NCBI GenBank assembly: GCA_902774335.1
Contig: CACYHW010000006.1
Span: forward strand, 1 to 64,000
DNA length: 64,000 bases
Source: an uncultured Bacteroidales bacterium
GTDB taxonomy: Bacteria > Bacteroidota > Bacteroidia > Bacteroidales > Bacteroidaceae
Direction of reading: 5' to 3'
The position numbers and the translations under genes are program-made. Below the pieces are notes generated by a model, which was not told the origin of the DNA, did no database searches, and worked only from the letters and a program-made list of their open reading frames with translations. Positions 1 through 64,000 of this stretch are shown here, in pieces. Numbering within the stretch: position 1 is the stretch's first letter; every line of letters starts with the position of its first letter.

Positions 1-498
1 ATGTGCCTGGTGGTGAACCTGCGCTACATGCTCATGAGCGCGGCCCTTTCGCAGAAAATCGCGCCCGGAACGCCCTGGATCAAGCGCATCCTGATGTCTT
101 TCTGCATTACCGACGAGGTGTTCGGCATCTCCATCGCCCACCCCGGCTACACGCCGCCGTCCTACATGTACGCCGCAGCGCTGTTATCGACCCTCTTCTG
201 GGCCACAGGGTGCGCCATCGGCATTAAGGCGGGCAGCCTGTTGCCGCAGCATATGGTCACGGCGCTCAGCATGTCGCTCTACGGCATGTTCCTGGCCGTT
301 TTCATACCTCCCGCCCGCAGAGACCGCAACGTGCTTTTTGCCGTCATCGCCAGTTTCATTCTGAGCGGAATCTGCGCTGTGGCGCCGGTCATCAGCCAGT
401 GGAGCAGCGGCATGCGAACCGTGGTTCTGACCGTTGTGATATCGGCCGTAGCGGCATGGCTCAAACCTATTAAGTCCGATGACAATGGAGCAGCATAG
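1..498 (+). CDS. azlC: AzlC-family branched-chain amino acid exporter subunit (5' truncated by window edge)
   Basis: C-terminal part (about 165 residues) of an inner-membrane AzlC-type permease, the large subunit of the AzlCD exporter of branched-chain amino acids. The NLRYMLMSAAL motif, normally well inside the protein, is almost at the window start, so the ATG at base 1 is probably internal and the gene begins upstream. Hydrophobic segments near residues 60-80, 88-105, 111-130 and 137-155 are membrane helices. The 3' end overlaps azlD by 20 bases, the usual coupled arrangement. The family call is confident; the substrate is inferred from the family. Confidence 0.85.
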   Translation: MCLVVNLRYMLMSAALSQKIAPGTPWIKRILMSFCITDEVFGISIAHPGYTPPSYMYAAALLSTLFWATGCAIGIKAGSLLPQHMVTALSMSLYGMFLAVFIPPARRDRNVLFAVIASFILSGICAVAPVISQWSSGMRTVVLTVVISAVAAWLKPIKSDDNGAA

Positions 499-781
499 AA
501 TACTGATTTACATACTTTTAGCCATTGTCACGACCAACCTGATTCGCGTCCTGCCCATGGTATTCATCAAGGGGCCGATAAGCAACCGCTTTGTGCGCAG
601 TTTCCTTTACTACGTGCCTTACGTCACGCTGGCAGTCATGACGTTTCCCGATATGATTCTGGCCACACCCACACCCTGGCCCGGCCTGATTGCTCTGGTG
701 GTGGGCATCATTGCAGCCTGGCTGCGATTAGGCCTCCTGCCCGTTGCCGCAATCTGCTGCCTCATCGTCTACCTCCTGTAA
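479..781 (+). CDS. azlD: AzlD-family small exporter subunit
   Basis: A 100-residue, very hydrophobic protein with about four membrane helices and the TNLIRVLPM and YVPYVTLAVMTFPD stretches typical of AzlD, the small partner of AzlC. It begins inside the azlC 3' end (ATG at 479; a second ATG two codons later is equally possible), so the two are translationally coupled. The stop is followed after three bases by a degenerate copy of the palindromic repeat seen in tandem at 1427-1543. Confidence 0.85.
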   Translation: MTMEQHRILIYILLAIVTTNLIRVLPMVFIKGPISNRFVRSFLYYVPYVTLAVMTFPDMILATPTPWPGLIALVVGIIAAWLRLGLLPVAAICCLIVYLL

Positions 782-783
782 AA

Positions 784-815
784 GTGACGCAAAGAGAAAC
801 GACCCCAATGCGGCG
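784..815. repeat. Degenerate copy of the TGACGCAAAG palindrome (family A)
   Basis: The segment from 785 matches the 43-bp repeat unit at 1427-1543 but has GAGAAACGACCCCAATGCGG where the others have GGGAAACGACCCCTTTGCGG. The right arm is mutated, so the stem is imperfect. It starts three bases after the azlD stop. Confidence 0.75.
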
Positions 816-823
816 ATTTTTTA

Positions 824-831
824 TACATTTG
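824..831 (+). promoter_or_regulatory. Possible -7 box (TACATTTG) of the lipoprotein gene
   Basis: Matches the Bacteroidetes TAnnTTTG box 19 bases before the ATG at 851. No TTTG box is found at the expected upstream distance, so this is tentative. Confidence 0.4.
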
Positions 832-850
832 TGAATCAAACCAATCAGTT

Positions 851-1420
851 ATGAAAAAAGTCTTTCTATTCTTATCGGCCGCACTTGCGATGATGGCCAT
901 TGCCTCTTGTGATAAAGATGAAGAAAAAGAGCAGAACGAACCCGAAAAGAACGTTACTGTTGAGATTAACGCAGCCAACCTGCAGGGCACTTGGGAAGGT
1001 GCCGTAGAGCATGATTTCGGCCAGGGTTATCCCCAGAAATGGCGCCTTCAGATTGACGGAGAGAATTATACAAACTGGCATACCTACCAGACAGCCGGCA
1101 CCACAAAAGATGAAGTTCAGGGCCTTAAGACCGTGGGCAACAAGGAGAAGGGCACCTGGGCTTATGCCAATAAAAAACTGTCGTTCACTCCTACTGAGCA
1201 ATTTGCGTCATACTATCAGGTGATGAAACCGGATTATTCCCTCGGCGGGAATGTCTATTACGACTATAATGAGGAAACCATGGAGTCGACCCCCTGGTAT
1301 GTGACTCCCGAGTCACTTGTAAGGCCTTCGTTCGACTCCGAGTGGACTGTCATTTCGCTGACCAAGACTGCACTCACCGTCAAGATCAACATGGACACTT
1401 TCGTCCTGCAGAAAAAGTAA
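851..1420 (+). CDS. Small secreted lipoprotein of unknown function
   Basis: A 189-residue protein with a lipoprotein signal peptide (hydrophobic residues 3-17, lipobox ending IASC, Cys20) followed by an acidic, charged linker (DKDEEKEQNEPEK). The rest looks like a compact beta-rich domain with several Trp and Tyr residues (GTWEGAVEHD, GTWAYANKKLSF, ending TVKINMDTFVLQ), resembling lipocalin-like lipoproteins common in Bacteroidales. I do not recognise a named family. It is likely anchored in the outer membrane or facing the periplasm. The stop is followed within seven bases by a three-copy repeat array. Confidence 0.75.
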   Translation: MKKVFLFLSAALAMMAIASCDKDEEKEQNEPEKNVTVEINAANLQGTWEGAVEHDFGQGYPQKWRLQIDGENYTNWHTYQTAGTTKDEVQGLKTVGNKEKGTWAYANKKLSFTPTEQFASYYQVMKPDYSLGGNVYYDYNEETMESTPWYVTPESLVRPSFDSEWTVISLTKTALTVKINMDTFVLQKK

Positions 1421-1426
1421 GAAAAA

Positions 1427-1543
1427 TGACGCAAAGGGAAACGACCCCTTTGCGGCGAAATGAGAAAAGTGACGCAAAGGGAAACGACCCCTTTGCGGCG
1501 AAATGAGAAAAGTGACGCAAAGGGAAACGACCCCTTTGCGTCA
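1427..1543. repeat. Three tandem 43-bp units, each with a palindrome (family A)
   Basis: TGACGCAAAGGG begins at 1427, 1470 and 1513, an exact 43-base period. Each unit pairs TGACGCAAAGGG with CCCTTTGCG across a seven-base spacer (AAACGAC). Only the last unit has the full right arm (CCCTTTGCGTCA), giving a perfect 12-bp stem; the first two continue GGCGAAATGAGAAAAG into the next unit. The array starts seven bases after the lipoprotein stop and ends 49 bases before the efflux adaptor ATG. Confidence 0.95.
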
Positions 1544-1565
1544 TTTTTAAAAAATAGTAACTTTG
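1535..1565 (+). promoter_or_regulatory. Promoter of the RND efflux operon
   Basis: TTTG at 1535-1538, 19 bases, then TAACTTTG at 1558-1565, a good match to the Bacteroidetes consensus, 26 bases before the adaptor ATG. The TTTG box lies inside the right arm of the third 43-bp repeat. Confidence 0.75.
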
Positions 1566-1591
1566 CCTCCTATTAAAGAAACCTTATTCTT

Positions 1592-2671
1592 ATGAGCAAA
1601 ACAACCAAATGGGTGCTTATTGCCGTCATTGCAATTGGCGTGGCAATATGGGGAATTTACAGTCTGAAACCAAAAACCAACAAGGACATACCCGCAGGGC
1701 CGATGCCCACAGCCGGAGCGCCCATAGGACGCGGCGGCCAGACATTGCCGGTAAGTCACGTAATCATGCAGCCCACCGAACTTGTGGACGGCATCAACAT
1801 AAGCGGAAGCCTGATCCCCAACGAGGAGGTGAACCTGTCATTCGAGACATCGGGCAAGATCACCGACATATTCTTTGAGGAGGGCACCAAAGTCAAGAAA
1901 GGTCAGGTGCTGGCCAAAATCAACGACGCCCCCCTTCAGGCCCAGCTAAAAAAGTTAGAAGCCCAGTATCAGTCAACCGAGGACCGTCTGGCCCGCCAGA
2001 AAGCCCTTTACGAGAAGGAGGCCGTAAGTAAGGAGGCCTACCAGGAGGCCGAAGCCAACTTCAACAAACTCCAGGCCGATATCGAAGAGTGCAAGGCCAA
2101 GCTGGACCAGACCGAGCTGAAGGCCCCGTTTGACGGAATCATCGGCCTGCGTCAGGTAAGCGTAGGCGCCTACGCATCGCCCAGCACAGGCATTGCCACC
2201 CTGACCAACACCGAGAAACTCAAGGTGGAGTTCGCCATCCCCGAGCGTTACGCCGGAGTGCTGCAGAACGGAGCCAAACTGACTTTCACTGTGGAGGGCA
2301 GCGACGACATCCACAACGCCCAGGTCTACGCCACCAACTCAAAGGTGGATCAGGGCACCCGCACTTATCTGGTCCGCGCCATCTATGACAACAAGGACGG
2401 CAAGCTTGTTCCCGGCCGATACGTAAGCGTAAGCCTCAATACCCGCACATTCAAGAACACCCTTGCCGTACCCAGCGAGGCAATCATCTCCGAGATGGGC
2501 ATAGACAAGGTATTCCTGTACAAGAGCGGCCAGGCCATCCCACACGAGATCACCAAAGGCCTGCGCACAGACGCAGAGGTACAGGTGCTGAGCGGCCTCA
2601 AAGTAGGCGACACAGTCATAACCAGCGGCATCATGCAGCTGCGCACCGGAATGAGGGTTGAACTCAAATAA
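1592..2671 (+). CDS. RND efflux periplasmic adaptor (membrane fusion protein)
   Basis: A 359-residue HlyD/AcrA-type adaptor that bridges the inner-membrane pump and the outer-membrane channel. There is an N-terminal membrane anchor (residues 7-23), a lipoyl-like half (SFETSGKITDIFFEEGTKV, about 92-110), an alpha-helical hairpin rich in Gln/Glu/Lys (about 118-170), the second lipoyl half (LKAPFDGIIGLRQVSVGAY, about 176-195) and beta-barrel and membrane-proximal domains ending at GMRVELK. First gene of a three-gene operon, 12 bases before the pump gene. Its substrate cannot be read from sequence. Confidence 0.93.
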   Translation: MSKTTKWVLIAVIAIGVAIWGIYSLKPKTNKDIPAGPMPTAGAPIGRGGQTLPVSHVIMQPTELVDGINISGSLIPNEEVNLSFETSGKITDIFFEEGTKVKKGQVLAKINDAPLQAQLKKLEAQYQSTEDRLARQKALYEKEAVSKEAYQEAEANFNKLQADIEECKAKLDQTELKAPFDGIIGLRQVSVGAYASPSTGIATLTNTEKLKVEFAIPERYAGVLQNGAKLTFTVEGSDDIHNAQVYATNSKVDQGTRTYLVRAIYDNKDGKLVPGRYVSVSLNTRTFKNTLAVPSEAIISEMGIDKVFLYKSGQAIPHEITKGLRTDAEVQVLSGLKVGDTVITSGIMQLRTGMRVELK

Positions 2672-2683
2672 CCTGCCGCACCC

Positions 2684-5600
2684 ATGAACATATCAGAACT
2701 TAGCATACGCCGCCCGGTGCTGGCCACAGTGCTGGTGCTCATAATCATCCTGTTCGGCGTGGTGGGTTACACCAGTCTGGGCGTGCGCGAATACCCGTCG
2801 GTGGATAACCCCATCATATCGGTATCGGCCTCCTACCCCGGAGCCAACGCCGAAGTCATTGAAAATCAGATAACAGAGCCCCTGGAGCAGCAGATCAACG
2901 GTATCCCCGGCATCCGCTCGCTCTCATCGGTCAGCCAGTACGGAAGCAGCCGCATCACAGTAGAATTTGAGCTGTCAGTCGACCTCGAGACCGCCGCCAA
3001 CGACGTGCGTGACAAGGTATCGCGCGCCCAGCGAATGCTCCCCCGCGACTGCGATCCCCCCACAGTATCCAAGGCCGATGCCGACGCAATGCCAATCCTT
3101 ATGGTTGCCCTCCACTCCGATAAGCGCTCCCTTTTGGAACTGAGCGAGATTGCCGACCTTGTGGTAAAGGAGCAACTGCAGACCATCCAGGACGTTAGTT
3201 CCGTTATGATCTGGGGTGAAAAACGTTACTGCATGCGCCTGTGGCTGGACCCCGTAAAGATGTCCGGTTACGGCATCACCCCGATGGACGTAAAGAACGC
3301 CCTTGACAAGGAGAACGTGGAACTGCCCTCAGGTACCATTGAGGGTAACACCACCGAGCTTGAGATCCGTACCCTGGGCCAGATGCACACCACCCAGGAG
3401 TTCAACGACCTGGTAATCAAGCATGACGGTACCAAAGTGATACGTTTCAGCGACGTAGGTCAGGCCGAACTCAGCCCGCGCGACATAAAGAGTTACATGA
3501 AGATGAACGGCATCCCCATGGTGGGCGTGGCAGTCACCCCCCAGCCCGGTGCCAACCACATCAACATTGCCAACGCCGTCTATGACCGTATGAAACTGAT
3601 GGAGAAGGACCTTCCCGAGGACGTAGGTTACGAGTACGGCTTTGACAACACCCGTTTTATCCGCGCTTCAATCAACGAGGTAAAGACCACCCTCTACGAG
3701 GCATTCATACTGGTAATATTCATCATATTCCTGTTCCTGCGTGACTGGCGCGTGACCCTTATCCCCGTGCTGGTTATCCCGGTATCAATCATCGGCTCAT
3801 TCTTTGTAATGTACATGATGGGATTCAGTATCAACGTGCTCTCCATGCTTGCGGTGGTGCTGTCGGTAGGACTTGTGGTGGATGACGCCATCGTTATGAC
3901 CGAGAACATCTACAACCGTATAGAGAAAGGCATGACTCCGATGCAGGCCGGCATTGACGGCGCGCGAGAGATCCTGTTTGCCATCATATCCACCTCAATA
4001 ACACTGCTCTGCGTATTCGTACCCATTGTGTTCATGCAGGGCCAGACGGGCCGACTGTTCCGCGAATTCGCGTTCGTGATTGCAGGCGCCGTGGTGATTT
4101 CAACATTCACCGCCCTTACATTCACCCCCATGCTCTCCACCAAGATCCTGGTGCGCCGCGAAAAGAAAAACGCATTCTACGCATGGTCCGAGCCGTTCTT
4201 TGAGGGCCTTAACAAATACTACAGCAAGAGTCTGGATTTTATTCTGCGCAACCGCTGGATCACCATTGTCACAATGGTGCTGGCTCTTGGCGTAGCAGCA
4301 TGGATGTGGGTCAAAACCCCGTCCGAGATGGCTCCTATGGAGGACCGTTCACAGGTAACCGTCCGCACTCAGGGTCCCGAAGGCGTAACCTACGAGTACA
4401 TGCGTGACTACACCGAGCGCATAAACGACGTGGTCGATTCTATTATGCCCGATGCCAAATTCGTGACCGCCCGAGTATCAAGTGGAGGCGGTAACATACA
4501 GATTACCCTCAAGGACATAAACGAGCGCAGCTACTCGCAGATGGAGGTGTTTGAAAAACTGAGCGCCGCCGTACGCCGTGAGACCGATGCCCGCGCGTTC
4601 GTACAGCAGCAGTCATCATTCGCAGGCGGCCGAGGCGGTATGCCTGTCCGTTACGTACTGCAGGCCACCAACATTGAGAAACTGCAGGATGTGCTGCCCA
4701 AGTTCCTTGCCAAGGTAAACGACAACCCCGCCTTCCAGATGGCCGATGCCGACCTGAAGTTCTCCAAGCCCGAAGTCCGCATATCCATCAACCGTGAGAA
4801 AGCCAACCTGCTGGGAGTAAGCACCCGCGACATAGCCCAGACCCTGCAGTGGGGACTGAGCGGCCAGCGAATGGGTTATCTGTACATGAACGGAAAGCAG
4901 TATGACATTATAGGCGAGATTAACCGTCAGCAGCGTAACACCACCCAGGCGCTCAAATCTATCTACATGCGCAGCGGAAGCGGCAGCATGATACAGATGG
5001 AGAACCTTGTGGACCTTAAGGAGGATATCGCACCGCCCCGTCTGTACCGTTACAACCGATTCGTATCGGCCACCGTATCGGCCGGACTGGGTAAAGGCTA
5101 TACTCTGGGTCAGGCGCTTGACGAGATGGACAAGATTGCCAAGGAGACTCTGGATGATACTTTCCGCACCGCACTTACCGGCGAGTCCAAGGATTTCCGC
5201 GAGAGCTCCAACAGCCTGCTGTTTGCGTTCGGTCTGGCTCTGCTGCTTATCTACCTTATCCTGGCTGCCCAGTTTGAGAGTTTCAAGGATCCGCTCATTG
5301 TTATGATTACCGTGCCTCTGGCTGTGTTCGGCGCACTGGTATTCCTGCGCGGCGGTGGGCAGACAATGAATATTTTCAGTGAGATAGGTATTATCATGCT
5401 TATAGGACTTGTGGCCAAGAATGGTATCCTGATTGTGGAGTTTGCCAACCAGAAACAGGCGGCCGGCATTGACAAGTTCATTGCAATACGTGACGCATCC
5501 ATACAGCGCTTAAGACCTATCCTGATGACATCCACATCAACCATGCTGGGTCTGCTGCCGCTTATGTTCGCACACGGCGAAGGCAGCGCCGGACGTGTAG

Positions 5601-5719
5601 CTATGGGTACGGCTGTTGTTGGAGGAATGCTCATATCGACATTCTTTACTATGTACATTGTACCTTCGATCTACAGCTACATCTCAACCGACCGTAAAAC
5701 ACAAAAGAAAAAGGAATGA
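2684..5719 (+). CDS. RND-family efflux pump (AcrB/MexB-like inner-membrane permease)
   Basis: A 1011-residue proton-driven efflux permease. It has the repeated RND layout: a first helix near residues 12-30, a large periplasmic loop (SASYPGANAEVIENQITEP), helices from about 335 with the LSVGLVVDDAIVMTENI segment carrying the adjacent Asp pair expected for proton relay, then a second half with its own loop and a terminal helix bundle (LIGLVAKNGILIVEFANQ). Length is normal for the HAE1-type multidrug group rather than a clear heavy-metal pump. Its 3' end overlaps the channel gene by four bases (ATGA). Confidence 0.95.
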   Translation: MNISELSIRRPVLATVLVLIIILFGVVGYTSLGVREYPSVDNPIISVSASYPGANAEVIENQITEPLEQQINGIPGIRSLSSVSQYGSSRITVEFELSVDLETAANDVRDKVSRAQRMLPRDCDPPTVSKADADAMPILMVALHSDKRSLLELSEIADLVVKEQLQTIQDVSSVMIWGEKRYCMRLWLDPVKMSGYGITPMDVKNALDKENVELPSGTIEGNTTELEIRTLGQMHTTQEFNDLVIKHDGTKVIRFSDVGQAELSPRDIKSYMKMNGIPMVGVAVTPQPGANHINIANAVYDRMKLMEKDLPEDVGYEYGFDNTRFIRASINEVKTTLYEAFILVIFIIFLFLRDWRVTLIPVLVIPVSIIGSFFVMYMMGFSINVLSMLAVVLSVGLVVDDAIVMTENIYNRIEKGMTPMQAGIDGAREILFAIISTSITLLCVFVPIVFMQGQTGRLFREFAFVIAGAVVISTFTALTFTPMLSTKILVRREKKNAFYAWSEPFFEGLNKYYSKSLDFILRNRWITIVTMVLALGVAAWMWVKTPSEMAPMEDRSQVTVRTQGPEGVTYEYMRDYTERINDVVDSIMPDAKFVTARVSSGGGNIQITLKDINERSYSQMEVFEKLSAAVRRETDARAFVQQQSSFAGGRGGMPVRYVLQATNIEKLQDVLPKFLAKVNDNPAFQMADADLKFSKPEVRISINREKANLLGVSTRDIAQTLQWGLSGQRMGYLYMNGKQYDIIGEINRQQRNTTQALKSIYMRSGSGSMIQMENLVDLKEDIAPPRLYRYNRFVSATVSAGLGKGYTLGQALDEMDKIAKETLDDTFRTALTGESKDFRESSNSLLFAFGLALLLIYLILAAQFESFKDPLIVMITVPLAVFGALVFLRGGGQTMNIFSEIGIIMLIGLVAKNGILIVEFANQKQAAGIDKFIAIRDASIQRLRPILMTSTSTMLGLLPLMFAHGEGSAGRVAMGTAVVGGMLISTFFTMYIVPSIYSYISTDRKTQKKKE

Positions 5720-7035
5720 AACTCAACAGAATACTGTCAACAGCCGCAGCGCTTGCCCTTGGTTTGGGCGCGCAGGCACAGATAATGACGCTCAAGGACT
5801 GCCTTGAAAAGGGTATCAGCGAGAGCTTCCAGATAAAGCTCGTCAACATATCCCAGGAGAAGGCGGCCAACAACGACTCCTGGCTCTATGCAGGCGGTTC
5901 CCCCACCCTTAGCGCTACAGGCAGCTACTCGGGAACGCTCTCAAGCAACGACGCCACACTCAGGAGCGACGGCTCCACCACGTCCAACCGCAATGTGCTG
6001 GACCACACTCTCAGCGCACAGCTCCGTGCCGACTGGACCGTGTTTGACGGATTCAGCATACAGGCCACACGTGACCGTCTGGAGGAGTTGCACAACCAGG
6101 GCGAGATACAGACCCGCATAACCATCGAGGATTACATTGCCAACCTGACCACCGAGTACTACAACCTGGTACGTCAGACCATCCACCTAAAGAATCTGGA
6201 GTATGCCGCCTCCCTGTCCAAGGAGCGTCTGCGCATAAGCAGCGAGCGCTATGACATGGGTGGAAACTCACGTCTGGAGATGCAGCAGGCACAGGTATAT
6301 TTCAACTCGGACAGCGCCAAGAGCCTTAAGCAGCACGAGTCGGTGGCATCGGCCAACATCCGCATAAACCGCCTTATGTCCAACTGGGACCTGGGATCGG
6401 TTCATGTGGCAGCCGACACCGCCATCAACCTGATAACAGGTCTTGACTACGAATCCCTGCTTGAGGATATGATGGAAGTAAACGCTTCGCTTCTTAAGGC
6501 CGAGAGCAACCGTACCATTGCACAGCTTGACCGACGCGCAGTACAGTCACGCAACTATCCCTACCTGAAGCTCAACGCATCATACGGTCTGACACACAAC
6601 ATCTACGGCAACAACACCTACTCCGACCGTACCAACTGGGGTCCCTCGTTCGGTGCCACCATGGGTATCAACCTGATCTCAGGAAAGCAGCGTGTTCAGG
6701 AGCGTAACGCCCGTCTGGATGAACTCACGGCCGATATCACCATCGACCAGCTCAAGCTCCAGCTGCGCGCCAACCTGGATGATTTCTGGCAGGCCTATCA
6801 GAACAACCTGATGCTGCTGGAACTGCAGGAGCAGAACCTTAAGACCGCTCAGGAGACTATGGAGATAGCTCAGGAGCGTTACCTGCTGGGTAACTTGTCC
6901 GGACTTGAGATGCGTGAGGCCCAGAAATCACTCCTGGATGCCGAGGAGAGCCTGCTTCAGGCTCAATACGACACTAAGGTCTGCGAGATCTCCCTCCTCC
7001 AAATCTCCGGCCGCATCATGCAATATCTCGAATAA
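5716..7035 (+). CDS. TolC-family outer-membrane efflux channel
   Basis: A 439-residue outer-membrane factor with a signal peptide (residues 1-21, cleavage after AQA) and two copies of the long helical repeats typical of TolC: the first starts LKDCLEKGISESFQIKLVN, and the second half includes QLKLQLRANLDDFWQAY and AQERYLLGNLSGLEMREAQ. It completes the tripartite pump with the two preceding genes and overlaps the pump stop by four bases. The stop codon is followed at once by a seven-base tandem repeat array. Confidence 0.93.
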   Translation: MKLNRILSTAAALALGLGAQAQIMTLKDCLEKGISESFQIKLVNISQEKAANNDSWLYAGGSPTLSATGSYSGTLSSNDATLRSDGSTTSNRNVLDHTLSAQLRADWTVFDGFSIQATRDRLEELHNQGEIQTRITIEDYIANLTTEYYNLVRQTIHLKNLEYAASLSKERLRISSERYDMGGNSRLEMQQAQVYFNSDSAKSLKQHESVASANIRINRLMSNWDLGSVHVAADTAINLITGLDYESLLEDMMEVNASLLKAESNRTIAQLDRRAVQSRNYPYLKLNASYGLTHNIYGNNTYSDRTNWGPSFGATMGINLISGKQRVQERNARLDELTADITIDQLKLQLRANLDDFWQAYQNNLMLLELQEQNLKTAQETMEIAQERYLLGNLSGLEMREAQKSLLDAEESLLQAQYDTKVCEISLLQISGRIMQYLE

Positions 7036-7080
7036 AATTGAGAATTGAGAATTGAGAATTGAGAATTGAGGATTGAGGAT
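7036..7080. repeat. Heptamer tandem array (AATTGAG), directly after a stop codon
   Basis: Five perfect AATTGAG units from 7036, followed by GATTGAG and a partial unit. The array starts at the first base after the TolC-like gene's stop. Related arrays occur at 15084, 44820, 56679 and 56781. Confidence 0.95.
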
Positions 7081-7100
7081 AGGATGGAGTTGCAGTTATC

Positions 7101-7153
7101 GTAACGGCTGCAAGCCGTTACCCGGCCGGAGGCCGGCCGTTTGCGGAGCAAAC
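7101..7153. other. Three consecutive hairpins with three-base loops
   Basis: GTAACGGCT/GCA/AGCCGTTAC (7101-7121), CCGGCC/GGA/GGCCGG (7122-7136) and GTTTGC/GGA/GCAAAC (7139-7153). All stems are perfect and the hairpins abut or nearly abut. There is no reading frame of note here. Function unknown; an RNA or DNA structure is likely. Confidence 0.85.
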
Positions 7154-7175
7154 TAAAATAAGGTCCGGCTTCACT

Positions 7176-7263
7176 GCAGTTGCAAAGTAAATTTCGGACA
7201 AAAAAATAGGGTGCTTTTGGCACCCTATTAAATTTGATTGTCCGAAATTTACTTTGCAGCTGC
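7176..7263. repeat. 25-bp inverted repeat spanning the histone-like gene's 3' end and terminator
   Basis: 7176-7200 and 7239-7263 are reverse complements with one mismatch. The right arm contains the last codons and stop of the minus-strand histone-like gene; the left arm repeats the same bases beyond the terminator. The terminator hairpin sits in the middle. Confidence 0.9.
7201..7229 (-). terminator. Rho-independent terminator of the histone-like gene
   Basis: Read on the minus strand: AATAGGGTGC, loop CAAAA, GCACCCTATT, then a T run. Stem 10 bp, perfect (7205-7214 with 7220-7229). Confidence 0.88.
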
Positions 7264-7422
7264 GAGTGAGGCCTTTCTAAACTCCTTCATGAGCTTTTCG
7301 AGCTCAAGAGATGCCTTGCGAGCACGAGTGCCAGCAGCCTTGTTACCCTTCTCGATCTGTGAGTTTGCATCCTTTGCAAATGCTGCATAAAGCTCAGCAG
7401 CCTGTTTCAAAATCTTCTCCAT
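7249..7422 (-). CDS. Histone H1-like protein (Hc1-type), 57 residues
   Basis: A short minus-strand gene. It reads MEKILKQAAELYAAFAKDAN, then SQIEKGNKAAGTRARKASLE and LEKLMKEFRKASLAAAK, then TAA. The core GNKAAGTRARKASL-LEKLMKEFRK is the hallmark of the small Bacteroidetes histone H1-like family, basic proteins thought to bind DNA or nucleoid structures. It is preceded by a well-formed promoter (7472-7502) and followed by a strong terminator, so it is a single-gene transcript. Alternating basic and Ala residues suggest one long helix. Its stop and last codons are part of an inverted repeat. Confidence 0.93.
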   Translation of the reverse strand: MEKILKQAAELYAAFAKDANSQIEKGNKAAGTRARKASLELEKLMKEFRKASLAAAK

Positions 7423-7471
7423 AGTTGTTTGTTATTGAAATGATTATGATTAATTAAAATCCATACTGACG

Positions 7472-7502
7472 CAAAAATAATACTAAAAACGTTACTTGCA
7501 AA
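7472..7502 (-). promoter_or_regulatory. Promoter of the histone-like gene
   Basis: On the minus strand: TTTG (7499-7502), 19 bases, then TATTTTTG (7472-7479), an exact Bacteroidetes consensus, about 50 bases before the ATG at 7422. Confidence 0.8.
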
Positions 7503-7666
7503 GATTCAGTCCTCTTTTTTTAAAAAAAATGTCAAAAATTTCTATACAATGGGTAAAATAGTCAAAAATCGGCCCTGTAACACTCCAAAACGGGGTTCTG
7601 TTGTTAATTCCGACCCCATCGGACAATAATCACCGGATGCCTGAAGTCATTATCGGCAAAAATGAC

Positions 7667-7674
7667 TACTTTTG
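7667..7674 (+). promoter_or_regulatory. Possible -7 box (TACTTTTG) of the DUF4468 operon
   Basis: TAnnTTTG match 25 bases before the ATG at 7700. No clear -33 TTTG is seen. The rest of 7503-7666 holds nothing I can call. Confidence 0.45.
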
Positions 7675-7699
7675 CATCGTATATAAATAAGGTACTACA

Positions 7700-8293
7700 A
7701 TGAAAAAGGCATTACTTACAATAGCAGCCCTTCTTGTCACGGTTTTCTCGTTTGCAAAGATTGCCGATGAGCAGAATCCCAAATACGGCAAAGGTGCTGT
7801 AACCACCGATGAAAACGGAAACGTCTGCTTTATGGAGACCATACAGATTCCCGAGGGAATGACTCCCGACCAGTGCTACTCCATCCTGCTCAACTGGGCA
7901 AAGGGCCGTTTTGCCATCCCCTACGCACACGACGGACGCATTCTCAACGAGGATGCCCAGGCACGCCGCTTTATCTTCCACGTAGAACAGACCATCGTCT
8001 TCAAGCGTACCGCCCTGGTGGCCGATGAGTCCAAGATATCCTACAACTTCTCCGTAGCCATCAAAGGCGGAAGCGCCGTCCTCAAGATGACCGATATCAA
8101 CTACCGTTATGAGGAGGGTCGCGAAGGAGGCGGTCAGAGATTCAGCGCCGAGGAATGGATAACCGACAAGGAGGCTTACAACCGCAGCGGTACCAAGTTC
8201 CTCAAGAGCACCGGAAAGTTCCGCGTAAAGACCATAGACCTTAAGGAGCAGCTGTTCCAGAAGGCTACCGATGCAGTAAACGGAGATATCTGA
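7700..8293 (+). CDS. DUF4468-type secreted protein
   Basis: A 197-residue protein with a signal peptide (residues 1-19, MKKALLTIAALLVTVFSFA). The body resembles the DUF4468 domain (TBP-like fold) of Bacteroidetes: an early ETIQIPEGMTPDQCYSILLN stretch, then WAKGRFAIPYAHDGRI and a beta-rich region ending with GGSAVLKMTDINYRYEEG. It is probably periplasmic; function unknown. First gene of a tight cluster with a J-like protein (4 bases later) and a putative porin, so all three may act in envelope assembly, though that is inference. Confidence 0.8.
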   Translation: MKKALLTIAALLVTVFSFAKIADEQNPKYGKGAVTTDENGNVCFMETIQIPEGMTPDQCYSILLNWAKGRFAIPYAHDGRILNEDAQARRFIFHVEQTIVFKRTALVADESKISYNFSVAIKGGSAVLKMTDINYRYEEGREGGGQRFSAEEWITDKEAYNRSGTKFLKSTGKFRVKTIDLKEQLFQKATDAVNGDI

Positions 8294-8297
8294 TCTG

Positions 8298-8705
8298 ATG
8301 GCGTCAAAAGAACTGTATACCATACTCGGTGTCGAGGAGACCGCATCGGAATCCCAAATCAGGGAGGCTTACGAGCGCCTGATCGGGCAGTATCCCGAAG
8401 GCACCCCCATGCACTCCCGTATAGTCCAGGCTTATACGGTCCTGTCCGATATGGACAAGCGCGCCGCATACGATGTAACGGGCAAGATCAGGACCGCGCC
8501 CAGACGCACCAGCCGGGTAACCCACGACAGCATCGAAAAGGCCAGATACATACTGAATACGCTGTTTCTGGCAGGAGCAGCCGTAACCACGATCCTTTTC
8601 ATACTCCAGTTAAGCGGCTCACTCACCTCCACCCCCTTCTACTGGGCATGCGGAGTATCGCTGCTTATCAAGATTTCGGAATACATACTCAGACTCATAC
8701 CGTAA
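8298..8705 (+). CDS. Membrane protein with degenerate J domain (no HPD)
   Basis: A 135-residue protein. Residues 4-55 match a J domain (ELYTILGVEETASESQIREA, then AYTVLSDMDKRAAYDV), but the HPD tripeptide needed to stimulate DnaK is absent; the equivalent loop reads GQYPEGTPMH. Two membrane helices follow (about 88-107 and 113-133), with a basic linker between (RTAPRRTSR). A J-like protein without HPD cannot be a normal DnaK co-chaperone; it may be a membrane-tethered adaptor. It sits four bases after the DUF4468 gene and one base before the porin gene, so co-expression is likely. Confidence 0.75.
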   Translation: MASKELYTILGVEETASESQIREAYERLIGQYPEGTPMHSRIVQAYTVLSDMDKRAAYDVTGKIRTAPRRTSRVTHDSIEKARYILNTLFLAGAAVTTILFILQLSGSLTSTPFYWACGVSLLIKISEYILRLIP

Positions 8706-8706
8706 C

Positions 8707-10800
8707 ATGTCATCAGGATCACCGTTCAGATTAGTTCCGGCAGTGCTGCTTACAGCCCTGCTCTTCTGCACGGCACCCTTACGGGCACAGAGCACCCTGT
8801 CACAGAACCAGGATTCGTTCTACGGCGAGACCATGGACGGATTCATGAATGTGGAACCGGGCAAGGACTCCACTGTGGTTGAGCGTACGGTATCCAAGGA
8901 CTACAGCCAGTGGGTAATCAACACCGAGACCGGACTCCCCGAGATGATCGAGCCCGACACCCTGACCCATCTGTTCCATAACGTCCATCTGACCGAGGGT
9001 CTTCTGGGCACATACAGCCATCTGGGCAACATGGGCTCGCCCCGTCTGTCACGTCTCTATTTTGAGCGCGAGGGCAGCGGCGATTTTGTCTTTGACGCCC
9101 CCTATGACTTCTGGATAAAGAATGCCCCCGATTTCCGTTTCACCGACGCCAAGACCCCGCACACATCCATCGACTACTACAAAGGCGGCAACCGCCGTAC
9201 CGGCGAGGAGCGTATCAAGGGCTATTTTGCGGCAAACTTCAACAAGAAGGTAGGCATAGGCTTTGACATGGATTACCTTTTGGGACGAGGCCGATACGCG
9301 AGCCAGTCAACATCCATGTTCGACGCCCGTCTGTACACATACTATCGCGGTGACGTATATCAGATTTACGCCAGCGTCAACAGGGACCAGATCAAGGTGG
9401 CCGAGAACGGAGGAATCCAGGACAAACGCTACGTGACCAACCCGGAGGCTATGGCCGAGGGACGCAAGCAGTATTCACCCGAGGACATGCCTTTCCGCCT
9501 CTATTACAACTGGAACAACATCAAGCGTCTGCAGGCCCTGGTCAACCAGGAACTTACCATCAATACCACAAGGTTCCACACCGACAGCATAGCCGACACC
9601 ATCTATACCTTCAAGGAGACCGTCGAGTTCGCCAAGGTGGCACACACCTTCGAGATGGGACAGCTGCAACGCAGATACATTTTCCATCAGATTCCCAAAG
9701 GGTTCTATGAGCGCACCTTCCTCAAGAACGACTCCATAGACAAGTCGCGTCACTTATATATCACCAACACCCTGTCACTCTCTCTGCTGGAGGGCTCTAC
9801 AAAATGGGCTCTTGCAGGACTGTCGGCCTATGCCCGTTACGAGTATAAGAACTTTGCCATGCCCGACACCCTGGCTGCGGGAACCGAGTTCATGCGCCGC
9901 TACAGCGAGGGTAACTTTATTTTGGGAGCACAGATGGAAAAGGCTCAGGGCGACAACCTGACATTCAGCGCAAACATAGAGAGCACGGTTCTGGGTGCCA
10001 GCATAGGCGACTTTACACTTGGAGGTCAGATACAGCTCCATTATCCGGTACTGGGTACCGATGCCGCCATCGGAGCGTACGGCCGGATGTCGGCACTGGA
10101 CGCCCCCTTCTTCTACGCTAGCCAGCACAACACCTTTGCATGGTGGGACAAGGATTTCAAGAAGGAGTTCCGCACACACTTTGGCGGATTCATCGACATA
10201 GAGAAGACACGCACCAGGTTCCAGCTTGACGTTGAGAACGTGGCCAACTACGTCTATCTCAAGAACGATGGCGGAGTCTATGTAAACGAAGACGGTATCT
10301 CACAGCCCTCCTACCTGATAAACGCTTATCAGCACAGCGGCTCCATACAGGTGCTCAGCGCCTCACTGCAGCAGAACTTCAAAATGGGTCCGCTGCACTG
10401 GGACAACAATATCACATACCAGCTGTCCGGAAACAAGAAGGTCATTCCGCTGCCCGACCTGAACATATTCAGCGACCTCTACTTCAAGTTCGTATACTAC
10501 AAGAGGCTCAGTATAGAGGTTGGTGCCAACGCCATGTTCTTTACCAGATATGACGCTCCCGGATACTGCCCTGCAGTAGGTTCGTACCACCTTCAGAACG
10601 AGACGTTCACCCAGCAGGTGGGAGGCTATCCCCTGATTACCGGATATGTCAACTGCAACCTGCGTTCGGTACGTTTCTACGTCGTTTACTATCATGCCAA
10701 CGACGGTATAATGGACAACCGCGACTCATTCATTGTTCCCGGCTATCCGGCCAATCCCGGAATGCTCAAGTTCGGCCTGAGCTGGACATTATACGATTGA
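8707..10800 (+). CDS. Putative porin (outer-membrane beta-barrel)
   Basis: A 697-residue secreted protein with a signal peptide (about residues 1-27, ending PLRAQ). It has the layout of the Bacteroidetes putative porin family: an N-terminal region (GETMDGFMNVEPG, FFDAPYDFW-like FVFDAPYDFWIK) followed by a long series of amphipathic strands rich in Tyr and Phe, ending FGLSWTLYD. It starts one base after the J-like gene stop. Pore function and substrate are inferred from the family. Confidence 0.78.
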   Translation: MSSGSPFRLVPAVLLTALLFCTAPLRAQSTLSQNQDSFYGETMDGFMNVEPGKDSTVVERTVSKDYSQWVINTETGLPEMIEPDTLTHLFHNVHLTEGLLGTYSHLGNMGSPRLSRLYFEREGSGDFVFDAPYDFWIKNAPDFRFTDAKTPHTSIDYYKGGNRRTGEERIKGYFAANFNKKVGIGFDMDYLLGRGRYASQSTSMFDARLYTYYRGDVYQIYASVNRDQIKVAENGGIQDKRYVTNPEAMAEGRKQYSPEDMPFRLYYNWNNIKRLQALVNQELTINTTRFHTDSIADTIYTFKETVEFAKVAHTFEMGQLQRRYIFHQIPKGFYERTFLKNDSIDKSRHLYITNTLSLSLLEGSTKWALAGLSAYARYEYKNFAMPDTLAAGTEFMRRYSEGNFILGAQMEKAQGDNLTFSANIESTVLGASIGDFTLGGQIQLHYPVLGTDAAIGAYGRMSALDAPFFYASQHNTFAWWDKDFKKEFRTHFGGFIDIEKTRTRFQLDVENVANYVYLKNDGGVYVNEDGISQPSYLINAYQHSGSIQVLSASLQQNFKMGPLHWDNNITYQLSGNKKVIPLPDLNIFSDLYFKFVYYKRLSIEVGANAMFFTRYDAPGYCPAVGSYHLQNETFTQQVGGYPLITGYVNCNLRSVRFYVVYYHANDGIMDNRDSFIVPGYPANPGMLKFGLSWTLYD

Positions 10801-10827
10801 TTGACAAGTTCTTTTCCAAGCTACAAT

Positions 10828-11796
10828 ATGATCAGATGGGGTTTTATCGGATGCGGAGAGGTTACCGAGAAAAAGAGCGGTCCCGCATTTGCAAAGGCCG
10901 AAGGCTCTGCCATCGAGGCTGTAATGAGCCGCGACAAGGCCAAGGCACGTTCATATGCTGAGAGACACAACATCAAGAAATGGTACACCGACGCCATGGA
11001 CATCATTGATGATCCCAACGTCGATGCCGTATATATAGCCACCCCGCCCTCATCGCATGCCACATACGCCATCATGGCCATGAAAGCCGGCAAGCCGGTC
11101 TACATCGAGAAACCCATGGCCCACAGCTACGAAGAGTGCATGAGGATAAACCGCGTATCGCGCGAGACAGGCGTACCCTGCTTTGTAGCCTACTACCGCC
11201 GTTACCTCCCCTATTTCCTCAAGGTAAAGGAACTCATACCCCAGATAGGCAAGCTCATCAACGTACAGATACGCTTTGCCCAGCCCCCCAAGGAGCTGGA
11301 CTACAACAGCACCAGCCTGCCCTGGCGCGTCATCCCCGACATATCGGGCGGCGGTTACTTCTATGACCTGGCACCCCACCAGATTGACATGGTACAGGAG
11401 CTGTGCGGTTGCATTATCGACGCCTACGGACTGTGCAGCAACCGCGGCGGTCTCTATCAGGCCGAGGATACCGTAAGCGCCTGCTTCAAGTTCGAGAACG
11501 GCCTGGTAGGCTCCGGCTCATGGTGCTTTGTGGCCGATGAATCCGCCAAGGAGGACCGCATTGAGCTGATAGGCGACAAGGGCATGATCTGTTTCTCGAT
11601 ATTCACCTTCCAGCCCATAGCCCTGCATGACAGCCAGGGACGCCACGAATTCCAGATACCCAACCCCGAGCATGTACAGTTCCCGCTGGTACAGGCCGTA
11701 GTGGATCATCTGAACGGCAAATCGGTATGCGCCTGCGACGGCATAAGCGCCACGCCCACCAACTGGGTGATGGACCGCATCCTGGGCAAGTTCTGA
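10828..11796 (+). CDS. Gfo/Idh/MocA-family NAD(P)-dependent oxidoreductase
   Basis: About 322 residues. The N-terminal Rossmann motif WGFIGCGEVTEKKSGPAFAK (from residue 3) binds the dinucleotide; VYIATPPSSHATYA and KPVYIEKPMAHSYEEC are the family's conserved blocks, with Lys of EKP in the usual catalytic position. The C-terminal domain contains GGGYFYDLAPHQIDM. An in-frame TTG at 10801 would give a nine-residue extension with no homology; the ATG at 10828 places the Rossmann strand at the start as usual. It acts on a sugar or cyclitol derivative, identity unknown. Confidence 0.9.
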   Translation: MIRWGFIGCGEVTEKKSGPAFAKAEGSAIEAVMSRDKAKARSYAERHNIKKWYTDAMDIIDDPNVDAVYIATPPSSHATYAIMAMKAGKPVYIEKPMAHSYEECMRINRVSRETGVPCFVAYYRRYLPYFLKVKELIPQIGKLINVQIRFAQPPKELDYNSTSLPWRVIPDISGGGYFYDLAPHQIDMVQELCGCIIDAYGLCSNRGGLYQAEDTVSACFKFENGLVGSGSWCFVADESAKEDRIELIGDKGMICFSIFTFQPIALHDSQGRHEFQIPNPEHVQFPLVQAVVDHLNGKSVCACDGISATPTNWVMDRILGKF

Positions 11797-11802
11797 CCCC
11801 AT

Positions 11803-11845
11803 AAAAAAAAATGATTCCGGCCGGTCACCAAGACCAGTCGGAATC
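11803..11845 (-). terminator. Terminator between convergent genes
   Basis: GATTCCG-GCC-GGTC / GACC-AGT-CGGAATC at 11813-11845 forms an interrupted hairpin. The A run at 11803-11811 is the T tract for the minus-strand FadL-like gene. Confidence 0.75.
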
Positions 11846-11863
11846 CATCAAACTATCTCAAAC

Positions 11864-13321
11864 CTAAAAGTTCCAACCAATTGTGAACAAAACCTTGTCG
11901 GTCTTGTAATTGTAGTTCACATCAAAATCCTCAGTATATTCACAAACGTTGAGAACACTGTTTCTCACGCCATGTACGTAAGCCATATCAACATAGAACT
12001 GTGTTCCGTCCCTGTCGGGTGCTGAGCAGTAACCCAGGCCGCAGGTAAAGTACTGTCTCTTACCCAAACGGTCCATCTGGAAATCCATACGCTTAACGTT
12101 GAAATCGGTGTCACCCAGAAACACCTGAGCATTCTCATTGAACATCGGCTCAATCAGATTATAACCTGCACGCAGTGACAGATTGCTGATGTTCTGCTCA
12201 AAGCCGATCTTGAGAGATGAGTAGTCATTATAATCAACAGAGCCCTGACTGTTTATTCTGGTATTGCCCACGGATAATGACGAGCGCTGTGTGAAATGCT
12301 TCTCATACTCCAGGCCGAAGGCTGTCTTGCCCATTGTGACACCGGCGCTCAGATTGAGAGACCAGGGTGATGTGAACTTGTACTCAGTGGACATATTCAT
12401 AGGATCCACGTTGCCGTTGGCATCAGCGTACTGCTCGCCTCTGTAGGCATACAGGTAATCCACATAATCAAAGTCCTGTCTGAAGAAGGTGGGAGTCTTG
12501 ACAGCCACACCCAGGCGAAGTGCCGGAACAGGACGTATTATCATACCGAAAGCCATGTTCCAACCGGAGCCTGTAGCTGTATTCATCTTGTCAACGCTGG
12601 TGGTATCAACCAGTCCGGCAGTGGGTGCCAGCAGATATCGGTCTTCCTGCTCAGCCTTGCCGTAAGAGGGAAGGAAATCGTAGAAATAGCCCTCTGACCA
12701 GGTATCGGTTGAAAGGATTCCAACGGTCCAACCCAAATAGAGCATGTCGGACAGGTTCCATGAGAGGTTGAAATCGTAGGAGTTAATCCTGTTGCGCTGA
12801 TGATCGGAATACTCGCGGTATCTTACATCGGTTACGGTAGTGCCGTCGTAAACGTAGAACTTGTCAAAGTAGTCCATGTAACGGTCCATCTTCTGCAGCT
12901 TGCGGTACGAGAAGGCAAAGTTCATGTAACTGTCGCTGCCGTCATTGCCCGAGAAAACCACCGAGAAATTATCGAAAGCGGCATTCAGGTCCGACTTGCT
13001 GTTATTTGAGTAGAATGTGACACCGTCCTTGAGTCCACGTTTGGCCGATGTAAACAGGGGGTCCGTATTGACCGATGTTCCAAAGAACGAAATGGAAGTG
13101 TTCAGGTCACAGTTATGGTATGTTCCTATACCGGCAGGGTTATGGCTGATGACCGAAGGATCACTGCCTAATGCGCTCATTGCGCCACCCATTCCCACGT
13201 AACGGGCTGTTCCGTTAAGTTCCTCCTCATACAGTTTGGCTGCATCGAAAGATGTCTGTGCCGTAATTGTCGCAAAGCTTGACAAGGAGATAATTAGAAT
13301 TGCTAATCTATTGGTTCTCAT
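11864..13321 (-). CDS. FadL/OmpP1-type outer-membrane transport protein
   Basis: About 485 residues starting MRTNRLAILIISLSSFATIT, a signal peptide ending TAQ. An upstream ATG would add 14 residues without a signal-peptide pattern, so the start at 13321 is preferred. Near the mature N-terminus are GTARYVGMGGAMSALGSDPS and ISHNPAGIGTY, the plug-region motifs of FadL-type barrels that take up hydrophobic compounds. The remainder is beta-strand rich and ends KVLFTIGWNF with a terminal Phe, as expected for outer-membrane insertion. The ligand is unknown. It lies downstream of the Ser/Arg-rich gene on the same strand. Confidence 0.85.
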   Translation of the reverse strand: MRTNRLAILIISLSSFATITAQTSFDAAKLYEEELNGTARYVGMGGAMSALGSDPSVISHNPAGIGTYHNCDLNTSISFFGTSVNTDPLFTSAKRGLKDGVTFYSNNSKSDLNAAFDNFSVVFSGNDGSDSYMNFAFSYRKLQKMDRYMDYFDKFYVYDGTTVTDVRYREYSDHQRNRINSYDFNLSWNLSDMLYLGWTVGILSTDTWSEGYFYDFLPSYGKAEQEDRYLLAPTAGLVDTTSVDKMNTATGSGWNMAFGMIIRPVPALRLGVAVKTPTFFRQDFDYVDYLYAYRGEQYADANGNVDPMNMSTEYKFTSPWSLNLSAGVTMGKTAFGLEYEKHFTQRSSLSVGNTRINSQGSVDYNDYSSLKIGFEQNISNLSLRAGYNLIEPMFNENAQVFLGDTDFNVKRMDFQMDRLGKRQYFTCGLGYCSAPDRDGTQFYVDMAYVHGVRNSVLNVCEYTEDFDVNYNYKTDKVLFTIGWNF

Positions 13322-13393
13322 ATCTTTAACGTTTAGGATTCTACAAAATTGGGTACAATACACTCTTACTGCTGTTTTCAGTCATTCAAATTA

Positions 13394-14986
13394 TCATCTT
13401 CTGGATGAACCTGAACTGCGGGAGCTTGATGCACCTGAGCTGCGGCTGGGAGCACTGCTTGAGCTGCTGCGGCTGGGAGAGCTTACGCTACTGCTGCTAC
13501 GGCTGGGAGCGCTTACGCTACTGCTGCTGCGGCTGCTGCTTGAGCTTGAGCTTGAACTACGGCTTGTGCTGGCACTCGAGCTGCGGCTTGAGCTTGTGCT
13601 GGAGCTGCGGGTAGCGCTGCTGCTGGAACTGCTGCTGCGGCTTGAGCTTGAGGCTGCCGAGCTGCTGCGGCTTGAGCTTGCGCTTGAACTGCTGCGGGTT
13701 GAGCTTGAAGTTGCCGAGCTGCTGCGGCTGTTGTTAGTGGTGCTGCTGCGATCGCTGCTTACGCTGCGTGAAGTAGAAGCGCTGCTCTCGGTGCGGCTGG
13801 GACTGGTGCTGCTGGGACGGTCATATGTAGTACCGGACTGAACAGACCTTGAAGTGGTATTGCCTGATGAGCGTGAAGAGCTTGAGCGGCTTGAGTTAGC
13901 AGGAGCCACGTTCCTTACAGACGAGCTGTTGGTTGACTGTGTTGCACTGCGTGAAGCGTTTGTCGAAGCACTGCGTGATGCGCTTGTTGTAGCACTGCGT
14001 GAAGCATTTGTTGTAGTACTGCGTGATGCACTTGTCGTTGCGCTGCGTGAGGCCGATGTTGCAGTGGTGCTGCGTGATGCGGCGGTAGTTGCATTGCGGT
14101 CGGTTGCTCCGGCTGATCTGCCCGTTGCCCTTGATGCTGTCACACCCGATGTGCGGGTTGCGCTGCGGCTGGCAGTTGCCGATGCCGAGCGGGTGGCGTT
14201 GCGGCTCAGGTTCCTGTCCCATCCGCCGCCGTTAACCTTGCGGTTAGGCACGTAGTTGGAAACCCTGTTGTCAATCACGTATGTGGGACTGTAATAATAG
14301 GTATTGCGGTAGTAGGGACCATAGTACCTTGAAGTGTAGTGCCATGAATCATAATACCAGGGATCGTAATACCAGGAATCATAGTACCAGGGGTCATAGT
14401 ACCAGGGATCGTAATAGTATGTGTGTGAATAGTACCAGTAACGGTCATCAAAGAATCGGTCCCAGTAAACTATATCCCAGATGATGTCATCAACCAGGGT
14501 AAAGTACGGACGGCCGTTGTAACGGAAGCGGTACAGGCGGCGTGTCAGGTAATAATCCTCGACAGCGTCGTTGTAACCCTCGGCATATGAGCTGTTGTCG
14601 TCAACATATACATACTTGGTATTCCTGTCGTCATCGCGGACATAAACAGTGTCATGTATATATACGGTGGGAACGTCGTCCAGGATGGAGCCGTCCTCGT
14701 ACTGTATCTGACTGGTTCCGTATGTATAACGGCGGTTATACTCGTCGGGATCACGGTCAACGATGATCTGGGGGGTAGTGGTAACTACAGGCGCAGCCTT
14801 GGGGGGTACAGGTTCTATCTCGACAGGATCAACTGTAGAAGGTGTACGTGTAACCACTGCTGTGCTGGTAGTGGTCTTGGTACTTGTTGTCTTTCCGCTG
14901 TTACCGGATGAGTACAAGTCATTTCTCTGCGCACCGGCTGTCACTGTGACTGCCATCAATGCCATAAATAATACTGACTTTTTCAT
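13394..14986 (-). CDS. Secreted low-complexity protein: Tyr/Trp-rich block plus long Ser/Arg-rich tail
   Basis: About 530 residues starting MKKSVLFMALMAVTVTAGAQ, a clear signal peptide (cleavage after AGA). An upstream start would add 18 residues before it and is rejected. After a Thr/Pro linker comes an acidic, Tyr-rich region with heptapeptide-like repeats (YYDPWYYDPWYYDSWYYD, about residues 203-228). The last 270 or so residues are almost entirely Ser, Arg, Ala and Thr, first in ASRSATTS-like units and then in SSSRSSS runs. I recognise no catalytic domain. A cell-surface, nucleic-acid- or polyanion-binding role is possible but speculative. Codons within the repeats vary, so the protein repeat is not a recent DNA expansion. 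Confidence 0.8.
   Translation of the reverse strand: MKKSVLFMALMAVTVTAGAQRNDLYSSGNSGKTTSTKTTTSTAVVTRTPSTVDPVEIEPVPPKAAPVVTTTPQIIVDRDPDEYNRRYTYGTSQIQYEDGSILDDVPTVYIHDTVYVRDDDRNTKYVYVDDNSSYAEGYNDAVEDYYLTRRLYRFRYNGRPYFTLVDDIIWDIVYWDRFFDDRYWYYSHTYYYDPWYYDPWYYDSWYYDPWYYDSWHYTSRYYGPYYRNTYYYSPTYVIDNRVSNYVPNRKVNGGGWDRNLSRNATRSASATASRSATRTSGVTASRATGRSAGATDRNATTAASRSTTATSASRSATTSASRSTTTNASRSATTSASRSASTNASRSATQSTNSSSVRNVAPANSSRSSSSRSSGNTTSRSVQSGTTYDRPSSTSPSRTESSASTSRSVSSDRSSTTNNSRSSSATSSSTRSSSSASSSRSSSAASSSSRSSSSSSSATRSSSTSSSRSSSASTSRSSSSSSSSSRSSSSVSAPSRSSSSVSSPSRSSSSSAPSRSSGASSSRSSGSSRR
13397..14205 (-). repeat. Repeat-coding tract for the Ser/Arg-rich tail
   Basis: The plus strand is dominated by GCTGCGGCTTGAGCTT-like words, the reverse of AGC/CGC/TCA codons. 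The 3' half encodes SRSSSS runs, and the 5' half a loose ten-residue period based on SASRSATT. Confidence 0.85.
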
Positions 14987-15083
14987 AACCGTATCTTTTT
15001 GTGGTTTCTTTCTGATGCAAAAATAACATGGTAATATCACCCTGGGTGCGGAAAATTCCTAAAAGGGAAGGGGGATTTTCCTA

Positions 15084-15125
15084 TAATTGAGAATTCTCAA
15101 TTCTCACTTCTCAATTCTCAATTTA
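15084..15125. repeat. Heptamer repeat (TTGAGAA type) overlapping the GH25 stop
   Basis: On the minus strand there are two TTGAGAA units, a variant unit supplying the in-frame TGA, another TTGAGAA, then an inverted unit making the palindrome AATTGAGAATTCTCAATT (15085-15102). The last residues LRIEK of the upstream gene are encoded inside it. Confidence 0.92.
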
Positions 15126-15940
15126 TTGAATTCGGCTTCGGAGCCACGGAACACATTAAAGTCCGTATATCCCTCAATCCCCGACACGCTGGCATGGTCG
15201 GTAAACTGCCACATCACCCACTTCTTGTCAGTGCCGGGACGCACCACATAATAGTGAGCCACCCAGAAGGGGTACTCGTCAAAGACCGCGTTGCTGAGGT
15301 GGCGCTTGCGGAACTTGGACGATGCATATATAATAGGTTTGACTCCGTAATGGGATTCCAGAGCCTTGAGGAATACCAACAACTCACGCTGCAACTCGTC
15401 CGATGAGCGGCCTGAGTGCTCCACGTCGACCACCGGAACAAAATCGCCCTTTTGGAGTTTCACGGTATTGATATAGTTCTGCGCCTGTTTCTGGGGCGAC
15501 GCCACAGGACTGTAAAAATGGTATACGCCGCACACAAAGCCCTTGCTTCGTGCATTTCGTATGTTATCGGCATAATCGGGATCGGTAAACGAACTGCCCT
15601 CGGTGGCTTTCATGATGACAAAACGGATGGGATTCTCCTCCGATGAGCGGGCCACCATGTCCCAGTCAATCTTTCCCTGGTGATGCGACACGTCTATTCC
15701 GTAGCACAGGAACCCGGAGGGCAGGCAGACGCCGTACTCCCTTGTGCCGCTGCAGGGACGCATGCGGTACAGATAAGGACGCAGGAACAGGAAATATGCA
15801 CCTACCGATATCAGAGCCAGCAGCGCGAACGTCACCGTCCAGTGGAGCCAGTCGGGCATGACATAAGACGAGAAGGATTTCCGTCCTTTCTTTTTTGGAA
15901 CGGAAACCCTTCTCTTCTTTTTGCCTTTAACGGCGGGCAT
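15104..15940 (-). CDS. GH25-family lysozyme-like muramidase, membrane anchored
   Basis: A 278-residue protein with a very basic N-terminus (KGKKKRRVSVPKKKGRK), one membrane helix (about 31-52) and a GH25 domain from about residue 78. Motifs are YGIDVSHHQGKIDW (catalytic Asp of the first strand), FVIMKATEGSSFTDPDY, GVYHFYSP, FVPVVDVEHSG (the D-x-E pair) and WVMWQFTD. GH25 enzymes cleave the MurNAc-GlcNAc bond of peptidoglycan. The anchored form suggests cell-wall remodelling rather than a secreted toxin. Its last residues and stop come from the heptamer repeat at 15084-15125. Confidence 0.9.
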   Translation of the reverse strand: MPAVKGKKKRRVSVPKKKGRKSFSSYVMPDWLHWTVTFALLALISVGAYFLFLRPYLYRMRPCSGTREYGVCLPSGFLCYGIDVSHHQGKIDWDMVARSSEENPIRFVIMKATEGSSFTDPDYADNIRNARSKGFVCGVYHFYSPVASPQKQAQNYINTVKLQKGDFVPVVDVEHSGRSSDELQRELLVFLKALESHYGVKPIIYASSKFRKRHLSNAVFDEYPFWVAHYYVVRPGTDKKWVMWQFTDHASVSGIEGYTDFNVFRGSEAEFNKLRIEK

Positions 15941-15972
15941 AAAACAGTTGTCTATCTATGTCCCGCTTGTTA

Positions 15973-17619
15973 TTACTTCTTCTCCAGCTGCAGAGTCTTG
16001 GTAGGCTGGTCGCAAACCTCGGTGGGACCGAAGTACTGGATGGGGCCGGGATATACGAAGCATGTCTCGCGAGCCCACTCGGCACGATGCTTAACGAACT
16101 CCTTGAAGGGAGCGCCGTCCAGCTCAACCAGAGCCTTGCGGATAACGGGCTTCATCTCACCGTTACGCTTCTCCATGTTCATCATCATGGTGATAGGTAT
16201 ACCACCGGCAATCCACTGGTCGGCAGGAGCAACGGTGTTCTTGATTGATGACATGTAACCGGTCTTGCCGGCAGCAATCAGCATTGATGCGTTGTAACCA
16301 AGGCTGTAGCAGTAGTCAGCGTCAAAGTTTGACGGAGCGGCGCAACGGCCCTCGTAACCGCAGAAGTGATGCTGGGTAGCGTACTTGCCCAGATACTTGC
16401 CGGTCTTCTTCCACTCAGCGAGCTTAACGCCTACCATATCAGCCAGGAGCTGCTCGGTCTCGATCAGAGATACCTGTACGTTTCCGTGCGGGTCACGCTC
16501 CAGGGCCAACTGACGGCTTACGCTCTCGGGCAGGCTCTGGAAGATTGCAGCGTTCTCCTTGGAGAGCTTGCTTACTATGTACTGGATCTTCTTATCGGCC
16601 TGGATCATGTCGAACTCAGCCTGGTTGGCAGCCAGGACGTCGTTGAGCTCGGCGATAAGCTTCTTGATGGCGGGAATGAACTCGATCAGGCCCTCGGGAA
16701 CCAAAACGGTACCGAAGTTGAGGCCGCGTGAAGCACGGTCGGCAACAACCTGAGCGATGTATGTTACGATATCGTCAAGAGTCTGGTTCTTAGCCTCAAC
16801 CTCCTCACCGATCAGGGTTACGTTAGGCTGGGTCTGAAGAGCGCACTCCAGTGTTACATGGCTGGCTGAACGGCCCATCAGCTTGATAAAGTGCCAGTAC
16901 TTACGGGCTGAGTTGCAGTCACGCTCAATGTTACCGATAATCTCGGAGTAAACCTTGGTAGCGGTATCGAAACCGAATGAGGTCTCAATCTCGGAGTTCT
17001 TAAGGTCACCGTCGATGGTCTTGGGGCAGCCTATTACCTGAACGCCGGCGCCGATAGCCTTGTAGTACTCGGCCAGAACGCATGCGTTGGTGTTTGAATC
17101 ATCACCGCCTATGATAACCAGAGCCTTGATGTCAAGAGCCTTGAGGATCTCCAGACCCTTGTCGAACTGATCCTTCTTTTCCAGCTTGGTACGGCCTGAA
17201 CCGATGATATCGAAGCCGCCGGTGTTGCGGTACTCGTCAATGATATCGGCTGTAAGCTCCATATAGTTGTGGTCAACCAGACCGCCGGGGCCAAGGATGA
17301 AACCGTAAAGCTTGTTGGCGGGGTTGAGCTTCTTGAGGCCGTCAAACAGACCGGCAATAACGTTGTGTCCGCCGGGAGCCTGACCACCTGACAGGATAAC
17401 ACCTGCGTTCAGTGACTTCTTTGCAGTGGCACCCTCGGCCGGCTCAAACTTGAGGTACGGCATGCCGTATGTGTTGGGGAAGAGCTTCTTAACCTCTTCC
17501 TGATCAGCTACTGACTGTGTGGGAGCACCCTCAACAGCCTTCAAAGCACCGCGGAGAGCCTGGGGAAGTTTAGGCTGGTATGCGGCGCGGGCAATCTGTA
17601 ATGCGCTTTTTGTACTCAT
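15973..17619 (-). CDS. pfp: Pyrophosphate-dependent 6-phosphofructokinase
   Basis: A 548-residue cytoplasmic enzyme that interconverts fructose 6-phosphate and fructose 1,6-bisphosphate using pyrophosphate. The N-terminal phosphate-binding motif is SGGQAPGGHNVI, the donor-site motif is IIGGDDSNTNA (Asp in place of the Gly found in ATP-dependent enzymes, the usual mark of PPi use), and CPKTIDGDLK carries the catalytic Asp region. MGRSASHVTLECAL binds the sugar phosphate. The long form of about 550 residues is typical of Bacteroidetes. It stands alone on the minus strand. Confidence 0.95.
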   Translation of the reverse strand: MSTKSALQIARAAYQPKLPQALRGALKAVEGAPTQSVADQEEVKKLFPNTYGMPYLKFEPAEGATAKKSLNAGVILSGGQAPGGHNVIAGLFDGLKKLNPANKLYGFILGPGGLVDHNYMELTADIIDEYRNTGGFDIIGSGRTKLEKKDQFDKGLEILKALDIKALVIIGGDDSNTNACVLAEYYKAIGAGVQVIGCPKTIDGDLKNSEIETSFGFDTATKVYSEIIGNIERDCNSARKYWHFIKLMGRSASHVTLECALQTQPNVTLIGEEVEAKNQTLDDIVTYIAQVVADRASRGLNFGTVLVPEGLIEFIPAIKKLIAELNDVLAANQAEFDMIQADKKIQYIVSKLSKENAAIFQSLPESVSRQLALERDPHGNVQVSLIETEQLLADMVGVKLAEWKKTGKYLGKYATQHHFCGYEGRCAAPSNFDADYCYSLGYNASMLIAAGKTGYMSSIKNTVAPADQWIAGGIPITMMMNMEKRNGEMKPVIRKALVELDGAPFKEFVKHRAEWARETCFVYPGPIQYFGPTEVCDQPTKTLQLEKK

Positions 17620-17659
17620 TTGGTTTATATGTGTTACTTAGATACCTATCATAAAATAA

Positions 17660-17691
17660 GGATGCGCAAATTTCGTCAAAAATGCGCATCC
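17660..17691 (-). terminator. Hairpin terminator between the OM protein gene and pfp
   Basis: GGATGCGCA (17660-17668) pairs with TGCGCATCC (17683-17691). On the minus strand it is followed by TTATTTTATG. It lies 38 bases past the upstream gene's stop. Confidence 0.65.
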
Positions 17692-17728
17692 CTGCAATAT
17701 TTGGTTTATAAAAAAGCAATGCTTGCCG

Positions 17729-18559
17729 TCAGAACCTGTACATAACTGACATGTTGTAGTCAACAGGCAGGGCGGGACCGATAAACCACTCCCAAAGACT
17801 GTGGTCTTCCTGGTCCGGAGTGCCGTAAGTACCCTTGACTAACAGATGGGTGTCAATGCCCCAGTGTGAGTTCTTCTTGAACCAGCCCTGGAAGCCGATA
17901 CCGGCACCGCCGCATACCGAATACTCCCAATTGGATTTCTCGTTACCGGCCTTTTTCCACTCGTTATGATCCTTGGGGTACTCATAGGTCTGGCCTGCAG
18001 CGACAGCTGCATCGTAGGCATCTCTTCTACGCTTTCTCTCCTCCAGGGACACCTTGCTCGAGAATACATCGAACGACTCCCTGAATATGCCGAAGTTGGC
18101 CTTGGCAACCAGATAAAAACCTCTGTCGGGCTTGCGTCCCATATAGAAACGGCCCTCGGGACCTATAACAACTCCGGTGTAACGGCGGTCCCAACGCACC
18201 TCGTGTGTCTCGCCGTTCATCTGAACCTCACCGTACATACGGCCGGGGCTGTGCGACCAGTCCACTGCATAGTGATCACCGAACAGGACAACATCCTTGG
18301 GGCCTTCGTCCTGACTGGGGAACTGGGTTGAGAAGAAACTGCGGTTTATGAGATAAGCCCTGGCATATACGCCGTATGTGAAACGGGTGCCGGTATAATG
18401 CTCCCACTCTATCTCCGGACAACGTATGACGAGTGACGAGACGTCAGCCTTGAAGCTGTTCTTATATGAATCGAATCCCTGGGTTTCAAGAGGTTTGAAT
18501 GCGTGCGCAAAGCTTAATGAGATTGCGGCAGCCATGATTGTAAGAACTGTTTTTTTCAT
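17729..18559 (-). CDS. Secreted probable outer-membrane beta-barrel protein
   Basis: About 276 residues starting MKKTVLTIMAAAISLSFAHA, a signal peptide; an upstream ATG at 18595 would put 12 residues before it. The mature part alternates polar and aromatic residues as in a small barrel (WEHYTGTRFTYGVYARAYLI, GEVQMNGETHEVRWD) and ends VDYNMSVMYRF with a terminal Phe. It resembles DUF3575-type proteins but the match is weak. Function unknown. It is divergent from the lipid kinase gene. Confidence 0.65.
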   Translation of the reverse strand: MKKTVLTIMAAAISLSFAHAFKPLETQGFDSYKNSFKADVSSLVIRCPEIEWEHYTGTRFTYGVYARAYLINRSFFSTQFPSQDEGPKDVVLFGDHYAVDWSHSPGRMYGEVQMNGETHEVRWDRRYTGVVIGPEGRFYMGRKPDRGFYLVAKANFGIFRESFDVFSSKVSLEERKRRRDAYDAAVAAGQTYEYPKDHNEWKKAGNEKSNWEYSVCGGAGIGFQGWFKKNSHWGIDTHLLVKGTYGTPDQEDHSLWEWFIGPALPVDYNMSVMYRF

Positions 18560-18599
18560 GACGATATGGTTTAAACTCGGTGCTAAGGTATGCAATAGG

Positions 18600-18629
18600 T
18601 TTGAATTTCACAAATATTGGCTATATTTG
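18600..18629 (+). promoter_or_regulatory. Promoter of the lipid kinase gene
   Basis: TTTG (18600-18603), 18 bases, TATATTTG (18622-18629), 39 bases before the ATG at 18669. Confidence 0.65.
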
Positions 18630-18668
18630 CGCCGTTTTTTACATCCTAAAATAAAAACCAGGGACATA

Positions 18669-19565
18669 ATGCATTATTGTTTTATCATAAACAATGAGCC
18701 CAGCAAGGCAGGAAACGCAGAATTGATAGAGGCTCAAATCAAAAAGACCGACACACCGCTGGATTACCGGATATACAAGACCACAGCACAGAAGACAGCC
18801 ACTCAGTTTGTAAAGGAATTTTGTGCAGGAAACCCTGACAGGGAGACCTGTTTCGTGGCATGCGGAGGCGACGGAACCATAAACGAGGTTGCATCGGGCA
18901 TGGTAGGCGCCAAAAACAAGCACCTTGCTGTTCTGGCATACGGCAGCGGCAATGACTTTATCAAATACTATGAAGGAAAGGATTTTCTGAATGTCGAGAA
19001 TCTTATCAACGGCACTCCCCACAAGATAGACATACTCAAGATCAACGAAGGCAGCTACTCCATAAACGTATGCAACTTTGGTTTTGACTCCGTGGTGGCA
19101 TCGACCGCCAACAAGCTGAGCCGCAAGGGAAACAAAAACCCCTACCGCTGGGGTATTGTCAAGGCTATATTCTGCGGACGTTTCAACCGTATTTCGGTTA
19201 GTGCCGACGGCGAGGCCCTGAATCCCGGCAAGCGTATGCTGCTGTGCACCCTGGGTAACAACAACCACGTGGGCGGCGAGTTCTTCTGCTCACCCCGCGC
19301 CAAGAACGATGACGGCCTTATCGAGGTAGGTTACTGCAAGACAACCACCCTGGCAGGATTTCTGGGACTGCTTCCTATCTATACCGTAGGCAAGCATTTG
19401 GACAACCCCAAGGCAAGCAAGCACTTCATTTACCGTCAGTCCAAGACAGTGGATGTTCACTCCGACAAGCAGATTGAGCTCTGCCTGGACGGCGAGATGC
19501 TGGCAGGCACGGATTTTCATATTGAGATTCTTCCCAAGGCCATAAGTTTCATTATCCCGGCGTGA
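18669..19565 (+). CDS. Diacylglycerol-kinase-family lipid kinase
   Basis: About 298 residues. The catalytic motif is VACGGDGTINEVASGM (the GGDGT signature, about residues 62-77), followed by LAVLAYGSGNDFIKYY and FNFGFDS-like VCNFGFDSVVAS. The C-terminal part has the LLCTLGNNNHVGGEFFCSP and DGLIEV motifs. These kinases phosphorylate diacylglycerol, sphingosine or related lipids at the membrane. The start at 18669 is used because a longer upstream frame runs through the promoter and the divergent gene. Confidence 0.9.
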   Translation: MHYCFIINNEPSKAGNAELIEAQIKKTDTPLDYRIYKTTAQKTATQFVKEFCAGNPDRETCFVACGGDGTINEVASGMVGAKNKHLAVLAYGSGNDFIKYYEGKDFLNVENLINGTPHKIDILKINEGSYSINVCNFGFDSVVASTANKLSRKGNKNPYRWGIVKAIFCGRFNRISVSADGEALNPGKRMLLCTLGNNNHVGGEFFCSPRAKNDDGLIEVGYCKTTTLAGFLGLLPIYTVGKHLDNPKASKHFIYRQSKTVDVHSDKQIELCLDGEMLAGTDFHIEILPKAISFIIPA

Positions 19566-19621
19566 TTGACAAAAATTGAAAATTAATTCTTATTTTCGCG
19601 TAAACATTAAAACCAATCACT

Positions 19622-19894
19622 ATGGCAAGTCGCAGAGATCTCAAGAGAGACATCAGTTATGTAATAGGTGACATCTTCACCGAGTGTCTCATATATAAAG
19701 AGCTGGTTCCCGGCACCAACCAGAAGGAGGCCGAGAAGTTAATCGTTGATCTTCTCCGTATCGACAACGAGTTCATTACCCGTATCAGCCACACCGAACC
19801 GGGTAACGCCAAGGGATACTACCGCGCTCTTGTCAAGGATTTCCAGGCCCAAATAACCCAGGTCATTGACAAGCTGACCAAACTCAAAAAGTAA
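19622..19894 (+). CDS. Small conserved hypothetical protein, 90 residues
   Basis: A helical, charged protein beginning MASRRDLKRDISYVIGDIF and ending QVIDKLTKLKK. It has the appearance of a conserved Bacteroidales family of unknown function. No signal peptide or membrane helix, so cytoplasmic. It is 14 bases before the amidase-like gene and probably shares its transcript. A weak TATTTTCG box lies about 30 bases upstream. Confidence 0.75.
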   Translation: MASRRDLKRDISYVIGDIFTECLIYKELVPGTNQKEAEKLIVDLLRIDNEFITRISHTEPGNAKGYYRALVKDFQAQITQVIDKLTKLKK

Positions 19895-19908
19895 CTTTCC
19901 CAAAGGTT

Positions 19909-22794
19909 ATGTCCCGGCGTGTGCAGGCCTTTGTGGCGGCACTTGCCGTCATTTTGTCCGTCAGTAACCTCAAGGCACAGACGGACAATGCTACTATACG
20001 CGCGCGTGTAAGGCAGCACTTTGAGCAGTATCAGGGAGAGTTCGACCTCAAGACCCTCAAGATTGAGCACACCGACATAAGCCGCAACGGACGCCGCCTG
20101 GACATATACATAAACCAGAACTTCAGTTACCAGCTGTTCCGTCACGAGCTGGTTGACTCCATCTACGCCGGACTGCGCAAATCGCTGCCCGCCGATGTAC
20201 GCCGCTGGAGCATAGGCATACACACCGGAGGCAAGACCATCGAGAGGCTCATCCCCAACTGGGCCAGACGTACCATCAGCCAGAAGAACCTGTGGAACGA
20301 GACCTTCTATGACGGCAAGCCGTGGGTTCAGGAGGAGAGCCGCATCTACACCCCCAAGAAGGGTCTTTCAAACATACACATGGCCGTAACGCCCAGTCAC
20401 GGTCTCTACTATGACAACGAGGACGGCATGTGGGAGTGGCAGCGTCCCCCGCTCTACTGCACCCGCGAGGATCTGCTCACACAATCGTTCGTATACCCCT
20501 ACCTTATTCCCATGCTCGAGAACGCCGGCGCAGTGGTCTACACCGCCCGTGAGCGTGACTGGCAGACCAACGGCGTGACCGTGAGCTGCAACGACCAGGA
20601 ATACAGGGAGGACGGAGTATGGTCAGGGCACATAGCAGGCGGCTATTCCGCTGACTCGGTACGCATACTCCCAGATAGTCTGGGAATAAACACCCGCACC
20701 GCACAGACAGGAACCGGCCCCGGCATACCCATGTCAACCGCATTCTGGATTCCTGATATCCCCGAGGACGGCGACTATGCCGTGTACGTAACCTATCAGA
20801 CCGATTCCACAAGCATAGACGACGCCCGTTACATAGTATTCCACACCGGCGGCTCCACCACTTTCCGCGTCAACCAGCAGATGGGAGGCGGAACATGGGT
20901 CTACCTGGGTACCTTCCACTTCAAGGCCGGACAGAGCCCGCAGGGTATGGTAAGCCTGGACAACAGCAGCGAGATGCACGGAACAGTCAATGCCGATGCC
21001 GTAAGGTTCGGCGGCGGAACGGCGCACGAGGTACGCGAAAACCTGGAGTTGGATGCTCCGCGCTACAATATGGGAGCCCGATACTACACCAGATTTGCCG
21101 GCGCTCCGGACAGCATATACAGCAAATACGACGGTGCCGACGATTACCGCGAGGATATATGGACACGCCCCTACATGGCCAACTGGCTATCCGGCGGTTC
21201 CGTTTTCAACAAGGCGAATCCCGGACTCGGAGTACCGCTGGAACTCTACTTTGCCCTCCATACCGATGCCGGTTACACCTACGGCGATACCATCTACGGC
21301 TCGCTTGGAATATGTACCACCGATTTTGCCGACGGCGTACTGGGCGAAGGACATTCCCGTGACATAAGCCGCGACCTTACCGACATGGTGCTTACCGGCC
21401 TCAGGAGCGATCTGTCGCCGGCCATAGGACGCGAGTGGATATACCGCGGAATCTGGGACAAGAGCTATTGCGAGAGCCGTGAGCCCCAGATACTCTCCAT
21501 GCTGCTTGAACTCCTGTCACACCAGAATTTCCGTGACGTATGCATGGCCCTGAACCCCAATTTCAGGTTCACAGCATCACGTTCCGTATACAAGTCGCTC
21601 CTGAAATACGTAAGCTTCCTGCATGACCGCAGCTACGTGGTCCAGCCTCTGCCGGTAGACCATTTCAGCATAAGCCTTACGGGGCAGAATACTCTGCAGC
21701 TCTCCTGGCAGGCGGTAAACGATACGCTGGAGCCCACTGCCGTTCCCGGCGGATACATTGTCTACATGGCCGTGGATGACAACGGCTTTGACGGCGGCAC
21801 ATTTACCCGCGACAACAGCATGCGTTTCTTCCCCGAGCAGAACCACCTGTACCGTTTCCGCGTGACCGCCGTGAACGAAGGAGGTCAGAGCATGCCCTCC
21901 GAGACCCTGGCCGCCTGCATCGTGCCGGAGAGCAAGGGTGCGGTGCTAATAGTAAACGGATTCCAGCGTCTGAGCGGTCCTGAGACTGTACTGACCGACA
22001 GCACCCAGGGATTTGACATCATGTCCGATCCGGGAGTGCAGTATATGATATCGCCCATACTGAGCGGCGCACAGCAGATATTCGCGCTTGACTCCATCGA
22101 CTCCGAGGAGGAGGTGTCGCTGGGCATAGGCGACGAGACGCTGAACGGAGCCCTTCTGTCCGGAAACACCTTTGACTATCCCGTAATCCACGGACAGTCG
22201 GTGGCAGCCTCCGGATGGTCATTCGTATCATGCAGCCGCGAGGCGGTCCAGGACGGACTGGTCAAGCTGACCGACTACAAGGTTGTAGACCTGGTGCTGG
22301 GACTGCAGAAGCGATCGGCTCAGGATACCATATGCAACAAGGACTACTCCACATTCCCGCCGGTACTGCAGGACATCATCAGGACCTACCTGAACCGCGG
22401 CGGTGCACTGATGTGCAGCGGATCGTATGTGGGAGCCGATATGATATCGGACCTGAAGGATGAATCCTTTGCACAGGAGGTGCTGCATTACCGCTGGGAC
22501 GGACCTCTGCCTTCGCACAGCGAGGACCAGATAAGGGGAATGCGCAGCAAGGCCACCATCAAGCGTGCCGCCGACCGTGACGGCTACGGCCTGACCAAAC
22601 CCGACGTAATAAGCCCCACCGGGCTGGCAACCACCCAGTTCACATACGTCGTGAGCGGGCTGCCCGCCGGCGTGGGATACAAGGACCGCACCTGCGCCAC
22701 ACTCACCATGGGATTTCCGCTGGAGAGTGTACTGGAGCCCAAGGAACGCGACCGTATAATGAGATCGGCACTCAAATATTTGACTGACAAATAA
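19909..22794 (+). CDS. Large secreted amidase-like protein with golvesin-like insert and FnIII domain
   Basis: A 961-residue secreted protein (signal peptide ending LKAQ). Parts of an N-acetylmuramoyl-L-alanine amidase-3-like fold appear on either side of an insert: TPSHGLYYDNEDG (about 161-173) and YFALHTDAGYTYGDTIYGS (about 446-465), with a late helix PQILSMLLELLSHQ. Between them, about 271-371, is a beta-sandwich resembling the golvesin/xanthan-lyase-type domain (DYAVYVTYQT, GTWVYLGTFHF, NADAVRFGGG). An FnIII domain follows (about 583-680), then a 280-residue C-terminal region (AVLIVNGFQRLS) of unknown fold. Similar proteins are often labelled xanthan lyase; peptidoglycan cleavage is more likely but unproven. 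Confidence 0.75.
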   Translation: MSRRVQAFVAALAVILSVSNLKAQTDNATIRARVRQHFEQYQGEFDLKTLKIEHTDISRNGRRLDIYINQNFSYQLFRHELVDSIYAGLRKSLPADVRRWSIGIHTGGKTIERLIPNWARRTISQKNLWNETFYDGKPWVQEESRIYTPKKGLSNIHMAVTPSHGLYYDNEDGMWEWQRPPLYCTREDLLTQSFVYPYLIPMLENAGAVVYTARERDWQTNGVTVSCNDQEYREDGVWSGHIAGGYSADSVRILPDSLGINTRTAQTGTGPGIPMSTAFWIPDIPEDGDYAVYVTYQTDSTSIDDARYIVFHTGGSTTFRVNQQMGGGTWVYLGTFHFKAGQSPQGMVSLDNSSEMHGTVNADAVRFGGGTAHEVRENLELDAPRYNMGARYYTRFAGAPDSIYSKYDGADDYREDIWTRPYMANWLSGGSVFNKANPGLGVPLELYFALHTDAGYTYGDTIYGSLGICTTDFADGVLGEGHSRDISRDLTDMVLTGLRSDLSPAIGREWIYRGIWDKSYCESREPQILSMLLELLSHQNFRDVCMALNPNFRFTASRSVYKSLLKYVSFLHDRSYVVQPLPVDHFSISLTGQNTLQLSWQAVNDTLEPTAVPGGYIVYMAVDDNGFDGGTFTRDNSMRFFPEQNHLYRFRVTAVNEGGQSMPSETLAACIVPESKGAVLIVNGFQRLSGPETVLTDSTQGFDIMSDPGVQYMISPILSGAQQIFALDSIDSEEEVSLGIGDETLNGALLSGNTFDYPVIHGQSVAASGWSFVSCSREAVQDGLVKLTDYKVVDLVLGLQKRSAQDTICNKDYSTFPPVLQDIIRTYLNRGGALMCSGSYVGADMISDLKDESFAQEVLHYRWDGPLPSHSEDQIRGMRSKATIKRAADRDGYGLTKPDVISPTGLATTQFTYVVSGLPAGVGYKDRTCATLTMGFPLESVLEPKERDRIMRSALKYLTDK

Positions 22795-22806
22795 AACGCA
22801 CAATCT

Positions 22807-23127
22807 ATGTACAACATTCAGGCAAATGAATCCGGAACACGCAGCATTAACGTGTCCGATGAGAATCTGGCAACAATCCGCCGTTTTTCACTTCTGCAGT
22901 ATCTGGTAGACAGCAACGGTATCATTACCGAGCAGTCGCTTGACAAACTGAGACTGACAGTACGCTCACTGCTTACCACCCCGCAGGGCTCCGACAAGCA
23001 GCTGCTTGACCTCTGCATAGACGTTATCTACCACAGCGACATGAAGGCACTGGGTCTTAAGAACCTGATTGCCCTCTATGAGCAGTGGAATGCAGCCAAC
23101 CCCGAACCCGAACAAACCGCAGAATAA
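22807..23127 (+). CDS. Small conserved hypothetical protein, 106 residues
   Basis: A soluble, largely helical protein (QANESGTRSINVSDENLATI ... KQLLDLCIDVIYHSDMKALG) with an acidic tail (NPEPEQTAE). No recognised domain. It lies 12 bases after the amidase-like gene and 3 bases before the radical-SAM gene, so it belongs to this operon. Confidence 0.7.
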   Translation: MYNIQANESGTRSINVSDENLATIRRFSLLQYLVDSNGIITEQSLDKLRLTVRSLLTTPQGSDKQLLDLCIDVIYHSDMKALGLKNLIALYEQWNAANPEPEQTAE

Positions 23128-23130
23128 ATA

Positions 23131-24927
23131 ATGCCACAGTGGCTGCCTACGACCAAGAAGGAGTGTGAGCGTCTGGGCTGGGACCAGCTGGACGTGATAC
23201 TCTTTAGCGGCGACGCCTACGTGGACCACCCCTCATTCGGCAGTGCCGTGATAGGGCGTGTCCTGGAGGCTCACGGCTATAAGGTGGCCATTGTACCCCA
23301 ACCCAACTGGCAGGACGACCTGCGTGACTTCAAGAAGCTGGGCCGCCCGCGCCTGTTCTTCGGAGTATCGGCCGGAGCCATGGACTCCATGGTAAACCGC
23401 TACACCGCCGGCAAGCGTCTGCGTGCCGAGGATGCCTATACCCCCGACGGACGCCACACCGGACGTCCCGAATACCCCTCCATTGTCTATACCAAGGCGC
23501 TCAAGAAACTCTTTCCTGACGTCCCCGTGGTATTGGGAGGCATTGAGGCCTCGCTGCGCCGCTTGACTCATTACGACTATTGGCAGGACAAGCTGCTGCC
23601 CGGTATCCTTGAGATGAGCGGAGCCGACTACCTGACCTACGGCATGGGCGAGAAGGTCACCATCGCCGTGGCCGATGCACTCAGCAGCGGTCACCCCGAG
23701 GAGCTCCAAAACATTCCGCAGGTGGCATTCATGAGCCGCGAGGTTCCCGGAGGCATAACCCCCGATGACAAGATGCTGGCATCACACGAGCAGTGTCTCA
23801 AGGACAAGCGAGCCCAGGCCGCCAACTTCCGCATCATCGAGGAGGAGTCCAACATGATTGAGGCCCACCGTATCATTCAGCCGTCAGGCAACCGTTACGT
23901 TGTGGTCAACCCTCCCTACCCCCCGCTTACCACACAGGAGCTGGATGCAGTATACGATCTGCCATACACCCGCCTGCCCCACCCGCGCTACAACGGCAAG
24001 CGCATCCCGGCCTACGAGATGATACGCCACTCCATAACCATCCACCGCGGCTGCTACGGAGGCTGTTCGTTCTGCACCATATCGGCACATCAGGGCAAAC
24101 AGATTGTGAGCCGCAGCAAGGAGAGCATACTCAAGGAGCTGCGCCAGGTTACGCAGATGGAGGATTTCAAGGGGTATGTATCGGACCTGGGAGGCCCCTC
24201 GGCCAATATGTACGGCACCGGCGGACGCGACAAGAAGATATGCGCCAAGTGCAAGCGTCCTACCTGCCTCACCCCCAAGGTATGCCCCAACCTGCAGACC
24301 GACCTTACTGCACTGATAGATCTGTACCGCGCCGCCGACAAGGTTCCGGGCGTAAAGAAGAGCTGCATAGGAAGTGGTATCCGCTATGACATTCTGCAGT
24401 ACCGTGACCCGGATCCCAAGGCCGACAAATCACACACCGAGTATGCCCGCGAACTTATAACCCGCCACGTGAGCGGACGACTCAAGGTGGCACCCGAGCA
24501 TACATCGGACTCCGTATTGGCACTTATGCGCAAGCCTTCGTTCCAGCAGTTCGGAGCCTTCAAGAAAACATTTGACAAAATAAACAAGGAGAACGGACTG
24601 CGCCAGCAGCTCATTCCCTACTTTATAAGCAGCCATCCCGGTTGCACCGAGGTTGATATGGCCGAGCTGGCCATCCAGACCAAGCAGCTCAACTTCAAGC
24701 TGGAGCAGATACAGGATTTCACACCCACCCCCATGACTCTCAGCACCGAGATTTTCTATACCGGAATCAATCCCTATACCATGCAGCCCGTCTATACCGC
24801 CCGTACCGAGCGTGACAAGCAGGCTCAGCGTCAGTTCTTTTTCTGGTATGATCCGGCCCAGCGTCACCGCCTTATCGCCGAGCTGCGCCGAATAGGCCGC
24901 CCCGACCTTATCTCAAAACTTTTCTGA
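23131..24927 (+). CDS. YgiQ-family radical SAM protein
   Basis: A 598-residue iron-sulfur enzyme of the YgiQ type. The N-terminal domain starts WLPTTKKECERLGWDQLDVI and has VVLGGIEASLRRLTHYDYW. The radical-SAM cluster motif is RGCYGGCSFCTIS (about residue 310-322, CxxxCxxC), followed by the SDLGGPSANMYG motif and a second Cys group CAKCKRPTC that may bind another metal. LKVAPEHTSDSVL is the expected later strand. The reaction of the family is unknown. It is the last gene of the cluster starting at 19622. Confidence 0.92.
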   Translation: MPQWLPTTKKECERLGWDQLDVILFSGDAYVDHPSFGSAVIGRVLEAHGYKVAIVPQPNWQDDLRDFKKLGRPRLFFGVSAGAMDSMVNRYTAGKRLRAEDAYTPDGRHTGRPEYPSIVYTKALKKLFPDVPVVLGGIEASLRRLTHYDYWQDKLLPGILEMSGADYLTYGMGEKVTIAVADALSSGHPEELQNIPQVAFMSREVPGGITPDDKMLASHEQCLKDKRAQAANFRIIEEESNMIEAHRIIQPSGNRYVVVNPPYPPLTTQELDAVYDLPYTRLPHPRYNGKRIPAYEMIRHSITIHRGCYGGCSFCTISAHQGKQIVSRSKESILKELRQVTQMEDFKGYVSDLGGPSANMYGTGGRDKKICAKCKRPTCLTPKVCPNLQTDLTALIDLYRAADKVPGVKKSCIGSGIRYDILQYRDPDPKADKSHTEYARELITRHVSGRLKVAPEHTSDSVLALMRKPSFQQFGAFKKTFDKINKENGLRQQLIPYFISSHPGCTEVDMAELAIQTKQLNFKLEQIQDFTPTPMTLSTEIFYTGINPYTMQPVYTARTERDKQAQRQFFFWYDPAQRHRLIAELRRIGRPDLISKLF

Positions 24928-25018
24928 CATAACGGGCTCATTGTCCTTTTAACTTTCAGGGCTATCGCTTATATACTTTACGACAACCCGAAAAAAGACA
25001 TTAAACAAAATAAGGACA

Positions 25019-25873
25019 ATGAAAAAGTATTTGATGGCTGCCGCAATACTGGCAGTTTGCGTTGCAACAAGCGCAAAGAAGAAAGAGGTTCAGGAAGTTC
25101 TGTTCGGAGTTAAGTCCGGCGTTATTACCGTTTCATCCGATATGGGTGAGATGCCCGATTTCTCAGCAATGGGAATGGGTGGCGGTCTTGCCGCTTTCGG
25201 CGACTCAACCTTCCTGGAGAGAATGAACAGCTTCAACTCTGGCGACATGAGAGAGCAGATCTACTTTGACGATTACGGAAAGAAGACTGCAAGAATCAGC
25301 GTATACGGTGAGAACATCACCCGTACAATATCCGTAGGTGACTCTACTTACACCATCAACGAGAAGGAGAACACAGCAACCGTAATGCCTATCTTCGGCG
25401 GTTCACGCAGCGGTCGTGGCGGCGGCTTCGGCGGCTTCGGCATGGGTGGCGCACAGATCGGTCAGCTTGGTCAGATTGACTGGCTGCATCTGGACAAGAA
25501 GACCATCCGTCGTAACAAGATCAAGGAGCTTGGCGAGGAGGAGGTTGCAGGTGTTACTTGCAAGAAGTACTCAATGAGCCCCAGCAACCAGATGGGCTTC
25601 AGCCAGAACATCACAGTTTGCGTTTACGAGGGAATTCCTCTGTCAACAGTAACTGAGAGCGACTGGGCTACCACAAGCCAGACTGCAATGAATTTCATTG
25701 CCGAGGATGTTGATCCCGCATTCTTTGTACTCCCCAAGGGCTGCAAGGTTAGCGAGATGAGCATGGGCGGCTTCGGCGGCGGTGACTTCATGATGATGGG
25801 CGGCGACTTCGGCGGTGGCTTTGGAGGCGGCGGCTTCGGCGGTGGCTTCGGAGGCGGCTTTGGCGGATTCTGA
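25019..25873 (+). CDS. Secreted protein with Gly/Phe-rich tail
   Basis: A 284-residue protein with a signal peptide (MKKYLMAAAILAVCVATSA). The middle part resembles DUF4412-like or GLPGLI-like secreted proteins: a readout of DDYGKKTARISVYGENITRT, then KIKELGEEEVAGVTCKKYSM and TVCVYEGIPLSTV. Two Gly-rich stretches interrupt it, GGSRSGRGGGFGGFGMGG (about 127-145) and the C-terminal GGFGGG repeats (last 35 residues). Function unknown; the tail may mediate surface or matrix association. Confidence 0.75.
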   Translation: MKKYLMAAAILAVCVATSAKKKEVQEVLFGVKSGVITVSSDMGEMPDFSAMGMGGGLAAFGDSTFLERMNSFNSGDMREQIYFDDYGKKTARISVYGENITRTISVGDSTYTINEKENTATVMPIFGGSRSGRGGGFGGFGMGGAQIGQLGQIDWLHLDKKTIRRNKIKELGEEEVAGVTCKKYSMSPSNQMGFSQNITVCVYEGIPLSTVTESDWATTSQTAMNFIAEDVDPAFFVLPKGCKVSEMSMGGFGGGDFMMMGGDFGGGFGGGGFGGGFGGGFGGF

Positions 25874-25916
25874 TAGAATAACCGATTACCCTTAATGCAT
25901 ATATGAGAGAGAGAGA

Positions 25917-25950
25917 GGACGGCTCACCCGAGCCGTCCTTTCTTTTTTAT
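25917..25950 (+). terminator. Rho-independent terminator
   Basis: GGACGGCTC, loop ACCC, GAGCCGTCC (25917-25938), then TTTCTTTTTT. It follows the Gly-rich gene and precedes the glycine-cleavage operon. Confidence 0.93.
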
Positions 25951-26062
25951 GCTTTTTTTGTCGTCACCGGCCGGCCGCTCCACATTCCGGTATACTCATA
26001 AATTGTTGAAAACCTTTTTGATATATACACAACCTCTTGTATTGAATAAGCTACATTTGTAC

Positions 26063-26785
26063 ATGGCCTGGTTGAGATTGCCTGATGATGAATGTAAGGG
26101 ATGGCACAGACTGGTGTTCTGGCTGGCTCTCGAGGAGTGGGCGGTGGAGAATGCTCCCGGCTCGTTCTTTGTATGGAATGTACGGCCCACGGTCATATTC
26201 GGACGCAACCAGGATATGGAGGCCGAGGTAAACATCCCCTACTGTCTGGAACACGGAATAGAGATGTACCGGCGCAAGAGCGGAGGAGGCTGCGTCTATG
26301 CCGACCAGGGTAACCTGATGATATCGTACATAACACAGGAGCCCGATGTCAACAAGGCGTTCGACGGATACCTGTCCCGCCTGGCCCAGGCACTCCGGGA
26401 GATGGGACTGGATGCCGTGCGTACGGAGCATAACGATGTGCTGGTTAACGGCCGCAAGGTTTCGGGCAATGCCTGCTACGCCACCCGCACCGGATGCATA
26501 GTTCACGGAACGCTCCTGTACGACACCGATTTTGCCGAGATGGAACGTGCCATAACACCCTCCAAGCAGAAACTTGAAAGCAAAGGAATCAAGTCTGTAA
26601 GACAGCGTGTGGCCAACCTGAAAGATTGTGGATTACTTTTTGGATTTGAAGAGCTCAAAACCAGACTGATTCATTATTTTTGTAAAGATATGCAGTTTTT
26701 AAACACTGAGCAGCTCGCTCAGGTGCTTGAAATCGAGAAGACATATCTTGACAAAAACTTTATAAAATATGGACGAAGAGATTAA
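26063..26785 (+). CDS. lplA: Lipoate-protein ligase family enzyme
   Basis: About 240 residues. It attaches lipoate (or octanoate) to target lysines, presumably on GcvH encoded two genes later. Visible motifs are VRPTVIFGRNQDMEAEVN (residues 38-55), YRRKSGGGCVYADQGNL (the RRxSGGGxVYxDxGN block) and DVLVNGRKVSGNACYAT (the K of GRKVSG contacts the adenylate). The ATG at 26063 is chosen because it aligns with family N-termini; the longer upstream frame has no homology. Its 3' end overlaps gcvT by 17 bases. It is shorter than full LplA because it lacks an accessory C-terminal domain. Confidence 0.88.
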   Translation: MAWLRLPDDECKGWHRLVFWLALEEWAVENAPGSFFVWNVRPTVIFGRNQDMEAEVNIPYCLEHGIEMYRRKSGGGCVYADQGNLMISYITQEPDVNKAFDGYLSRLAQALREMGLDAVRTEHNDVLVNGRKVSGNACYATRTGCIVHGTLLYDTDFAEMERAITPSKQKLESKGIKSVRQRVANLKDCGLLFGFEELKTRLIHYFCKDMQFLNTEQLAQVLEIEKTYLDKNFIKYGRRD

Positions 26786-27872
26786 AAAGACCTGTTTGTA
26801 TTCCAGCCACGTGGCATTGGGAGCGCAGATGAGCCCCTTTGCAGGCTTTGACATGCCCATCCAGTATGCAGGCATAACCCAGGAGCATATGGCTGTCCGC
26901 AACAAAGTAGGCATGTTCGATGTCTCCCACATGGGTGAGATATTCATCAGCGGTCCCGACGCCGAGAGTTACATCAACCACATCTTTACGAACAACATAA
27001 GCGGTTACAATCCGGGCAAGATCCTGTACGGTATGATGCTCTACCCCAACGGAGGCTGCGTGGATGACCTGCTGGTATACCGCGAATTCGAGCCAGACCA
27101 TTTCCTGCTGGTAATCAACGCCGCCAATATCCAGAAGGACTATGAGTGGATGCTTGCCCAGCAGGCAGGATTCGACGTCAAGATAGACAACCAGTCCGAT
27201 GCCTGGGGCCAGATAGCCATCCAGGGCCCCGAGGCCGAAGCCACCGTAACCTCCCTGTTCAATCTGGACTGCGCCAAGTCCCTGGGATTCTACGAGTACT
27301 GCAACGCCCAGTACAACGGCAACCGCCTGATAGTAAGCCGAACCGGCTACACCGGCGAGGACGGCTTCGAACTCTACGCCACCCCGCAGGACACCGTCCA
27401 GATCTGGGACCGCCTCCTGAAAGCCGGAGTAGAGCCCTGCGGCCTAGGCTGCCGTGACACCCTCCGCTTCGAAGCCGGTCTCCCCCTCTACGGAGATGAA
27501 CTAAGCCCCGAAATCAGCCCGATAGAAGCCGGCCTCTCCATATTCTGCAAACTGGACAAAGCCGAATTCATAGGCCGGGAAGCCCTGGTAACCCAAAAAG
27601 AACTGGGAGTAGAAAAAAAGCTGGTAGGAATAGAAATCTTTGATCGTGCAATACCGCGTCATGGATATCCAGTCGAGTTAGAAGACGGTACCGTAATAGG
27701 AGAAGTAACCACCGGCTACCACAGCATAACCCTAGACAAAAGCATCTGCTTCGCCCTGGTAAAACCCCAATACTCTGCCCTAGGAACCGACCTCTTCATA
27801 AGAATCCGAAAGAAAGTCTTCCCCGGCAAAGTAATCAAAAAGCGTTTCTACGAAACCAAATACAAAAAATAA
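26769..27872 (+). CDS. gcvT: Glycine cleavage system T protein (aminomethyltransferase)
   Basis: A 367-residue enzyme that transfers the methylene carbon from the aminomethyl group on lipoylated GcvH to tetrahydrofolate, releasing ammonia. Motifs: FAGFDMPIQYAGITQEHMAV, VGMFDVSHMGEI (the catalytic Asp of the family lies in this block), GYTGEDGFELY and RDTLRFEAGLPLYGDEL. It starts inside the lplA 3' end. From about base 27420 onward the codon choices shift toward A-ending codons (GAA, AAA, GTA, ATA) compared with the 5' half. Confidence 0.95.
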   Translation: MDEEIKKTCLYSSHVALGAQMSPFAGFDMPIQYAGITQEHMAVRNKVGMFDVSHMGEIFISGPDAESYINHIFTNNISGYNPGKILYGMMLYPNGGCVDDLLVYREFEPDHFLLVINAANIQKDYEWMLAQQAGFDVKIDNQSDAWGQIAIQGPEAEATVTSLFNLDCAKSLGFYEYCNAQYNGNRLIVSRTGYTGEDGFELYATPQDTVQIWDRLLKAGVEPCGLGCRDTLRFEAGLPLYGDELSPEISPIEAGLSIFCKLDKAEFIGREALVTQKELGVEKKLVGIEIFDRAIPRHGYPVELEDGTVIGEVTTGYHSITLDKSICFALVKPQYSALGTDLFIRIRKKVFPGKVIKKRFYETKYKK

Positions 27873-27927
27873 GCCCGCGATATACCCTGGTTCTCTCCTG
27901 ATACACTTTCAAGTCCGCAGTTGAGAG

Positions 27928-28118
27928 AGGAAGGATTAGGGTAAGGAAAACCGTAGCCACCCATGGCTCCGTAAACCGACGAAGGAAGCGAGAGTAGAGA
28001 AAACTGGTTTTCTATACCGAGCGACGAGGAGGAAAAACGAAGTTTAATGGGAGGGGCCCGCGGCCAAAGGCCGTGGGAGGGATGAGCGAAGCGAAGTTTT
28101 ATCTACCCTAACCTTCCG
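27928..28118. other. Structured non-coding element between gcvT and gcvH
   Basis: This 290-base gap has no plausible gene. GGAAGGATTAGGGTA (27928-27943 region) is the near reverse complement of TACCCTAACCTTCC (about 28104-28118), so the ends can pair. Inside are smaller hairpins: AGCCA/CCCA/TGGCT, AGAAAAC/TG/GTTTTCT and CCCGCGGCC/AAA/GGCCGTGGG. It interrupts an otherwise tight operon. It does not show the conserved core of a glycine riboswitch. Confidence 0.65.
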
Positions 28119-28162
28119 AGAACAACGAACCAAAAAAAATAACGAACAAAAAAATAAAAACA

Positions 28163-28543
28163 ATGAGCAAAGTAGTAGAGAGTCTAAAGTACAGCGAAAC
28201 CCACGAATGGGTAAAAGTAGAAGGAGACATAGCAGTAATAGGTGTAACTGACTACGCCCAAAAAGAAATGGGCGAAATCACCTACGTAGACTGCCCCGAC
28301 GTAGACGACGAGGTCGAGAAAGGCAGTGAGTTCGGAGCACTGGAGAGTGTTAAGGCTGCCAGTGACTTGTTCAGCCCGGTTAGCGGAACAGTCACCGAGG
28401 TAAACGAACAAGTAGTAGACGACCCCAAGCTGGTAAACGACGACGCCTTTGAGAACTGGATAATAAAGGTACAGATGAGCGACCCCTCAGAGCTGAACGA
28501 CCTGATGGACGCCCAGTCCTACAAGTCATTCATTAAGGAGTAA
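28163..28543 (+). CDS. gcvH: Glycine cleavage system H protein (lipoyl carrier)
   Basis: A 126-residue carrier that moves the aminomethyl group and electrons between the P, T and L proteins. The lipoylated lysine lies in GALESVKAASDLFSPVSG (about residues 58-75), and the N-terminal part YSETHEWVKVEGDIAVIGVT is typical. The stop overlaps the gcvPA start (TAATG). The 5' half uses mostly GAA/AAA, the 3' half more GAG/AAG. Confidence 0.97.
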   Translation: MSKVVESLKYSETHEWVKVEGDIAVIGVTDYAQKEMGEITYVDCPDVDDEVEKGSEFGALESVKAASDLFSPVSGTVTEVNEQVVDDPKLVNDDAFENWIIKVQMSDPSELNDLMDAQSYKSFIKE

Positions 28544-29868
28544 TGGCCGGTTTCAACTACTTCCCGCACACCGATCAAGACATTCAATCCATGCTTAACC
28601 GCATAGGAGTGAACAGTCTCGACCAGCTCTACGCCGACGTCCCCGCCGACTGCCTCTACCAAGGCCAGTACGACCTCCCCGAAGCAATGACCGAGCAGCA
28701 GGTGCGCGACTACTTTGAAGGCCTAGCCGCCCTGAACCCCAGGCTCAAAGTCTTTGCCGGAGCCGGTGCCTACGACCACTACACCCCAGCCGTAATCCCC
28801 TACCTAACCCAAAGGAGCGAGTTCATAACCGCCTACACCCCCTATCAGTGCGAGATCTCCCAAGGAACCCTAAGATACATCTTTGAGTACCAAAGCATGA
28901 TCTGTGCCCTGACCGGAATGGACGTAAGCAACGCCTCCATGTACGACGGCCCCACAGCCGCCGCCGAGGCCATGCGAATGATGGTAGCCCAAGCCAAGAA
29001 AAAGAACACCGTCCTGGTATCGGCCACCCTGCTCCCCCAGGTAACAGGAGTGATCCAAACCTACGCCAAGTACGCCGGAATAACCATAAAGGAGATAGAG
29101 GCAAGCCAGGGACAGACCTCAAAGGACTCCCTTGAAGCCCTGATAGCCCAAGGCGACGTAGCAGGAGCCATAGTCCCCTCAATCAACAGGTTCGGAATAA
29201 TAGAGAATCTGGAAGGAATGGCCCAAGCCCTGCATGCCGACAAGGCACTGCTGACCGTCTACTGCGACCCGTCGGCCCTGGCCGTACTAAAGACACCCGC
29301 CCAGTGGGAATCCGATATAGCCGTAGGCGACGGCCAGCCGCTGGGAATACCCCTGTGCTACGGAGGACCCTATGTAGGATTCATGGCCTGCCGCGAGGAG
29401 TACATGCGCAAGCTGCCCGGCCGAATAGTAGGCCAGACCACCGACAAGGAGGGACGCCGCGCCTTCGTGCTCACCCTCCAGGCCCGCGAGCAGCACATAC
29501 GCCGCGAGAAAGCCACCAGCAACATATGCTCCAACGAGAGCCTGATGGCGCTTTGGGTAACGGTATACCTGTCACTGATGGGCCCCGATGGAATGAAGCA
29601 GGTCAACGACCTGTGCTACCAGCGCGCCCACTACCTGTACGCCAAACTGCTTGAGACCGGCAAGTTCCAGGAGGCATTCGCCGGAGCCCCGTTCCTCAAG
29701 GAGTTTGTGCTCAAGCCGCTGGTTCCCGCCGCCCAGATCCAGAAGAAGCTGGCCGATGCCGGATTCTTCGGCGCACTCGAGACCCCCGAGGGATATGTGA
29801 GTTTCTGCGCAACCGAGAAGCGCAGCTATCAGGAAATTGATGAATTGGTAAAGGCCCTTGCACTATGA
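28543..29868 (+). CDS. gcvPA: Glycine dehydrogenase (decarboxylating) subunit 1
   Basis: A 441-residue N-terminal half of the P protein, which with subunit 2 decarboxylates glycine and loads the aminomethyl group on GcvH. Motifs are NYFPHTDQDIQSMLNRIG, YTPYQCEISQGTLRYIFEYQ, MDVSNASMYDGPTAAAEAM and GQPLGIPLCYGGPYVGF. Split P protein is the form usual in Firmicutes and Thermotogae; as far as I recall, Bacteroides generally has a single chain of about 950 residues. It overlaps gcvPB by four bases. Confidence 0.95.
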   Translation: MAGFNYFPHTDQDIQSMLNRIGVNSLDQLYADVPADCLYQGQYDLPEAMTEQQVRDYFEGLAALNPRLKVFAGAGAYDHYTPAVIPYLTQRSEFITAYTPYQCEISQGTLRYIFEYQSMICALTGMDVSNASMYDGPTAAAEAMRMMVAQAKKKNTVLVSATLLPQVTGVIQTYAKYAGITIKEIEASQGQTSKDSLEALIAQGDVAGAIVPSINRFGIIENLEGMAQALHADKALLTVYCDPSALAVLKTPAQWESDIAVGDGQPLGIPLCYGGPYVGFMACREEYMRKLPGRIVGQTTDKEGRRAFVLTLQAREQHIRREKATSNICSNESLMALWVTVYLSLMGPDGMKQVNDLCYQRAHYLYAKLLETGKFQEAFAGAPFLKEFVLKPLVPAAQIQKKLADAGFFGALETPEGYVSFCATEKRSYQEIDELVKALAL

Positions 29869-31265
29869 AGTACTACGACAAACTGATATTCGAGATATCC
29901 AAGCCCGGCCGCAAGGGATATTCGCTGCCGGATGTCTGCACCAAGTGCCAGGGGACCGATGCCATACCGGCCGCACTCCGCCGCGACAAGGCGCCCGCAC
30001 TCCCCCAGGTGAGCGAGCCCGACGCCGTGCGTCACTACACCAACCTGAGCCAGATGAACTTTGGCGTCGATACCGGATTCTACCCCCTTGGCAGCTGCAC
30101 CATGAAGTACAATCCCAAGATAAACGAGGAGATTGCCGCCATGCCGGCATTCGCCGGTCTGCACCCCTGCCAGAAGGGCCTGAAGGGTGTTGATGCCGTT
30201 TATGAGGGAATGGACCGTGCGCTGTCGGCCATAACCGGAATGAAGCACTTTACCTTCAAGCCCTGCGCAGGAGCCCACGGCGAGCTGACAGGTCTGATGA
30301 TAATCCGCGAGTACCATATGTCACGCGGTGACTATAAGCGTACCCGCATAATCGTTCCGGACAGTGCCCACGGCACCAACCCCGCCAGCGCTGCGGTATG
30401 CGGCCTGGATGTAGTGGTAGTCAAGTCAAATGCACAGGGACTGGTCGACGTGGAGGAACTCAAGCCTCTGCTGGACGACACCATCGCCGGCATTATGATG
30501 ACCAACCCCAACACCCTGGGACTCTTTGAGAAGGATATCCGCCAGATTGCATCGCTGGTACATGAGGCCGGCGGTCTGCTCTACTATGACGGAGCCAACA
30601 TGAACCCGCTCATCGGCACCGTACGTCCCGGCGATATGGGATTCGATGTGATGCACCTGAACCTGCACAAATCGTTCTCAACTCCTCACGGAGGCGGCGG
30701 CCCCGGCAGCGGTCCTGTGGGTGTTTGTGAAAAGCTGGTTCCCTTCCTTGGCGTGAACGTATCGGGCTTTAACGGCAACTTTGGCGTGATACTGCGTGCC
30801 TACGCTTACATTCTGATGCTGGGCCGTGAGAACGTCAAGATGTGCGGCAAGCTGGCCACGCTCAACGCCAACTACATCAAGGAGTCGCTCAAGGACCTCT
30901 ACAAGCTGCCCATTGAGAGTGTCTGCAAGCATGAGTTTGTGTTTGACGGACTAATCAATGACGGTGCATGCGAGGGTAAGGAGGGGGCTTCCACGCTCGA
31001 TGTGGCCAAGCGTCTGCTCGATTTCGGGTATCACGCTCCCACCATCTATTTCCCGCTCCTGTTCCATCAGGCCATCATGATAGAGCCCACCGAGACCGAG
31101 TCAAAGGAGACTATCGACGGATTCATAGAGGTGATGCGCGAGATTGCAGCCGAGGCTGCCCGTGATCCCGATATCCTGCACAGCGCTCCTCATACCACGC
31201 CCATATCCCGTCCCGACGAGACAACGGCAGCACGTAATCCTATCCTTAAATACACCGAAGCATGA
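29865..31265 (+). CDS. gcvPB: Glycine dehydrogenase (decarboxylating) subunit 2, PLP-binding
   Basis: A 466-residue catalytic subunit. The PLP-bearing lysine is in MHLNLHKSFSTPHGGGGPG (about residue 266). Other conserved parts are LGSCTMKYNPKINEE, PCAGAHGELTGLMIIREYH, PDSAHGTNPASAA and MTNPNTLGLFE. It overlaps both neighbours by four bases (ATGA), so the four gcv genes from gcvH and lpdA are translationally coupled. Confidence 0.96.
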   Translation: MKYYDKLIFEISKPGRKGYSLPDVCTKCQGTDAIPAALRRDKAPALPQVSEPDAVRHYTNLSQMNFGVDTGFYPLGSCTMKYNPKINEEIAAMPAFAGLHPCQKGLKGVDAVYEGMDRALSAITGMKHFTFKPCAGAHGELTGLMIIREYHMSRGDYKRTRIIVPDSAHGTNPASAAVCGLDVVVVKSNAQGLVDVEELKPLLDDTIAGIMMTNPNTLGLFEKDIRQIASLVHEAGGLLYYDGANMNPLIGTVRPGDMGFDVMHLNLHKSFSTPHGGGGPGSGPVGVCEKLVPFLGVNVSGFNGNFGVILRAYAYILMLGRENVKMCGKLATLNANYIKESLKDLYKLPIESVCKHEFVFDGLINDGACEGKEGASTLDVAKRLLDFGYHAPTIYFPLLFHQAIMIEPTETESKETIDGFIEVMREIAAEAARDPDILHSAPHTTPISRPDETTAARNPILKYTEA

Positions 31266-32557
31266 AACTGCTCATAATAGGAGCCGGTCCCGGCGGATAC
31301 GAGACTGCGGTAGAGGCTGCAAAGCGCGGTATGGAGGTTACCCTGATAAATGAGGGTCCTCTGGGCGGAACATGTCTTAACGAGGGCTGCATACCCACCA
31401 AGACATTCTGCCACTATGCCCAACTGATAGAGGAGAACCTCAAGGCCGGCCTGGATTGCAAACCCTCCTTTGTCACCGCTGCAGAACGCAGGCAGGCTGT
31501 CATCCAGCAGCTCAGGAGCGGAGTGGAACTGCTGCTCAAGGGTGTTCAGGTGATACAGGGAAGGGCTGCCTTCAAGGATGCCCGTACGGTACTGTGCAAC
31601 GGACAGGAGTATACGGCCGACAGAATCATCATCGCAACCGGATCCTTATCGGCCTCCCTACCTGTTCCAGGGGCTGAGAGCTGCATCACATCAAAGGAGA
31701 TTCTGGAACTCACCCAAGCTCCGGAGAGCCTTTGCGTGATTGGCGGCGGCGTGATAGGTCTGGAGTTCGCCTCCATTTTCCGCAGCTTTGGCAGCGAGGT
31801 CACGGTCCTGGAGTTCTGCCCCACCATACTGCCCCGTTTTGACACAGACCTGGCCAAGCGTCTCAAGCAGTCGCTCTCCAGGCGCGGCATAAACATCGAG
31901 GTGCAGGCGCAGGTAACCCGCATTGACGGCAATACCGTGACATATGTCAAGAAGGAGAAGGAGTTCACCGTTCAGGCCGATAAGGTGCTTATGGCGGTAG
32001 GCCGACGTCCCAACGTGGAGGGGCTGAACCTGGAGGCGGCGGGCATTGAGTACAGCCGCAAGGGCATTGCCGTGAATGATAGTTTTGAGACATCCGTCCC
32101 GGGTATCTACGCGGTGGGCGATGTCACCGGCGGCATCATGCTGGCACATGCGGCTACCTATCAGGGACTCCGCGCCCTCAATTCCATCTGCGGACAGAAG
32201 GATTCCATCCGCTTTGACCTTGTTCCGGCTGCCGTTTTCACCATGCCCGAGGTTGCAATGGCGGGACTTACCGAGGAGCAGTGCAAGGAGCAGGGTATTG
32301 AGTTCCGATGCCTCAAGTCATTCTACCGGGCCAACGGAAAGGCCGTATCAATGGACCAGACCGACGGCTACTGCAAGCTGATTACAGGTGCCGACGGCAG
32401 TATACTGGGTGCTCATCTGATGGGTGCGCACGCATCGGACCTGATACATGAGATTGCGGCTGTAATGAATCTGAACGGCACTCTGGAGCAGATGCAGTCC
32501 GTAATCCACGCTCACCCCACTCTTAGTGAGGTTCTGCAGTCCGCCATACACGAATGA
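31262..32557 (+). CDS. lpdA: Dihydrolipoyl dehydrogenase (L protein)
   Basis: A 431-residue flavoprotein that reoxidises the dihydrolipoyl arm of GcvH with NAD. It has the FAD motif LLIIGAGPGGYETAVEAA at the N-terminus, the redox disulfide in GGTCLNEGCIPTK (about 39-51), the NAD motif GGGVIGLEFASIF and the C-terminal HAHPTLSEVL with the active-site His. It is 30-40 residues shorter than the usual 460-475, mostly from a shorter N-terminal half, but all motifs are intact. Last gene of the cluster. Confidence 0.93.
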   Translation: MKLLIIGAGPGGYETAVEAAKRGMEVTLINEGPLGGTCLNEGCIPTKTFCHYAQLIEENLKAGLDCKPSFVTAAERRQAVIQQLRSGVELLLKGVQVIQGRAAFKDARTVLCNGQEYTADRIIIATGSLSASLPVPGAESCITSKEILELTQAPESLCVIGGGVIGLEFASIFRSFGSEVTVLEFCPTILPRFDTDLAKRLKQSLSRRGINIEVQAQVTRIDGNTVTYVKKEKEFTVQADKVLMAVGRRPNVEGLNLEAAGIEYSRKGIAVNDSFETSVPGIYAVGDVTGGIMLAHAATYQGLRALNSICGQKDSIRFDLVPAAVFTMPEVAMAGLTEEQCKEQGIEFRCLKSFYRANGKAVSMDQTDGYCKLITGADGSILGAHLMGAHASDLIHEIAAVMNLNGTLEQMQSVIHAHPTLSEVLQSAIHE

Positions 32558-32566
32558 ACAAAAAAA

Positions 32567-32602
32567 ATAAATGGCAGCCAACCTTACAAGACTGCCATTT
32601 AT
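32567..32602. terminator. Hairpin after the glycine-cleavage operon
   Basis: ATAAATGGCAG (32567-32577) pairs perfectly with CTGCCATTTAT (32592-32602), 11 bp. It lies just past the lpdA stop. The A run precedes it and no T run follows on the plus strand, so it may act as an mRNA 3'-end structure rather than a classic terminator. Nothing else is called in 32603-32850. Confidence 0.55.
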
Positions 32603-32852
32603 CCGGGGTCCATGCATCATGAGTATTGAAAAGGAAAGAACTCAAGATACACTTACGGACACCTTTTCATTCCAACATTGCCTTTACAATCAGAAATGTC
32701 TTCTCGACAGCACATGATTGCATTGCAAATATCGCCATATCACATGGAACAGGTAATTCCAAAAATCAAATAAATATGTCCATTTTGAAACAGATTAGGC
32801 AAATAAAACATATCTTAGTTGTCTGAATTGAAATCCAATTTTAAAAAATTCA

Positions 32853-32860
32853 TACATTTG
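32853..32860 (+). promoter_or_regulatory. -7 box of the AraC-type regulator gene
   Basis: TACATTTG 22 bases before the ATG at 32883; ATTG at 32827-32830 could be a weak -33 box at 22 bases. Confidence 0.5.
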
Positions 32861-32882
32861 AAATCATAACCATACTGAAAAT

Positions 32883-33794
32883 ATGCACAGATTCAGTATA
32901 CAGGAAATAATAGACATTGAGCAGCAGAATGATTCCATATGCTCTTTCAGGAACCAGGTGATCGTGCTGACCACAAATGTCGGCATACTCCGGGAGAGCA
33001 GGGAACTCTTTGCAATTGACGCATTTGCCGTAGGATACGTTTTACAGGGATACAGCATTACCGAATTCAACAATGACAGATACCGCCTGGATCCCGGAAA
33101 AATGTTCATAATAGCCCCTACACACTCCTGCCGTATACTGGAATACAGTCCGGACTATACGGTGCGCCTGTTGCTGCTGGATTCAAACGGGCACAACCTT
33201 TCAATCCATTTGAATTATCTTGTCAAATCCGAAAGATGGACCCAGACATACTTTCACCCGGTTATTTCACTGAATGGACAGGAATCCCGGACCATGAAGG
33301 CCTGTCTGGAAAGAATCATGGAGCAGATTAACCGTGAAGATTGCCCCAACAGGATTCCGTTCATCAGGCTTGCTACGGTATGGCATCATGTGGAGCTGGA
33401 CAATATCATGCAGATACACATGAAAGAGATATCGGACTCAGACAAGCCGCTCACCCGTCAACAGGTCCTGGCAAGAGAACTATATATCCACATAGTCAAC
33501 AACTACCGAAATGAGCATCAGGCCAAGTTCTACGCACAGAAGATGTGCCTTACACCACAGTATCTGAACCAGATAGCCACAAATATATTCGGCAAGACCC
33601 TGAGTTCAATCATATCGGACCTGCTCTTCTCCACCGCACGCTCCATGCTGCTGTCATCGGACATGAGCATTCAGGAGATTGCGGACGAACTGAACTTTGC
33701 CGATCAGTCGTCGTTCAGCAAGTTCATCAAAAAGATTGCGGGAAAGAGTCCCAACGCCCTGCGCAAGTTAAATCCCCATCAGGAGATTATCTGA
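32883..33794 (+). CDS. AraC-family transcriptional regulator
   Basis: A 303-residue DNA-binding regulator. The N-terminal 190 residues look like a cupin-type sensing domain (VGYVLQGYSITEFNNDRYRL, GKMFIIAPTHSCRI). The C-terminal 100 residues contain two helix-turn-helix units; the second is SIQEIADELNFADQSSFSKF followed by KIAGKSPNALRK. The ligand is unknown. It converges on the large outer-membrane receptor gene with an eight-base overlap at the 3' ends, which makes it a candidate neighbour-regulator but does not prove a link. Confidence 0.9.
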   Translation: MHRFSIQEIIDIEQQNDSICSFRNQVIVLTTNVGILRESRELFAIDAFAVGYVLQGYSITEFNNDRYRLDPGKMFIIAPTHSCRILEYSPDYTVRLLLLDSNGHNLSIHLNYLVKSERWTQTYFHPVISLNGQESRTMKACLERIMEQINREDCPNRIPFIRLATVWHHVELDNIMQIHMKEISDSDKPLTRQQVLARELYIHIVNNYRNEHQAKFYAQKMCLTPQYLNQIATNIFGKTLSSIISDLLFSTARSMLLSSDMSIQEIADELNFADQSSFSKFIKKIAGKSPNALRKLNPHQEII

Positions 33795-36516
33795 ATCTGT
33801 TAAAGCGGTAACTGAAGGCGATAACAAACATCGAGGTGTCGCAGAATGTGCGGCTCTCGTTCCAGCTGGTACCCGTAACACTTGCCGAGAATCCGTTGTA
33901 GGATTTGAGTATGTCACGCCAGGTCAGGCTGATGCGTGCCTGACGCTCCTTAAGGAAACTGTAATTGGCCGATATGTTCCACAGGCACTCGGCACGGTTG
34001 GCCGCTTCCATCTCGTACCCGAACGGGTGGTTGTAACGGCAACTGGTGGATGCACCCAGTCCGAACGACGACTGATATGTCACTTCGGCCCCGGCTGTCA
34101 CCCTTTTACCGCCGTTTGACCTGTCCAGATAGTCGCTCTTGCTCCTGTCCATATCATAGCCCACATTTCCGCTTATCATCCAGAACTGGTCGGAATATGC
34201 ACCCTCAAGCGAAAGGCTTACGCGGTGGTAATCGGTGGCACTCGTCTTGGGGTCCGAATCGGTGAACGACTGCACATATGCCACGTTATGGTTGAGCGAG
34301 TGGCTGGCGGTAAATCCCAACGAGAGATCCTGGAACGGATATGTAAGATACAGGTATTCGCGCATGTTCCAGCTGCCGTTGATATTGGCGGGCGATGTGA
34401 TGCGGGCGCCTGTTTTGCGGTCCAGACGTGTCAGTGTGGTTATCTGGTCCCTGACCGTTCCGTAATTGAAAGTGGTACGCATCCACGACCTGTACTGGAA
34501 TTCCAGATTGAAGTTGTGCGAGAACGAGTTATGCAGGTTGCTGTTGCCCTCACGGATGTTCATGGGATTCCTGTAGTCTGTCACGGTGGACAGCTGATCG
34601 GCCCCGGGCAGCCCGTTGAAGCCGTTGTACCCCACCCCAAACTGGCTGCGGCGGAATATCCTGACACGGAAATTGGCGCTCACCTGGTAACGTATACCGC
34701 TGTAGCGGATATGCTCGTTATCCCTGCCGGGTATACGGTTAAGGTTGTCGATGGTCATGACCACCGGCGTGGCCTCTGCACTGAGATTGATCCTGTACAG
34801 TGAGTCGCTGTAGAAATAATCAAGATCAACCGTATGCTCCAGATTGCTGTTGCGCCTGTCTATGTAGAGTGAGTCCACATCACTCAGCGAACCGTCCGTT
34901 CCCATATCCTGATAGTTCTGCAGACTCTTGCTGTCATTGTACGATAAAAAGTAACCTAATCCCAGATAGCCGGCACGCATCTGCCGCTGTAAATGGGCGC
35001 GTAACCTGTAGTTATTGGAGTTGGACGGCGTGCTGATCCTGTGATCAACCATCCTGACGCTGTCGCCAAACTGCACAAAACGGTTTACGGACGAGTTGAT
35101 GCTGCTCTGTCGGGTATCGGTATGCCCCATACCCATACTTACATTCAGGTTGTACTTGGAACCCTTGCCGAAGTTCCATGTAAAACTGCTGTTGGCATTA
35201 TACGAATGGCCTTCCGAGTCACCATTGACCGACTGCCGCGTGGCGCTGACAAGTCCTTCGCCCTCATTTGATATTGAATCGGACAACAGGCTTGCACTAC
35301 TGCTCCATCGCCTGCTCATCTCAAGGCTCGCGCTGTACCACATCTTATTGTTTATGCGGCCGTTCACTCCCACGTCACCATTCCAGGAGTGTTCATTGTT
35401 CTGATCCGTATTCTCACTCACCGAGTTCTGGGTGAAATCGGGCATGAACATCTTGCTGTAGTCGGCCTCTTTCTCCTGGGTAAAATCACTTTCATAGTAG
35501 GCCGAACCGTTGACCGACACCTTGTCGAACTGTTTGCTCACATAGACGTTGCCGTTGGAATTCTCCTCCCTGAGCACGTGCGAATACTCATTGGGGATGG
35601 TGTTTCGGTTAAAGGAGCCGTACAACTCGGACCCGTCGTCTTTCCATAGGGAGGCATCCACCGAGATGCTGTACCTGTCAAAAGAATCGGTGGTGGCCAA
35701 CGCCACGTTTGAGAACAGCGTCCGGTCAATAGGCTCTTTGGTTTGCATATCCATGACCAGATGATTGTCACTCCTCACGTTCAGGGTATCGTCCGGAACC
35801 TCATAGACCTTGAGGCTCTTGATCTTATCGGTGGGCATGTTGTTGAGCGCAATGCTCATGTCGCGCTTAAAGAACTGGTCGCCGTTCAGACGTATCTCGT
35901 TGATGTCGCGACCCAGGTAGGTCATCTTGCCGTCGGCATATTTGAGTCCCGGCAGGCGGCGCACCAGATCCAGCAGCACGCTTCCGGTAGGCATCTCGTA
36001 TGCATCGGCATTGAATATTATGGTGTCGCCGCGCTGGTACATTCGCTGCAGCTCCGCCACGATCTCCACCTCCTGCGTGGTGACCGGGTTGCTGCGCAGC
36101 ACCAGCGAGTCCAGGTTGACCTTATATATACTGATTCCCGACTCCTTGGTCATGGAAGGGTCAAAGATGGAGTCCACTGTCTGCATTCCCAGGTACGATA
36201 CGGTTACGCGCAGGCGTGTGTCACGGATACGTTTCCTGCGCTGAATGTATACCCAGAAACGGCCTTCGTTATCGGCTGCCGATCCGTCAAAGGAGGTGGT
36301 GTCGCCCATGCAGGTCACCTTGATGTTGGCGCCCTGGAGCGGATAAGGGTCGGGCTCGTAATCATCGGTCCCGAATACACGGCCCTCCACCTGGAAATAC
36401 TGCTTGACGTATGTGCGCATCAGGGATTCGGTTTCGGGACTGCTCCAATCCTGCGCCTTGAGCCCCGCCAGCGGGCACATCAGCAGCACTGCAAATATGA
36501 TCCTCCTGAGATTCAT
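33787..36516 (-). CDS. Large outer-membrane beta-barrel receptor with carboxypeptidase-regulatory-like domain
   Basis: About 909 residues from MNLRRIIFAVLLMCPLAG (signal peptide ending LKAQ); an ATG at 36645 would add 43 residues without a signal and is rejected. After the signal comes a beta-sandwich of the regulatory-like type (about 30-125, IKVTCMGDTTSFDGSAADNE), then a plug-like region (LLDLVRRLPGLKYADGKMTY) and a long barrel rich in aromatic strands (YSISVDASLWKDDGSELYG). It ends VIAFSYRFNRFR. It resembles the outer-membrane beta-barrel (OMP_b-brl) relatives of TonB receptors. No SusD partner is next to it. Ligand unknown. Confidence 0.82.
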   Translation of the reverse strand: MNLRRIIFAVLLMCPLAGLKAQDWSSPETESLMRTYVKQYFQVEGRVFGTDDYEPDPYPLQGANIKVTCMGDTTSFDGSAADNEGRFWVYIQRRKRIRDTRLRVTVSYLGMQTVDSIFDPSMTKESGISIYKVNLDSLVLRSNPVTTQEVEIVAELQRMYQRGDTIIFNADAYEMPTGSVLLDLVRRLPGLKYADGKMTYLGRDINEIRLNGDQFFKRDMSIALNNMPTDKIKSLKVYEVPDDTLNVRSDNHLVMDMQTKEPIDRTLFSNVALATTDSFDRYSISVDASLWKDDGSELYGSFNRNTIPNEYSHVLREENSNGNVYVSKQFDKVSVNGSAYYESDFTQEKEADYSKMFMPDFTQNSVSENTDQNNEHSWNGDVGVNGRINNKMWYSASLEMSRRWSSSASLLSDSISNEGEGLVSATRQSVNGDSEGHSYNANSSFTWNFGKGSKYNLNVSMGMGHTDTRQSSINSSVNRFVQFGDSVRMVDHRISTPSNSNNYRLRAHLQRQMRAGYLGLGYFLSYNDSKSLQNYQDMGTDGSLSDVDSLYIDRRNSNLEHTVDLDYFYSDSLYRINLSAEATPVVMTIDNLNRIPGRDNEHIRYSGIRYQVSANFRVRIFRRSQFGVGYNGFNGLPGADQLSTVTDYRNPMNIREGNSNLHNSFSHNFNLEFQYRSWMRTTFNYGTVRDQITTLTRLDRKTGARITSPANINGSWNMREYLYLTYPFQDLSLGFTASHSLNHNVAYVQSFTDSDPKTSATDYHRVSLSLEGAYSDQFWMISGNVGYDMDRSKSDYLDRSNGGKRVTAGAEVTYQSSFGLGASTSCRYNHPFGYEMEAANRAECLWNISANYSFLKERQARISLTWRDILKSYNGFSASVTGTSWNESRTFCDTSMFVIAFSYRFNRFR

Positions 36517-36521
36517 GTTCA

Positions 36522-36529
36522 CAAAAGTA
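36522..36529 (-). promoter_or_regulatory. Possible -7 box (TACTTTTG) of the receptor gene
   Basis: TAnnTTTG match five bases upstream of the minus-strand ATG at 36516, so a transcript from here would be nearly leaderless. No good -33 box is visible. Confidence 0.3.
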
Positions 36530-36663
36530 ATCAAAAGAACAACACGCAGAGCGCTCCGATTGTGTATATAACTACAACAATAATCCAAAAAAACGTAAAA
36601 ATGTTTGGATATAATTACAACATGTAGTTTATTTGCGTCAGACATTAGTTACAAATACGCCAT

Positions 36664-37023
36664 ATGAAGAGACTTACAGAAAAAGAACTTGCCGTAATGA
36701 ATGCGCTCTGGGACGGTGGAGCGCTCTCTATGAGGGATATTCTGGAACGTCTGCCCGAGCCCAAACCCCACTTCAACACTGTGGCCACGTTCGTACGCAG
36801 GCTTGAGAACAGCGGAATGGTGACTCACCGCGAACTGGGTGCCCGATTCTTTCTGTATGAGGCTGCGGTAAGCCGCGAAAAATATGCCGAGTCAGTAAAC
36901 AAGGACAGTGTGAACAAGTTCTTCGGCGGCTCCTACATGGATTTTATTTCATGTCTTGTAGAGCAGCAGGAGGTCAGCGTCGATGAACTCAAGGAACTTA
37001 TCCGCATGGTCGAAAAGAAATAA
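36664..37023 (+). CDS. BlaI/MecI/CopY-family repressor
   Basis: A 119-residue winged-helix repressor (LTEKELAVMNALWDGGALSM, FNTVATFVRRLENSGMVTHR, then GARFFLYEAAVSREKY) with a dimerising C-terminal half. In the classical pair, the sensor protease cleaves this repressor on signal. The gene is seven bases before the M56 sensor gene, and the two surely act together. The regulated genes are not identifiable here. Confidence 0.93.
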   Translation: MKRLTEKELAVMNALWDGGALSMRDILERLPEPKPHFNTVATFVRRLENSGMVTHRELGARFFLYEAAVSREKYAESVNKDSVNKFFGGSYMDFISCLVEQQEVSVDELKELIRMVEKK

Positions 37024-37030
37024 TTGAATT

Positions 37031-39334
37031 ATGGGTAGTATAGTCCTTTACATAATTGAGTGGGCGTTTGCCCTGCTGGTCCTGCTGGCCATATACAAGG
37101 CAGCATTCAGCGGAACCACGCTGTACCGTTTCAACCGGTTTTACCTGCTGGGAGCCACATTGCTCTCGGCCCTTCTCCCCCTTGTCCATTTGACTATTCC
37201 CGAAAGCACTCCTCTGGTAAGCGACATGACCATTCAGGACACGGAGTTTGCCCACGAACTGTCCGGAACATTCATCTTTGCGGCAGAGCCCCAGGCTGTA
37301 ATCAGTGAGGCCGATGTACAAAAGCCCGCATCCCCGTCCCGTTTATGGGCTGTCATACTGGTCTGCACCTACGCAGCATATGTGGGAACACTGCTTGTAG
37401 GCTGGAGCCGCGGAATCATTAAGGCACGCCGGTTCCTCAAGGGCAAGCCCCGCCGTCGCCTGAGCCGCACCGTGTGGCTGGTGACTCACCAAGAGACTTA
37501 CGGTCCCTTCAGCTGGATGAACTACATTGTCATTTCCGATATGGAGAGCGGCTTTGCCCGCCGCGCAAGCCTGCGTCATGAGTTCTCGCACGTAAGGCTC
37601 ATGCACTCAATAGACCTTATAATACTGCTTGCCTGCACCATCGTCAACCCGGTGTGCTGGCTCGTACTCCAAGAGATAAAGATAGTCCACGAATTTGAGG
37701 CCGATGACGAAGTGATCAACCGTTACGGCATCCATGAACAGGATTATCAGAGACTGTTACTGATAAGGACCGTCGGCGCAGAGGCCTATGCGCTGGCCAG
37801 TTCCTTCAACCTGAACATTAAAAAGAGAATCATTATGATGAACAAGAACAAAACAAGGAAAAGACGCATCATATGGCTTCTGCTCCTGATTCCCATGCTG
37901 GGAATGACTTCTGTCCTGTTTGCGCGTACAGAAAAGGCCGTAAATACAGACAATGAACCTGTTACCGTCGTGTCCGGCGAGACTGCTCCGGACGAGACGT
38001 TTGACATCAACTCCGTATCCCGTATTGTCACACCTGATTTCAACCAGGAGATCTCACCTATCGCCCCCCCTCCTGCCAATCAGGAAGAACCGCAGTATAG
38101 AGTTGTTACACTGACCGTCAAGGCCGGGGAAATCATCAGCGGTGTTGTGACGGATGCCGACAGTGACGCTCCCATAACGATGGCCAATGTCGTCGAGGTT
38201 GGTCAGAACGACAGCATATTCGCCCATCAGGTTACCGACAACCACGGAAACTTCAGATTGCGTATTGTAAATCCCAATCATCAGCTCAGGATAACATATC
38301 CGGGATATATGGAGGCCAGAAGACCGATAGCCAACGGTCCCGTAAAGCTCCGCAAAGAGAGTTCCCATGAGCCCGTGCTGGAGTCAGCCGGTTTCCCCGG
38401 CGGCATGGGAGAGTTGCTGCAGCACGTGCGCCGCACCGTCCGATATCCGGCCGCATGCAGGGACAGCTCCATCCAGGGAAGAGTGATAGTATCATTCACT
38501 ATCGATGAGGATGGAACCCCAAAAGATCCCGAGGTTGTTACATCGGTTCATCCCCTGCTTGATGCCGAAGCCATAAGGGTTATCAACGCCATGCCCAAGT
38601 GGATTCCCGCCAGGTCCGACGGAAAGCCGGTCAGCGTCAAATACACCATTCCCATCAATTTCAGTCTGAGCAACGACAGCGTAGCACCCAACGTACCCCA
38701 GTGGATCTACCTGAGCGCAGCAAATATCGAGGGTGACCAGATAGACCAGGAGATAACATCACTGGTTATGTCATGGGGCAGACCCAACGCACAGGGCGCT
38801 CTGAATACGCCTCAGGTGGAAGCTTTTGTCAAAGAGTTCAATAAGGCACAGGAGCATGCTCAGACCATTAACGATGAGTATCAGCAGGAGCTTGAGTCTA
38901 TGCAGAAGGAACTGGAGAAAAGGATCCGGGATTATGAGAAGGCTCGCGATGGCATGTCGGCCGAGTTGCGTAGCTCCTATGAGAAGGAACTTGGCGAATA
39001 CCAGTCCTCGATACAGAAAAAGTACCAGGAGATGCAGCAGAAAATGATGGAATGGAGCGACCAAGCCATGAAGGAGCTGCAGCCCCACATCAAGGCAGCC
39101 TGGCAGTCCGTCACCAACCAGCAGGCATACATCTACAGGGAGCTTCCCAACGGCTATCCCGCCAACGGTGACGCCGTTTCGCCCGAGAATCTGGAATCGG
39201 CCGTAAAGGAACTCGTGGACGGCAAGCGCAAAAGCATCGTCATGCGATACTCACGCGCCAACAGTCAGATGGTAAGGAACCTGTTCACGGACAAATACTC
39301 CGACAAGATGATATTCTATCGGACTATGCAATAA
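37031..39334 (+). CDS. BlaR1-like M56 peptidase fused to regulatory-like, TonB and coiled-coil domains
   Basis: A 767-residue membrane protein. Helices at about 5-25, 36-57, 105-125 and 195-215 surround the zinc motif RHEFSHVRLMHS (HEFSH, 183-187) with IVHEFEADDEV supplying a further ligand. Another helix lies at about 279-298. Beyond it are a carboxypeptidase-regulatory-like domain (about 365-430, GVVTDADSDAPITMANVVEV), a TonB C-terminal domain (about 455-545, VIVSFTIDEDGTPKDPEVVT) and a long charged coiled coil (about 595-700) before the C-terminal tail. M56-TonB fusions occur in Bacteroidetes; the added coiled coil is unusual. Operonic with the repressor gene. Confidence 0.88.
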   Translation: MGSIVLYIIEWAFALLVLLAIYKAAFSGTTLYRFNRFYLLGATLLSALLPLVHLTIPESTPLVSDMTIQDTEFAHELSGTFIFAAEPQAVISEADVQKPASPSRLWAVILVCTYAAYVGTLLVGWSRGIIKARRFLKGKPRRRLSRTVWLVTHQETYGPFSWMNYIVISDMESGFARRASLRHEFSHVRLMHSIDLIILLACTIVNPVCWLVLQEIKIVHEFEADDEVINRYGIHEQDYQRLLLIRTVGAEAYALASSFNLNIKKRIIMMNKNKTRKRRIIWLLLLIPMLGMTSVLFARTEKAVNTDNEPVTVVSGETAPDETFDINSVSRIVTPDFNQEISPIAPPPANQEEPQYRVVTLTVKAGEIISGVVTDADSDAPITMANVVEVGQNDSIFAHQVTDNHGNFRLRIVNPNHQLRITYPGYMEARRPIANGPVKLRKESSHEPVLESAGFPGGMGELLQHVRRTVRYPAACRDSSIQGRVIVSFTIDEDGTPKDPEVVTSVHPLLDAEAIRVINAMPKWIPARSDGKPVSVKYTIPINFSLSNDSVAPNVPQWIYLSAANIEGDQIDQEITSLVMSWGRPNAQGALNTPQVEAFVKEFNKAQEHAQTINDEYQQELESMQKELEKRIRDYEKARDGMSAELRSSYEKELGEYQSSIQKKYQEMQQKMMEWSDQAMKELQPHIKAAWQSVTNQQAYIYRELPNGYPANGDAVSPENLESAVKELVDGKRKSIVMRYSRANSQMVRNLFTDKYSDKMIFYRTMQ

Positions 39335-39362
39335 AAAAAGGACGGCTCCAAGAACCGTCCTT
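39333..39362 (-). terminator. Terminator between M56 gene and ndk
   Basis: AAGGACGG (39338-39345) pairs with CCGTCCTT (39355-39362), with the A run at 39333-39339 as the T tract for ndk on the minus strand. Confidence 0.8.
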
Positions 39363-39369
39363 AAGGGAA

Positions 39370-39831
39370 TCAAAGCTCGTCCTGAGCGTAGAGATAGTCA
39401 AACAGCGGAGACTGGTAGTCGCAATAGTCCTTGGAACTGAAAAAGCGCTCCAGTTCCGCTTTTGCTGTCTCAAGTGAGTCCGATGCGTGGATGATGTTCT
39501 CCTGATGGCTTACGCAAAGGTCACCGCGAACGGTTCCCGGCACAGCCTTGCGGCCGTTGGTGGCGCCCGCCATCTCGCGGACAACGCTTACGGCATCGAT
39601 GCCCTCCCAGCAGCACAGAACCACGGGAGCCGCCATCATGGACTTCTCTATTATGGGATAAAACGGTTTCTGAACCATGTGTGCGTAGTGCTGGCGCAGG
39701 ATCTCGGGAGTGAGCTGCTCCATCTTCATGGCTACAAGTTTGAGACCGCGTTTTTCAAAACGTGATATTACCTCTCCAATCAGACCGCGCTGTATTGTGC
39801 ACGGCTTAAGAATTACCAATGTTCTTTCCAT
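39370..39831 (-). CDS. ndk: Nucleoside diphosphate kinase
   Basis: A 153-residue enzyme that transfers phosphate among nucleoside di- and triphosphates. MERTLVILKPCTIQRGLIGE starts as the family does. The phosphohistidine is in ENIIHASDSLETA (active-site HASD). KPFYPIIEKSMMAAPVVL and REMAGATN are further family motifs. The upstream in-frame ATG would run through the palindromic element and is rejected. The -7 box TACCTTTG ends four bases before the ATG, so the mRNA may be leaderless. Confidence 0.96.
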   Translation of the reverse strand: MERTLVILKPCTIQRGLIGEVISRFEKRGLKLVAMKMEQLTPEILRQHYAHMVQKPFYPIIEKSMMAAPVVLCCWEGIDAVSVVREMAGATNGRKAVPGTVRGDLCVSHQENIIHASDSLETAKAELERFFSSKDYCDYQSPLFDYLYAQDEL

Positions 39832-39835
39832 GCTG

Positions 39836-39868
39836 CAAAGGTACTGAAATTTCTCGAGAGGTGACAAA
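39836..39868 (-). promoter_or_regulatory. ndk promoter, -33 box inside a palindromic repeat
   Basis: On the minus strand: TTTG (39865-39868), 21 bases, TACCTTTG (39836-39843). The TTTG box lies in the terminal CCCCTTTGTCACC of the family B inverted repeat at 39858-39925. Confidence 0.75.
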
Positions 39869-39925
39869 GGGGACGGTTCCGTTTGGCTCGTGTGAGCCAA
39901 ACGGAACCGTCCCCTTTGTCACCTC
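39858..39925. repeat. Family B inverted repeat, 32-bp perfect arms
   Basis: 39858-39889 and 39894-39925 are perfect reverse complements separated by GTGT. The arm contains GTGACAAAGGGGACGGTTCC and ends GTTTGGCTC. It ends one base before the stop codon of the minus-strand PARG-like gene. Related copies are at 43282 and 59525. Confidence 0.95.
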
Positions 39926-39926
39926 G

Positions 39927-40871
39927 TCACCCCAGCTCTTTTTTGAAAGGTTTGAAGTTGTTGCTGGAGGGGCTGTCTATTATCGCGAAGATTATTTTGC
40001 GGAAGCGGCCGTCAAACTCGGGTTCGTCCAGCACCTCATGGAACAGTCGGGCCATTTGGGCGGGAGGGGTGCAGAAGGCTCCGCAGCCCAGGGCTCCCAG
40101 CACAAGACTGTCGTGACCCTTCAGGGCGCCGATGCGCAGGATGGTGCGTATCTTCTCCTTGAGGACGGGTTTATCGGACTCGGGAATATTGCCGTTGTCC
40201 AGGGTGTTGTGCCCGTGCTTGGGGTTGTAGTTCAGGGATGCGACCGATATCACCGCAGCCTGGAATGTCTCCTCCAGCAGCACGTAGCCCTCTTCCTGAG
40301 TGCCACGGAAGAATGTGATGCCCGGACTGTATATTCCGCCGTAGGTATTGTCCATGGGATAACGCTCGGCGCGGCGCTTTACGCCCACCATATCGGCCAG
40401 ATCGCCGTAGCGGCCGCCGGGCAGTGAGAACTGGTACAGGGAGATTGCCAGTGTGCTGCGGCGGCAGAGTTCCTCCTCCTGTGCGCCTGAGCCCTGAAGC
40501 ACACCTCCACCCGGATGATAGAGGCTGGCCATATTCAGCACAGCCGGATTGAACCCCTGCTCCACCAGATCACGCGTAGCAATAATGCAGTCAACATTAA
40601 GGACCGATAACTGAGTATCGGCCTTAATGTATTCTGCAGGAAGTTGTATCGGAGCTGAGAACATCTGGGAGTTCTCAACGAATGCCCCGCTCACAGGAAG
40701 TGTGACCACGCGGCCGCTCTCCGTACGGTACGCGCCGTCGCGGAATATGTCCAGGTTATGGGTAAACACCTTGGTCAGAAGCGCCCTCTTGGCATCCCCT
40801 CCACGTGTGATTGAGGCCTTGTACATGCCGCTCAACCATATCTGTGAATTCCATTGCTGTGCCCTAAGCAT
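39927..40871 (-). CDS. TIGR02452-type poly(ADP-ribose) glycohydrolase-like protein
   Basis: A 314-residue macro-domain-like enzyme. The key block ASLYHPGGGVLQGSGAQEEE carries GGG-x6-QEE, the catalytic signature of poly(ADP-ribose) glycohydrolases. Other features are VLNVDCIIATRDLVEQGFNP and SLVLGALGCGAFCTPP near the C-terminus, which matches microbial-type PARG proteins. It likely removes ADP-ribose from proteins or metabolites. A later Met (MYKASITRGG, residue 16) is an alternative start. No ADP-ribosyltransferase is present in the window. Confidence 0.88.
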   Translation of the reverse strand: MLRAQQWNSQIWLSGMYKASITRGGDAKRALLTKVFTHNLDIFRDGAYRTESGRVVTLPVSGAFVENSQMFSAPIQLPAEYIKADTQLSVLNVDCIIATRDLVEQGFNPAVLNMASLYHPGGGVLQGSGAQEEELCRRSTLAISLYQFSLPGGRYGDLADMVGVKRRAERYPMDNTYGGIYSPGITFFRGTQEEGYVLLEETFQAAVISVASLNYNPKHGHNTLDNGNIPESDKPVLKEKIRTILRIGALKGHDSLVLGALGCGAFCTPPAQMARLFHEVLDEPEFDGRFRKIIFAIIDSPSSNNFKPFKKELG

Positions 40872-40882
40872 ATCTCTTCAAT

Positions 40883-40915
40883 TTTGCGTCAAAATTAAAA
40901 CAATTATTAATTTTG
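40883..40915 (+). promoter_or_regulatory. Promoter of the cation efflux gene
   Basis: TTTG (40883-40886), 21 bases, TAATTTTG (40908-40915), 38 bases before the ATG at 40954. An oppositely oriented TAATTTTG for the PARG-like gene overlaps it at 40890-40897, so the two promoters share sequence. Confidence 0.75.
40890..40897 (-). promoter_or_regulatory. -7 box of the PARG-like gene
   Basis: TAATTTTG on the minus strand, 18 bases upstream of the ATG at 40871; no clear -33 box, only CAAC-like bases at about 21. Confidence 0.5.
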
Positions 40916-40953
40916 TCACAACTACAGACCAACAACCTCAAAACATAAAAAGG

Positions 40954-42057
40954 ATGAACCGTTCCAAACAGATAATACGCACCAGTGTAATAGGTATTGT
41001 GGCCAATGTCCTGCTGGCCGGCTTCAAGGCACTGGTAGGACTGCTGGCGCACTCGGTTGCCATCGTGCTTGATGCCGTGAACAACCTGAGCGACGCCCTG
41101 TCCAGTGTGATAACCATTGTAGGCACCAAGCTCTCGGTGCGTCCCGCCGATACCGAACACCCCTTCGGATACGGCCGCATTGAGTACTTTACGGCAATCA
41201 TCATCTCTGCCATTGTCCTGACAACCGGTATCACATCGCTGGTGGAATCGGTCAAGAAGATCATCAACCCCACCCTGCCCGAGTACACCACCATCACACT
41301 GATTGTGATCATCGCCGCCATATTTACCAAACTGGTGCTGGGATGGTACGTCAAGAACCAGGGAAAGAAGCTTGAGAGCGATGCACTTATCGCCTCCGGG
41401 GCCGATGCCCTGTTCGACGCCGTCATCACCCTTGCCACGCTGGTATCGGCCGGAGTGATGCTCATCTGGAATGTCTCGCTGGACGGATACCTGGGCGTGC
41501 TGATATCGGCCGTAATCATCAAGGCCGGTATCGAGATGCTGGCATCGCCCATCAACCAGCTGCTCGGCGCAAGGGCTCCGGCTCAGCTGATACGTGAAAT
41601 CAAGCAGGAGGTCGCAAAGATGGACGGCGTGCAGGGCGTGTTCGACATCATACTGCACAGCTACGGTCCCAACCTGTCCATCGGTTCACTCCATATAGGC
41701 GTGCCCGACACCATGACCGCCCATCAGATACACGGCCTTACGCGCCAGATTACCGAGAACATGATGGAGCGTCACGGGATAGTGATGACAGTGGGAGTCT
41801 ACGCCAATGCCACCGGCAACACCAAGTGCGCCCAGATACAGAAGACCGTTGTACAGACCATCATGAGCCAGGAGCACATTCTCCAGGTACACGGATTCTA
41901 CTATTACGACGACCGCAACCTGATAACCGTCGATGTGGTGCCCGATATGAGCGTGACCGATGATGAGGCGTTCATAAAAAATCTGCTGGAGCAGTTAGGA
42001 CAAGTCCTCCCCGACCAGCAGATCAGTATTGTTATAGATCACAACTACAGCGACTAG
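40954..42057 (+). CDS. Cation diffusion facilitator family metal exporter
   Basis: About 367 residues. Six membrane helices with the first-helix motif VLLAGFKALVGLLAHSVAIV and LDAVNNLSDALSSVITIVG, whose paired Asp residues (with HPFGYGRIEYFTAIIISA) form the metal site, and a C-terminal cytoplasmic ferredoxin-like domain (GVQGVFDIILHSYGPNLSIG). The family exports Zn, Mn, Fe or Co in exchange for protons; the metal cannot be read here. The long upstream frame is rejected because the ATG at 40954 follows the promoter and opens the family N-terminus. Confidence 0.92.
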   Translation: MNRSKQIIRTSVIGIVANVLLAGFKALVGLLAHSVAIVLDAVNNLSDALSSVITIVGTKLSVRPADTEHPFGYGRIEYFTAIIISAIVLTTGITSLVESVKKIINPTLPEYTTITLIVIIAAIFTKLVLGWYVKNQGKKLESDALIASGADALFDAVITLATLVSAGVMLIWNVSLDGYLGVLISAVIIKAGIEMLASPINQLLGARAPAQLIREIKQEVAKMDGVQGVFDIILHSYGPNLSIGSLHIGVPDTMTAHQIHGLTRQITENMMERHGIVMTVGVYANATGNTKCAQIQKTVVQTIMSQEHILQVHGFYYYDDRNLITVDVVPDMSVTDDEAFIKNLLEQLGQVLPDQQISIVIDHNYSD

Positions 42058-42060
42058 CGC

Positions 42061-43242
42061 TTACTTGGCAATCTTATAGATGGCTTCCATATCAGCAGGG
42101 CCAAGTACTTTGAACTGTCCCTGAGGAGCCTTACCGTCGTGACTGCACTTGCGGACCATCTCCTTGATCTCGGCATCGGTCACCTCACGGCCTATCAGCT
42201 CGTGGATATTGATGGGCATACCTATTGAGTGGTAGAAACGCTCCATAGCCTCGATACCGCGTATGGCTGTGCCCTCGGGATCGGTAAAGTCGTTCTCCAC
42301 GCCCATTACGTTCACGGCAAAGCGTACGAACCGGCTCACATTGCACTTATAGACGTAACGTGCCCAGCTGGGCCATACGGCTGCCAGACCTGCACCGTGT
42401 GTAACGTCGAACATACCGCTCAGCTCATGCTCCAGCTGATGTGTCGCCCAGTCGCCTATGCGGCCGCAGCCTGTCAGGTCGTTGTGGGCAATACTGCCGC
42501 CCCACATAATCTGTGCGCGGTAACGGTAGTTCGTGGGATCCTTGAGCACCTCAGGTGCGCACTCAATCATGGTACGCAGCAGAGCCTCGGCCACAGCGTC
42601 GGTCAGGTTCATATCGTCATCATGTGAGAAATAACGCTCCATGGTGTGCATCATGATGTCGGTGATACCTGCAGCCGTCTGATAGGGAGGCAGAGTGTAG
42701 GTACGCTCGGGGTTCATGATGGCGAACTTGGGACGGCTTATGTTGTTGGAGTAACCCACCTTGATGTCGCCGTCCTCGTTGGTGATCACGCTGGACTCGC
42801 TCATCTCACTGCCTGCAGCAGGGATTGTCAGGACCGATGCCACCGGGAGGCAGGTCTGCGGAGTATAGCGCTGCATATAGACATCCCAAACCTCACCGTC
42901 ATAAGGAACGCCGTAAGCTATGGCTTTGGCCGAGTCGATCACACTGCCGCCGCCCACTGCAAGGATAAAGTCAACCTTCTCCTTACGGCAAAGTTCTATG
43001 CCCTCATGTACTTTTGACAGTCTGGGGTTGGGAACCACGCCGCCCAGTGTCACATACTGAACGCCGCCCTCCTTGAGCAGACGCTCCACCTTGTCAAGCA
43101 ATCCGGACTTGATGGCGCTCTTGCCACCGTAATGAACCAGCACCTTAGTACCGCCGTATTTCTTGACCAGCTGGGCTACCTGTTCCTCGGAATCCTTTCC
43201 GAATACCACCTCAGTCGGTGCGTAATAATTAAAATCTACCAT
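42061..43242 (-). CDS. Iron-containing alcohol dehydrogenase (YqhD/BDH-like)
   Basis: A 393-residue NAD(P)H-dependent alcohol/aldehyde oxidoreductase. It starts FNYYAPTEVVFGKDSEEQVA, has the cofactor motif FILAVGGGSVIDSAKAIAYG (about 86-105), and the metal site in GDWATHQLEHELSGMFDVTH plus GAGLA. It resembles butanol dehydrogenases. It is tail-to-tail with the cation exporter (three bases apart), and the start lies 40 bases from a palindromic repeat. Confidence 0.92.
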   Translation of the reverse strand: MVDFNYYAPTEVVFGKDSEEQVAQLVKKYGGTKVLVHYGGKSAIKSGLLDKVERLLKEGGVQYVTLGGVVPNPRLSKVHEGIELCRKEKVDFILAVGGGSVIDSAKAIAYGVPYDGEVWDVYMQRYTPQTCLPVASVLTIPAAGSEMSESSVITNEDGDIKVGYSNNISRPKFAIMNPERTYTLPPYQTAAGITDIMMHTMERYFSHDDDMNLTDAVAEALLRTMIECAPEVLKDPTNYRYRAQIMWGGSIAHNDLTGCGRIGDWATHQLEHELSGMFDVTHGAGLAAVWPSWARYVYKCNVSRFVRFAVNVMGVENDFTDPEGTAIRGIEAMERFYHSIGMPINIHELIGREVTDAEIKEMVRKCSHDGKAPQGQFKVLGPADMEAIYKIAK

Positions 43243-43281
43243 AGTATTTGCACATATTCTATAAGGTTAGCGAATGTTGAG

Positions 43282-43369
43282 AGCCAATGGGGACGGTTCC
43301 GTTTGGCCCCTTAGTGCAGATAGTTTACTAAGTGCAAATCAGGGCCAAACGGAACCGTCCCCAATGGCT
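43282..43369. repeat. Family B inverted repeat, 28-bp arms with one mismatch
   Basis: 43282-43309 and 43342-43369 are reverse complements except one base (AGCCAATGG vs AGCCATTGG). The central 32 bases contain TTAGTGCA and TAAGTGCA. Its right end overlaps the first base of the flotillin-like gene's stop codon. Confidence 0.93.
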
Positions 43370-44793
43370 TACTTCTTTTTCTTCTCGTCCTTGACTTCCT
43401 CTGCCTGGGCAGCCTCAGTCTCCTTCTTCTTACCCAGATACTCGGGCAGGTTCAGGCCGGCCATGTTAAAGAGGTCAGACATGGGAGGTACGGACTTCAT
43501 AAGGCCGCTCAGGAAGTTGGCGGTTGAGCCTTTTCCGTCGGCGCTGTTGCCTGAATCCCAAACGGTTACGTTGTCGAACTTGATACCCTTGATAGCCTCC
43601 ACCTGAGTCTTTACAAGTTCCGGCATCTTCTCGGACATGAGCAGCATGAATGCCTTGGAAGCATCACCGCCTGCAGCCTGTACCATCTTGTCATAACCGG
43701 CAGCCTGCTTGGTCAGGATCTCGTAGTAACCCTTAGCCTCAGCCTCCATGCGGGCGAAAATAGCATCGGCCTCACCCTTGGCGCTTACGCGGAGTTTCTC
43801 GGCCTCAGCCTCGGCGGCTATGATTATACGGTCCTTCTCAACCTGCTGGGCAACCAGGATGTTGGCCTGCTGGGTTGAACGCTCACGCTCGGCACGGGCG
43901 TTCTCGGCGTCACGCTCTGCGATATAGGCATCCTGAAGTGCCTTAGCCTGCTGAACCTTCTCGGCTGTTACAGCCAGACGGTTGGCCTCGGCCTCTTTTT
44001 CACGGCGGAATGCATCAGAATTGGCAATCTCAACCTTGGCGTTGTTCTCACCCTGTACGGCTACGGCGTTGGCCTGTGATGTACGGATACGGGTCTCCTT
44101 TACGGCCTCGGCCTTACCGATCTCACCGTTTCGGTCCTGCTCAGCCACGCTAACCTTAGCCTCGTTGATGGCCTTGGCGGCAGCCTCCTTACCCAAAGCC
44201 TGGATATAACCTGACTCATCCTTGATATCGGTTACGTTTACGTTGATCAGACGGAGGCCGATTTTCTTAAGCTCAACCTCAACGTTCTTGGCAATCTTCT
44301 CCAGGAAGGTGTCACGGTCGCTGTTGATCTCCTCGATTGACATGGTTGCAATAACCAGACGGAGCTGACCGAACAGGATATCACGTGCCAGTTCCTGAAT
44401 CTCCTCGGCTGTGAGGCCCAGCAGACGCTCGGCAGCATTGTTCATGCTGTCCGGCTCGGTTGAGATACCTACGGTGAAACGGCAGGGTACATCCACGCGG
44501 ATGTTCTGACGGCTCAGTGCGTTGGTCAGGTTGGCATCTATGGAGATAGGTGTCAGGCTCAGGTATGCATAGTCCTGGATTACAGGCCATACAAACTTAC
44601 CGCCGCCGTGGATACACTTGGCGGAGCCGCCACCGGTCTTACCGTAAACTACAAGAATCTTGTCCGACGGGCAACGACGGTACCTGCGGATAATGGTCGC
44701 AAACAGTATGAAAAGGAGTACAACTCCAATCACAACCAGAATTGAAATGCTGTTTCCGCTCATGGCAGAAAGAAAAGTACTGTGTAAAATCAT
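43369..44793 (-). CDS. Flotillin-like SPFH-domain protein
   Basis: A 474-residue membrane-scaffolding protein. A membrane helix (about 14-34) precedes the SPFH domain (SDKILVVYGKTGGGSAKCIH, LSLTPISIDANL, DILFGQLRLVIATMS), then a long Ala/Glu/Lys helical region with AEAEKLRVSAKGEADAIF and KQAAGYDKMVQAAGGDA. The C-terminus is a Lys/Glu tail. It fits the YuaG/YqiK flotillin type. A second Met 10 residues in (44763) is an alternative start. It follows an NfeD-like gene, the usual partner, with 117 bases of repeats between. Confidence 0.93.
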   Translation of the reverse strand: MILHSTFLSAMSGNSISILVVIGVVLLFILFATIIRRYRRCPSDKILVVYGKTGGGSAKCIHGGGKFVWPVIQDYAYLSLTPISIDANLTNALSRQNIRVDVPCRFTVGISTEPDSMNNAAERLLGLTAEEIQELARDILFGQLRLVIATMSIEEINSDRDTFLEKIAKNVEVELKKIGLRLINVNVTDIKDESGYIQALGKEAAAKAINEAKVSVAEQDRNGEIGKAEAVKETRIRTSQANAVAVQGENNAKVEIANSDAFRREKEAEANRLAVTAEKVQQAKALQDAYIAERDAENARAERERSTQQANILVAQQVEKDRIIIAAEAEAEKLRVSAKGEADAIFARMEAEAKGYYEILTKQAAGYDKMVQAAGGDASKAFMLLMSEKMPELVKTQVEAIKGIKFDNVTVWDSGNSADGKGSTANFLSGLMKSVPPMSDLFNMAGLNLPEYLGKKKETEAAQAEEVKDEKKKK

Positions 44794-44819
44794 TTTAAGT
44801 TAATAGTATTTAGTTGTTT

Positions 44820-44911
44820 CAATTTCTCAATTCTCCGCTCGGCCCGAAGGGACGCTTTCACAAAGCGAAGCGACTGAAAGAATTCTCAATTCTCAATTTT
44901 CAATTCTCAAT
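44820..44911. repeat. Heptamer repeats flanking a mini-hairpin cluster
   Basis: TTCTCAA-type units occur at both ends (from 44820 and 44883-44911) around CCC/GAA/GGG and CGCTTT/CAC/AAAGCG hairpins, again with three-base loops. The right end abuts the stop codon of the NfeD-like gene. Confidence 0.88.
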
Positions 44912-45486
44912 TACTTAACCAGCAGCAAGTCATCACCCAAAACCTCCACAATCTCCACCTGACCGCCGGTAGCGATCTCGGTATCACTGTCGGTAACCGC
45001 ATCAATCTCATGTACCGAGCCCTTGACGCTCACCTGCACCTTACCGCGACCGGAACGTGCAGCCGGGATGCGCAGATATACATCGGCCCTGAGACCTACT
45101 GCCTCTTTCATCTTAAAGCTGCCGTCATGCGAAAGCTTCATGACCTGACGGAACATAAATACGAACGCAAGCACAAACAACAGACCTACCGCGATGGCTA
45201 CAATCTGCAGAAGGAAACGTTTCTCGATGGAATCAAACAGCAATACTCCAGCCCATCCATAGCCGAGCAGGAAATTGATCAGGTTGCGGAATGAGAACAC
45301 TCCGCTCAGTTCACCGTCTTCCACGGAATCAACCGCTCCGTCCATAGGCCCTGCGTCGATATCGGCATCGGTTCCCAGTCCAATGAAAGTCATGATGGTC
45401 TGGATGATGAAAACCAACGATGCGCAACATGCGATAACCCAGAAAAACCTCTGTAACGGCTCAAGCGAGTTAAAAAAATTCATCAT
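44911..45486 (-). CDS. NfeD-like membrane protein (OB-fold partner of flotillin)
   Basis: About 191 residues starting MMNFFNSLEPLQRFFWVI, with a membrane helix at 8-26, a second pair at about 56-100, and a beta-rich C-terminal OB-like domain (GLRADVYLRIPAARSGRGKV, VEIVEVLGDDLLLVK). NfeD-type proteins pair with flotillins. An upstream Met run starts at 45516 but the Met at 45486 (or the adjacent 45483) is closer to the membrane helix. The gene ends directly in the TTGAGAA repeat. Confidence 0.8.
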   Translation of the reverse strand: MMNFFNSLEPLQRFFWVIACCASLVFIIQTIMTFIGLGTDADIDAGPMDGAVDSVEDGELSGVFSFRNLINFLLGYGWAGVLLFDSIEKRFLLQIVAIAVGLLFVLAFVFMFRQVMKLSHDGSFKMKEAVGLRADVYLRIPAARSGRGKVQVSVKGSVHEIDAVTDSDTEIATGGQVEIVEVLGDDLLLVK

Positions 45487-45519
45487 AGCAAAACAAGTAT
45501 TGAAATGGTTAAACATACT

Positions 45520-45538
45520 GTGGTCTGACTGGGACCAC
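45520..45538. promoter_or_regulatory. Hairpin in the leader of the NfeD-flotillin operon
   Basis: GTGGTC (45520-45525), seven bases, GACCAC (45533-45538), between the -7 box and the NfeD-like start codon. It could be an operator or a leader structure. Confidence 0.5.
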
Positions 45539-45545
45539 TTTTCTA

Positions 45546-45553
45546 CAAAAATA
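45546..45553 (-). promoter_or_regulatory. -7 box of the NfeD-flotillin operon
   Basis: TATTTTTG on the minus strand about 60 bases before the ATG; a fitting -33 box is not clear. Confidence 0.5.
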
Positions 45554-45569
45554 GTGATTCCTTTGGATT

Positions 45570-45603
45570 ATTGGGTATCTGCAAAGAAAAAAAAGTAACT
45601 TTG
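45570..45603 (+). promoter_or_regulatory. Promoter of the Crp/Fnr-type regulator gene
   Basis: TAACTTTG at 45596-45603, with ATTG at 45570-45573 22 bases upstream as a weak -33 box. Confidence 0.55.
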
Positions 45604-45628
45604 CGTGAATTTAAGACGATTGTGCCTG

Positions 45629-46294
45629 ATGGAACTTCCGATGTACGACACATTGCTCAGCCTGCCCCTTTTTCAGGGTATGAACCAGGGCGATTTCAAC
45701 AGCTTGCTGCAGAAAATACGCCTGGATTTCATAAGGTATGCGCAGGGCGATGTCGTAATCAGCGCAGGTGACCGTTGCGGAAGCCTGGCGTTCCTGATAA
45801 ACGGCTCGGTGGAGAGCTCACGCAGCGGCATCAACGGCAACTTTACCTTCTCGGAGCTGATTGAGGCCCCGTGCCTGATAGAGCCCTACTCCATGTTCGG
45901 CCGCGCAGGATCCTACCTGCGTACCTACACAGCCGCCAGCCCGTGCAGTTTCCTGATGGTGGACAAGCAGTACATCTACACCGAACTGGGCAAGTACAAC
46001 ATATGCCGGATGAACCTGCTCAACATACTGAGCGGACGCGTCCAGCAGCTGGACAGCCACCTGTGGGAGCTGAACGGCATGACTCTGAGACAGCGCATCA
46101 TCCGGTTTGTACGCAGCCTGTCGGATATCCAGAGCGGGCAGAAACGTCTTGCGATAAAGATGAATGACCTGGCGCTCCTTATGGACGCCACAAGACTGAA
46201 TGTGTCGCGTGAACTCAACACCCTTGAGGCCGAGGGGCTCATCTCCCTGCGCCGCAAGGAGATACTGATTCCCGCGCTTGAAAAGATGTTTTGA
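45629..46294 (+). CDS. Crp/Fnr-family transcriptional regulator
   Basis: About 221 residues. An N-terminal cyclic-nucleotide-binding-like beta roll (YAQGDVVISAGDRCGSLAFL, CLIEPYSMFGRAG) and a C-terminal winged helix (MNDLALLMDATRLNVSRELN followed by LEAEGLISLRRKEILI). The cAMP-binding Arg-Thr pair is not evident, so the effector is unknown. The GTG at 45605 lies at the predicted transcription start, so the ATG at 45629 (or 45641) is preferred. It is followed two bases later by the dCMP deaminase gene. Confidence 0.88.
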   Translation: MELPMYDTLLSLPLFQGMNQGDFNSLLQKIRLDFIRYAQGDVVISAGDRCGSLAFLINGSVESSRSGINGNFTFSELIEAPCLIEPYSMFGRAGSYLRTYTAASPCSFLMVDKQYIYTELGKYNICRMNLLNILSGRVQQLDSHLWELNGMTLRQRIIRFVRSLSDIQSGQKRLAIKMNDLALLMDATRLNVSRELNTLEAEGLISLRRKEILIPALEKMF

Positions 46295-46296
46295 TT

Positions 46297-46731
46297 ATGG
46301 ACGAATCCAAGAAGGCGGCTTTGGACCGCCGATATGCACGAATGGCTCAGATTTGGGCCGAAAACTCCTACTGCGTACGCCGCAAGGTAGGTGCTCTCGT
46401 GGTCAAGAACAACATGATTATTTCCGACGGGTACAACGGCACTCCCACCGGATTCGAGAATATTTGCGAAGATGAAAACAATGTATCCAAACCATATGTG
46501 CTGCATGCCGAAGCCAATGCCATAACCAAATTGGCGCGTTCCTCCAACAGCAGTGACGGAGCCACACTCTACGTGACCGCATCGCCCTGCATCGAGTGCG
46601 CCAAGCTGATAATCCAGTCAGGCATAAAGAGAGTCATATATACCGAACAATACAGACTTACAGACGGTGTGGATCTGCTCAGACGCGCAGGAATTGAAGT
46701 AGTATATCTTGATTTGAACACGAAAGAATGA
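46297..46731 (+). CDS. Deoxycytidylate (dCMP) deaminase family protein
   Basis: About 144 residues. Zn-dependent deaminase that makes dUMP from dCMP for thymidylate synthesis. The zinc and proton-shuttle motifs are VLHAEANAI (HAE) and SPCIECAKLI (PCxxC); CVRRKVGALVV and SDGYNGTPTGFEN are the substrate strands. The upstream TTG at 46291 adds two codons; the ATG at 46297 is used. It overlaps the protease gene by four bases. Confidence 0.92.
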   Translation: MDESKKAALDRRYARMAQIWAENSYCVRRKVGALVVKNNMIISDGYNGTPTGFENICEDENNVSKPYVLHAEANAITKLARSSNSSDGATLYVTASPCIECAKLIIQSGIKRVIYTEQYRLTDGVDLLRRAGIEVVYLDLNTKE

Positions 46732-48326
46732 AAACACTCAAGCGAATAGTACAGATCATTTTTGTCCTGACCATGGGATTCTTCCTTGGAATCGAAGCCA
46801 TGATAGGACTCTACAAGAGGAACAACAACTCATTCCACGCTGGTCCGTCCAACACCGGATCGCAAAAGGTTGAGACCCTGATAAAAGCAATTGACCGCAA
46901 GTACGTGGACCAGGTGGACATGGATTCCATCATGGACCGTGTGCTGCCCACCATACTTGAGGCTCTGGATCCCCACTCGGCCTACTATCCCGCCGAGGAG
47001 ACCCAGGTGAGCAACGACGAGCTGCACGGCAGCTTCTCGGGCATCGGCATACAGTTCTCCATCCAGGACGATACCGTACGCGTCAACAACGTGATTCACG
47101 GCGGCCCCTCCGAGAAGGTTGGCGTGCTGGCAGGTGACCGTATCATACTCATCAACGACTCGCTGTTTGCCGGCAAGAAGATACCCAGCAACGATATTGT
47201 CAAGAACCTGAAGGGCCCCAAGGGCACCACCGTCAAGATCAGCGTGATGCGTAACGGGGAGCCTGATCTGGTGGACTTTACCATCGAGCGCGGCGACATA
47301 CCCGTCAAGAGCGTGGACGCCGCTTATATGATATCGGACCAGATTGGTTACATCATGATAAACAAGTTCGGCGAGACCACCTTCTCCGAGATGATGGTAA
47401 GCCTGGCCGAGCTCAGTTCCAAGGGCATGAAGAAACTCATCATCGACCTGCGCGGCAACAGCGGCGGTTACCTGGGTGCAGCCATCCAGATGGTCAACGA
47501 GTTCCTGCCCAAGAACGACCTTATAGTATATACTCAAGGAGCCCACAGCCCCATGGCCAAGCAGTTTGCCGACGGACGCGGACACTACAAGAACATACCT
47601 CTGGTAGTCATGATTGACGAGTCATCGGCATCGGCCGCCGAGATCTTTACCGGCGCCATCCAGGATAACGACCGCGGAACCATCGTAGGACGCCGCTCGT
47701 TCGGTAAGGGACTGGTCCAGGAGCCCATCGACTTTAACGACGGATCAAGCATACGCATCACCATAGCACGTTACTACACCCCTTCGGGCCGATGCATCCA
47801 GAAGCCCTACGGTGACTCCGACGAGGACTATGCCATGGATATAGTAAAGCGCTACGAGCACGGCGAGTTCTTCAGTGCCGACAGCATCAAGCAGAACGAG
47901 GACGAGGTCTACACCACCAAGGGCGGCCGCACAGTCTACGGCGGCGGCGGAATCATGCCCGATGTGTTCGTAGCCCAGGATACCACAGGATACTCCACCT
48001 ACTACTCCAACGTAGTGCGCAAGAGCCTCATCAACCAATACTCATTCAAGTATGTTGACAGCCGCAGGTCCGATTTTGCCGGACTCAAGACCTATGCCGA
48101 TGTGGAGAACTACCTGGATGCCGACAATGTGCTGACCAAGTTCTACGACTACGCCGCCAAGAACGGCGTCAAGAGGGACCATTCGCTCAGCCTGCCCGCC
48201 CGCAAGCAGATGCGTACCGCCCTGTACGGCAACATCATATACGATGCGCTCGATATGCAGGACTACATATCGTTCATCAACCTGAGCGACCCTGCAGTCA
48301 CCAAGGCCGTCGAGATCCTGAAATAA
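46728..48326 (+). CDS. C-terminal processing protease (S41 family, CtpA-like)
   Basis: A 532-residue secreted or membrane-anchored protease (helix at 8-26). A PDZ domain (about 90-180, SGIGIQFSIQDDTVRVNNVI, GGPSEKVGVLAGDRIILIND) precedes the S41 catalytic domain. The Ser-Lys dyad is in DESSASAAEIFTGAIQDNDR (Ser of SSAS) and RSFGKGLVQ (Lys). It trims C-termini of envelope proteins, probably including cell-wall or outer-membrane assembly factors. A C-terminal region of 130 residues follows. Confidence 0.93.
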   Translation: MKTLKRIVQIIFVLTMGFFLGIEAMIGLYKRNNNSFHAGPSNTGSQKVETLIKAIDRKYVDQVDMDSIMDRVLPTILEALDPHSAYYPAEETQVSNDELHGSFSGIGIQFSIQDDTVRVNNVIHGGPSEKVGVLAGDRIILINDSLFAGKKIPSNDIVKNLKGPKGTTVKISVMRNGEPDLVDFTIERGDIPVKSVDAAYMISDQIGYIMINKFGETTFSEMMVSLAELSSKGMKKLIIDLRGNSGGYLGAAIQMVNEFLPKNDLIVYTQGAHSPMAKQFADGRGHYKNIPLVVMIDESSASAAEIFTGAIQDNDRGTIVGRRSFGKGLVQEPIDFNDGSSIRITIARYYTPSGRCIQKPYGDSDEDYAMDIVKRYEHGEFFSADSIKQNEDEVYTTKGGRTVYGGGGIMPDVFVAQDTTGYSTYYSNVVRKSLINQYSFKYVDSRRSDFAGLKTYADVENYLDADNVLTKFYDYAAKNGVKRDHSLSLPARKQMRTALYGNIIYDALDMQDYISFINLSDPAVTKAVEILK

Positions 48327-48617
48327 TCAGCGGAGAACAATCTGAGTGATCACCTGGGCGCCGGCCTGTGCGTTCAGGCGGCTCACCAGTTCGGTGCGGC
48401 GCATCATTAGCTCATTGCGCAGTGCCGCCGACGAGACGGTCACAAACAGCACCTGATTGTAAATACGGAGTTCCTTTGTGTATTTTGAGACGGCCGGGCC
48501 AAGCACCTTGTCCCATGCCTGTATGAGCCGATGCTCGTTAAGCGGAGTCTCCAGCCCCATCTCGCGCAGATACTGGAGTATTACGCCGCCCACCTGTTCC
48601 GAATCGGTCTTTTTCAT
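48327..48617 (-). CDS. DUF721/DciA-like small protein
   Basis: A 96-residue protein whose core WDKVLGPAVSKYTKELRIYN-QVLFVTVSSAALRNEL matches the DUF721 family; DciA members load replicative helicase. It overlaps the recF gene by four bases at its start, an arrangement known in several bacteria. The gene ends one base after the protease stop on the other strand. Confidence 0.88.
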   Translation of the reverse strand: MKKTDSEQVGGVILQYLREMGLETPLNEHRLIQAWDKVLGPAVSKYTKELRIYNQVLFVTVSSAALRNELMMRRTELVSRLNAQAGAQVITQIVLR

Positions 48618-49708
48618 AAAACGTTACCGTCCTGAACAGTGAAAACCTTGTAGTCCTGACCGGTGCCCTCCAGAATGCCGTCAATGTGATTGCGGTCCAC
48701 ATCGGTAATGAACACCTGGCCGAACTTGCTGTTATCGGACACCAGTGAGATGATACGGGCCACCCTGACGGCGTCAAGACGGTCAAATATGTCATCCAGA
48801 AGCAGTATGGGACGCTTGCTGCACGATTCGCTCAGCAGTCTGTACTGTGCCAGCTTGAGAGCAACCAGATAGCTCTTGTTCTGTCCCTGTGATCCCTCCC
48901 TCTTTATGGGATAGCCGTCCAGATCCATCTCAAGCTCATCCTTATGAATTCCGTGCAGCGAATAGCCCACTGCCCGTTCACGTGAGCGCCAATCGTCCAA
49001 TTGTGCCAGCAGGTCACCGCGCTCGGCGTGTGATGTGAACTTGAGCGACACCTGCTCCGAGGGGTCGCCTATGAGCGAGTACATCTCCTGGAAATAGGGC
49101 ACCAGACGGTCTGTGAGCGACTTGCGCTTGGCGTATATGCGCGTTCCCGTATCGGCCATAGTCTGTTCCCACATCAGGAACAGCTCGCGGTCCGGCTCCA
49201 CCTCCATCTTGAGCAGGGCGTTACGCTGCTGGAGCGCCTTGTTGTATGATATGAGCAGTTTGAGATACTCCTGGTCGTATTGCGAGATTATGATATCCAT
49301 GAAACGGCGGCGCTCGTCACTGCCGCCCAGGATAAGTTCCACATCCTGAGGCGATACCATTACCAGCGGGATGTAGCCTATGTGGTCCGAAAATCTCTGA
49401 TAATCCTTGCCGTCACGTTTGAGTTGCTTGTGTCCCTTGGGGCGCGACACGCAGCCTATCACCGTCCTGTCGCCAGAAGGCAGACGGTAGGATCCCTGCA
49501 GTTGGTAGCATTCGGCGCCGTGACGCACGGTCAGCTGGTCGGTCTGACTTATGGAACTGTGGCAGAACGAGAGGCAGTATACCGCATCCAGCAGATTGGT
49601 CTTGCCCATGCCGTTCTTACCCACAAAACAGTTCAGCTTGGGCGAGAACTCCAGGTCGGCCTGAACTATGTTGCGGTAATCCTGCACAAACAGATGTTCC
49701 AGTTGCAT
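48614..49708 (-). CDS. recF: DNA replication and repair protein RecF
   Basis: About 364 residues, an SMC/ABC-like ATPase for recombination at gaps and stalled forks. It has the Walker A motif FVGKNGMGKTNLL (about 30-42), the signature EGSQGQNKSYLVALKLA and the Walker B LLLDDIFDRLD. The in-frame extension from 49837 has no homology; the ATG at 49708 gives MQLEHLFVQDYRN, the usual RecF start. It is divergent from the TPR protein gene. Confidence 0.95.
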   Translation of the reverse strand: MQLEHLFVQDYRNIVQADLEFSPKLNCFVGKNGMGKTNLLDAVYCLSFCHSSISQTDQLTVRHGAECYQLQGSYRLPSGDRTVIGCVSRPKGHKQLKRDGKDYQRFSDHIGYIPLVMVSPQDVELILGGSDERRRFMDIIISQYDQEYLKLLISYNKALQQRNALLKMEVEPDRELFLMWEQTMADTGTRIYAKRKSLTDRLVPYFQEMYSLIGDPSEQVSLKFTSHAERGDLLAQLDDWRSRERAVGYSLHGIHKDELEMDLDGYPIKREGSQGQNKSYLVALKLAQYRLLSESCSKRPILLLDDIFDRLDAVRVARIISLVSDNSKFGQVFITDVDRNHIDGILEGTGQDYKVFTVQDGNVL

Positions 49709-49783
49709 TTTGGGTCCTTTGATACGTTTGATGAACGCGAAATTACTTTTCTTTTCCAGAATATCGGGTCTTTTTTTAGTCAA

Positions 49784-49817
49784 ATTGTTTACACAAAGTA
49801 AAAAATGACTATTTTTG
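49784..49817 (+). promoter_or_regulatory. Promoter of the TPR protein gene
   Basis: ATTG (49784-49787), 22 bases, TATTTTTG (49810-49817), 24 bases before the ATG at 49841. Confidence 0.55.
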
Positions 49818-49840
49818 CACCCGCTAACAAAAATCACGTA

Positions 49841-50530
49841 ATGGCAAAGAAAGCAGCAAAGCCTGCACAGGTGCAGGAGCAGAAGGGCCTCGAAGAGGCA
49901 TTGAGCAAGTCAGAGCAGTTTTTTGAGAACAACAAGAAGACTATCTTCGGTTGCCTCATAGCAATCATAGTAATCATCGCCGGCGGCATGCTTTACAACG
50001 CCAAGGTTGTACAGCCCCGTGAGCTTAAGGCATCCGAGGCCATCTTCCCCGGTGAGAGCTACTTTGTAAACGGCGACTACTCAACCGCTCTTAACGGTGA
50101 CGCTTACGGCTTTGAGGGTTTCGAGGAACTCTGCAAGCAGTACAAGAACACCAAGGCCGGCAAGCTTGCAGCCCTTTACGCAGGTCTGTGCTACGCTCAG
50201 CTTGACAGCATGGATGTAGCTCAGGAGTATCTGGAGAAGTTCGACGGCAAGGACAAGATGGTAGCTCCCGCAGCTCTGGGCGCTCTGGCCAACTGCTATG
50301 CCACCAACGGTCAGGTAAGCAAGGCAGCCGCAACTTTCGTAAAGGCCGCCCAGAAGGCTGACAACAACCTGCTTTCACCTTACTATTACCTCCAGGCAGG
50401 TCTCATGTACGAGTCACTTGACAAGCCCGCTCAGGCTCTCAAACTCTACAAGGAGATCAAGGCCAAGTACCCCGATTCAAACGAGGGTCTTGACATCGAC
50501 AAATACATCGTTCGTCTTACAAGCAAGTAA
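49841..50530 (+). CDS. Membrane-anchored tetratricopeptide-repeat protein
   Basis: About 229 residues: one membrane helix (about 35-52, FGCLIAIIVIIAGGMLYNA) with a charged cytoplasmic N-terminus, then TPR-type helix pairs (LAALYAGLCYAQLDSMDVAQ, ALGALANCYATNGQVSKAAA, SPYYYLQAGLMYESLDKPAQ). It likely scaffolds envelope complexes. The ATG at 49841 is used because an upstream one would start inside the promoter. Confidence 0.85.
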   Translation: MAKKAAKPAQVQEQKGLEEALSKSEQFFENNKKTIFGCLIAIIVIIAGGMLYNAKVVQPRELKASEAIFPGESYFVNGDYSTALNGDAYGFEGFEELCKQYKNTKAGKLAALYAGLCYAQLDSMDVAQEYLEKFDGKDKMVAPAALGALANCYATNGQVSKAAATFVKAAQKADNNLLSPYYYLQAGLMYESLDKPAQALKLYKEIKAKYPDSNEGLDIDKYIVRLTSK

Positions 50531-50547
50531 GAACCGCGATACAGGCT

Positions 50548-50630
50548 GGGTGAATTCCAGAGTGGCCAAATGGGGCAGACTGTAAATCTGCTGTCTCTCG
50601 ACTTCGGTGGTTCGAATCCATCTTCACCCA
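50548..50630 (+). tRNA. tRNA-Tyr (anticodon GTA), type II with long variable arm
   Basis: Acceptor stem GGGTGAA/TTCACCC, anticodon stem CAGA/TCTG around CTGTAAA (anticodon GTA), an extended variable arm, T arm GGTGG-TTCGAAT-CCATC, and discriminator A at 50630. The following bases are CAA, so the 3' CCA is not encoded. A terminator follows directly. Confidence 0.95.
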
Positions 50631-50682
50631 CAAAAAAACGTCCCTTTCGGGGCGTTTTTTTGTGGGCGGAGATGGAATCGAA
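50611..50682. repeat. Imperfect inverted repeat including the tRNA-Tyr 3' end
   Basis: 50611-50644 and 50649-50682 pair over 34 positions with four mismatches, around loop TTTC. The left arm contains the T-loop and acceptor strand of tRNA-Tyr; the right arm is a mutated, inverted copy. Confidence 0.9.
50632..50661 (+). terminator. Rho-independent terminator after tRNA-Tyr
   Basis: A-rich segment, CGTCCC/TTTC/GGGGCG stem, then TTTTTTT. The stem continues as an imperfect inverted repeat into the tRNA 3' end. Confidence 0.92.
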
Positions 50683-50713
50683 GATGATACCATTATTATA
50701 AAAGTCCTCGGTT

Positions 50714-50746
50714 TTTGACAGCGGTTTGATTTTTTGCATATCTTTG
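50714..50746 (+). promoter_or_regulatory. Promoter of the large lipoprotein gene
   Basis: TTTG (50714-50717), 21 bases, TATCTTTG (50739-50746), 38 bases before the ATG at 50785. Confidence 0.75.
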
Positions 50747-50784
50747 CCGATAACAACATGCCTTAACAAACCAATCTTATCAAT

Positions 50785-52296
50785 ATGAATAAAGGACTTT
50801 TTGGTATTCTGAGTCTGTCCCTGATACTGGGAGCAGGCATTATTTCAAGTTGCGACCAACAGGAAAAACTTGAAGAGAACAAGGACAACACCATCAACAA
50901 TCCCGCCAAGCCGGACAATCCTCAACAGCCGGAAAATCCCCAAGACACAACCGTATATTCGGCCGTAGACCAGAAAGAGTTCCTGGAGGATGCATCCATT
51001 GAGATGCTCAACATGTTCCCCAGCACTGAATTCGATGATCTGGCTGATTTTGGAATGGAGATAGACCGGCTCTATGACGATTACGAGTGGAACAATGTCG
51101 AGCAATGGGGCGATGATGCTTTTGAGGCATGCAAGAAAATGCTTGGACAATCGTCCCGGAAAACCTATGAGCGTAAGAGCACTTCAAGCTCATACCCATG
51201 GAGAGAGTCTTATTATGAATATCTGACCGAATACAAACTGGTTCTGGCATTTTCAAACTTTACCGGTCGCTTTACAGCAGCCGACGGATGCTGGTCATTA
51301 ACTCCGCACAACGCCCTTGAATTCGATTTCAAGGATGAGGCCGGAAATGACTGCGTAATCCAGCTGTCAACATCCGGAACCAAGACAAAGCTTTTGTCGC
51401 CCAGTTATTCTGAGGGTGTCAGATATGTCGAGAATGTCAGGTATTATCAAGACAGCACCCTGTATCTTGCATACGAATACATTGACAAGTACAACATTGA
51501 GTTGGAAATGCCCCAAGAGGCAAAGTTTATTGTCAAAAGAGGCAACGACATCCTTATGGAACTTGTACTCAAGACAGACATCAGGTCACTGGCAGGAAAC
51601 GGTGCTGTGGATATCAGCCGCAGTATTATAGGTGTCAGTTCCGAATTCAAGCTGAACAACGGATACAGGATTACGGTTGACAACATTACCTTCCAGGGTA
51701 ACACCAGCCTGTATGCATCGGCCAAGATGTTCCTGAATACCGATGAACTTCTGTCCGTAAGCGCATCGGCCAAGATTGCAGGATTCCCCTCGTTAACCTT
51801 GACCGATGATGACATGGACGCACTCGAAGAGTATTTTGAGGAGAGGTTTGAGAATGACAACTCCAACATTACCGACCTTAGCGTCCTGGTTGACATCCAT
51901 AAGAAGGTCCAGTTGGGCGGTTGGATAACAAATGTCCGCAAGTTGTATAATTACATGGACAAGGCCGGGAGCTACATTGATAATGAGACAAAGTTCAAGG
52001 ATTACGTCAACAAGGTAAACGAATCAATGAACGTTGGCATGTACTTTAACGGAAACAGTACCCTTCAGGCTGCCGTCAAGATGGAGCCGTTTGCCCAGAG
52101 ATACTGGTCTTACGAATACAACCAGTACAGAGAGAGGTGGAGCATAAGGCCTGTTATCATACTGTCGGACGGCAGTCAGGCCAGCACATTTGAGGATTAC
52201 TTTGACGAGAGGGAATTCAAGAAACTCATAAACACATTCCAGGCACTTATGGATGATTATGAGGAGATGGTTGATCCCGAACCCGAAGAAGAATAA
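50785..52296 (+). CDS. Large lipoprotein of unknown function
   Basis: A 503-residue protein with a lipoprotein signal (hydrophobic segment, then IISSC, Cys23) and an unstructured Pro/Asn/Gln linker (NPAKPDNPQQPENPQD). The rest mixes helices (EFLEDASIEMLNMFPSTEFD) and strands (GAVDISRSIIGVSSEFKLNN, DNITFQGNTSLYASAKMFLN) and ends in an acidic tail. I do not recognise the family. It precedes a TonB receptor gene by nine bases, so the two may be co-transcribed. Confidence 0.75.
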   Translation: MNKGLFGILSLSLILGAGIISSCDQQEKLEENKDNTINNPAKPDNPQQPENPQDTTVYSAVDQKEFLEDASIEMLNMFPSTEFDDLADFGMEIDRLYDDYEWNNVEQWGDDAFEACKKMLGQSSRKTYERKSTSSSYPWRESYYEYLTEYKLVLAFSNFTGRFTAADGCWSLTPHNALEFDFKDEAGNDCVIQLSTSGTKTKLLSPSYSEGVRYVENVRYYQDSTLYLAYEYIDKYNIELEMPQEAKFIVKRGNDILMELVLKTDIRSLAGNGAVDISRSIIGVSSEFKLNNGYRITVDNITFQGNTSLYASAKMFLNTDELLSVSASAKIAGFPSLTLTDDDMDALEEYFEERFENDNSNITDLSVLVDIHKKVQLGGWITNVRKLYNYMDKAGSYIDNETKFKDYVNKVNESMNVGMYFNGNSTLQAAVKMEPFAQRYWSYEYNQYRERWSIRPVIILSDGSQASTFEDYFDEREFKKLINTFQALMDDYEEMVDPEPEEE

Positions 52297-52305
52297 ACGC
52301 CTGAA

Positions 52306-54342
52306 TTGAAAAAGGTATCAGTATTATTCATCATGACAGTTCATCTGGCTTCGTTGTCCGCGCAACGGGAGCCGGATGAATTGTTATATACCCTTGATTC
52401 CGTTGAGATATCGGCCTCGGTCAACAGGTCGCCAGTAAGGGAATCACGCGGCGGGCAGCTAAATCTGGACATGGAGTTTCTGGAAGGACTGCCCAAGTTC
52501 CTGGGTAACACTGATCCTGTAAGCATTACGCGTATGCTTCCTGGCATACAGATGGCCGGAGAATATGACGGGCGACTGAACATTGACGGCGGAGCCAACG
52601 GTCACAACCAGATCTCACTGGACGGAGTCCCGCTTTATAACACATGTCATCTGCTTGGATTCTTCTCCACCTTCATACCGTCACACTACAGATCCATGTC
52701 ACTCCGTAAAACGCCTGGAACCGCACAGTCTCCCAACAGGATAGGCGGCCAGCTGGAATTTCTTCCGGATATGGAGACCGGACAGAACAAAACCGACGGA
52801 GAATTCAGCGTAGGCCTGATATCCAGTCAGGGTACCGTAAATATACCTACCGGTAAGAAGTCGCGTTTAATACTCTCCCTGCGCGATTCATACATAAACA
52901 TGCTCTACTCCCCCTGGCTCAGCAGCGACGATGCCCGGATGGACTATTCGTTCTATGATTCCAATGTAACCTGGACCTTCAACCCCAATCAGAGAAATAA
53001 CATTACGGCCGATTTCTATTGGGGCAAGGACAATGTCAGACTCTATAGGGACGACTATATGGCCGACATAAAATTCAATTGGGGAAACAATGCGCAGGCT
53101 CTCCACTGGACACACAGGTTGTCCGGACACGAGCTGACCTTAAAACAGACCGTCTACAGGACCCGATACGGCAATGAGTTTGAGATACACCACGACAACA
53201 TATCCATGAGTATGCCCACCGGAATAACGGATTTGGGATACAAATTCATTGCCACTGGTAAAAACACCGTACTGGGTCTTGACGCAATATCACACTCCAT
53301 CACTCTTCAGGAACCCGTCATATCGGGCACATACAACCTGTCCGGGCATAACACCGGCAATAAGCGGAGCCGGGAATACTCCCTGTTCATAGACCAGACC
53401 ATACCTGTGACGGACGGACTGGACATAAGTCTGGGCTTAAGAGGCAATCTTTTTGTAATTGACGGGAGCACTTACCCGTCGGCCGATCCCTCTCTGACCA
53501 TCTCCTACAGCAATGAGACCGACGGCTGGGACCTGTCGCTCAACCTTACACAAAGGCATCAGTTCCTGTTCCAGACAGGCGTGACCGATTACGGCCTTCC
53601 CATTGAGTTCTGGCTGTCGGCCGACAAACGTAACGCGCCCCAGTATATGCAGGGAATCACTCTTTCAGGCAACACTCCCCTGTTCAACGGCGACTATTCA
53701 CTATCCGCATCCATATACTGCAGGAGGCTCTTCAACCAGTTGGAATACTACGGAACGCTTATTGATTTCCTGGCAACCGACTATTCGGTCTATGACCATC
53801 TGATTGACGGCAAGGGATACAATTACGGAGCCGACCTGCTTGTTACAAAGAACACCGGCAAGATAAGCGGATGGATAAGCTACAGCTACGGACGCGCGTT
53901 GCGCACATTCAGTTCGCCCGATATGGAAGGCATCTATCCGGCCAGCCATGAACGCATACACGAACTGGACCTGCTTTTGTCATACAAGACCGGAAAGCGA
54001 TGGGAGCCGTCATGCATTTTTGTAGCCGCCGGCGGCACCCCATTTACCGCACCGTCGTACTTCTACATCATGAACCAGCAGATTGTTACCCGCTACGGGG
54101 ATTATAATGCACACAGGCTCAGGCCATACATCAGGATGGATATATCGGTAAATTATGACCTGAAGCATAAAAGCGGTTCATTCATAACAAAACACGGATT
54201 ATCGCTAAGCCTGTACAACGTTCTGTGCAGGAACAATGACATATCGTATCAGATGAAGATACACCACGACAGGCTGTATTACCATCATGTGACATTTGTC
54301 ACCAACATTCTACCATCAATAAGTTATTACTGCAGATTCTAG
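52306..54342 (+). CDS. TonB-dependent outer-membrane receptor
   Basis: A 678-residue receptor. The start is a TTG (52306): it gives MKKVSVLFIMTVHLASLSAQ, a complete signal peptide, whereas the next ATG (52333) would cut this in half. A plug domain follows (about 50-150: LPKFLGNTDPVSITRMLPGI, GQMAG-like IQMAGEYDGRLNIDGGANGH, NQISLDGVPLYNTCHLLGFF) and then the barrel. No carboxypeptidase-like N-terminal domain is present. It lies three bases before a DUF4249 lipoprotein, the usual partner in Bacteroidetes; ligand unknown. Confidence 0.88.
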   Translation: MKKVSVLFIMTVHLASLSAQREPDELLYTLDSVEISASVNRSPVRESRGGQLNLDMEFLEGLPKFLGNTDPVSITRMLPGIQMAGEYDGRLNIDGGANGHNQISLDGVPLYNTCHLLGFFSTFIPSHYRSMSLRKTPGTAQSPNRIGGQLEFLPDMETGQNKTDGEFSVGLISSQGTVNIPTGKKSRLILSLRDSYINMLYSPWLSSDDARMDYSFYDSNVTWTFNPNQRNNITADFYWGKDNVRLYRDDYMADIKFNWGNNAQALHWTHRLSGHELTLKQTVYRTRYGNEFEIHHDNISMSMPTGITDLGYKFIATGKNTVLGLDAISHSITLQEPVISGTYNLSGHNTGNKRSREYSLFIDQTIPVTDGLDISLGLRGNLFVIDGSTYPSADPSLTISYSNETDGWDLSLNLTQRHQFLFQTGVTDYGLPIEFWLSADKRNAPQYMQGITLSGNTPLFNGDYSLSASIYCRRLFNQLEYYGTLIDFLATDYSVYDHLIDGKGYNYGADLLVTKNTGKISGWISYSYGRALRTFSSPDMEGIYPASHERIHELDLLLSYKTGKRWEPSCIFVAAGGTPFTAPSYFYIMNQQIVTRYGDYNAHRLRPYIRMDISVNYDLKHKSGSFITKHGLSLSLYNVLCRNNDISYQMKIHHDRLYYHHVTFVTNILPSISYYCRF

Positions 54343-54344
54343 GT

Positions 54345-55214
54345 ATGAAAAGAAAACTATCAGTCATAATCGCATTCCTTACAGTTCTGACATCCTTGTT
54401 TTCATGCCAGGATGACTTTATGCCGCAGCAGGAGGAATCGGTCGTAGTAGAGGGATGGATTGATGCCGGCGGATTTCCCATAGTAATCCTGACACGTTCA
54501 CTTCCGCTCAGACTCAGGGATGATGCCATTCCTCTGGAGCAACTTCAGGATTATGTGATAAGATGGGCAAAGGTGACCTTGAGCGACGGAGACACCACTG
54601 TGGTCCTGACAGGGGGCAAAGACAACGACTACTTTCCCCCGTTTATCTATACTACCGGCCAGATGAGGGGCATGAGCGGAAAGACCTACACTCTTAAGGT
54701 TGAGACCGACGGCCAGGTACTGACAGCTGCCACCACCATTCCTGACAATCCGCCGATTATAGACAGCATCGTGTGCAGGAGCATATCGGGCGATACCGCC
54801 GTATCAGGTATCGACGTATACATACGGAACCGGACCGACTGCCACTGCTACTACAAATCGTTCTATATGGACGACATTGAGAGCGGTCAATTCATATCAT
54901 CATACCTGGGCGTTGTGGACGGTTATGTTGCCGACACTACGTTTGTAATGCAGATAATGCGCGGAACAACGGTTCAGGAACTTGAAATGACCGGCTTTTA
55001 TTTCCCCAACGGTTCCGATGTGGTGATCAAGGTAGCCACTATGGACAGCGTAAGTTTCAGCATCTGGCAGGGATACGAGGACAAGACGCGTCTGGGGTAC
55101 TCGTATGTCACATCATCCACCCGCAATATACCAACCAACATAAACGGCGGTATAGGTTACTGGTGCGGATACAACGCCGTGAACACAAAACGAACAGTTC
55201 GTTTTGTGTTGTAA
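54345..55214 (+). CDS. DUF4249-type lipoprotein partner of the TonB receptor
   Basis: A 289-residue lipoprotein (signal then LFSC, Cys21). VVEGWIDAGGFPIVILTRSL at the mature N-terminus and the GKTYTLKVETDGQVLTAATT strand are the DUF4249 pattern. Its last residues, NTKRTVRFVL and TAA, are encoded by a 29-base palindrome (55182-55210) found again downstream. It likely sits on the outer surface next to the receptor. Confidence 0.87.
   Translation: MKRKLSVIIAFLTVLTSLFSCQDDFMPQQEESVVVEGWIDAGGFPIVILTRSLPLRLRDDAIPLEQLQDYVIRWAKVTLSDGDTTVVLTGGKDNDYFPPFIYTTGQMRGMSGKTYTLKVETDGQVLTAATTIPDNPPIIDSIVCRSISGDTAVSGIDVYIRNRTDCHCYYKSFYMDDIESGQFISSYLGVVDGYVADTTFVMQIMRGTTVQELEMTGFYFPNGSDVVIKVATMDSVSFSIWQGYEDKTRLGYSYVTSSTRNIPTNINGGIGYWCGYNAVNTKRTVRFVL
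55182..55210. repeat. Family C palindrome, first copy (inside the DUF4249 3' end)
   Basis: AACACAAAACGAAC / A / GTTCGTTTTGTGTT, a perfect 14-bp stem with a one-base centre. It encodes the C-terminal residues of the lipoprotein. Confidence 0.95.
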
Positions 55215-55245
55215 GAGTATTTGCCCTTTGCAGCAGTTTTCCAAC

Positions 55246-55274
55246 AACACAAAACGAACTGTTCGTTTTGTGTT
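55246..55274. repeat. Family C palindrome, second copy (upstream of proC)
   Basis: Identical to the first copy except the centre base (T). The centres are 64 bases apart. It overlaps the area where the -33 box of proC would lie (with TAACTTCG at 55285-55292 as a possible -7 box). Confidence 0.92.
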
Positions 55275-55314
55275 CGAAAATAACTAACTTCGCGCAATCA
55301 AATTAGTTCCACAT

Positions 55315-56103
55315 ATGAAGATCACGATTATCGGCGCCGGAAACATGGGAGGCGCTATCGCTCGCGGATTTGCCGCAAAGAATGTGTTCGCAGCCAAGGA
55401 TATCACATGCTGCGACCGTAGTGACGCCACACTTGAAGCCCTCAAGAAGGATGTACCGGGCATCGGCACATCAAAGGACAACGCAAAGGCTGTAAAGGGT
55501 GCCGACATTGTTCTGTTTGCCGTTAAGCCGTGGATCATGCCCTCTGCCGTCGAGGAGGTAAAGGAGGCTCTGGACTACAACAAGCAGTTCATCATTTCAA
55601 TCGCTGCCGGCGTAGGTCTTGACAAGCTGGCCGAGCTCTTTGACAAGGGCGGTCAGAAACCCCAGATTGCATATCTGATCCCCAACATAGCTGTCGAGGT
55701 TGGTGCAGGCGTATTCTTCTACTGCTCAAACACCGCCAGCAAGGAGAATCTGGACCTTATCCAGAAGCTGTTCGGCCAGGTTGGTTTCGCCAAGCAGGTT
55801 GAAGAGAAGCAGATGACCGCAGGTACAGCTCTTGCATCATGCGGAATAGCATATGTGTTCCGATATATCCGCGCCAACGTTGAGGGCGGCGTCGAGATGG
55901 GCTTCTACCCCAAGGACGCTCAGGAGATCGTGCTGGGCACCATCAAGGGCGCTGTCGAGCTGCTCCTGGCTCACGGCTCACACCCCGAGCAGGAGGTCGA
56001 TAAGGTAACAACCCCCGGCGGCATCACCATCAAGGGTCTGAACGCCATGGAAGAGGCCGGATTCACCAACGCAGTCATCAAGGGACTTAAGGCCGGCAAG
56101 TAA
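55315..56103 (+). CDS. proC: Pyrroline-5-carboxylate reductase
   Basis: A 262-residue enzyme for the last step of proline synthesis. The dinucleotide fold starts ITIIGAGNMGGAIARGFAAK; conserved parts are DIVLFAVKPWIM, YLIPNIAVEVGAGV and the helix TAGTALASCGIAYVFRYIRA plus TTPGGITIKGLNAMEEAGF near the C-terminus. It overlaps the esterase gene by one base (TAATG). Confidence 0.95.
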   Translation: MKITIIGAGNMGGAIARGFAAKNVFAAKDITCCDRSDATLEALKKDVPGIGTSKDNAKAVKGADIVLFAVKPWIMPSAVEEVKEALDYNKQFIISIAAGVGLDKLAELFDKGGQKPQIAYLIPNIAVEVGAGVFFYCSNTASKENLDLIQKLFGQVGFAKQVEEKQMTAGTALASCGIAYVFRYIRANVEGGVEMGFYPKDAQEIVLGTIKGAVELLLAHGSHPEQEVDKVTTPGGITIKGLNAMEEAGFTNAVIKGLKAGK

Positions 56104-56684
56104 TGAAGCTGGTCTATTTCCACGGTTTCATGTCATCGGGAGCCAGCGGCACGGTTGAGAGCCTGCGCCATATGCTTCCCGAGCTTGAGGTCGTAGCGCC
56201 CGATATACCCGTCGACCCCGCCGAGGCTCTGCCATATTTACGCCAGTACGTCGATGAGCAGAAGCCCGATATAATAGTAGGCACATCCATGGGAGCCATG
56301 TACGCCCAGCAGATGTTCGGCTTCAAAAAGATATGCGTGAACCCGTCGTTCAACATGTCCACCATGTCCAAGGTCATGAAGGCCAACACCACATATCCTT
56401 TCCAGAACGGACGCAAGGACGGTGCCAAGACCTTCAAGATTACGGGTCAGATCATCAAGAACTTCAACATGATGGAGCGTCAGCAGTTCAAGGGCATCAC
56501 CGATTTTGACCGCGAGAACACTTACGGCCTCTTCGGCAACCACGACACCACCGTAAACTGCTACGATCTGTTCAAGAAGCACTACCCCAACGCCCAGCGC
56601 TTTGAAGGAGAGCACCGCCTCAACGACAAATCCCTCCGCACCGCCGTCGTTCCCCTGATCAAGCAGATTTTGGGTATTAATTGA
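56103..56684 (+). CDS. YqiA/YcfP-type alpha/beta-hydrolase (esterase)
   Basis: A 193-residue hydrolase starting LVYFHGFMSSGASGTVESLR. The nucleophile elbow is IIVGTSMGAMYAQQ (GTSMG, Ser), the acid and His are in GLFGNHDTTVNCYDL and RFEGEHRLNDKSLR. The substrate is an ester or thioester. The stop codon is part of the TTGAGAA repeat that begins there. Confidence 0.88.
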   Translation: MKLVYFHGFMSSGASGTVESLRHMLPELEVVAPDIPVDPAEALPYLRQYVDEQKPDIIVGTSMGAMYAQQMFGFKKICVNPSFNMSTMSKVMKANTTYPFQNGRKDGAKTFKITGQIIKNFNMMERQQFKGITDFDRENTYGLFGNHDTTVNCYDLFKKHYPNAQRFEGEHRLNDKSLRTAVVPLIKQILGIN

Positions 56685-56711
56685 GAATTGAGAATTGAAA
56701 ATTGAGAATTA
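56679..56711. repeat. Heptamer array at the esterase stop
   Basis: AATTGAG units from 56679 provide the TGA stop of the esterase gene (56682-56684). An oppositely oriented array lies at 56781-56811, so the two can pair around the palindrome between them. Confidence 0.92.
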
Positions 56712-56712
56712 A

Positions 56713-56780
56713 TACGCAGAACCTGCGTAAATGAGCCCGCGACATAGAAAAGGCTTGCAAAAATTTGCAAGCCTTTTCTA
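56713..56780. terminator. Bidirectional terminator between convergent genes
   Basis: A small hairpin TACGCAG/AAC/CTGCGTA (56713-56729), then a long perfect palindrome with TAGAAAAGGCTTGCAAA at 56745-56761 pairing with 56764-56780. It lies between two heptamer arrays and serves both genes. Confidence 0.88.
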
Positions 56781-56811
56781 ATTCTCAATTCTCAATTTTA
56801 AATTCTCAATT
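56781..56811. repeat. Heptamer array at the acyl-CoA synthetase stop
   Basis: TTCTCAA-type units; on the minus strand the stop TAA is followed at once by TTGAGAATT. Confidence 0.92.
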
Positions 56812-58495
56812 ACTTATAGAGTCCGCGGCGGATACTGCGCTTAGGAGTCTTCTCAAAAGGCTCAGTGCGGATCTCAAGCTTGGAAACCTGAGAGTATGCA
56901 GGCAGTAACTCGTTCACATGCTTGCGTCCATCCTCCAGATTGGCCAGAACCTGCTGCTCATTAAGACCAGCAGCCTTACCAGCCTCATAATCCGGATAAA
57001 CCAGGGCAACCAGCTTACGCTCACGCTCCACAACCAGAACCTCCGATACCATAGGCAGGTTGTTGTACATATCCTCAATTTCCTCAGGATAGATATTCTG
57101 ACCCGAAGGACCAAGAATCATATTCTTGCTGCGGCCCTTGATATAGATGTAACCCTGCTTGTCGATAGTACCCAGGTCACCGGTGTGGAACCAGCCCTCG
57201 GGATCAATCACGTCGCGTGTAGCGTTGGGGTTCTTGTAGTAACCCAGCATCACGTTGTCACCCCTTACAAGCAGCTCACCAACATTACCCGGAGCATCGC
57301 TGAACACCTCGACAGGGCATCCGGGAACTGCGATACCGCATGAGCCGGCCTTGTACTTCTCCCAGTCAACATAAGAGATCAGGGGAGCGCACTCAGTGCT
57401 GCCGTAACCAACGGTGTACGGGAAGTGAATCTTGCGCAGAATCTTCTCAACCTCAACATTCAGGGCAGCACCTCCTACGATAAGGCAATCCATCTCGCCG
57501 CCGAATGCATCGATAATCTTGGAGCGGATCTTTCCGCCGATTATACGGTTTACACCGGGAATAGCCATGAGAACCTTCATGAGAGGCTTCTCCATAACCG
57601 GCTGTATCTTCTGCTTGATAACCTTCTCGATTACCAGAGGTACGGTGATGATAAGCTTAGGCTTCTCCTCGGCAAAAGCGTCGAACAGGATCTTGGGTGA
57701 AGGCATCTTGCCCAGATAGCAGACGCTGGCACCCAGCAGAAGCTCAAACATAAGCTGGAAGGCCAGACCGAACATATGAGCCATAGGAAGTATGGAAACC
57801 ACTGTCTCACCCTTTGTAAGAGGAAGAACGCCGCATGCGAACTTAAGGTTAACCAGCATAGCGCGGTAAGGAACCATAACGCCCTTGGGATCACCCGTTG
57901 TGCCCGATGTGTAGTTCAGGACAGCCAGGTCGTTGGTATCCTTTTCGGCCTGATACTTGATATCATCCTTGCTGAAACCATTGGGGTACTTCTTGTCGAA
58001 GCACTCATCAAGAGTCTCCATTGCCTTGGTCAGCTCCTCTGAACGGCTGAACTGCAGTGACATATCGTTCATCAGGATCATACCCAGGATATCGGGCATC
58101 TCGGTGGGAACCATTCCGGCCATCACCACGTCACCCACCATGAGCAGCTTAGACTCGGAGTGGTTGACCAGCATATGTACGTTTCCGGGTTTGAAATCAT
58201 TGAGGATAGGCACGGGAATGGCGCCGTATGTGTAAACGCCAAAGAATGAGATACCCCATGCCAGGCAGTTCTTTCCGCAAAGAGCCACCTTGTCGCCAGG
58301 CTTGACGCCAGCGTTCTCAAGTAAGATATGTACGCGTGCAATGCGCTTGGCCAGTTCCGCATAGGTAATTCTCTCTCCGCGGAAATCAGAAAGAGCAATA
58401 TTGTCCCAATGTCTGCGGAAGCTGTCTTCGTACATCTTGATTACGCTTTTGGCCTCCATGTCACAATCCGGAGTTCTGTAGATTAATCTTGCCAT
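56810..58495 (-). CDS. AMP-binding long-chain acyl-CoA synthetase-like enzyme
   Basis: About 561 residues. It activates fatty acids to acyl-AMP and acyl-CoA. The ATP motif is LNYTSGTTGDPKGVMV, followed by GYGSTECAPLISYV and GWFHTGDLGTIDKQGYIYIK, and the late lysine region FEKTPKRSIRRGLYK ends the protein. Compared with E. coli FadD it has a shortened C-terminal region. The ATG at 58495 is used; a longer upstream frame is rejected. Confidence 0.92.
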   Translation of the reverse strand: MARLIYRTPDCDMEAKSVIKMYEDSFRRHWDNIALSDFRGERITYAELAKRIARVHILLENAGVKPGDKVALCGKNCLAWGISFFGVYTYGAIPVPILNDFKPGNVHMLVNHSESKLLMVGDVVMAGMVPTEMPDILGMILMNDMSLQFSRSEELTKAMETLDECFDKKYPNGFSKDDIKYQAEKDTNDLAVLNYTSGTTGDPKGVMVPYRAMLVNLKFACGVLPLTKGETVVSILPMAHMFGLAFQLMFELLLGASVCYLGKMPSPKILFDAFAEEKPKLIITVPLVIEKVIKQKIQPVMEKPLMKVLMAIPGVNRIIGGKIRSKIIDAFGGEMDCLIVGGAALNVEVEKILRKIHFPYTVGYGSTECAPLISYVDWEKYKAGSCGIAVPGCPVEVFSDAPGNVGELLVRGDNVMLGYYKNPNATRDVIDPEGWFHTGDLGTIDKQGYIYIKGRSKNMILGPSGQNIYPEEIEDMYNNLPMVSEVLVVERERKLVALVYPDYEAGKAAGLNEQQVLANLEDGRKHVNELLPAYSQVSKLEIRTEPFEKTPKRSIRRGLYK

Positions 58496-58530
58496 AACTG
58501 TTAATTTGAAGTGTGTTTTGATTCTGGTCG

Positions 58531-58538
58531 CAAAGGTA
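58531..58538 (-). promoter_or_regulatory. -7 box of the acyl-CoA synthetase gene
   Basis: TACCTTTG on the minus strand about 36 bases before the ATG; the -33 box is weak. Confidence 0.45.
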
Positions 58539-58702
58539 CCCCGATATTGCCCAACACGGCCACAATAATCCCTTTTTGGGGTATCCGATACAAAGGATGT
58601 GGCGAATTGCCGCCATTTGGTACACGGCAATTCACCCCACATTACTGATTTGGGGGTTATTATAAAAAAGCTTATCTTCGTGGCACATTTGATTTTAGCA
58701 GT

Positions 58703-59515
58703 ATGAACAAGATTCCGGACTACATGTTCTCCCGTAAGTTCCTGATGTGGACTGTGGTGTTCATCACCGCATTCTCCATCGTGTTCCTGCTGCTCTATTC
58801 GCCGTTTTCATCGACCTACTGGTTCACCCTTAAAAGAGGATACAAGTTCCTGGGAACCGTATCGCTCTACACAATATCGGTAATGTTCCTGTTCTCGAGC
58901 AAACTGGTCCTGATGGACCTGAGCAAGAGATACACCATAAACGGACTGGGGCTCATACTCTTTTCGCTATCCGAGGTACTGATAGTATCGGTCTTCTATG
59001 TAGCCATAACCCTGATGGTAAACCAGAACGGCATGAGCGCAATGGATATCTTCCCCAAGGCCCTCATGTGCATATTCCTGATTCTGGTCATACCTTATGT
59101 AATAGCATATCTGTACGGATACGCGCGCGCCTACAAGCTTCAGGCAGCGGCCGATGCCAAGCCGCAGGGAACCCTTGTGGTATCCATCCACGACAACAAC
59201 GGCAAGATAAGGCTCTCGCTTAGGATAATGGATATCCTGTATGCCGTATCGGAAGACAACTACGTAAAGATATTCTACGAGCAGGACGGTGTGGTCAGGA
59301 ACTGCATGATACGCACCACCGCCAAGAACATTGAGGACGATCTGGAGGGTTATATAACCCGATGCCACCGCTCCTACCTCATCAATATCGCAAAGGTCAG
59401 GTTCTTCAACAATGACCGCGACAATCTGTATGTGATTCTGGATCAGGACGGCATCAATCCCATCCCTGTTTCACGCTCCTACCGTGACGCTATCGCCTCG
59501 CTCCTCTCGAAGTGA
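58703..59515 (+). CDS. LytTR-domain regulator with membrane helices
   Basis: A 270-residue protein: four membrane helices (about 12-33, 46-66, 79-104, 112-133) and a C-terminal LytTR DNA-binding domain (about 165-268) with LSLRIMDILYAVSEDNYVKI, CMIRTTAKNIEDDL, YITRCHRSYLINIAKVRFF and NPIPVSRSYRDAI. It likely links a membrane signal to transcription without a receiver domain. The gene ends nine bases before a family B palindrome. Confidence 0.9.
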   Translation: MNKIPDYMFSRKFLMWTVVFITAFSIVFLLLYSPFSSTYWFTLKRGYKFLGTVSLYTISVMFLFSSKLVLMDLSKRYTINGLGLILFSLSEVLIVSVFYVAITLMVNQNGMSAMDIFPKALMCIFLILVIPYVIAYLYGYARAYKLQAAADAKPQGTLVVSIHDNNGKIRLSLRIMDILYAVSEDNYVKIFYEQDGVVRNCMIRTTAKNIEDDLEGYITRCHRSYLINIAKVRFFNNDRDNLYVILDQDGINPIPVSRSYRDAIASLLSK

Positions 59516-59524
59516 GGAGGTGGA

Positions 59525-59599
59525 AAAGGTGACAAAGGGGACGGTTCTGTTTGGCTCGACTAGCGCGAGCCAAACAGAACCGTCCCCTTTGTCACCTTT
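59525..59599. repeat. Family B inverted repeat, 34-bp perfect arms
   Basis: 59525-59558 and 59566-59599 are perfect reverse complements, loop ACTAGCG. The arm contains GTGACAAAGGGGACGGTTCT, the same as the 39858 copy except C to T at one symmetric position. Nine bases after the LytTR gene stop. Confidence 0.95.
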
Positions 59600-59610
59600 C
59601 GTGCACACAC

Positions 59611-59649
59611 AAAAAAAAAAAGAATTCACTCGCGTGAACTCATTTTTTT
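59611..59649. terminator. A/T-flanked hairpin after the LytTR gene
   Basis: An eleven-base A run, the near-palindrome GAATTCACTCGCGTGAACTC (59622-59641) and a T run. Works on both strands. Confidence 0.7.
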
Positions 59650-59930
59650 CAATTTCCTCCGCTGGAACATTTTCCATTGGAGTGGGCCTTACAATTTTCA
59701 CAAATTCTGGGGTCCGAACCTAATTACTAACCTAATTACTAACCAATTAATGCTTATGAGAATTATCCTTTGTTTTCGACCGCAAAGGTCGGTACTTTTT
59801 TCACTTAAAAGAATTTAAAGCGATTGAAACGATGTTAACGGAAAAATCCTACTTAATTGGCTGATTTTCAATTAGATATTAGCAATTAGGCGGCCTTTAA
59901 TCCAAGTAATCAATCCAAAAGATACTCGAA
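59650..59930. other. Non-coding AT-rich region with a tandem 12-mer
   Basis: No convincing gene. CCTAATTACTAA occurs twice in tandem (59719-59742), followed by CCAATTAATGCTT and ATGAGAATTATCC, which could start a 20-codon frame that soon stops. GACC/GCAAA/GGTC is a small hairpin. The pattern recalls leaders upstream of outer-membrane protein genes, so this may be the remains of a lost gene, but that is a guess. Confidence 0.45.
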
Positions 59931-59935
59931 ATAAA

Positions 59936-59960
59936 GCCCAGCGGCCTGAAACCGCTGGGC
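59936..59960 (-). terminator. Terminator of the SGNH esterase gene
   Basis: GCCCAGCGG / CCTGAAA / CCGCTGGGC, a perfect 9-bp stem; the TTTATTT that follows on the minus strand is the T tract. Confidence 0.88.
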
Positions 59961-59991
59961 AAAATTACTAAAAAATCGATTCAAAAGCGTT

Positions 59992-60882
<891 letters not shown>

Positions 60883-60890
60883 TTATGACA

Positions 60891-60898
60891 CAAAGTTA
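60891..60898 (-). promoter_or_regulatory. -7 box of the esterase gene
   Basis: TAACTTTG on the minus strand, about 38 bases before the ATG at 60852; no strong -33 box. Confidence 0.5.
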
Positions 60899-60942
60899 GT
60901 TTCAAAAACGAGTATCCCTGCATTATTTTGTAAAAAAATGCC

Positions 60943-60950
60943 TATGTTTG
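60943..60950 (+). promoter_or_regulatory. -7 box of the GH43-like gene
   Basis: TATGTTTG on the plus strand, 37 bases before the ATG at 60988; no strong -33 box. Confidence 0.5.
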
Positions 60951-60987
60951 TTGTCCGTTAACCTTTATTACTTACATACGTATTTTT

Positions 60988-62205
60988 ATGAAAAAAGGAA
61001 AGTTAATCCTGACCGCAGCAATGCTCCCGCTGTTGGCCGTATCGTGCAAGAACGGAGCGCAATGCCAGAATGAGTGTGAAAAGAACAGGGACGACATCAT
61101 TGTCAGCGTCCCCCGCGGAGAGCAGGCTCCCCCTGCCAATCCCGGACAGAGGAACTTTGGAGGTATGATTCCCAGTGGAAACCGTCCGCGTGCACAGCGC
61201 CCGCAGGGACAGGGACAAGGACAGGGACAGGGCGCACAGCGTCCCGCCATGCAGATGCCTCCCATGCAGCGTCCCGCACCCCAGGTACGCACAGTATCGC
61301 TCAAGGAGCTCTCCATGAGTGACCCCTTTATCTATCCCGATCCCGAGACCAAGACATACTGGCTGACCGGTACCGGAGGTTCTCTCTACAAGAGCACCGA
61401 CCTTGAGATGTGGACCGGCCCCTACAACGTAATTGACCTGTCAGGCACATGGATGCAGGGTAACTTTGTAGCTGCTGCCGAGATCCATAAGTTCGGCGAC
61501 AAGTTCTATTACGCAGGTACATGGAACAACCACAGCGTATGCATCGAGCAGGTTCCGCGCCGTTACAACGTTCCCTTGAACCAGACTCAGCTGCTGGTAT
61601 CCGACAAGGTTGACGGTCCCTATCTGCCCCTTGTCAAGGACTCACTCTTCTGCCTTGGCCCCACAACATGGGATATCATCGACGGAACTCTTTATGAGGA
61701 GAACGATACAATCTACATGGTATTCGTACACGAGTGGACTCAGCTCATTGACGGTACAATGGCTTACATGCCTCTGTCAAAGGATCTGACTCACCGTCTG
61801 GCCGAGCCTACCACCATCTTCCGCGCATCGGAGGCTGCATGGTCCAAGGAGATGAACTCTATCGGCGAGGCTACATTCGGCATGAAGATGCCGGGGTGGG
61901 TAACCGATGGCCCGCAGATGTTCCGCACCGAGACCGGCCGTCTTGGTATGCTCTGGTCAAGCTGGGGTGAGAACCGATATGCAAACGGTATCGCCTGGTC
62001 AACCAGCGGCAGCATCAAGGGTCCGTGGATCCAGGAAGAGGTTTCATTCAAGGGCGACAACTCAGGTCACGGCATGCTGTTCAAGACCTTCGAGGGCCAG
62101 CTGCTCTACTCAGTTCACCACGACGGCGGTACCGGACGCAAGCCTGAGATATGGACTGTGGATGCATCGGGCGACAACCTGATTCTTGGTAAGAGAATAC
62201 ATTAA
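60988..62205 (+). CDS. GH43-like beta-propeller lipoprotein
   Basis: A 405-residue lipoprotein (signal ending LAVSC, Cys20) with a flexible Pro/Gln/Arg linker, including QGQGQGQGQG (about 73-82), then a five-bladed propeller of the GH43 type: MSDPFIYPDPETKTYWLTGT, GSLYKSTDLEMWTGP, WDIIDGTLYEENDTIYMVFV and SGHGMLFKTFEGQLLYSVHH. GH43 enzymes cleave arabinose or xylose linkages. The early Asp and later Glu candidates are present but I cannot confirm the full catalytic triad. Confidence 0.85.
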   Translation: MKKGKLILTAAMLPLLAVSCKNGAQCQNECEKNRDDIIVSVPRGEQAPPANPGQRNFGGMIPSGNRPRAQRPQGQGQGQGQGAQRPAMQMPPMQRPAPQVRTVSLKELSMSDPFIYPDPETKTYWLTGTGGSLYKSTDLEMWTGPYNVIDLSGTWMQGNFVAAAEIHKFGDKFYYAGTWNNHSVCIEQVPRRYNVPLNQTQLLVSDKVDGPYLPLVKDSLFCLGPTTWDIIDGTLYEENDTIYMVFVHEWTQLIDGTMAYMPLSKDLTHRLAEPTTIFRASEAAWSKEMNSIGEATFGMKMPGWVTDGPQMFRTETGRLGMLWSSWGENRYANGIAWSTSGSIKGPWIQEEVSFKGDNSGHGMLFKTFEGQLLYSVHHDGGTGRKPEIWTVDASGDNLILGKRIH

Positions 62206-62231
62206 TCCACTCCTTATTATAAAATTATACG

Positions 62232-62260
62232 CAAACCGTGGGTGTTAAGCCCGCGGTTTG
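62232..62260 (+). terminator. Hairpin between the GH43-like and aminotransferase genes
   Basis: CAAACCGTGGG (62232-62242) pairs with CCCGCGGTTTG (62250-62260), one G-T pair; a weak T-rich stretch follows. Confidence 0.6.
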
Positions 62261-62263
62261 TTG

Positions 62264-62271
62264 TATCTTCG
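62264..62271 (+). promoter_or_regulatory. Possible -7 box (TATCTTCG) of the aminotransferase gene
   Basis: Variant TAnnTTCG box 25 bases before the ATG at 62297; similar TTCG variants occur before proC and the LytTR gene. Confidence 0.4.
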
Positions 62272-62296
62272 CGCCTGCAAACAGAATATAAACAAA

Positions 62297-63496
62297 ATGA
62301 AAATTTCAAACCGCGCTGAAATCATGCCCAGTTCGCCTATCCGCAAACTGTCAGGCATAGCACAGAAAATCAAGTCCGAGGGAGTAAAGGTTTACCACCT
62401 GAACATCGGCCAGCCCGACCTGCCTTCACCGCAGATTGGTCTTGACGCCCTCAAGAAGATTGACCGCGAGGTTCTGGAGTACACCCCCTCACAGGGATTC
62501 CTGAGTCTCCGCAAGAAGCTGTGCGATTATTACGAGCAGTATCAGATCAAGTTCGAACCTGATGACATCATCGTAACCAGTGGCGGTTCAGAGGCGGTTC
62601 TGTTTGCGTTCATGACATGCCTTAATCCTGGTGACGAGATCATTGTTCCGGAGCCAGCCTACGCCAACTACATGGCATTCGCAGTATCGGCCGGCGCCGT
62701 GATCAAGCCCATCGTATCCACCATCGAGGACGGATTCGCTCTGCCTCCCATCGAGAAGTTCGAGGAGCTCATCACCGAGCGCACCAAGGGCATCCTGATC
62801 TGTAACCCCAACAACCCCACCGGTTACCTGTACACACGCAAGGAGATGCTCCAGCTGCGTGACCTGGTCAAGAAATATGACCTGTACCTCTTTTCCGATG
62901 AGGTTTACCGCGAGTTCATCTACACCGGTTCACCCTATATCTCGGCCTGCCACCTGGAGGGCATCCAGGATCATGTAATCCTGATTGACTCCGTATCCAA
63001 GCGTTACTCGGAGTGCGGTATCCGCATAGGTGCCATCGCCACCAAGAACCAGCAGGTACGTGACGCCGTAATGAAGTTCTGTCAGGCACGCCTGTGCCCG
63101 CCGCTCATCGGCCAGATAATAGCCGAGGCCTCCATATCGGCCCCGCGTGACTACATGACAGCCACATACGACGAGTTCATTGCCCGCCGTAAGTACCTTA
63201 TTGACGGACTCAACAAGATTCCCGGAGTATACTCGCCCATACCTATGGGTGCCTTCTACACCACCGCCAAGCTGCCTATCGACGACTGCGAGAAGTTCTG
63301 CAAGTGGTGTCTGACCGATTTCCGCCGCGACGGCAAGACCATCATGATGGCCCCCGGCACCGGATTCTACTCCGATCCGCAGTACGGCCGCGACCAGGTT
63401 CGTCTGGCCTACGTGCTCAACATCGAGGATCTGAAGGAAGCCCTCAAGCTTTTGGCCGAGGCGCTCCAAGAGTACAACAGCCTGCCCAAGAAGTAA
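62297..63496 (+). CDS. Class I/II aminotransferase (aspartate aminotransferase-like)
   Basis: About 399 residues, PLP-dependent. The PLP-bearing lysine is in DSVSKRYSECGIRIG (about residue 236). GQPDLPSPQIGLDALKK, GGSEAVLFAF, CNPNNPTGYLYTR and SDEVYREF are the fold I motifs. It probably transaminates aspartate or aromatic/branched amino acids. The start at 62297 (MKISNRAEIMPSSPIRK) is preferred to a longer one because it begins at the family's usual N-terminus. It ends immediately before the next gene. Confidence 0.92.
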   Translation: MKISNRAEIMPSSPIRKLSGIAQKIKSEGVKVYHLNIGQPDLPSPQIGLDALKKIDREVLEYTPSQGFLSLRKKLCDYYEQYQIKFEPDDIIVTSGGSEAVLFAFMTCLNPGDEIIVPEPAYANYMAFAVSAGAVIKPIVSTIEDGFALPPIEKFEELITERTKGILICNPNNPTGYLYTRKEMLQLRDLVKKYDLYLFSDEVYREFIYTGSPYISACHLEGIQDHVILIDSVSKRYSECGIRIGAIATKNQQVRDAVMKFCQARLCPPLIGQIIAEASISAPRDYMTATYDEFIARRKYLIDGLNKIPGVYSPIPMGAFYTTAKLPIDDCEKFCKWCLTDFRRDGKTIMMAPGTGFYSDPQYGRDQVRLAYVLNIEDLKEALKLLAEALQEYNSLPKK

Positions 63497-64000
63497 ATGA
63501 AGCGTCTTTGCTCCCTGCTCATTGCCTTGCTCACCGTAGCGTTCACCTTCGCTGCGGCGCCCAAACGTGAGTTCCGCGGAGCATGGATACAGGCCGTCAA
63601 CCATCAGTTCGAAGGTATACCCACCGCCCAGCTCAAGGCCGAGCTCACACGCCAGCTCGACACGCTTGCATCGTGCGGCATCAACACCATCCTGTTCCAG
63701 GTACGCGTTGAGGCCGATGCGCTCTACAAGTCCGATCTGGAGCCCTGGAGCGCCTTCCTGACCGGATTCCAGGGCGAAGCCCCCGACGAGGACTGGGACC
63801 CGCTGCAGTTCATGATCGACGAGTGTCACGCCCGATGCATGGAACTGCACGCATGGATCAACCCCTTCCGCGCCAAGACCGCAGCCACAACCGACTTTGC
63901 GCCCACCCATCAGATGACTCTGCATCCCGAGCGCATAATCAGGTTCGGCGACCTGGCACTGTTTGACCCCGCCCTCAAGGAGAACCGTGACTATATCTGC
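63497..64000 (+). CDS. GHL10/YngK-type glycoside hydrolase-like protein (3' truncated by window edge)
   Basis: An open frame of 168 codons running to the window end with no stop. The signal peptide is MKRLCSLLIALLTVAFTFAA. REFRGAWIQAVNHQFEG opens the TIM-barrel domain, followed by LASCGINTILFQVRVEADAL, SDLEPWSAFLTG and MELHAWINPFRA. This is the start of the GHL10 (former DUF187) family, secreted hydrolases that act on surface or wall glycans. It starts directly after the aminotransferase stop and is co-transcribed. Confidence 0.88.
   Translation, partial: MKRLCSLLIALLTVAFTFAAAPKREFRGAWIQAVNHQFEGIPTAQLKAELTRQLDTLASCGINTILFQVRVEADALYKSDLEPWSAFLTGFQGEAPDEDWDPLQFMIDECHARCMELHAWINPFRAKTAATTDFAPTHQMTLHPERIIRFGDLALFDPALKENRDYIC

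Follow-up and report, generated by a model that had tools for sequence, protein, structure and literature searches.

The stretch of DNA analysed here (the window) comprises positions 1-64,000 of contig CACYHW010000006.1 (assembly GCA_902774335.1), from an uncultured Bacteroidales bacterium of the Bacteroidaceae. It contains twelve repeat copies or arrays, labelled F1, F2 (the heptamer AATTGAG), F3 and F4 (Table 1); an additional family, F5, occurs elsewhere in the genome. All twelve are present where a sequence-only reading had put them, and the distances to stop codons that it gave are correct to within a few nucleotides; its gene names are that reader's own labels. An Rfam search of the window returned one tRNA and nothing further.

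Table 1. Repeats of the window and their position relative to neighbouring open reading frames
Feature	Coordinates	Strand	Context
F1 copy	784..815	+	core 786-812, 4 nt past TAA of ORF 479-781
F1 tandem, three 43-bp copies	1420..1543	+	first core 7 nt past TAA of ORF 851-1420
F2 (AATTGAG)n array	7036..7077	+	directly 3' of TAA of ORF 5716-7035
F2 array	15085..15123	-	gives stop and last residues (KLRIEK*) of - strand ORF ending 15104
F3 palindrome, arm 32, loop 4	39858..39925	.	1 nt beyond - strand stop (39927)
F3-type palindrome (GCCATTGGGGACGGTTCC...)	43282..43369	.	overlaps - strand stop at 43369
F2 array	44881..44912	-	after TAA of - strand ORF 44911-45516
F4 inverted pair, arms 32, loop 31	55181..55275	.	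left arm encodes C-terminus of ORF 54345-55214
F2 left array	56679..56710	+	gives TGA of ORF 56103-56684 (C-terminus GIN*)
F2 interior	56711..56779	.	TACGCAGAACCTGCGTA subterminal motif, then terminator-like hairpin (AAAAGGCTTGCAAAAATTTGCAAGCCTTTT)
F2 right array, inverted	56780..56811	-	abuts TAA of convergent ORF 56810-58642
F3 palindrome, arm 34, loop 7	59525..59599	.	9 nt past ORF 58703-59515

Distances to stops were measured on three contigs that total 664 kb, or 28% of the 2.35 Mb assembly. Genes came from a custom ORF/hexamer caller, not from Prodigal; the custom caller overlooked some short genes, of which azlD was recovered on a second pass. A repeat was counted as stop-adjacent if it lay within -15 to +10 nt of a stop. 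By this measure 17 of 21 F3 palindromes and 21 of 28 F2 clusters are stop-adjacent, whereas uniform intergenic placement predicts 2.2 and 3.4, respectively. A stricter control that places each element uniformly within its own gap already expects 11.4/21 (F3) and 16.2/27 (F2), indicating that much of the effect concerns which gap is occupied, not where in the gap the repeat lies. Palindromes of the sample with arms of at least 20 nt are stop-adjacent in 21 of 35 cases, where uniform placement within the gap predicts 13.8 (p = 1.5e-5); they lie nearer the stop in 10 of the 13 tandem-gene cases with room. At 20 loci in relatives, 9 of 16 palindromes are stop-adjacent (5.4 expected, p = 0.01), with the palindrome nearer the stop in just 2 of 6 tandem cases. 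The stops adjacent to F3 are TGA in 18/26 cases vs 197/446 (p = 0.015), which lends TGA as an insertion target weak support at most. Non-random placement at gene 3' ends, as the sequence-only reading had proposed, is supported for the F2 and F3 sample; it does not extend genome-wide to F1 and F4. F1 has 25 matches in the assembly, 9 of them stop-adjacent and 4 in divergent gaps (three of the 25 loci lack a usable stop, one of these divergent). F4 is no repeat family: at up to 3 mismatches the whole assembly contains just two copies, which form a single inverted pair and face each other across 31 nt. The candidate of four independent stop-targeted families was discarded, as F4 is no family and F1 is not mainly at stops; what had been taken for four unrelated families, a description that is partly correct, would be two sets of transposase-linked palindromes, one heptamer-array element and this single pair.

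RAYT-like genes (PF01797) are present in 23 of 37 same-genus genomes. The encoded proteins that were tested exceed the Pfam cut-off for PF01797, and four scored 53-63 bits against NF047646, the NCBIfam REP-associated tyrosine transposase, below its cut-off of 80. The 3' end is readable at 28 of 30 such loci, and at 16 of these 28 (repeat-less loci included) an inverted repeat of at least 11 pairs overlaps the stop or starts no more than 3 nt from it, compared with 23 of 180 ordinary genes sampled in the own genome. By-eye matching of the flanks shows F1-type palindromes beside RAYT-like genes at L150 and L162, an F3-type palindrome at L152 and F3-like types at L142, L147 and L165, all in sister species; in the own genome F5 alone has such a match, at L118. 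A TGA or TAG stop triplet lies close to the tips of many palindrome copies, and several convergent F3 copies span the gap from stop to stop. We propose that F1, F3 and F5 are terminal-repeat palindromes of RAYT/TIRYT (IS200-like Y1) transposases, present without the gene.

REP and REPIN repeats of RAYT were reportedly described by Bertels and Rainey in 2011. Di Nocera et al. 2013 (PMC3733652) and Nunvar et al. 2010 (PMC2817692) treat REP/REPIN and TIR repeats (REPtrons, TIRtrons). Like these, the present repeats are dispersed palindromes, often in inverted pairs, near 3' ends between convergent or tandem genes, sometimes giving the stop, and they flank IS200-like Y1 transposase genes, many of them immediately or almost immediately after the rayt stop. 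As to the TIR motif GGGGWSAS, F5 GGGGTCAG fits, F3 GGGGACGG is off at one position and F1 does not fit. Unlike REPs, the present palindromes have arms paired to the tips, which often carry TGA or TAG, with the GTAG tag absent from the arm ends of the F1 and F3 copies inspected; moreover, within a single genus the same orthologous slot is here taken by different lineages. The expectation that ordinary REPs would scatter through intergenic space is contradicted by Di Nocera et al. 2013 (PMC3733652), in which convergent REPs lie mostly less than 20 bp from both 3' ends in the genomes plotted and REP termini often supply the stop codon.

The F2 heptamer can terminate a protein in any register: depending on the frame, an AATTGAG array ends it with N*, IEN* or KLRIEN*. 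It is found at dozens of dispersed sites. Of 26 sense stop-adjacent arrays, 12 supply the stop and so extend the protein by a tail such as IEN*; 8 arrays begin exactly TAA|TTGAG. For one gene with such a tail the own protein ends FLIEN*, and its orthologues end no more than a few residues beyond FL/FI. Loci of the genomes G005 and G016 contain 25 distinct arrays; 15 of them are stop-adjacent, three of these in antisense orientation, and six have IEN* tails. Selection for stop-containing units was rejected: 15 of the 29 distinct units carry a stop triplet inward, 14.8 being expected from shuffled units, so that stop-carrying bears no sign of adaptation. The outward count is low (8), but the reverse complement differs in composition and offers no fair control.

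A candidate source of these arrays is a gene family, PF05635 (23S-IVP, four-helix bundle), with eight genes in 6 of 37 same-genus genomes and none in 14 control genomes. All eight have short tandem arrays at one or both edges (L291 is truncated upstream), with the units AATTGAG (three), AATTGAA (two), AATTGAC (one) and the hexamer TTTGGC (two). The upstream gene is readable in seven cases; the array starts 0-1 nt past its stop, or gives it, in six, and 9 nt past it in the seventh. The four proteins tested with hmmscan score 88-97 bits, and for one protein PDB 2rld is a match. The association recurs on plasmids of Cyanobacteria, Bacteroidota, Spirochaetota and Chloroflexota: period-7 arrays lie within 200 nt of the gene at 21 of 26 loci (14/16 of the first loci, 7/10 of the next), vs 37 of 1040 control windows (3.6%) from the same records, and other periods from 4 to 12 occur at 0-1 of 26. 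Five of the 26 loci have no arrays, and among the 13 two-sided loci nine have a common unit in inverted orientation and four have none. The 26 were picked for taxonomic spread from 63 listed matches (25 + 38 records, some in both), each before its own flanks were seen, although the last 10 were picked after the outcome of the first 16 was known. Upstream stops at the plasmid loci were read by eye, and the unannotated gene ends of L293 and L306 were placed from the match. No title or abstract found in a literature search that excluded subscription papers and preprints linked PF05635 or IVP to tandem or heptamer repeats.

The F2 arrays of the window look like gene-less derivatives of such an element, because they have their unit in common with PF05635 arrays, and some of them also interior modules. 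The TACGCAGAACCTGCGTA motif of the window also occurs in two PF05635-carrying elements. Parts of the PF05635 element L286 recur at two places of C1 (33 nt, 97-100%), of which one adjoins an F2 array, as well as at two F2 sites of C3 (53 nt, 89-91%); non-array sequence common to gene-carrying and gene-less copies is confined to a minority, the L286 module being found at three or four places in the own genome. Among 28 F2 clusters, nine contain the motif ACCTGCG, compared with 227 of 5600 random windows; of the eight PF05635 elements of the genus, only two have it. Against this proposal, the own genome has no PF05635 match in an assembly that is 87% complete, despite 126 AATTGAG matches compared with 127 in G005, which has such a gene.

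Orthologous junctions were compared between sister species. At the best-read junction, 11 sister sites that keep the same following gene are free of repeats and have gaps of 2-20 nt, so that a tolerated insertion there necessarily abuts a stop, and the empty gaps at S1 and S2 are short too. Those at S3 (32-109 nt) and S5 (73-87 nt) are long, and stop adjacency is not forced there. The slot at 44881..44912 holds an F2 array in 2 of 14 genomes, the own included, and 12 were scored repeat-free, one of which (G012) has a GGAGCAGTGAGAG module without the array. The slot of the F3 copy at 59525..59599 is empty in sister species or holds other palindromes. The same few slots are reused across species, significantly fewer than chance: two or more families occur at just 3 of 14 junctions, shuffling expecting 7.4 (P = 0.001), and divergent junctions hold repeats in 0 of 53 cells. 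An excess of distinct families per slot was rejected (three or more at 3/14 junctions, permutation mean 3.2, not significant). This comparison with relatives, which the sequence-only reading had suggested, yielded both occupied and empty slots and no target-site signature; for the heptamer-bounded elements, likewise, empty versus occupied slots between species were all that was seen, with no signature of excision or transposition.

We favour, at a probability of about 0.7, the reading that two kinds of small dispersed element settle in the same safe place. One kind would be the gene-less RAYT/TIRYT palindromes; where the transposase gene is present, its 3' palindrome frequently begins at the stop or runs across it. 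The other, the F2 arrays, would derive from an undescribed and presumably mobile element that we propose from its sequence organisation: an IVP gene with short tandem arrays on its borders, which mostly have 7-bp units and in many cases are in inverted orientation. Spread of these heptamer-ended elements may be driven by the IVP protein, either by itself or together with host enzymes. Both kinds would persist where insertion harms least, namely in the last codons of a gene or in the short gap behind it, and an insertion clipping a C-terminus would still terminate the protein, because the element ends contain stop triplets. Repeats would thus often be found at stops because they make the stops, and a stop-carrying repeat in a tiny gap can seem aimed at a stop codon. 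Selection, not targeting, probably sets their location.

The within-gap excess, the TGA enrichment at F3 ends, the eight exact TAA|TTGAG starts and the confinement to few, non-divergent slots at the orthologous junctions compared are all features expected if stops, ends of transcripts or a TGA/TAATT motif were recognised by a transposase or repair process that inserts the repeats there. The excess and the TGA bias do stand against pure tolerance, and some insertion preference is possible. The slot concentration, however, is equally expected from tolerance, with tight operon junctions as well as promoters excluded, empty-site gaps are frequently short, and F1 is stop-adjacent in a minority of its copies and enters divergent gaps. 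Given the short empty gaps, the repeat-made stops and published REP placement, the targeted insertion originally suggested is unnecessary, and we consider it unlikely. Retention of palindromes and arrays as terminators, stabilisers of mRNA 3' ends or ribosome-pausing devices would suit the long perfect hairpins directly 3' of stops and the F3 copies spanning convergent gaps, and REPs near stops affect translation in E. coli. Yet many sister species have nothing in the orthologous slot, and the turnover of families between species speaks against a conserved function for any particular sequence. The palindromes cannot be sole terminators in general, as a terminator-like hairpin is kept beside the insert at S5 and S6 in many species; at S5 in G048 the palindrome alone fills the gap. 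Functional retention is quite improbable. That the heptamer arrays are plain slippage microsatellites, incidentally near PF05635, could explain why units vary among loci and why array length at one slot ranges from one to about six units between species. It sits poorly with the restriction to period 7 on plasmids, the arrays at all eight genus genes, their inverted pairing, the non-array modules common to copies and the dispersal of one heptamer over dozens of sites, and appears very improbable.

Related systems are known elsewhere. The intervening sequences of 23S rRNA, which are inverted-repeat elements, have the same protein family, the PF05635 four-helix-bundle IVP, whereas the elements described here lie between protein genes, are bounded by short tandem arrays and have many gene-less copies. 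The heptanucleotide STRRs of heterocystous cyanobacteria are period-7 tandem arrays of several unit sequences, for which we know of no gene partner. The TAACTGA direct repeats of Beggiatoaceae, Cyanobacteria and some Bacteroidetes (PMC4679880) are period-7, mostly intergenic, with stops in all three frames, some sets overlapping upstream stop codons; unlike F2 they lie mostly just upstream of starts in that genome, with one inverted set in 170, and its main text lacks the terms four helix, intervening and S23. PF05635 has been described as resembling Avd, the accessory protein of diversity-generating retroelements (PMC10053308); annotation of the plasmid stretches, from incomplete tables, names no reverse transcriptase beside the PF05635 genes.

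A broader conjecture, which we hold tentatively and at somewhat less than even odds, is that bacterial period-7 arrays are the ends or remnants of one widespread, transposase-less element class with a PF05635/Avd-like protein as sole gene product. The protein would recognise its own heptamer, units would be lineage-specific, gene-less copies would spread in trans, and stop-codon junctions would have been colonised from Bacteroidota to Cyanobacteria, Spirochaetota and Chloroflexota, the class perhaps including the cyanobacterial STRRs and the TAACTGA repeats. To our knowledge no role is known for PF05635 proteins other than the Avd-like ones, widespread and structurally solved though they are, and there is no agreement on where heptamer arrays come from. 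If the two are partners, both questions reduce to a single system open to experiment: whether the four-helix bundle binds or builds the array, and whether DNA mobility without a transposase is involved. In IMG/VR a search with the L287 protein found no relative, and one with the L295 protein found three loci, one without arrays and two with TAATTCG arrays on both sides.

Long elements built of AATTGAG heptamer arrays (family F2) in the same-genus genomes G016 and G013 (two) enclose an ORF of 117-121 aa that belongs to PF05635, the four-helix-bundle family of 23S rRNA intervening-sequence proteins (IVP). This assignment is supported by profile scores of 88-97 bits for the four proteins tested and, for one, by a match to PDB 2rld (E 2.4e-36). 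Searches of the genus, which covered 36 genomes besides the source of the window (2,348,358 bp in 29 contigs, 87% complete), recovered 8 PF05635 genes in 6/37 genomes, and none was found in 14 control genomes. Short tandem arrays lie at the edges of all eight genus genes, with units that differ between loci (see table). At six of the seven readable loci the array on the upstream side either begins 0-1 nt beyond the preceding gene's stop or supplies that stop; at L290 the distance is 9 nt.

Positions of arrays at PF05635 genes and of further features of the window, its genome (G000; contigs C1, C6) and the loci read (L numbers)
Feature	Location	Remark
AATTGAG arrays at PF05635 gene	L287, L288, L289	
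AATTGAA arrays at PF05635 gene	L286; L291	L291: upstream end off contig
AATTGAC arrays at PF05635 gene	L290	
TTTGGC hexamer at PF05635 gene	L284, L285	inverted copy codes for the SQGQSQGQ tail of the protein
PF05635 gene amid cas6/cas4	L302:4001-4360; L304:3983-4351	type I-D CRISPR loci, two cyanobacteria, unlike heptamer units
Inverted octamer-array pair, (GTTTCAGT)n/(ACTGAAAC)n	G000:C6:72642-72781	outside window; inverted-array element of another period
Acyl-CoA synthetase-like gene	window 56810-58642	
Conserved non-coding stretch (CACAAAAAAAAATGAATTCACTCGCGTGAACTCA... CCTAATTACTAACCTAATTACTAACC...)	window 59600-59800	3' of gene 58703-59515; well conserved in most sister species read; Rfam search, no match
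Imperfect inverted repeat	window 7176-7263	arms about 26-32, 664-nt gap, 140 nt from stop; absent from the earlier list of repeats
Coding tandem repeats, 15-48 bp	window 13439-14433	in - strand ORF 13394-15040
Nested F3 palindrome ends, TGACA(A)..TGACAAAG	e.g. C1:97203-97282, C1:52148-52209	

The association extends beyond the genus. A tblastn search with two PF05635 proteins yielded 63 plasmid matches (25 and 38 records), mainly from cyanobacteria, and 26 loci were taken for flank analysis. Period-7 arrays occur within 200 nt of the gene at 21 of these (14 of the initial 16 and 7 of the later 10), as against 37 of 1040 random windows from the same plasmid stretches, while each other period from 4 to 12 was seen at 0 or 1 locus. 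The five loci with no period-7 array within 200 nt are those of Monoglobus, Azospirillum, Stanieria, Tolypothrix and Picosynechococcus. The unit varies by locus (TAATTCG, GTCGGAA, ACAGGTG, AAAAGCT, ATTTTAG and others), and 9 of 13 two-sided loci share an inverted unit. By eye, the upstream stop falls inside the array in about 8 of the 19 plasmid loci with a same-strand upstream gene, and within 5 nt of it in about 3 more. Arrays are also present at 2/3 PF05635 loci from IMG/VR. In several cases the gene lies between defence-locus neighbours (cas6-IVP-cas4 at L302 and L304, drmD-IVP-MmeI at L301); the two cas6-cas4 cases, with their unlike units, reflect either reuse of a slot or replacement of the unit at a site that was inherited.

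The structure of these elements, their association with the gene, dispersal, differences in slot occupancy and supply of stops are matters of observation. As PF05635 proteins resemble Avd (a likeness drawn in PMC10053308) and the arrays are inverted, the protein is predicted to bind a hairpin formed by ssDNA or RNA; acting on the heptamer ends, it would drive spread of the element. A literature search of titles and abstracts found no description of such an element.

The best reading of the F2 arrays in the window, short of proof, is that they are gene-less derivatives of PF05635 elements. The unit is common to the gene-less copies of this genome and the gene-carrying elements, and the interior sequence is partly so: a 33-nt stretch of L286 (TCTCTCCTCTCACTGCTCCAAAAATTTTCAATT) recurs at two places on C1, one adjoining an F2 array; 53 nt of L286 also recur, at 89-91%, at two F2 sites on contig C3. 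A region containing ACCTGCG is found in 9/28 F2 clusters, against 227/5600 random windows, and in 2/8 PF05635 elements. The main gap in the derivative reading is the genome of the window itself, where a PF05635 search of the 87% complete assembly gave no match; the source gene may have been lost, or may lie within the missing 13%.

The sequence-only reading had placed four repeat families at stop codons. The repeats are indeed present at gene 3' ends where stated, and the assembly holds 126 matches to the F2 unit AATTGAGAATTGAG (reversed control 0), 25 to palindrome F1 with up to 3 mismatches (control 0) and 115 to F3 half-sites with up to 2 mismatches (control 1). The sequence-only picture is nevertheless confirmed only in part: F4 is just the facing pair in the window rather than a family, and no more than 9/25 F1 copies genome-wide are stop-adjacent. 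In the 664-kb sample, 17/21 F3 and 21/28 F2 copies are stop-adjacent, against 2.2 and 3.4 expected under uniform intergenic placement. When copies are placed within their own gaps the expectation rises to 11.4/21 and 16.2/27, and the excess is modest.

Part of this adjacency is made by the arrays themselves. Because the unit has a period of 7, the TGA of AATTGAG comes up in every frame. In the sample, 26 sense F2 arrays are stop-adjacent: they give endings in N-stop (3), IEN-stop (6) and KLRIEN-stop type (3), overlap a TAA with their first AA (8), or have the stop -1 to 4 nt off (6); the tail IEN is therefore common to unrelated proteins. At G005 and G016 loci, 15/25 distinct arrays are stop-adjacent (3 of the 15 antisense), with IEN-stop tails in six. 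The protein encoded at C1:24378 ends FLIEN-stop, and most orthologues stop one to a few residues past FL/FI. Since stop triplets are not enriched in heptamer units over shuffled units, the stop in every frame follows from the period of 7 and the AATTGAG unit, rather than being a demonstrated adaptation.

Window gene names derive from the sequence-only reading or general background, with profile tests only for families so stated. The acyl-CoA synthetase-like gene is present in twenty named relatives (69-93% identity), namely MAGs labelled Bacteroidales, Bacteroidaceae or Prevotellaceae and Candidatus Colenecus caballi, with ruminant-gut isolate names common. Orthologous junctions show how slots are filled. 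Downstream of a gene whose product ends in DFLYPD (C3:196987), the junction could be read in 30 genomes; 16 are repeat-free there, and 11 of these keep the same next gene at 2-20 nt. F2-type arrays, from one unit to about six, fill it in eight genomes (G000, G018, G048, G009, G015, G016, G032, plus a variant form in G045), GGGGACGG palindromes in three (G044, G047, G005), a different inverted repeat in G007, and inverted TTGGCR arrays in G043 and G012. These TTGGCR arrays resemble the hexamer-type element with its gene missing. The slot that separates the stop of window ORF 58703-59515 from a conserved terminator-like segment has little or nothing in it in G046, G009, G048, G016 and G013, and holds differing palindromes in the window's genome, G011, G005, G012, G044, G002 and G008. 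Across 14 orthologous junctions occupied cells cluster in few slots (two or more families in 3, 7.4 expected, P = 0.001), and 0/53 cells in divergent gaps are occupied. Where the tolerated gap is as short as at the DFLYPD junction, stop adjacency is forced; at two other junctions, with empty gaps of 32-109 and 73-87 nt, it is unforced. Targeted insertion at stops, one of the mechanisms earlier proposed, is thus unnecessary given short empty gaps and self-supplied stops, though some preference may remain.

The PF05635-heptamer element is the part worth following; the palindromes F1, F3 and F5 are known in kind, because published REP systems show such stop placement. Di Nocera et al. 2013 (PMC3733652) report TIRYT/TIR systems with a GGGGWSAS motif and, separately, REPs that lie <20 bp from both 3' ends, the stop being often repeat-supplied; in Nunvar et al. 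2010 (PMC2817692), REPs lie right after rayt stop codons or very close. Genes for the PF01797 transposase occur in 23/37 genus genomes, and matching by eye places F5 at L118 of the window's genome, F1 at L150 and L162, F3 at L152 and F3-like types at L142, L147 and L165 beside such genes. An inverted repeat overlaps the transposase stop or starts <=3 nt away at 16/28 loci with a readable 3' end, against 23/180 ordinary genes. In the window's genome the sole PF01797 gene found is the one flanked by F5, and transposases cognate to F1 and F3 turned up only in sister species. The nested F3 ends suggest that F3 inserted beside or into older F3 ends.
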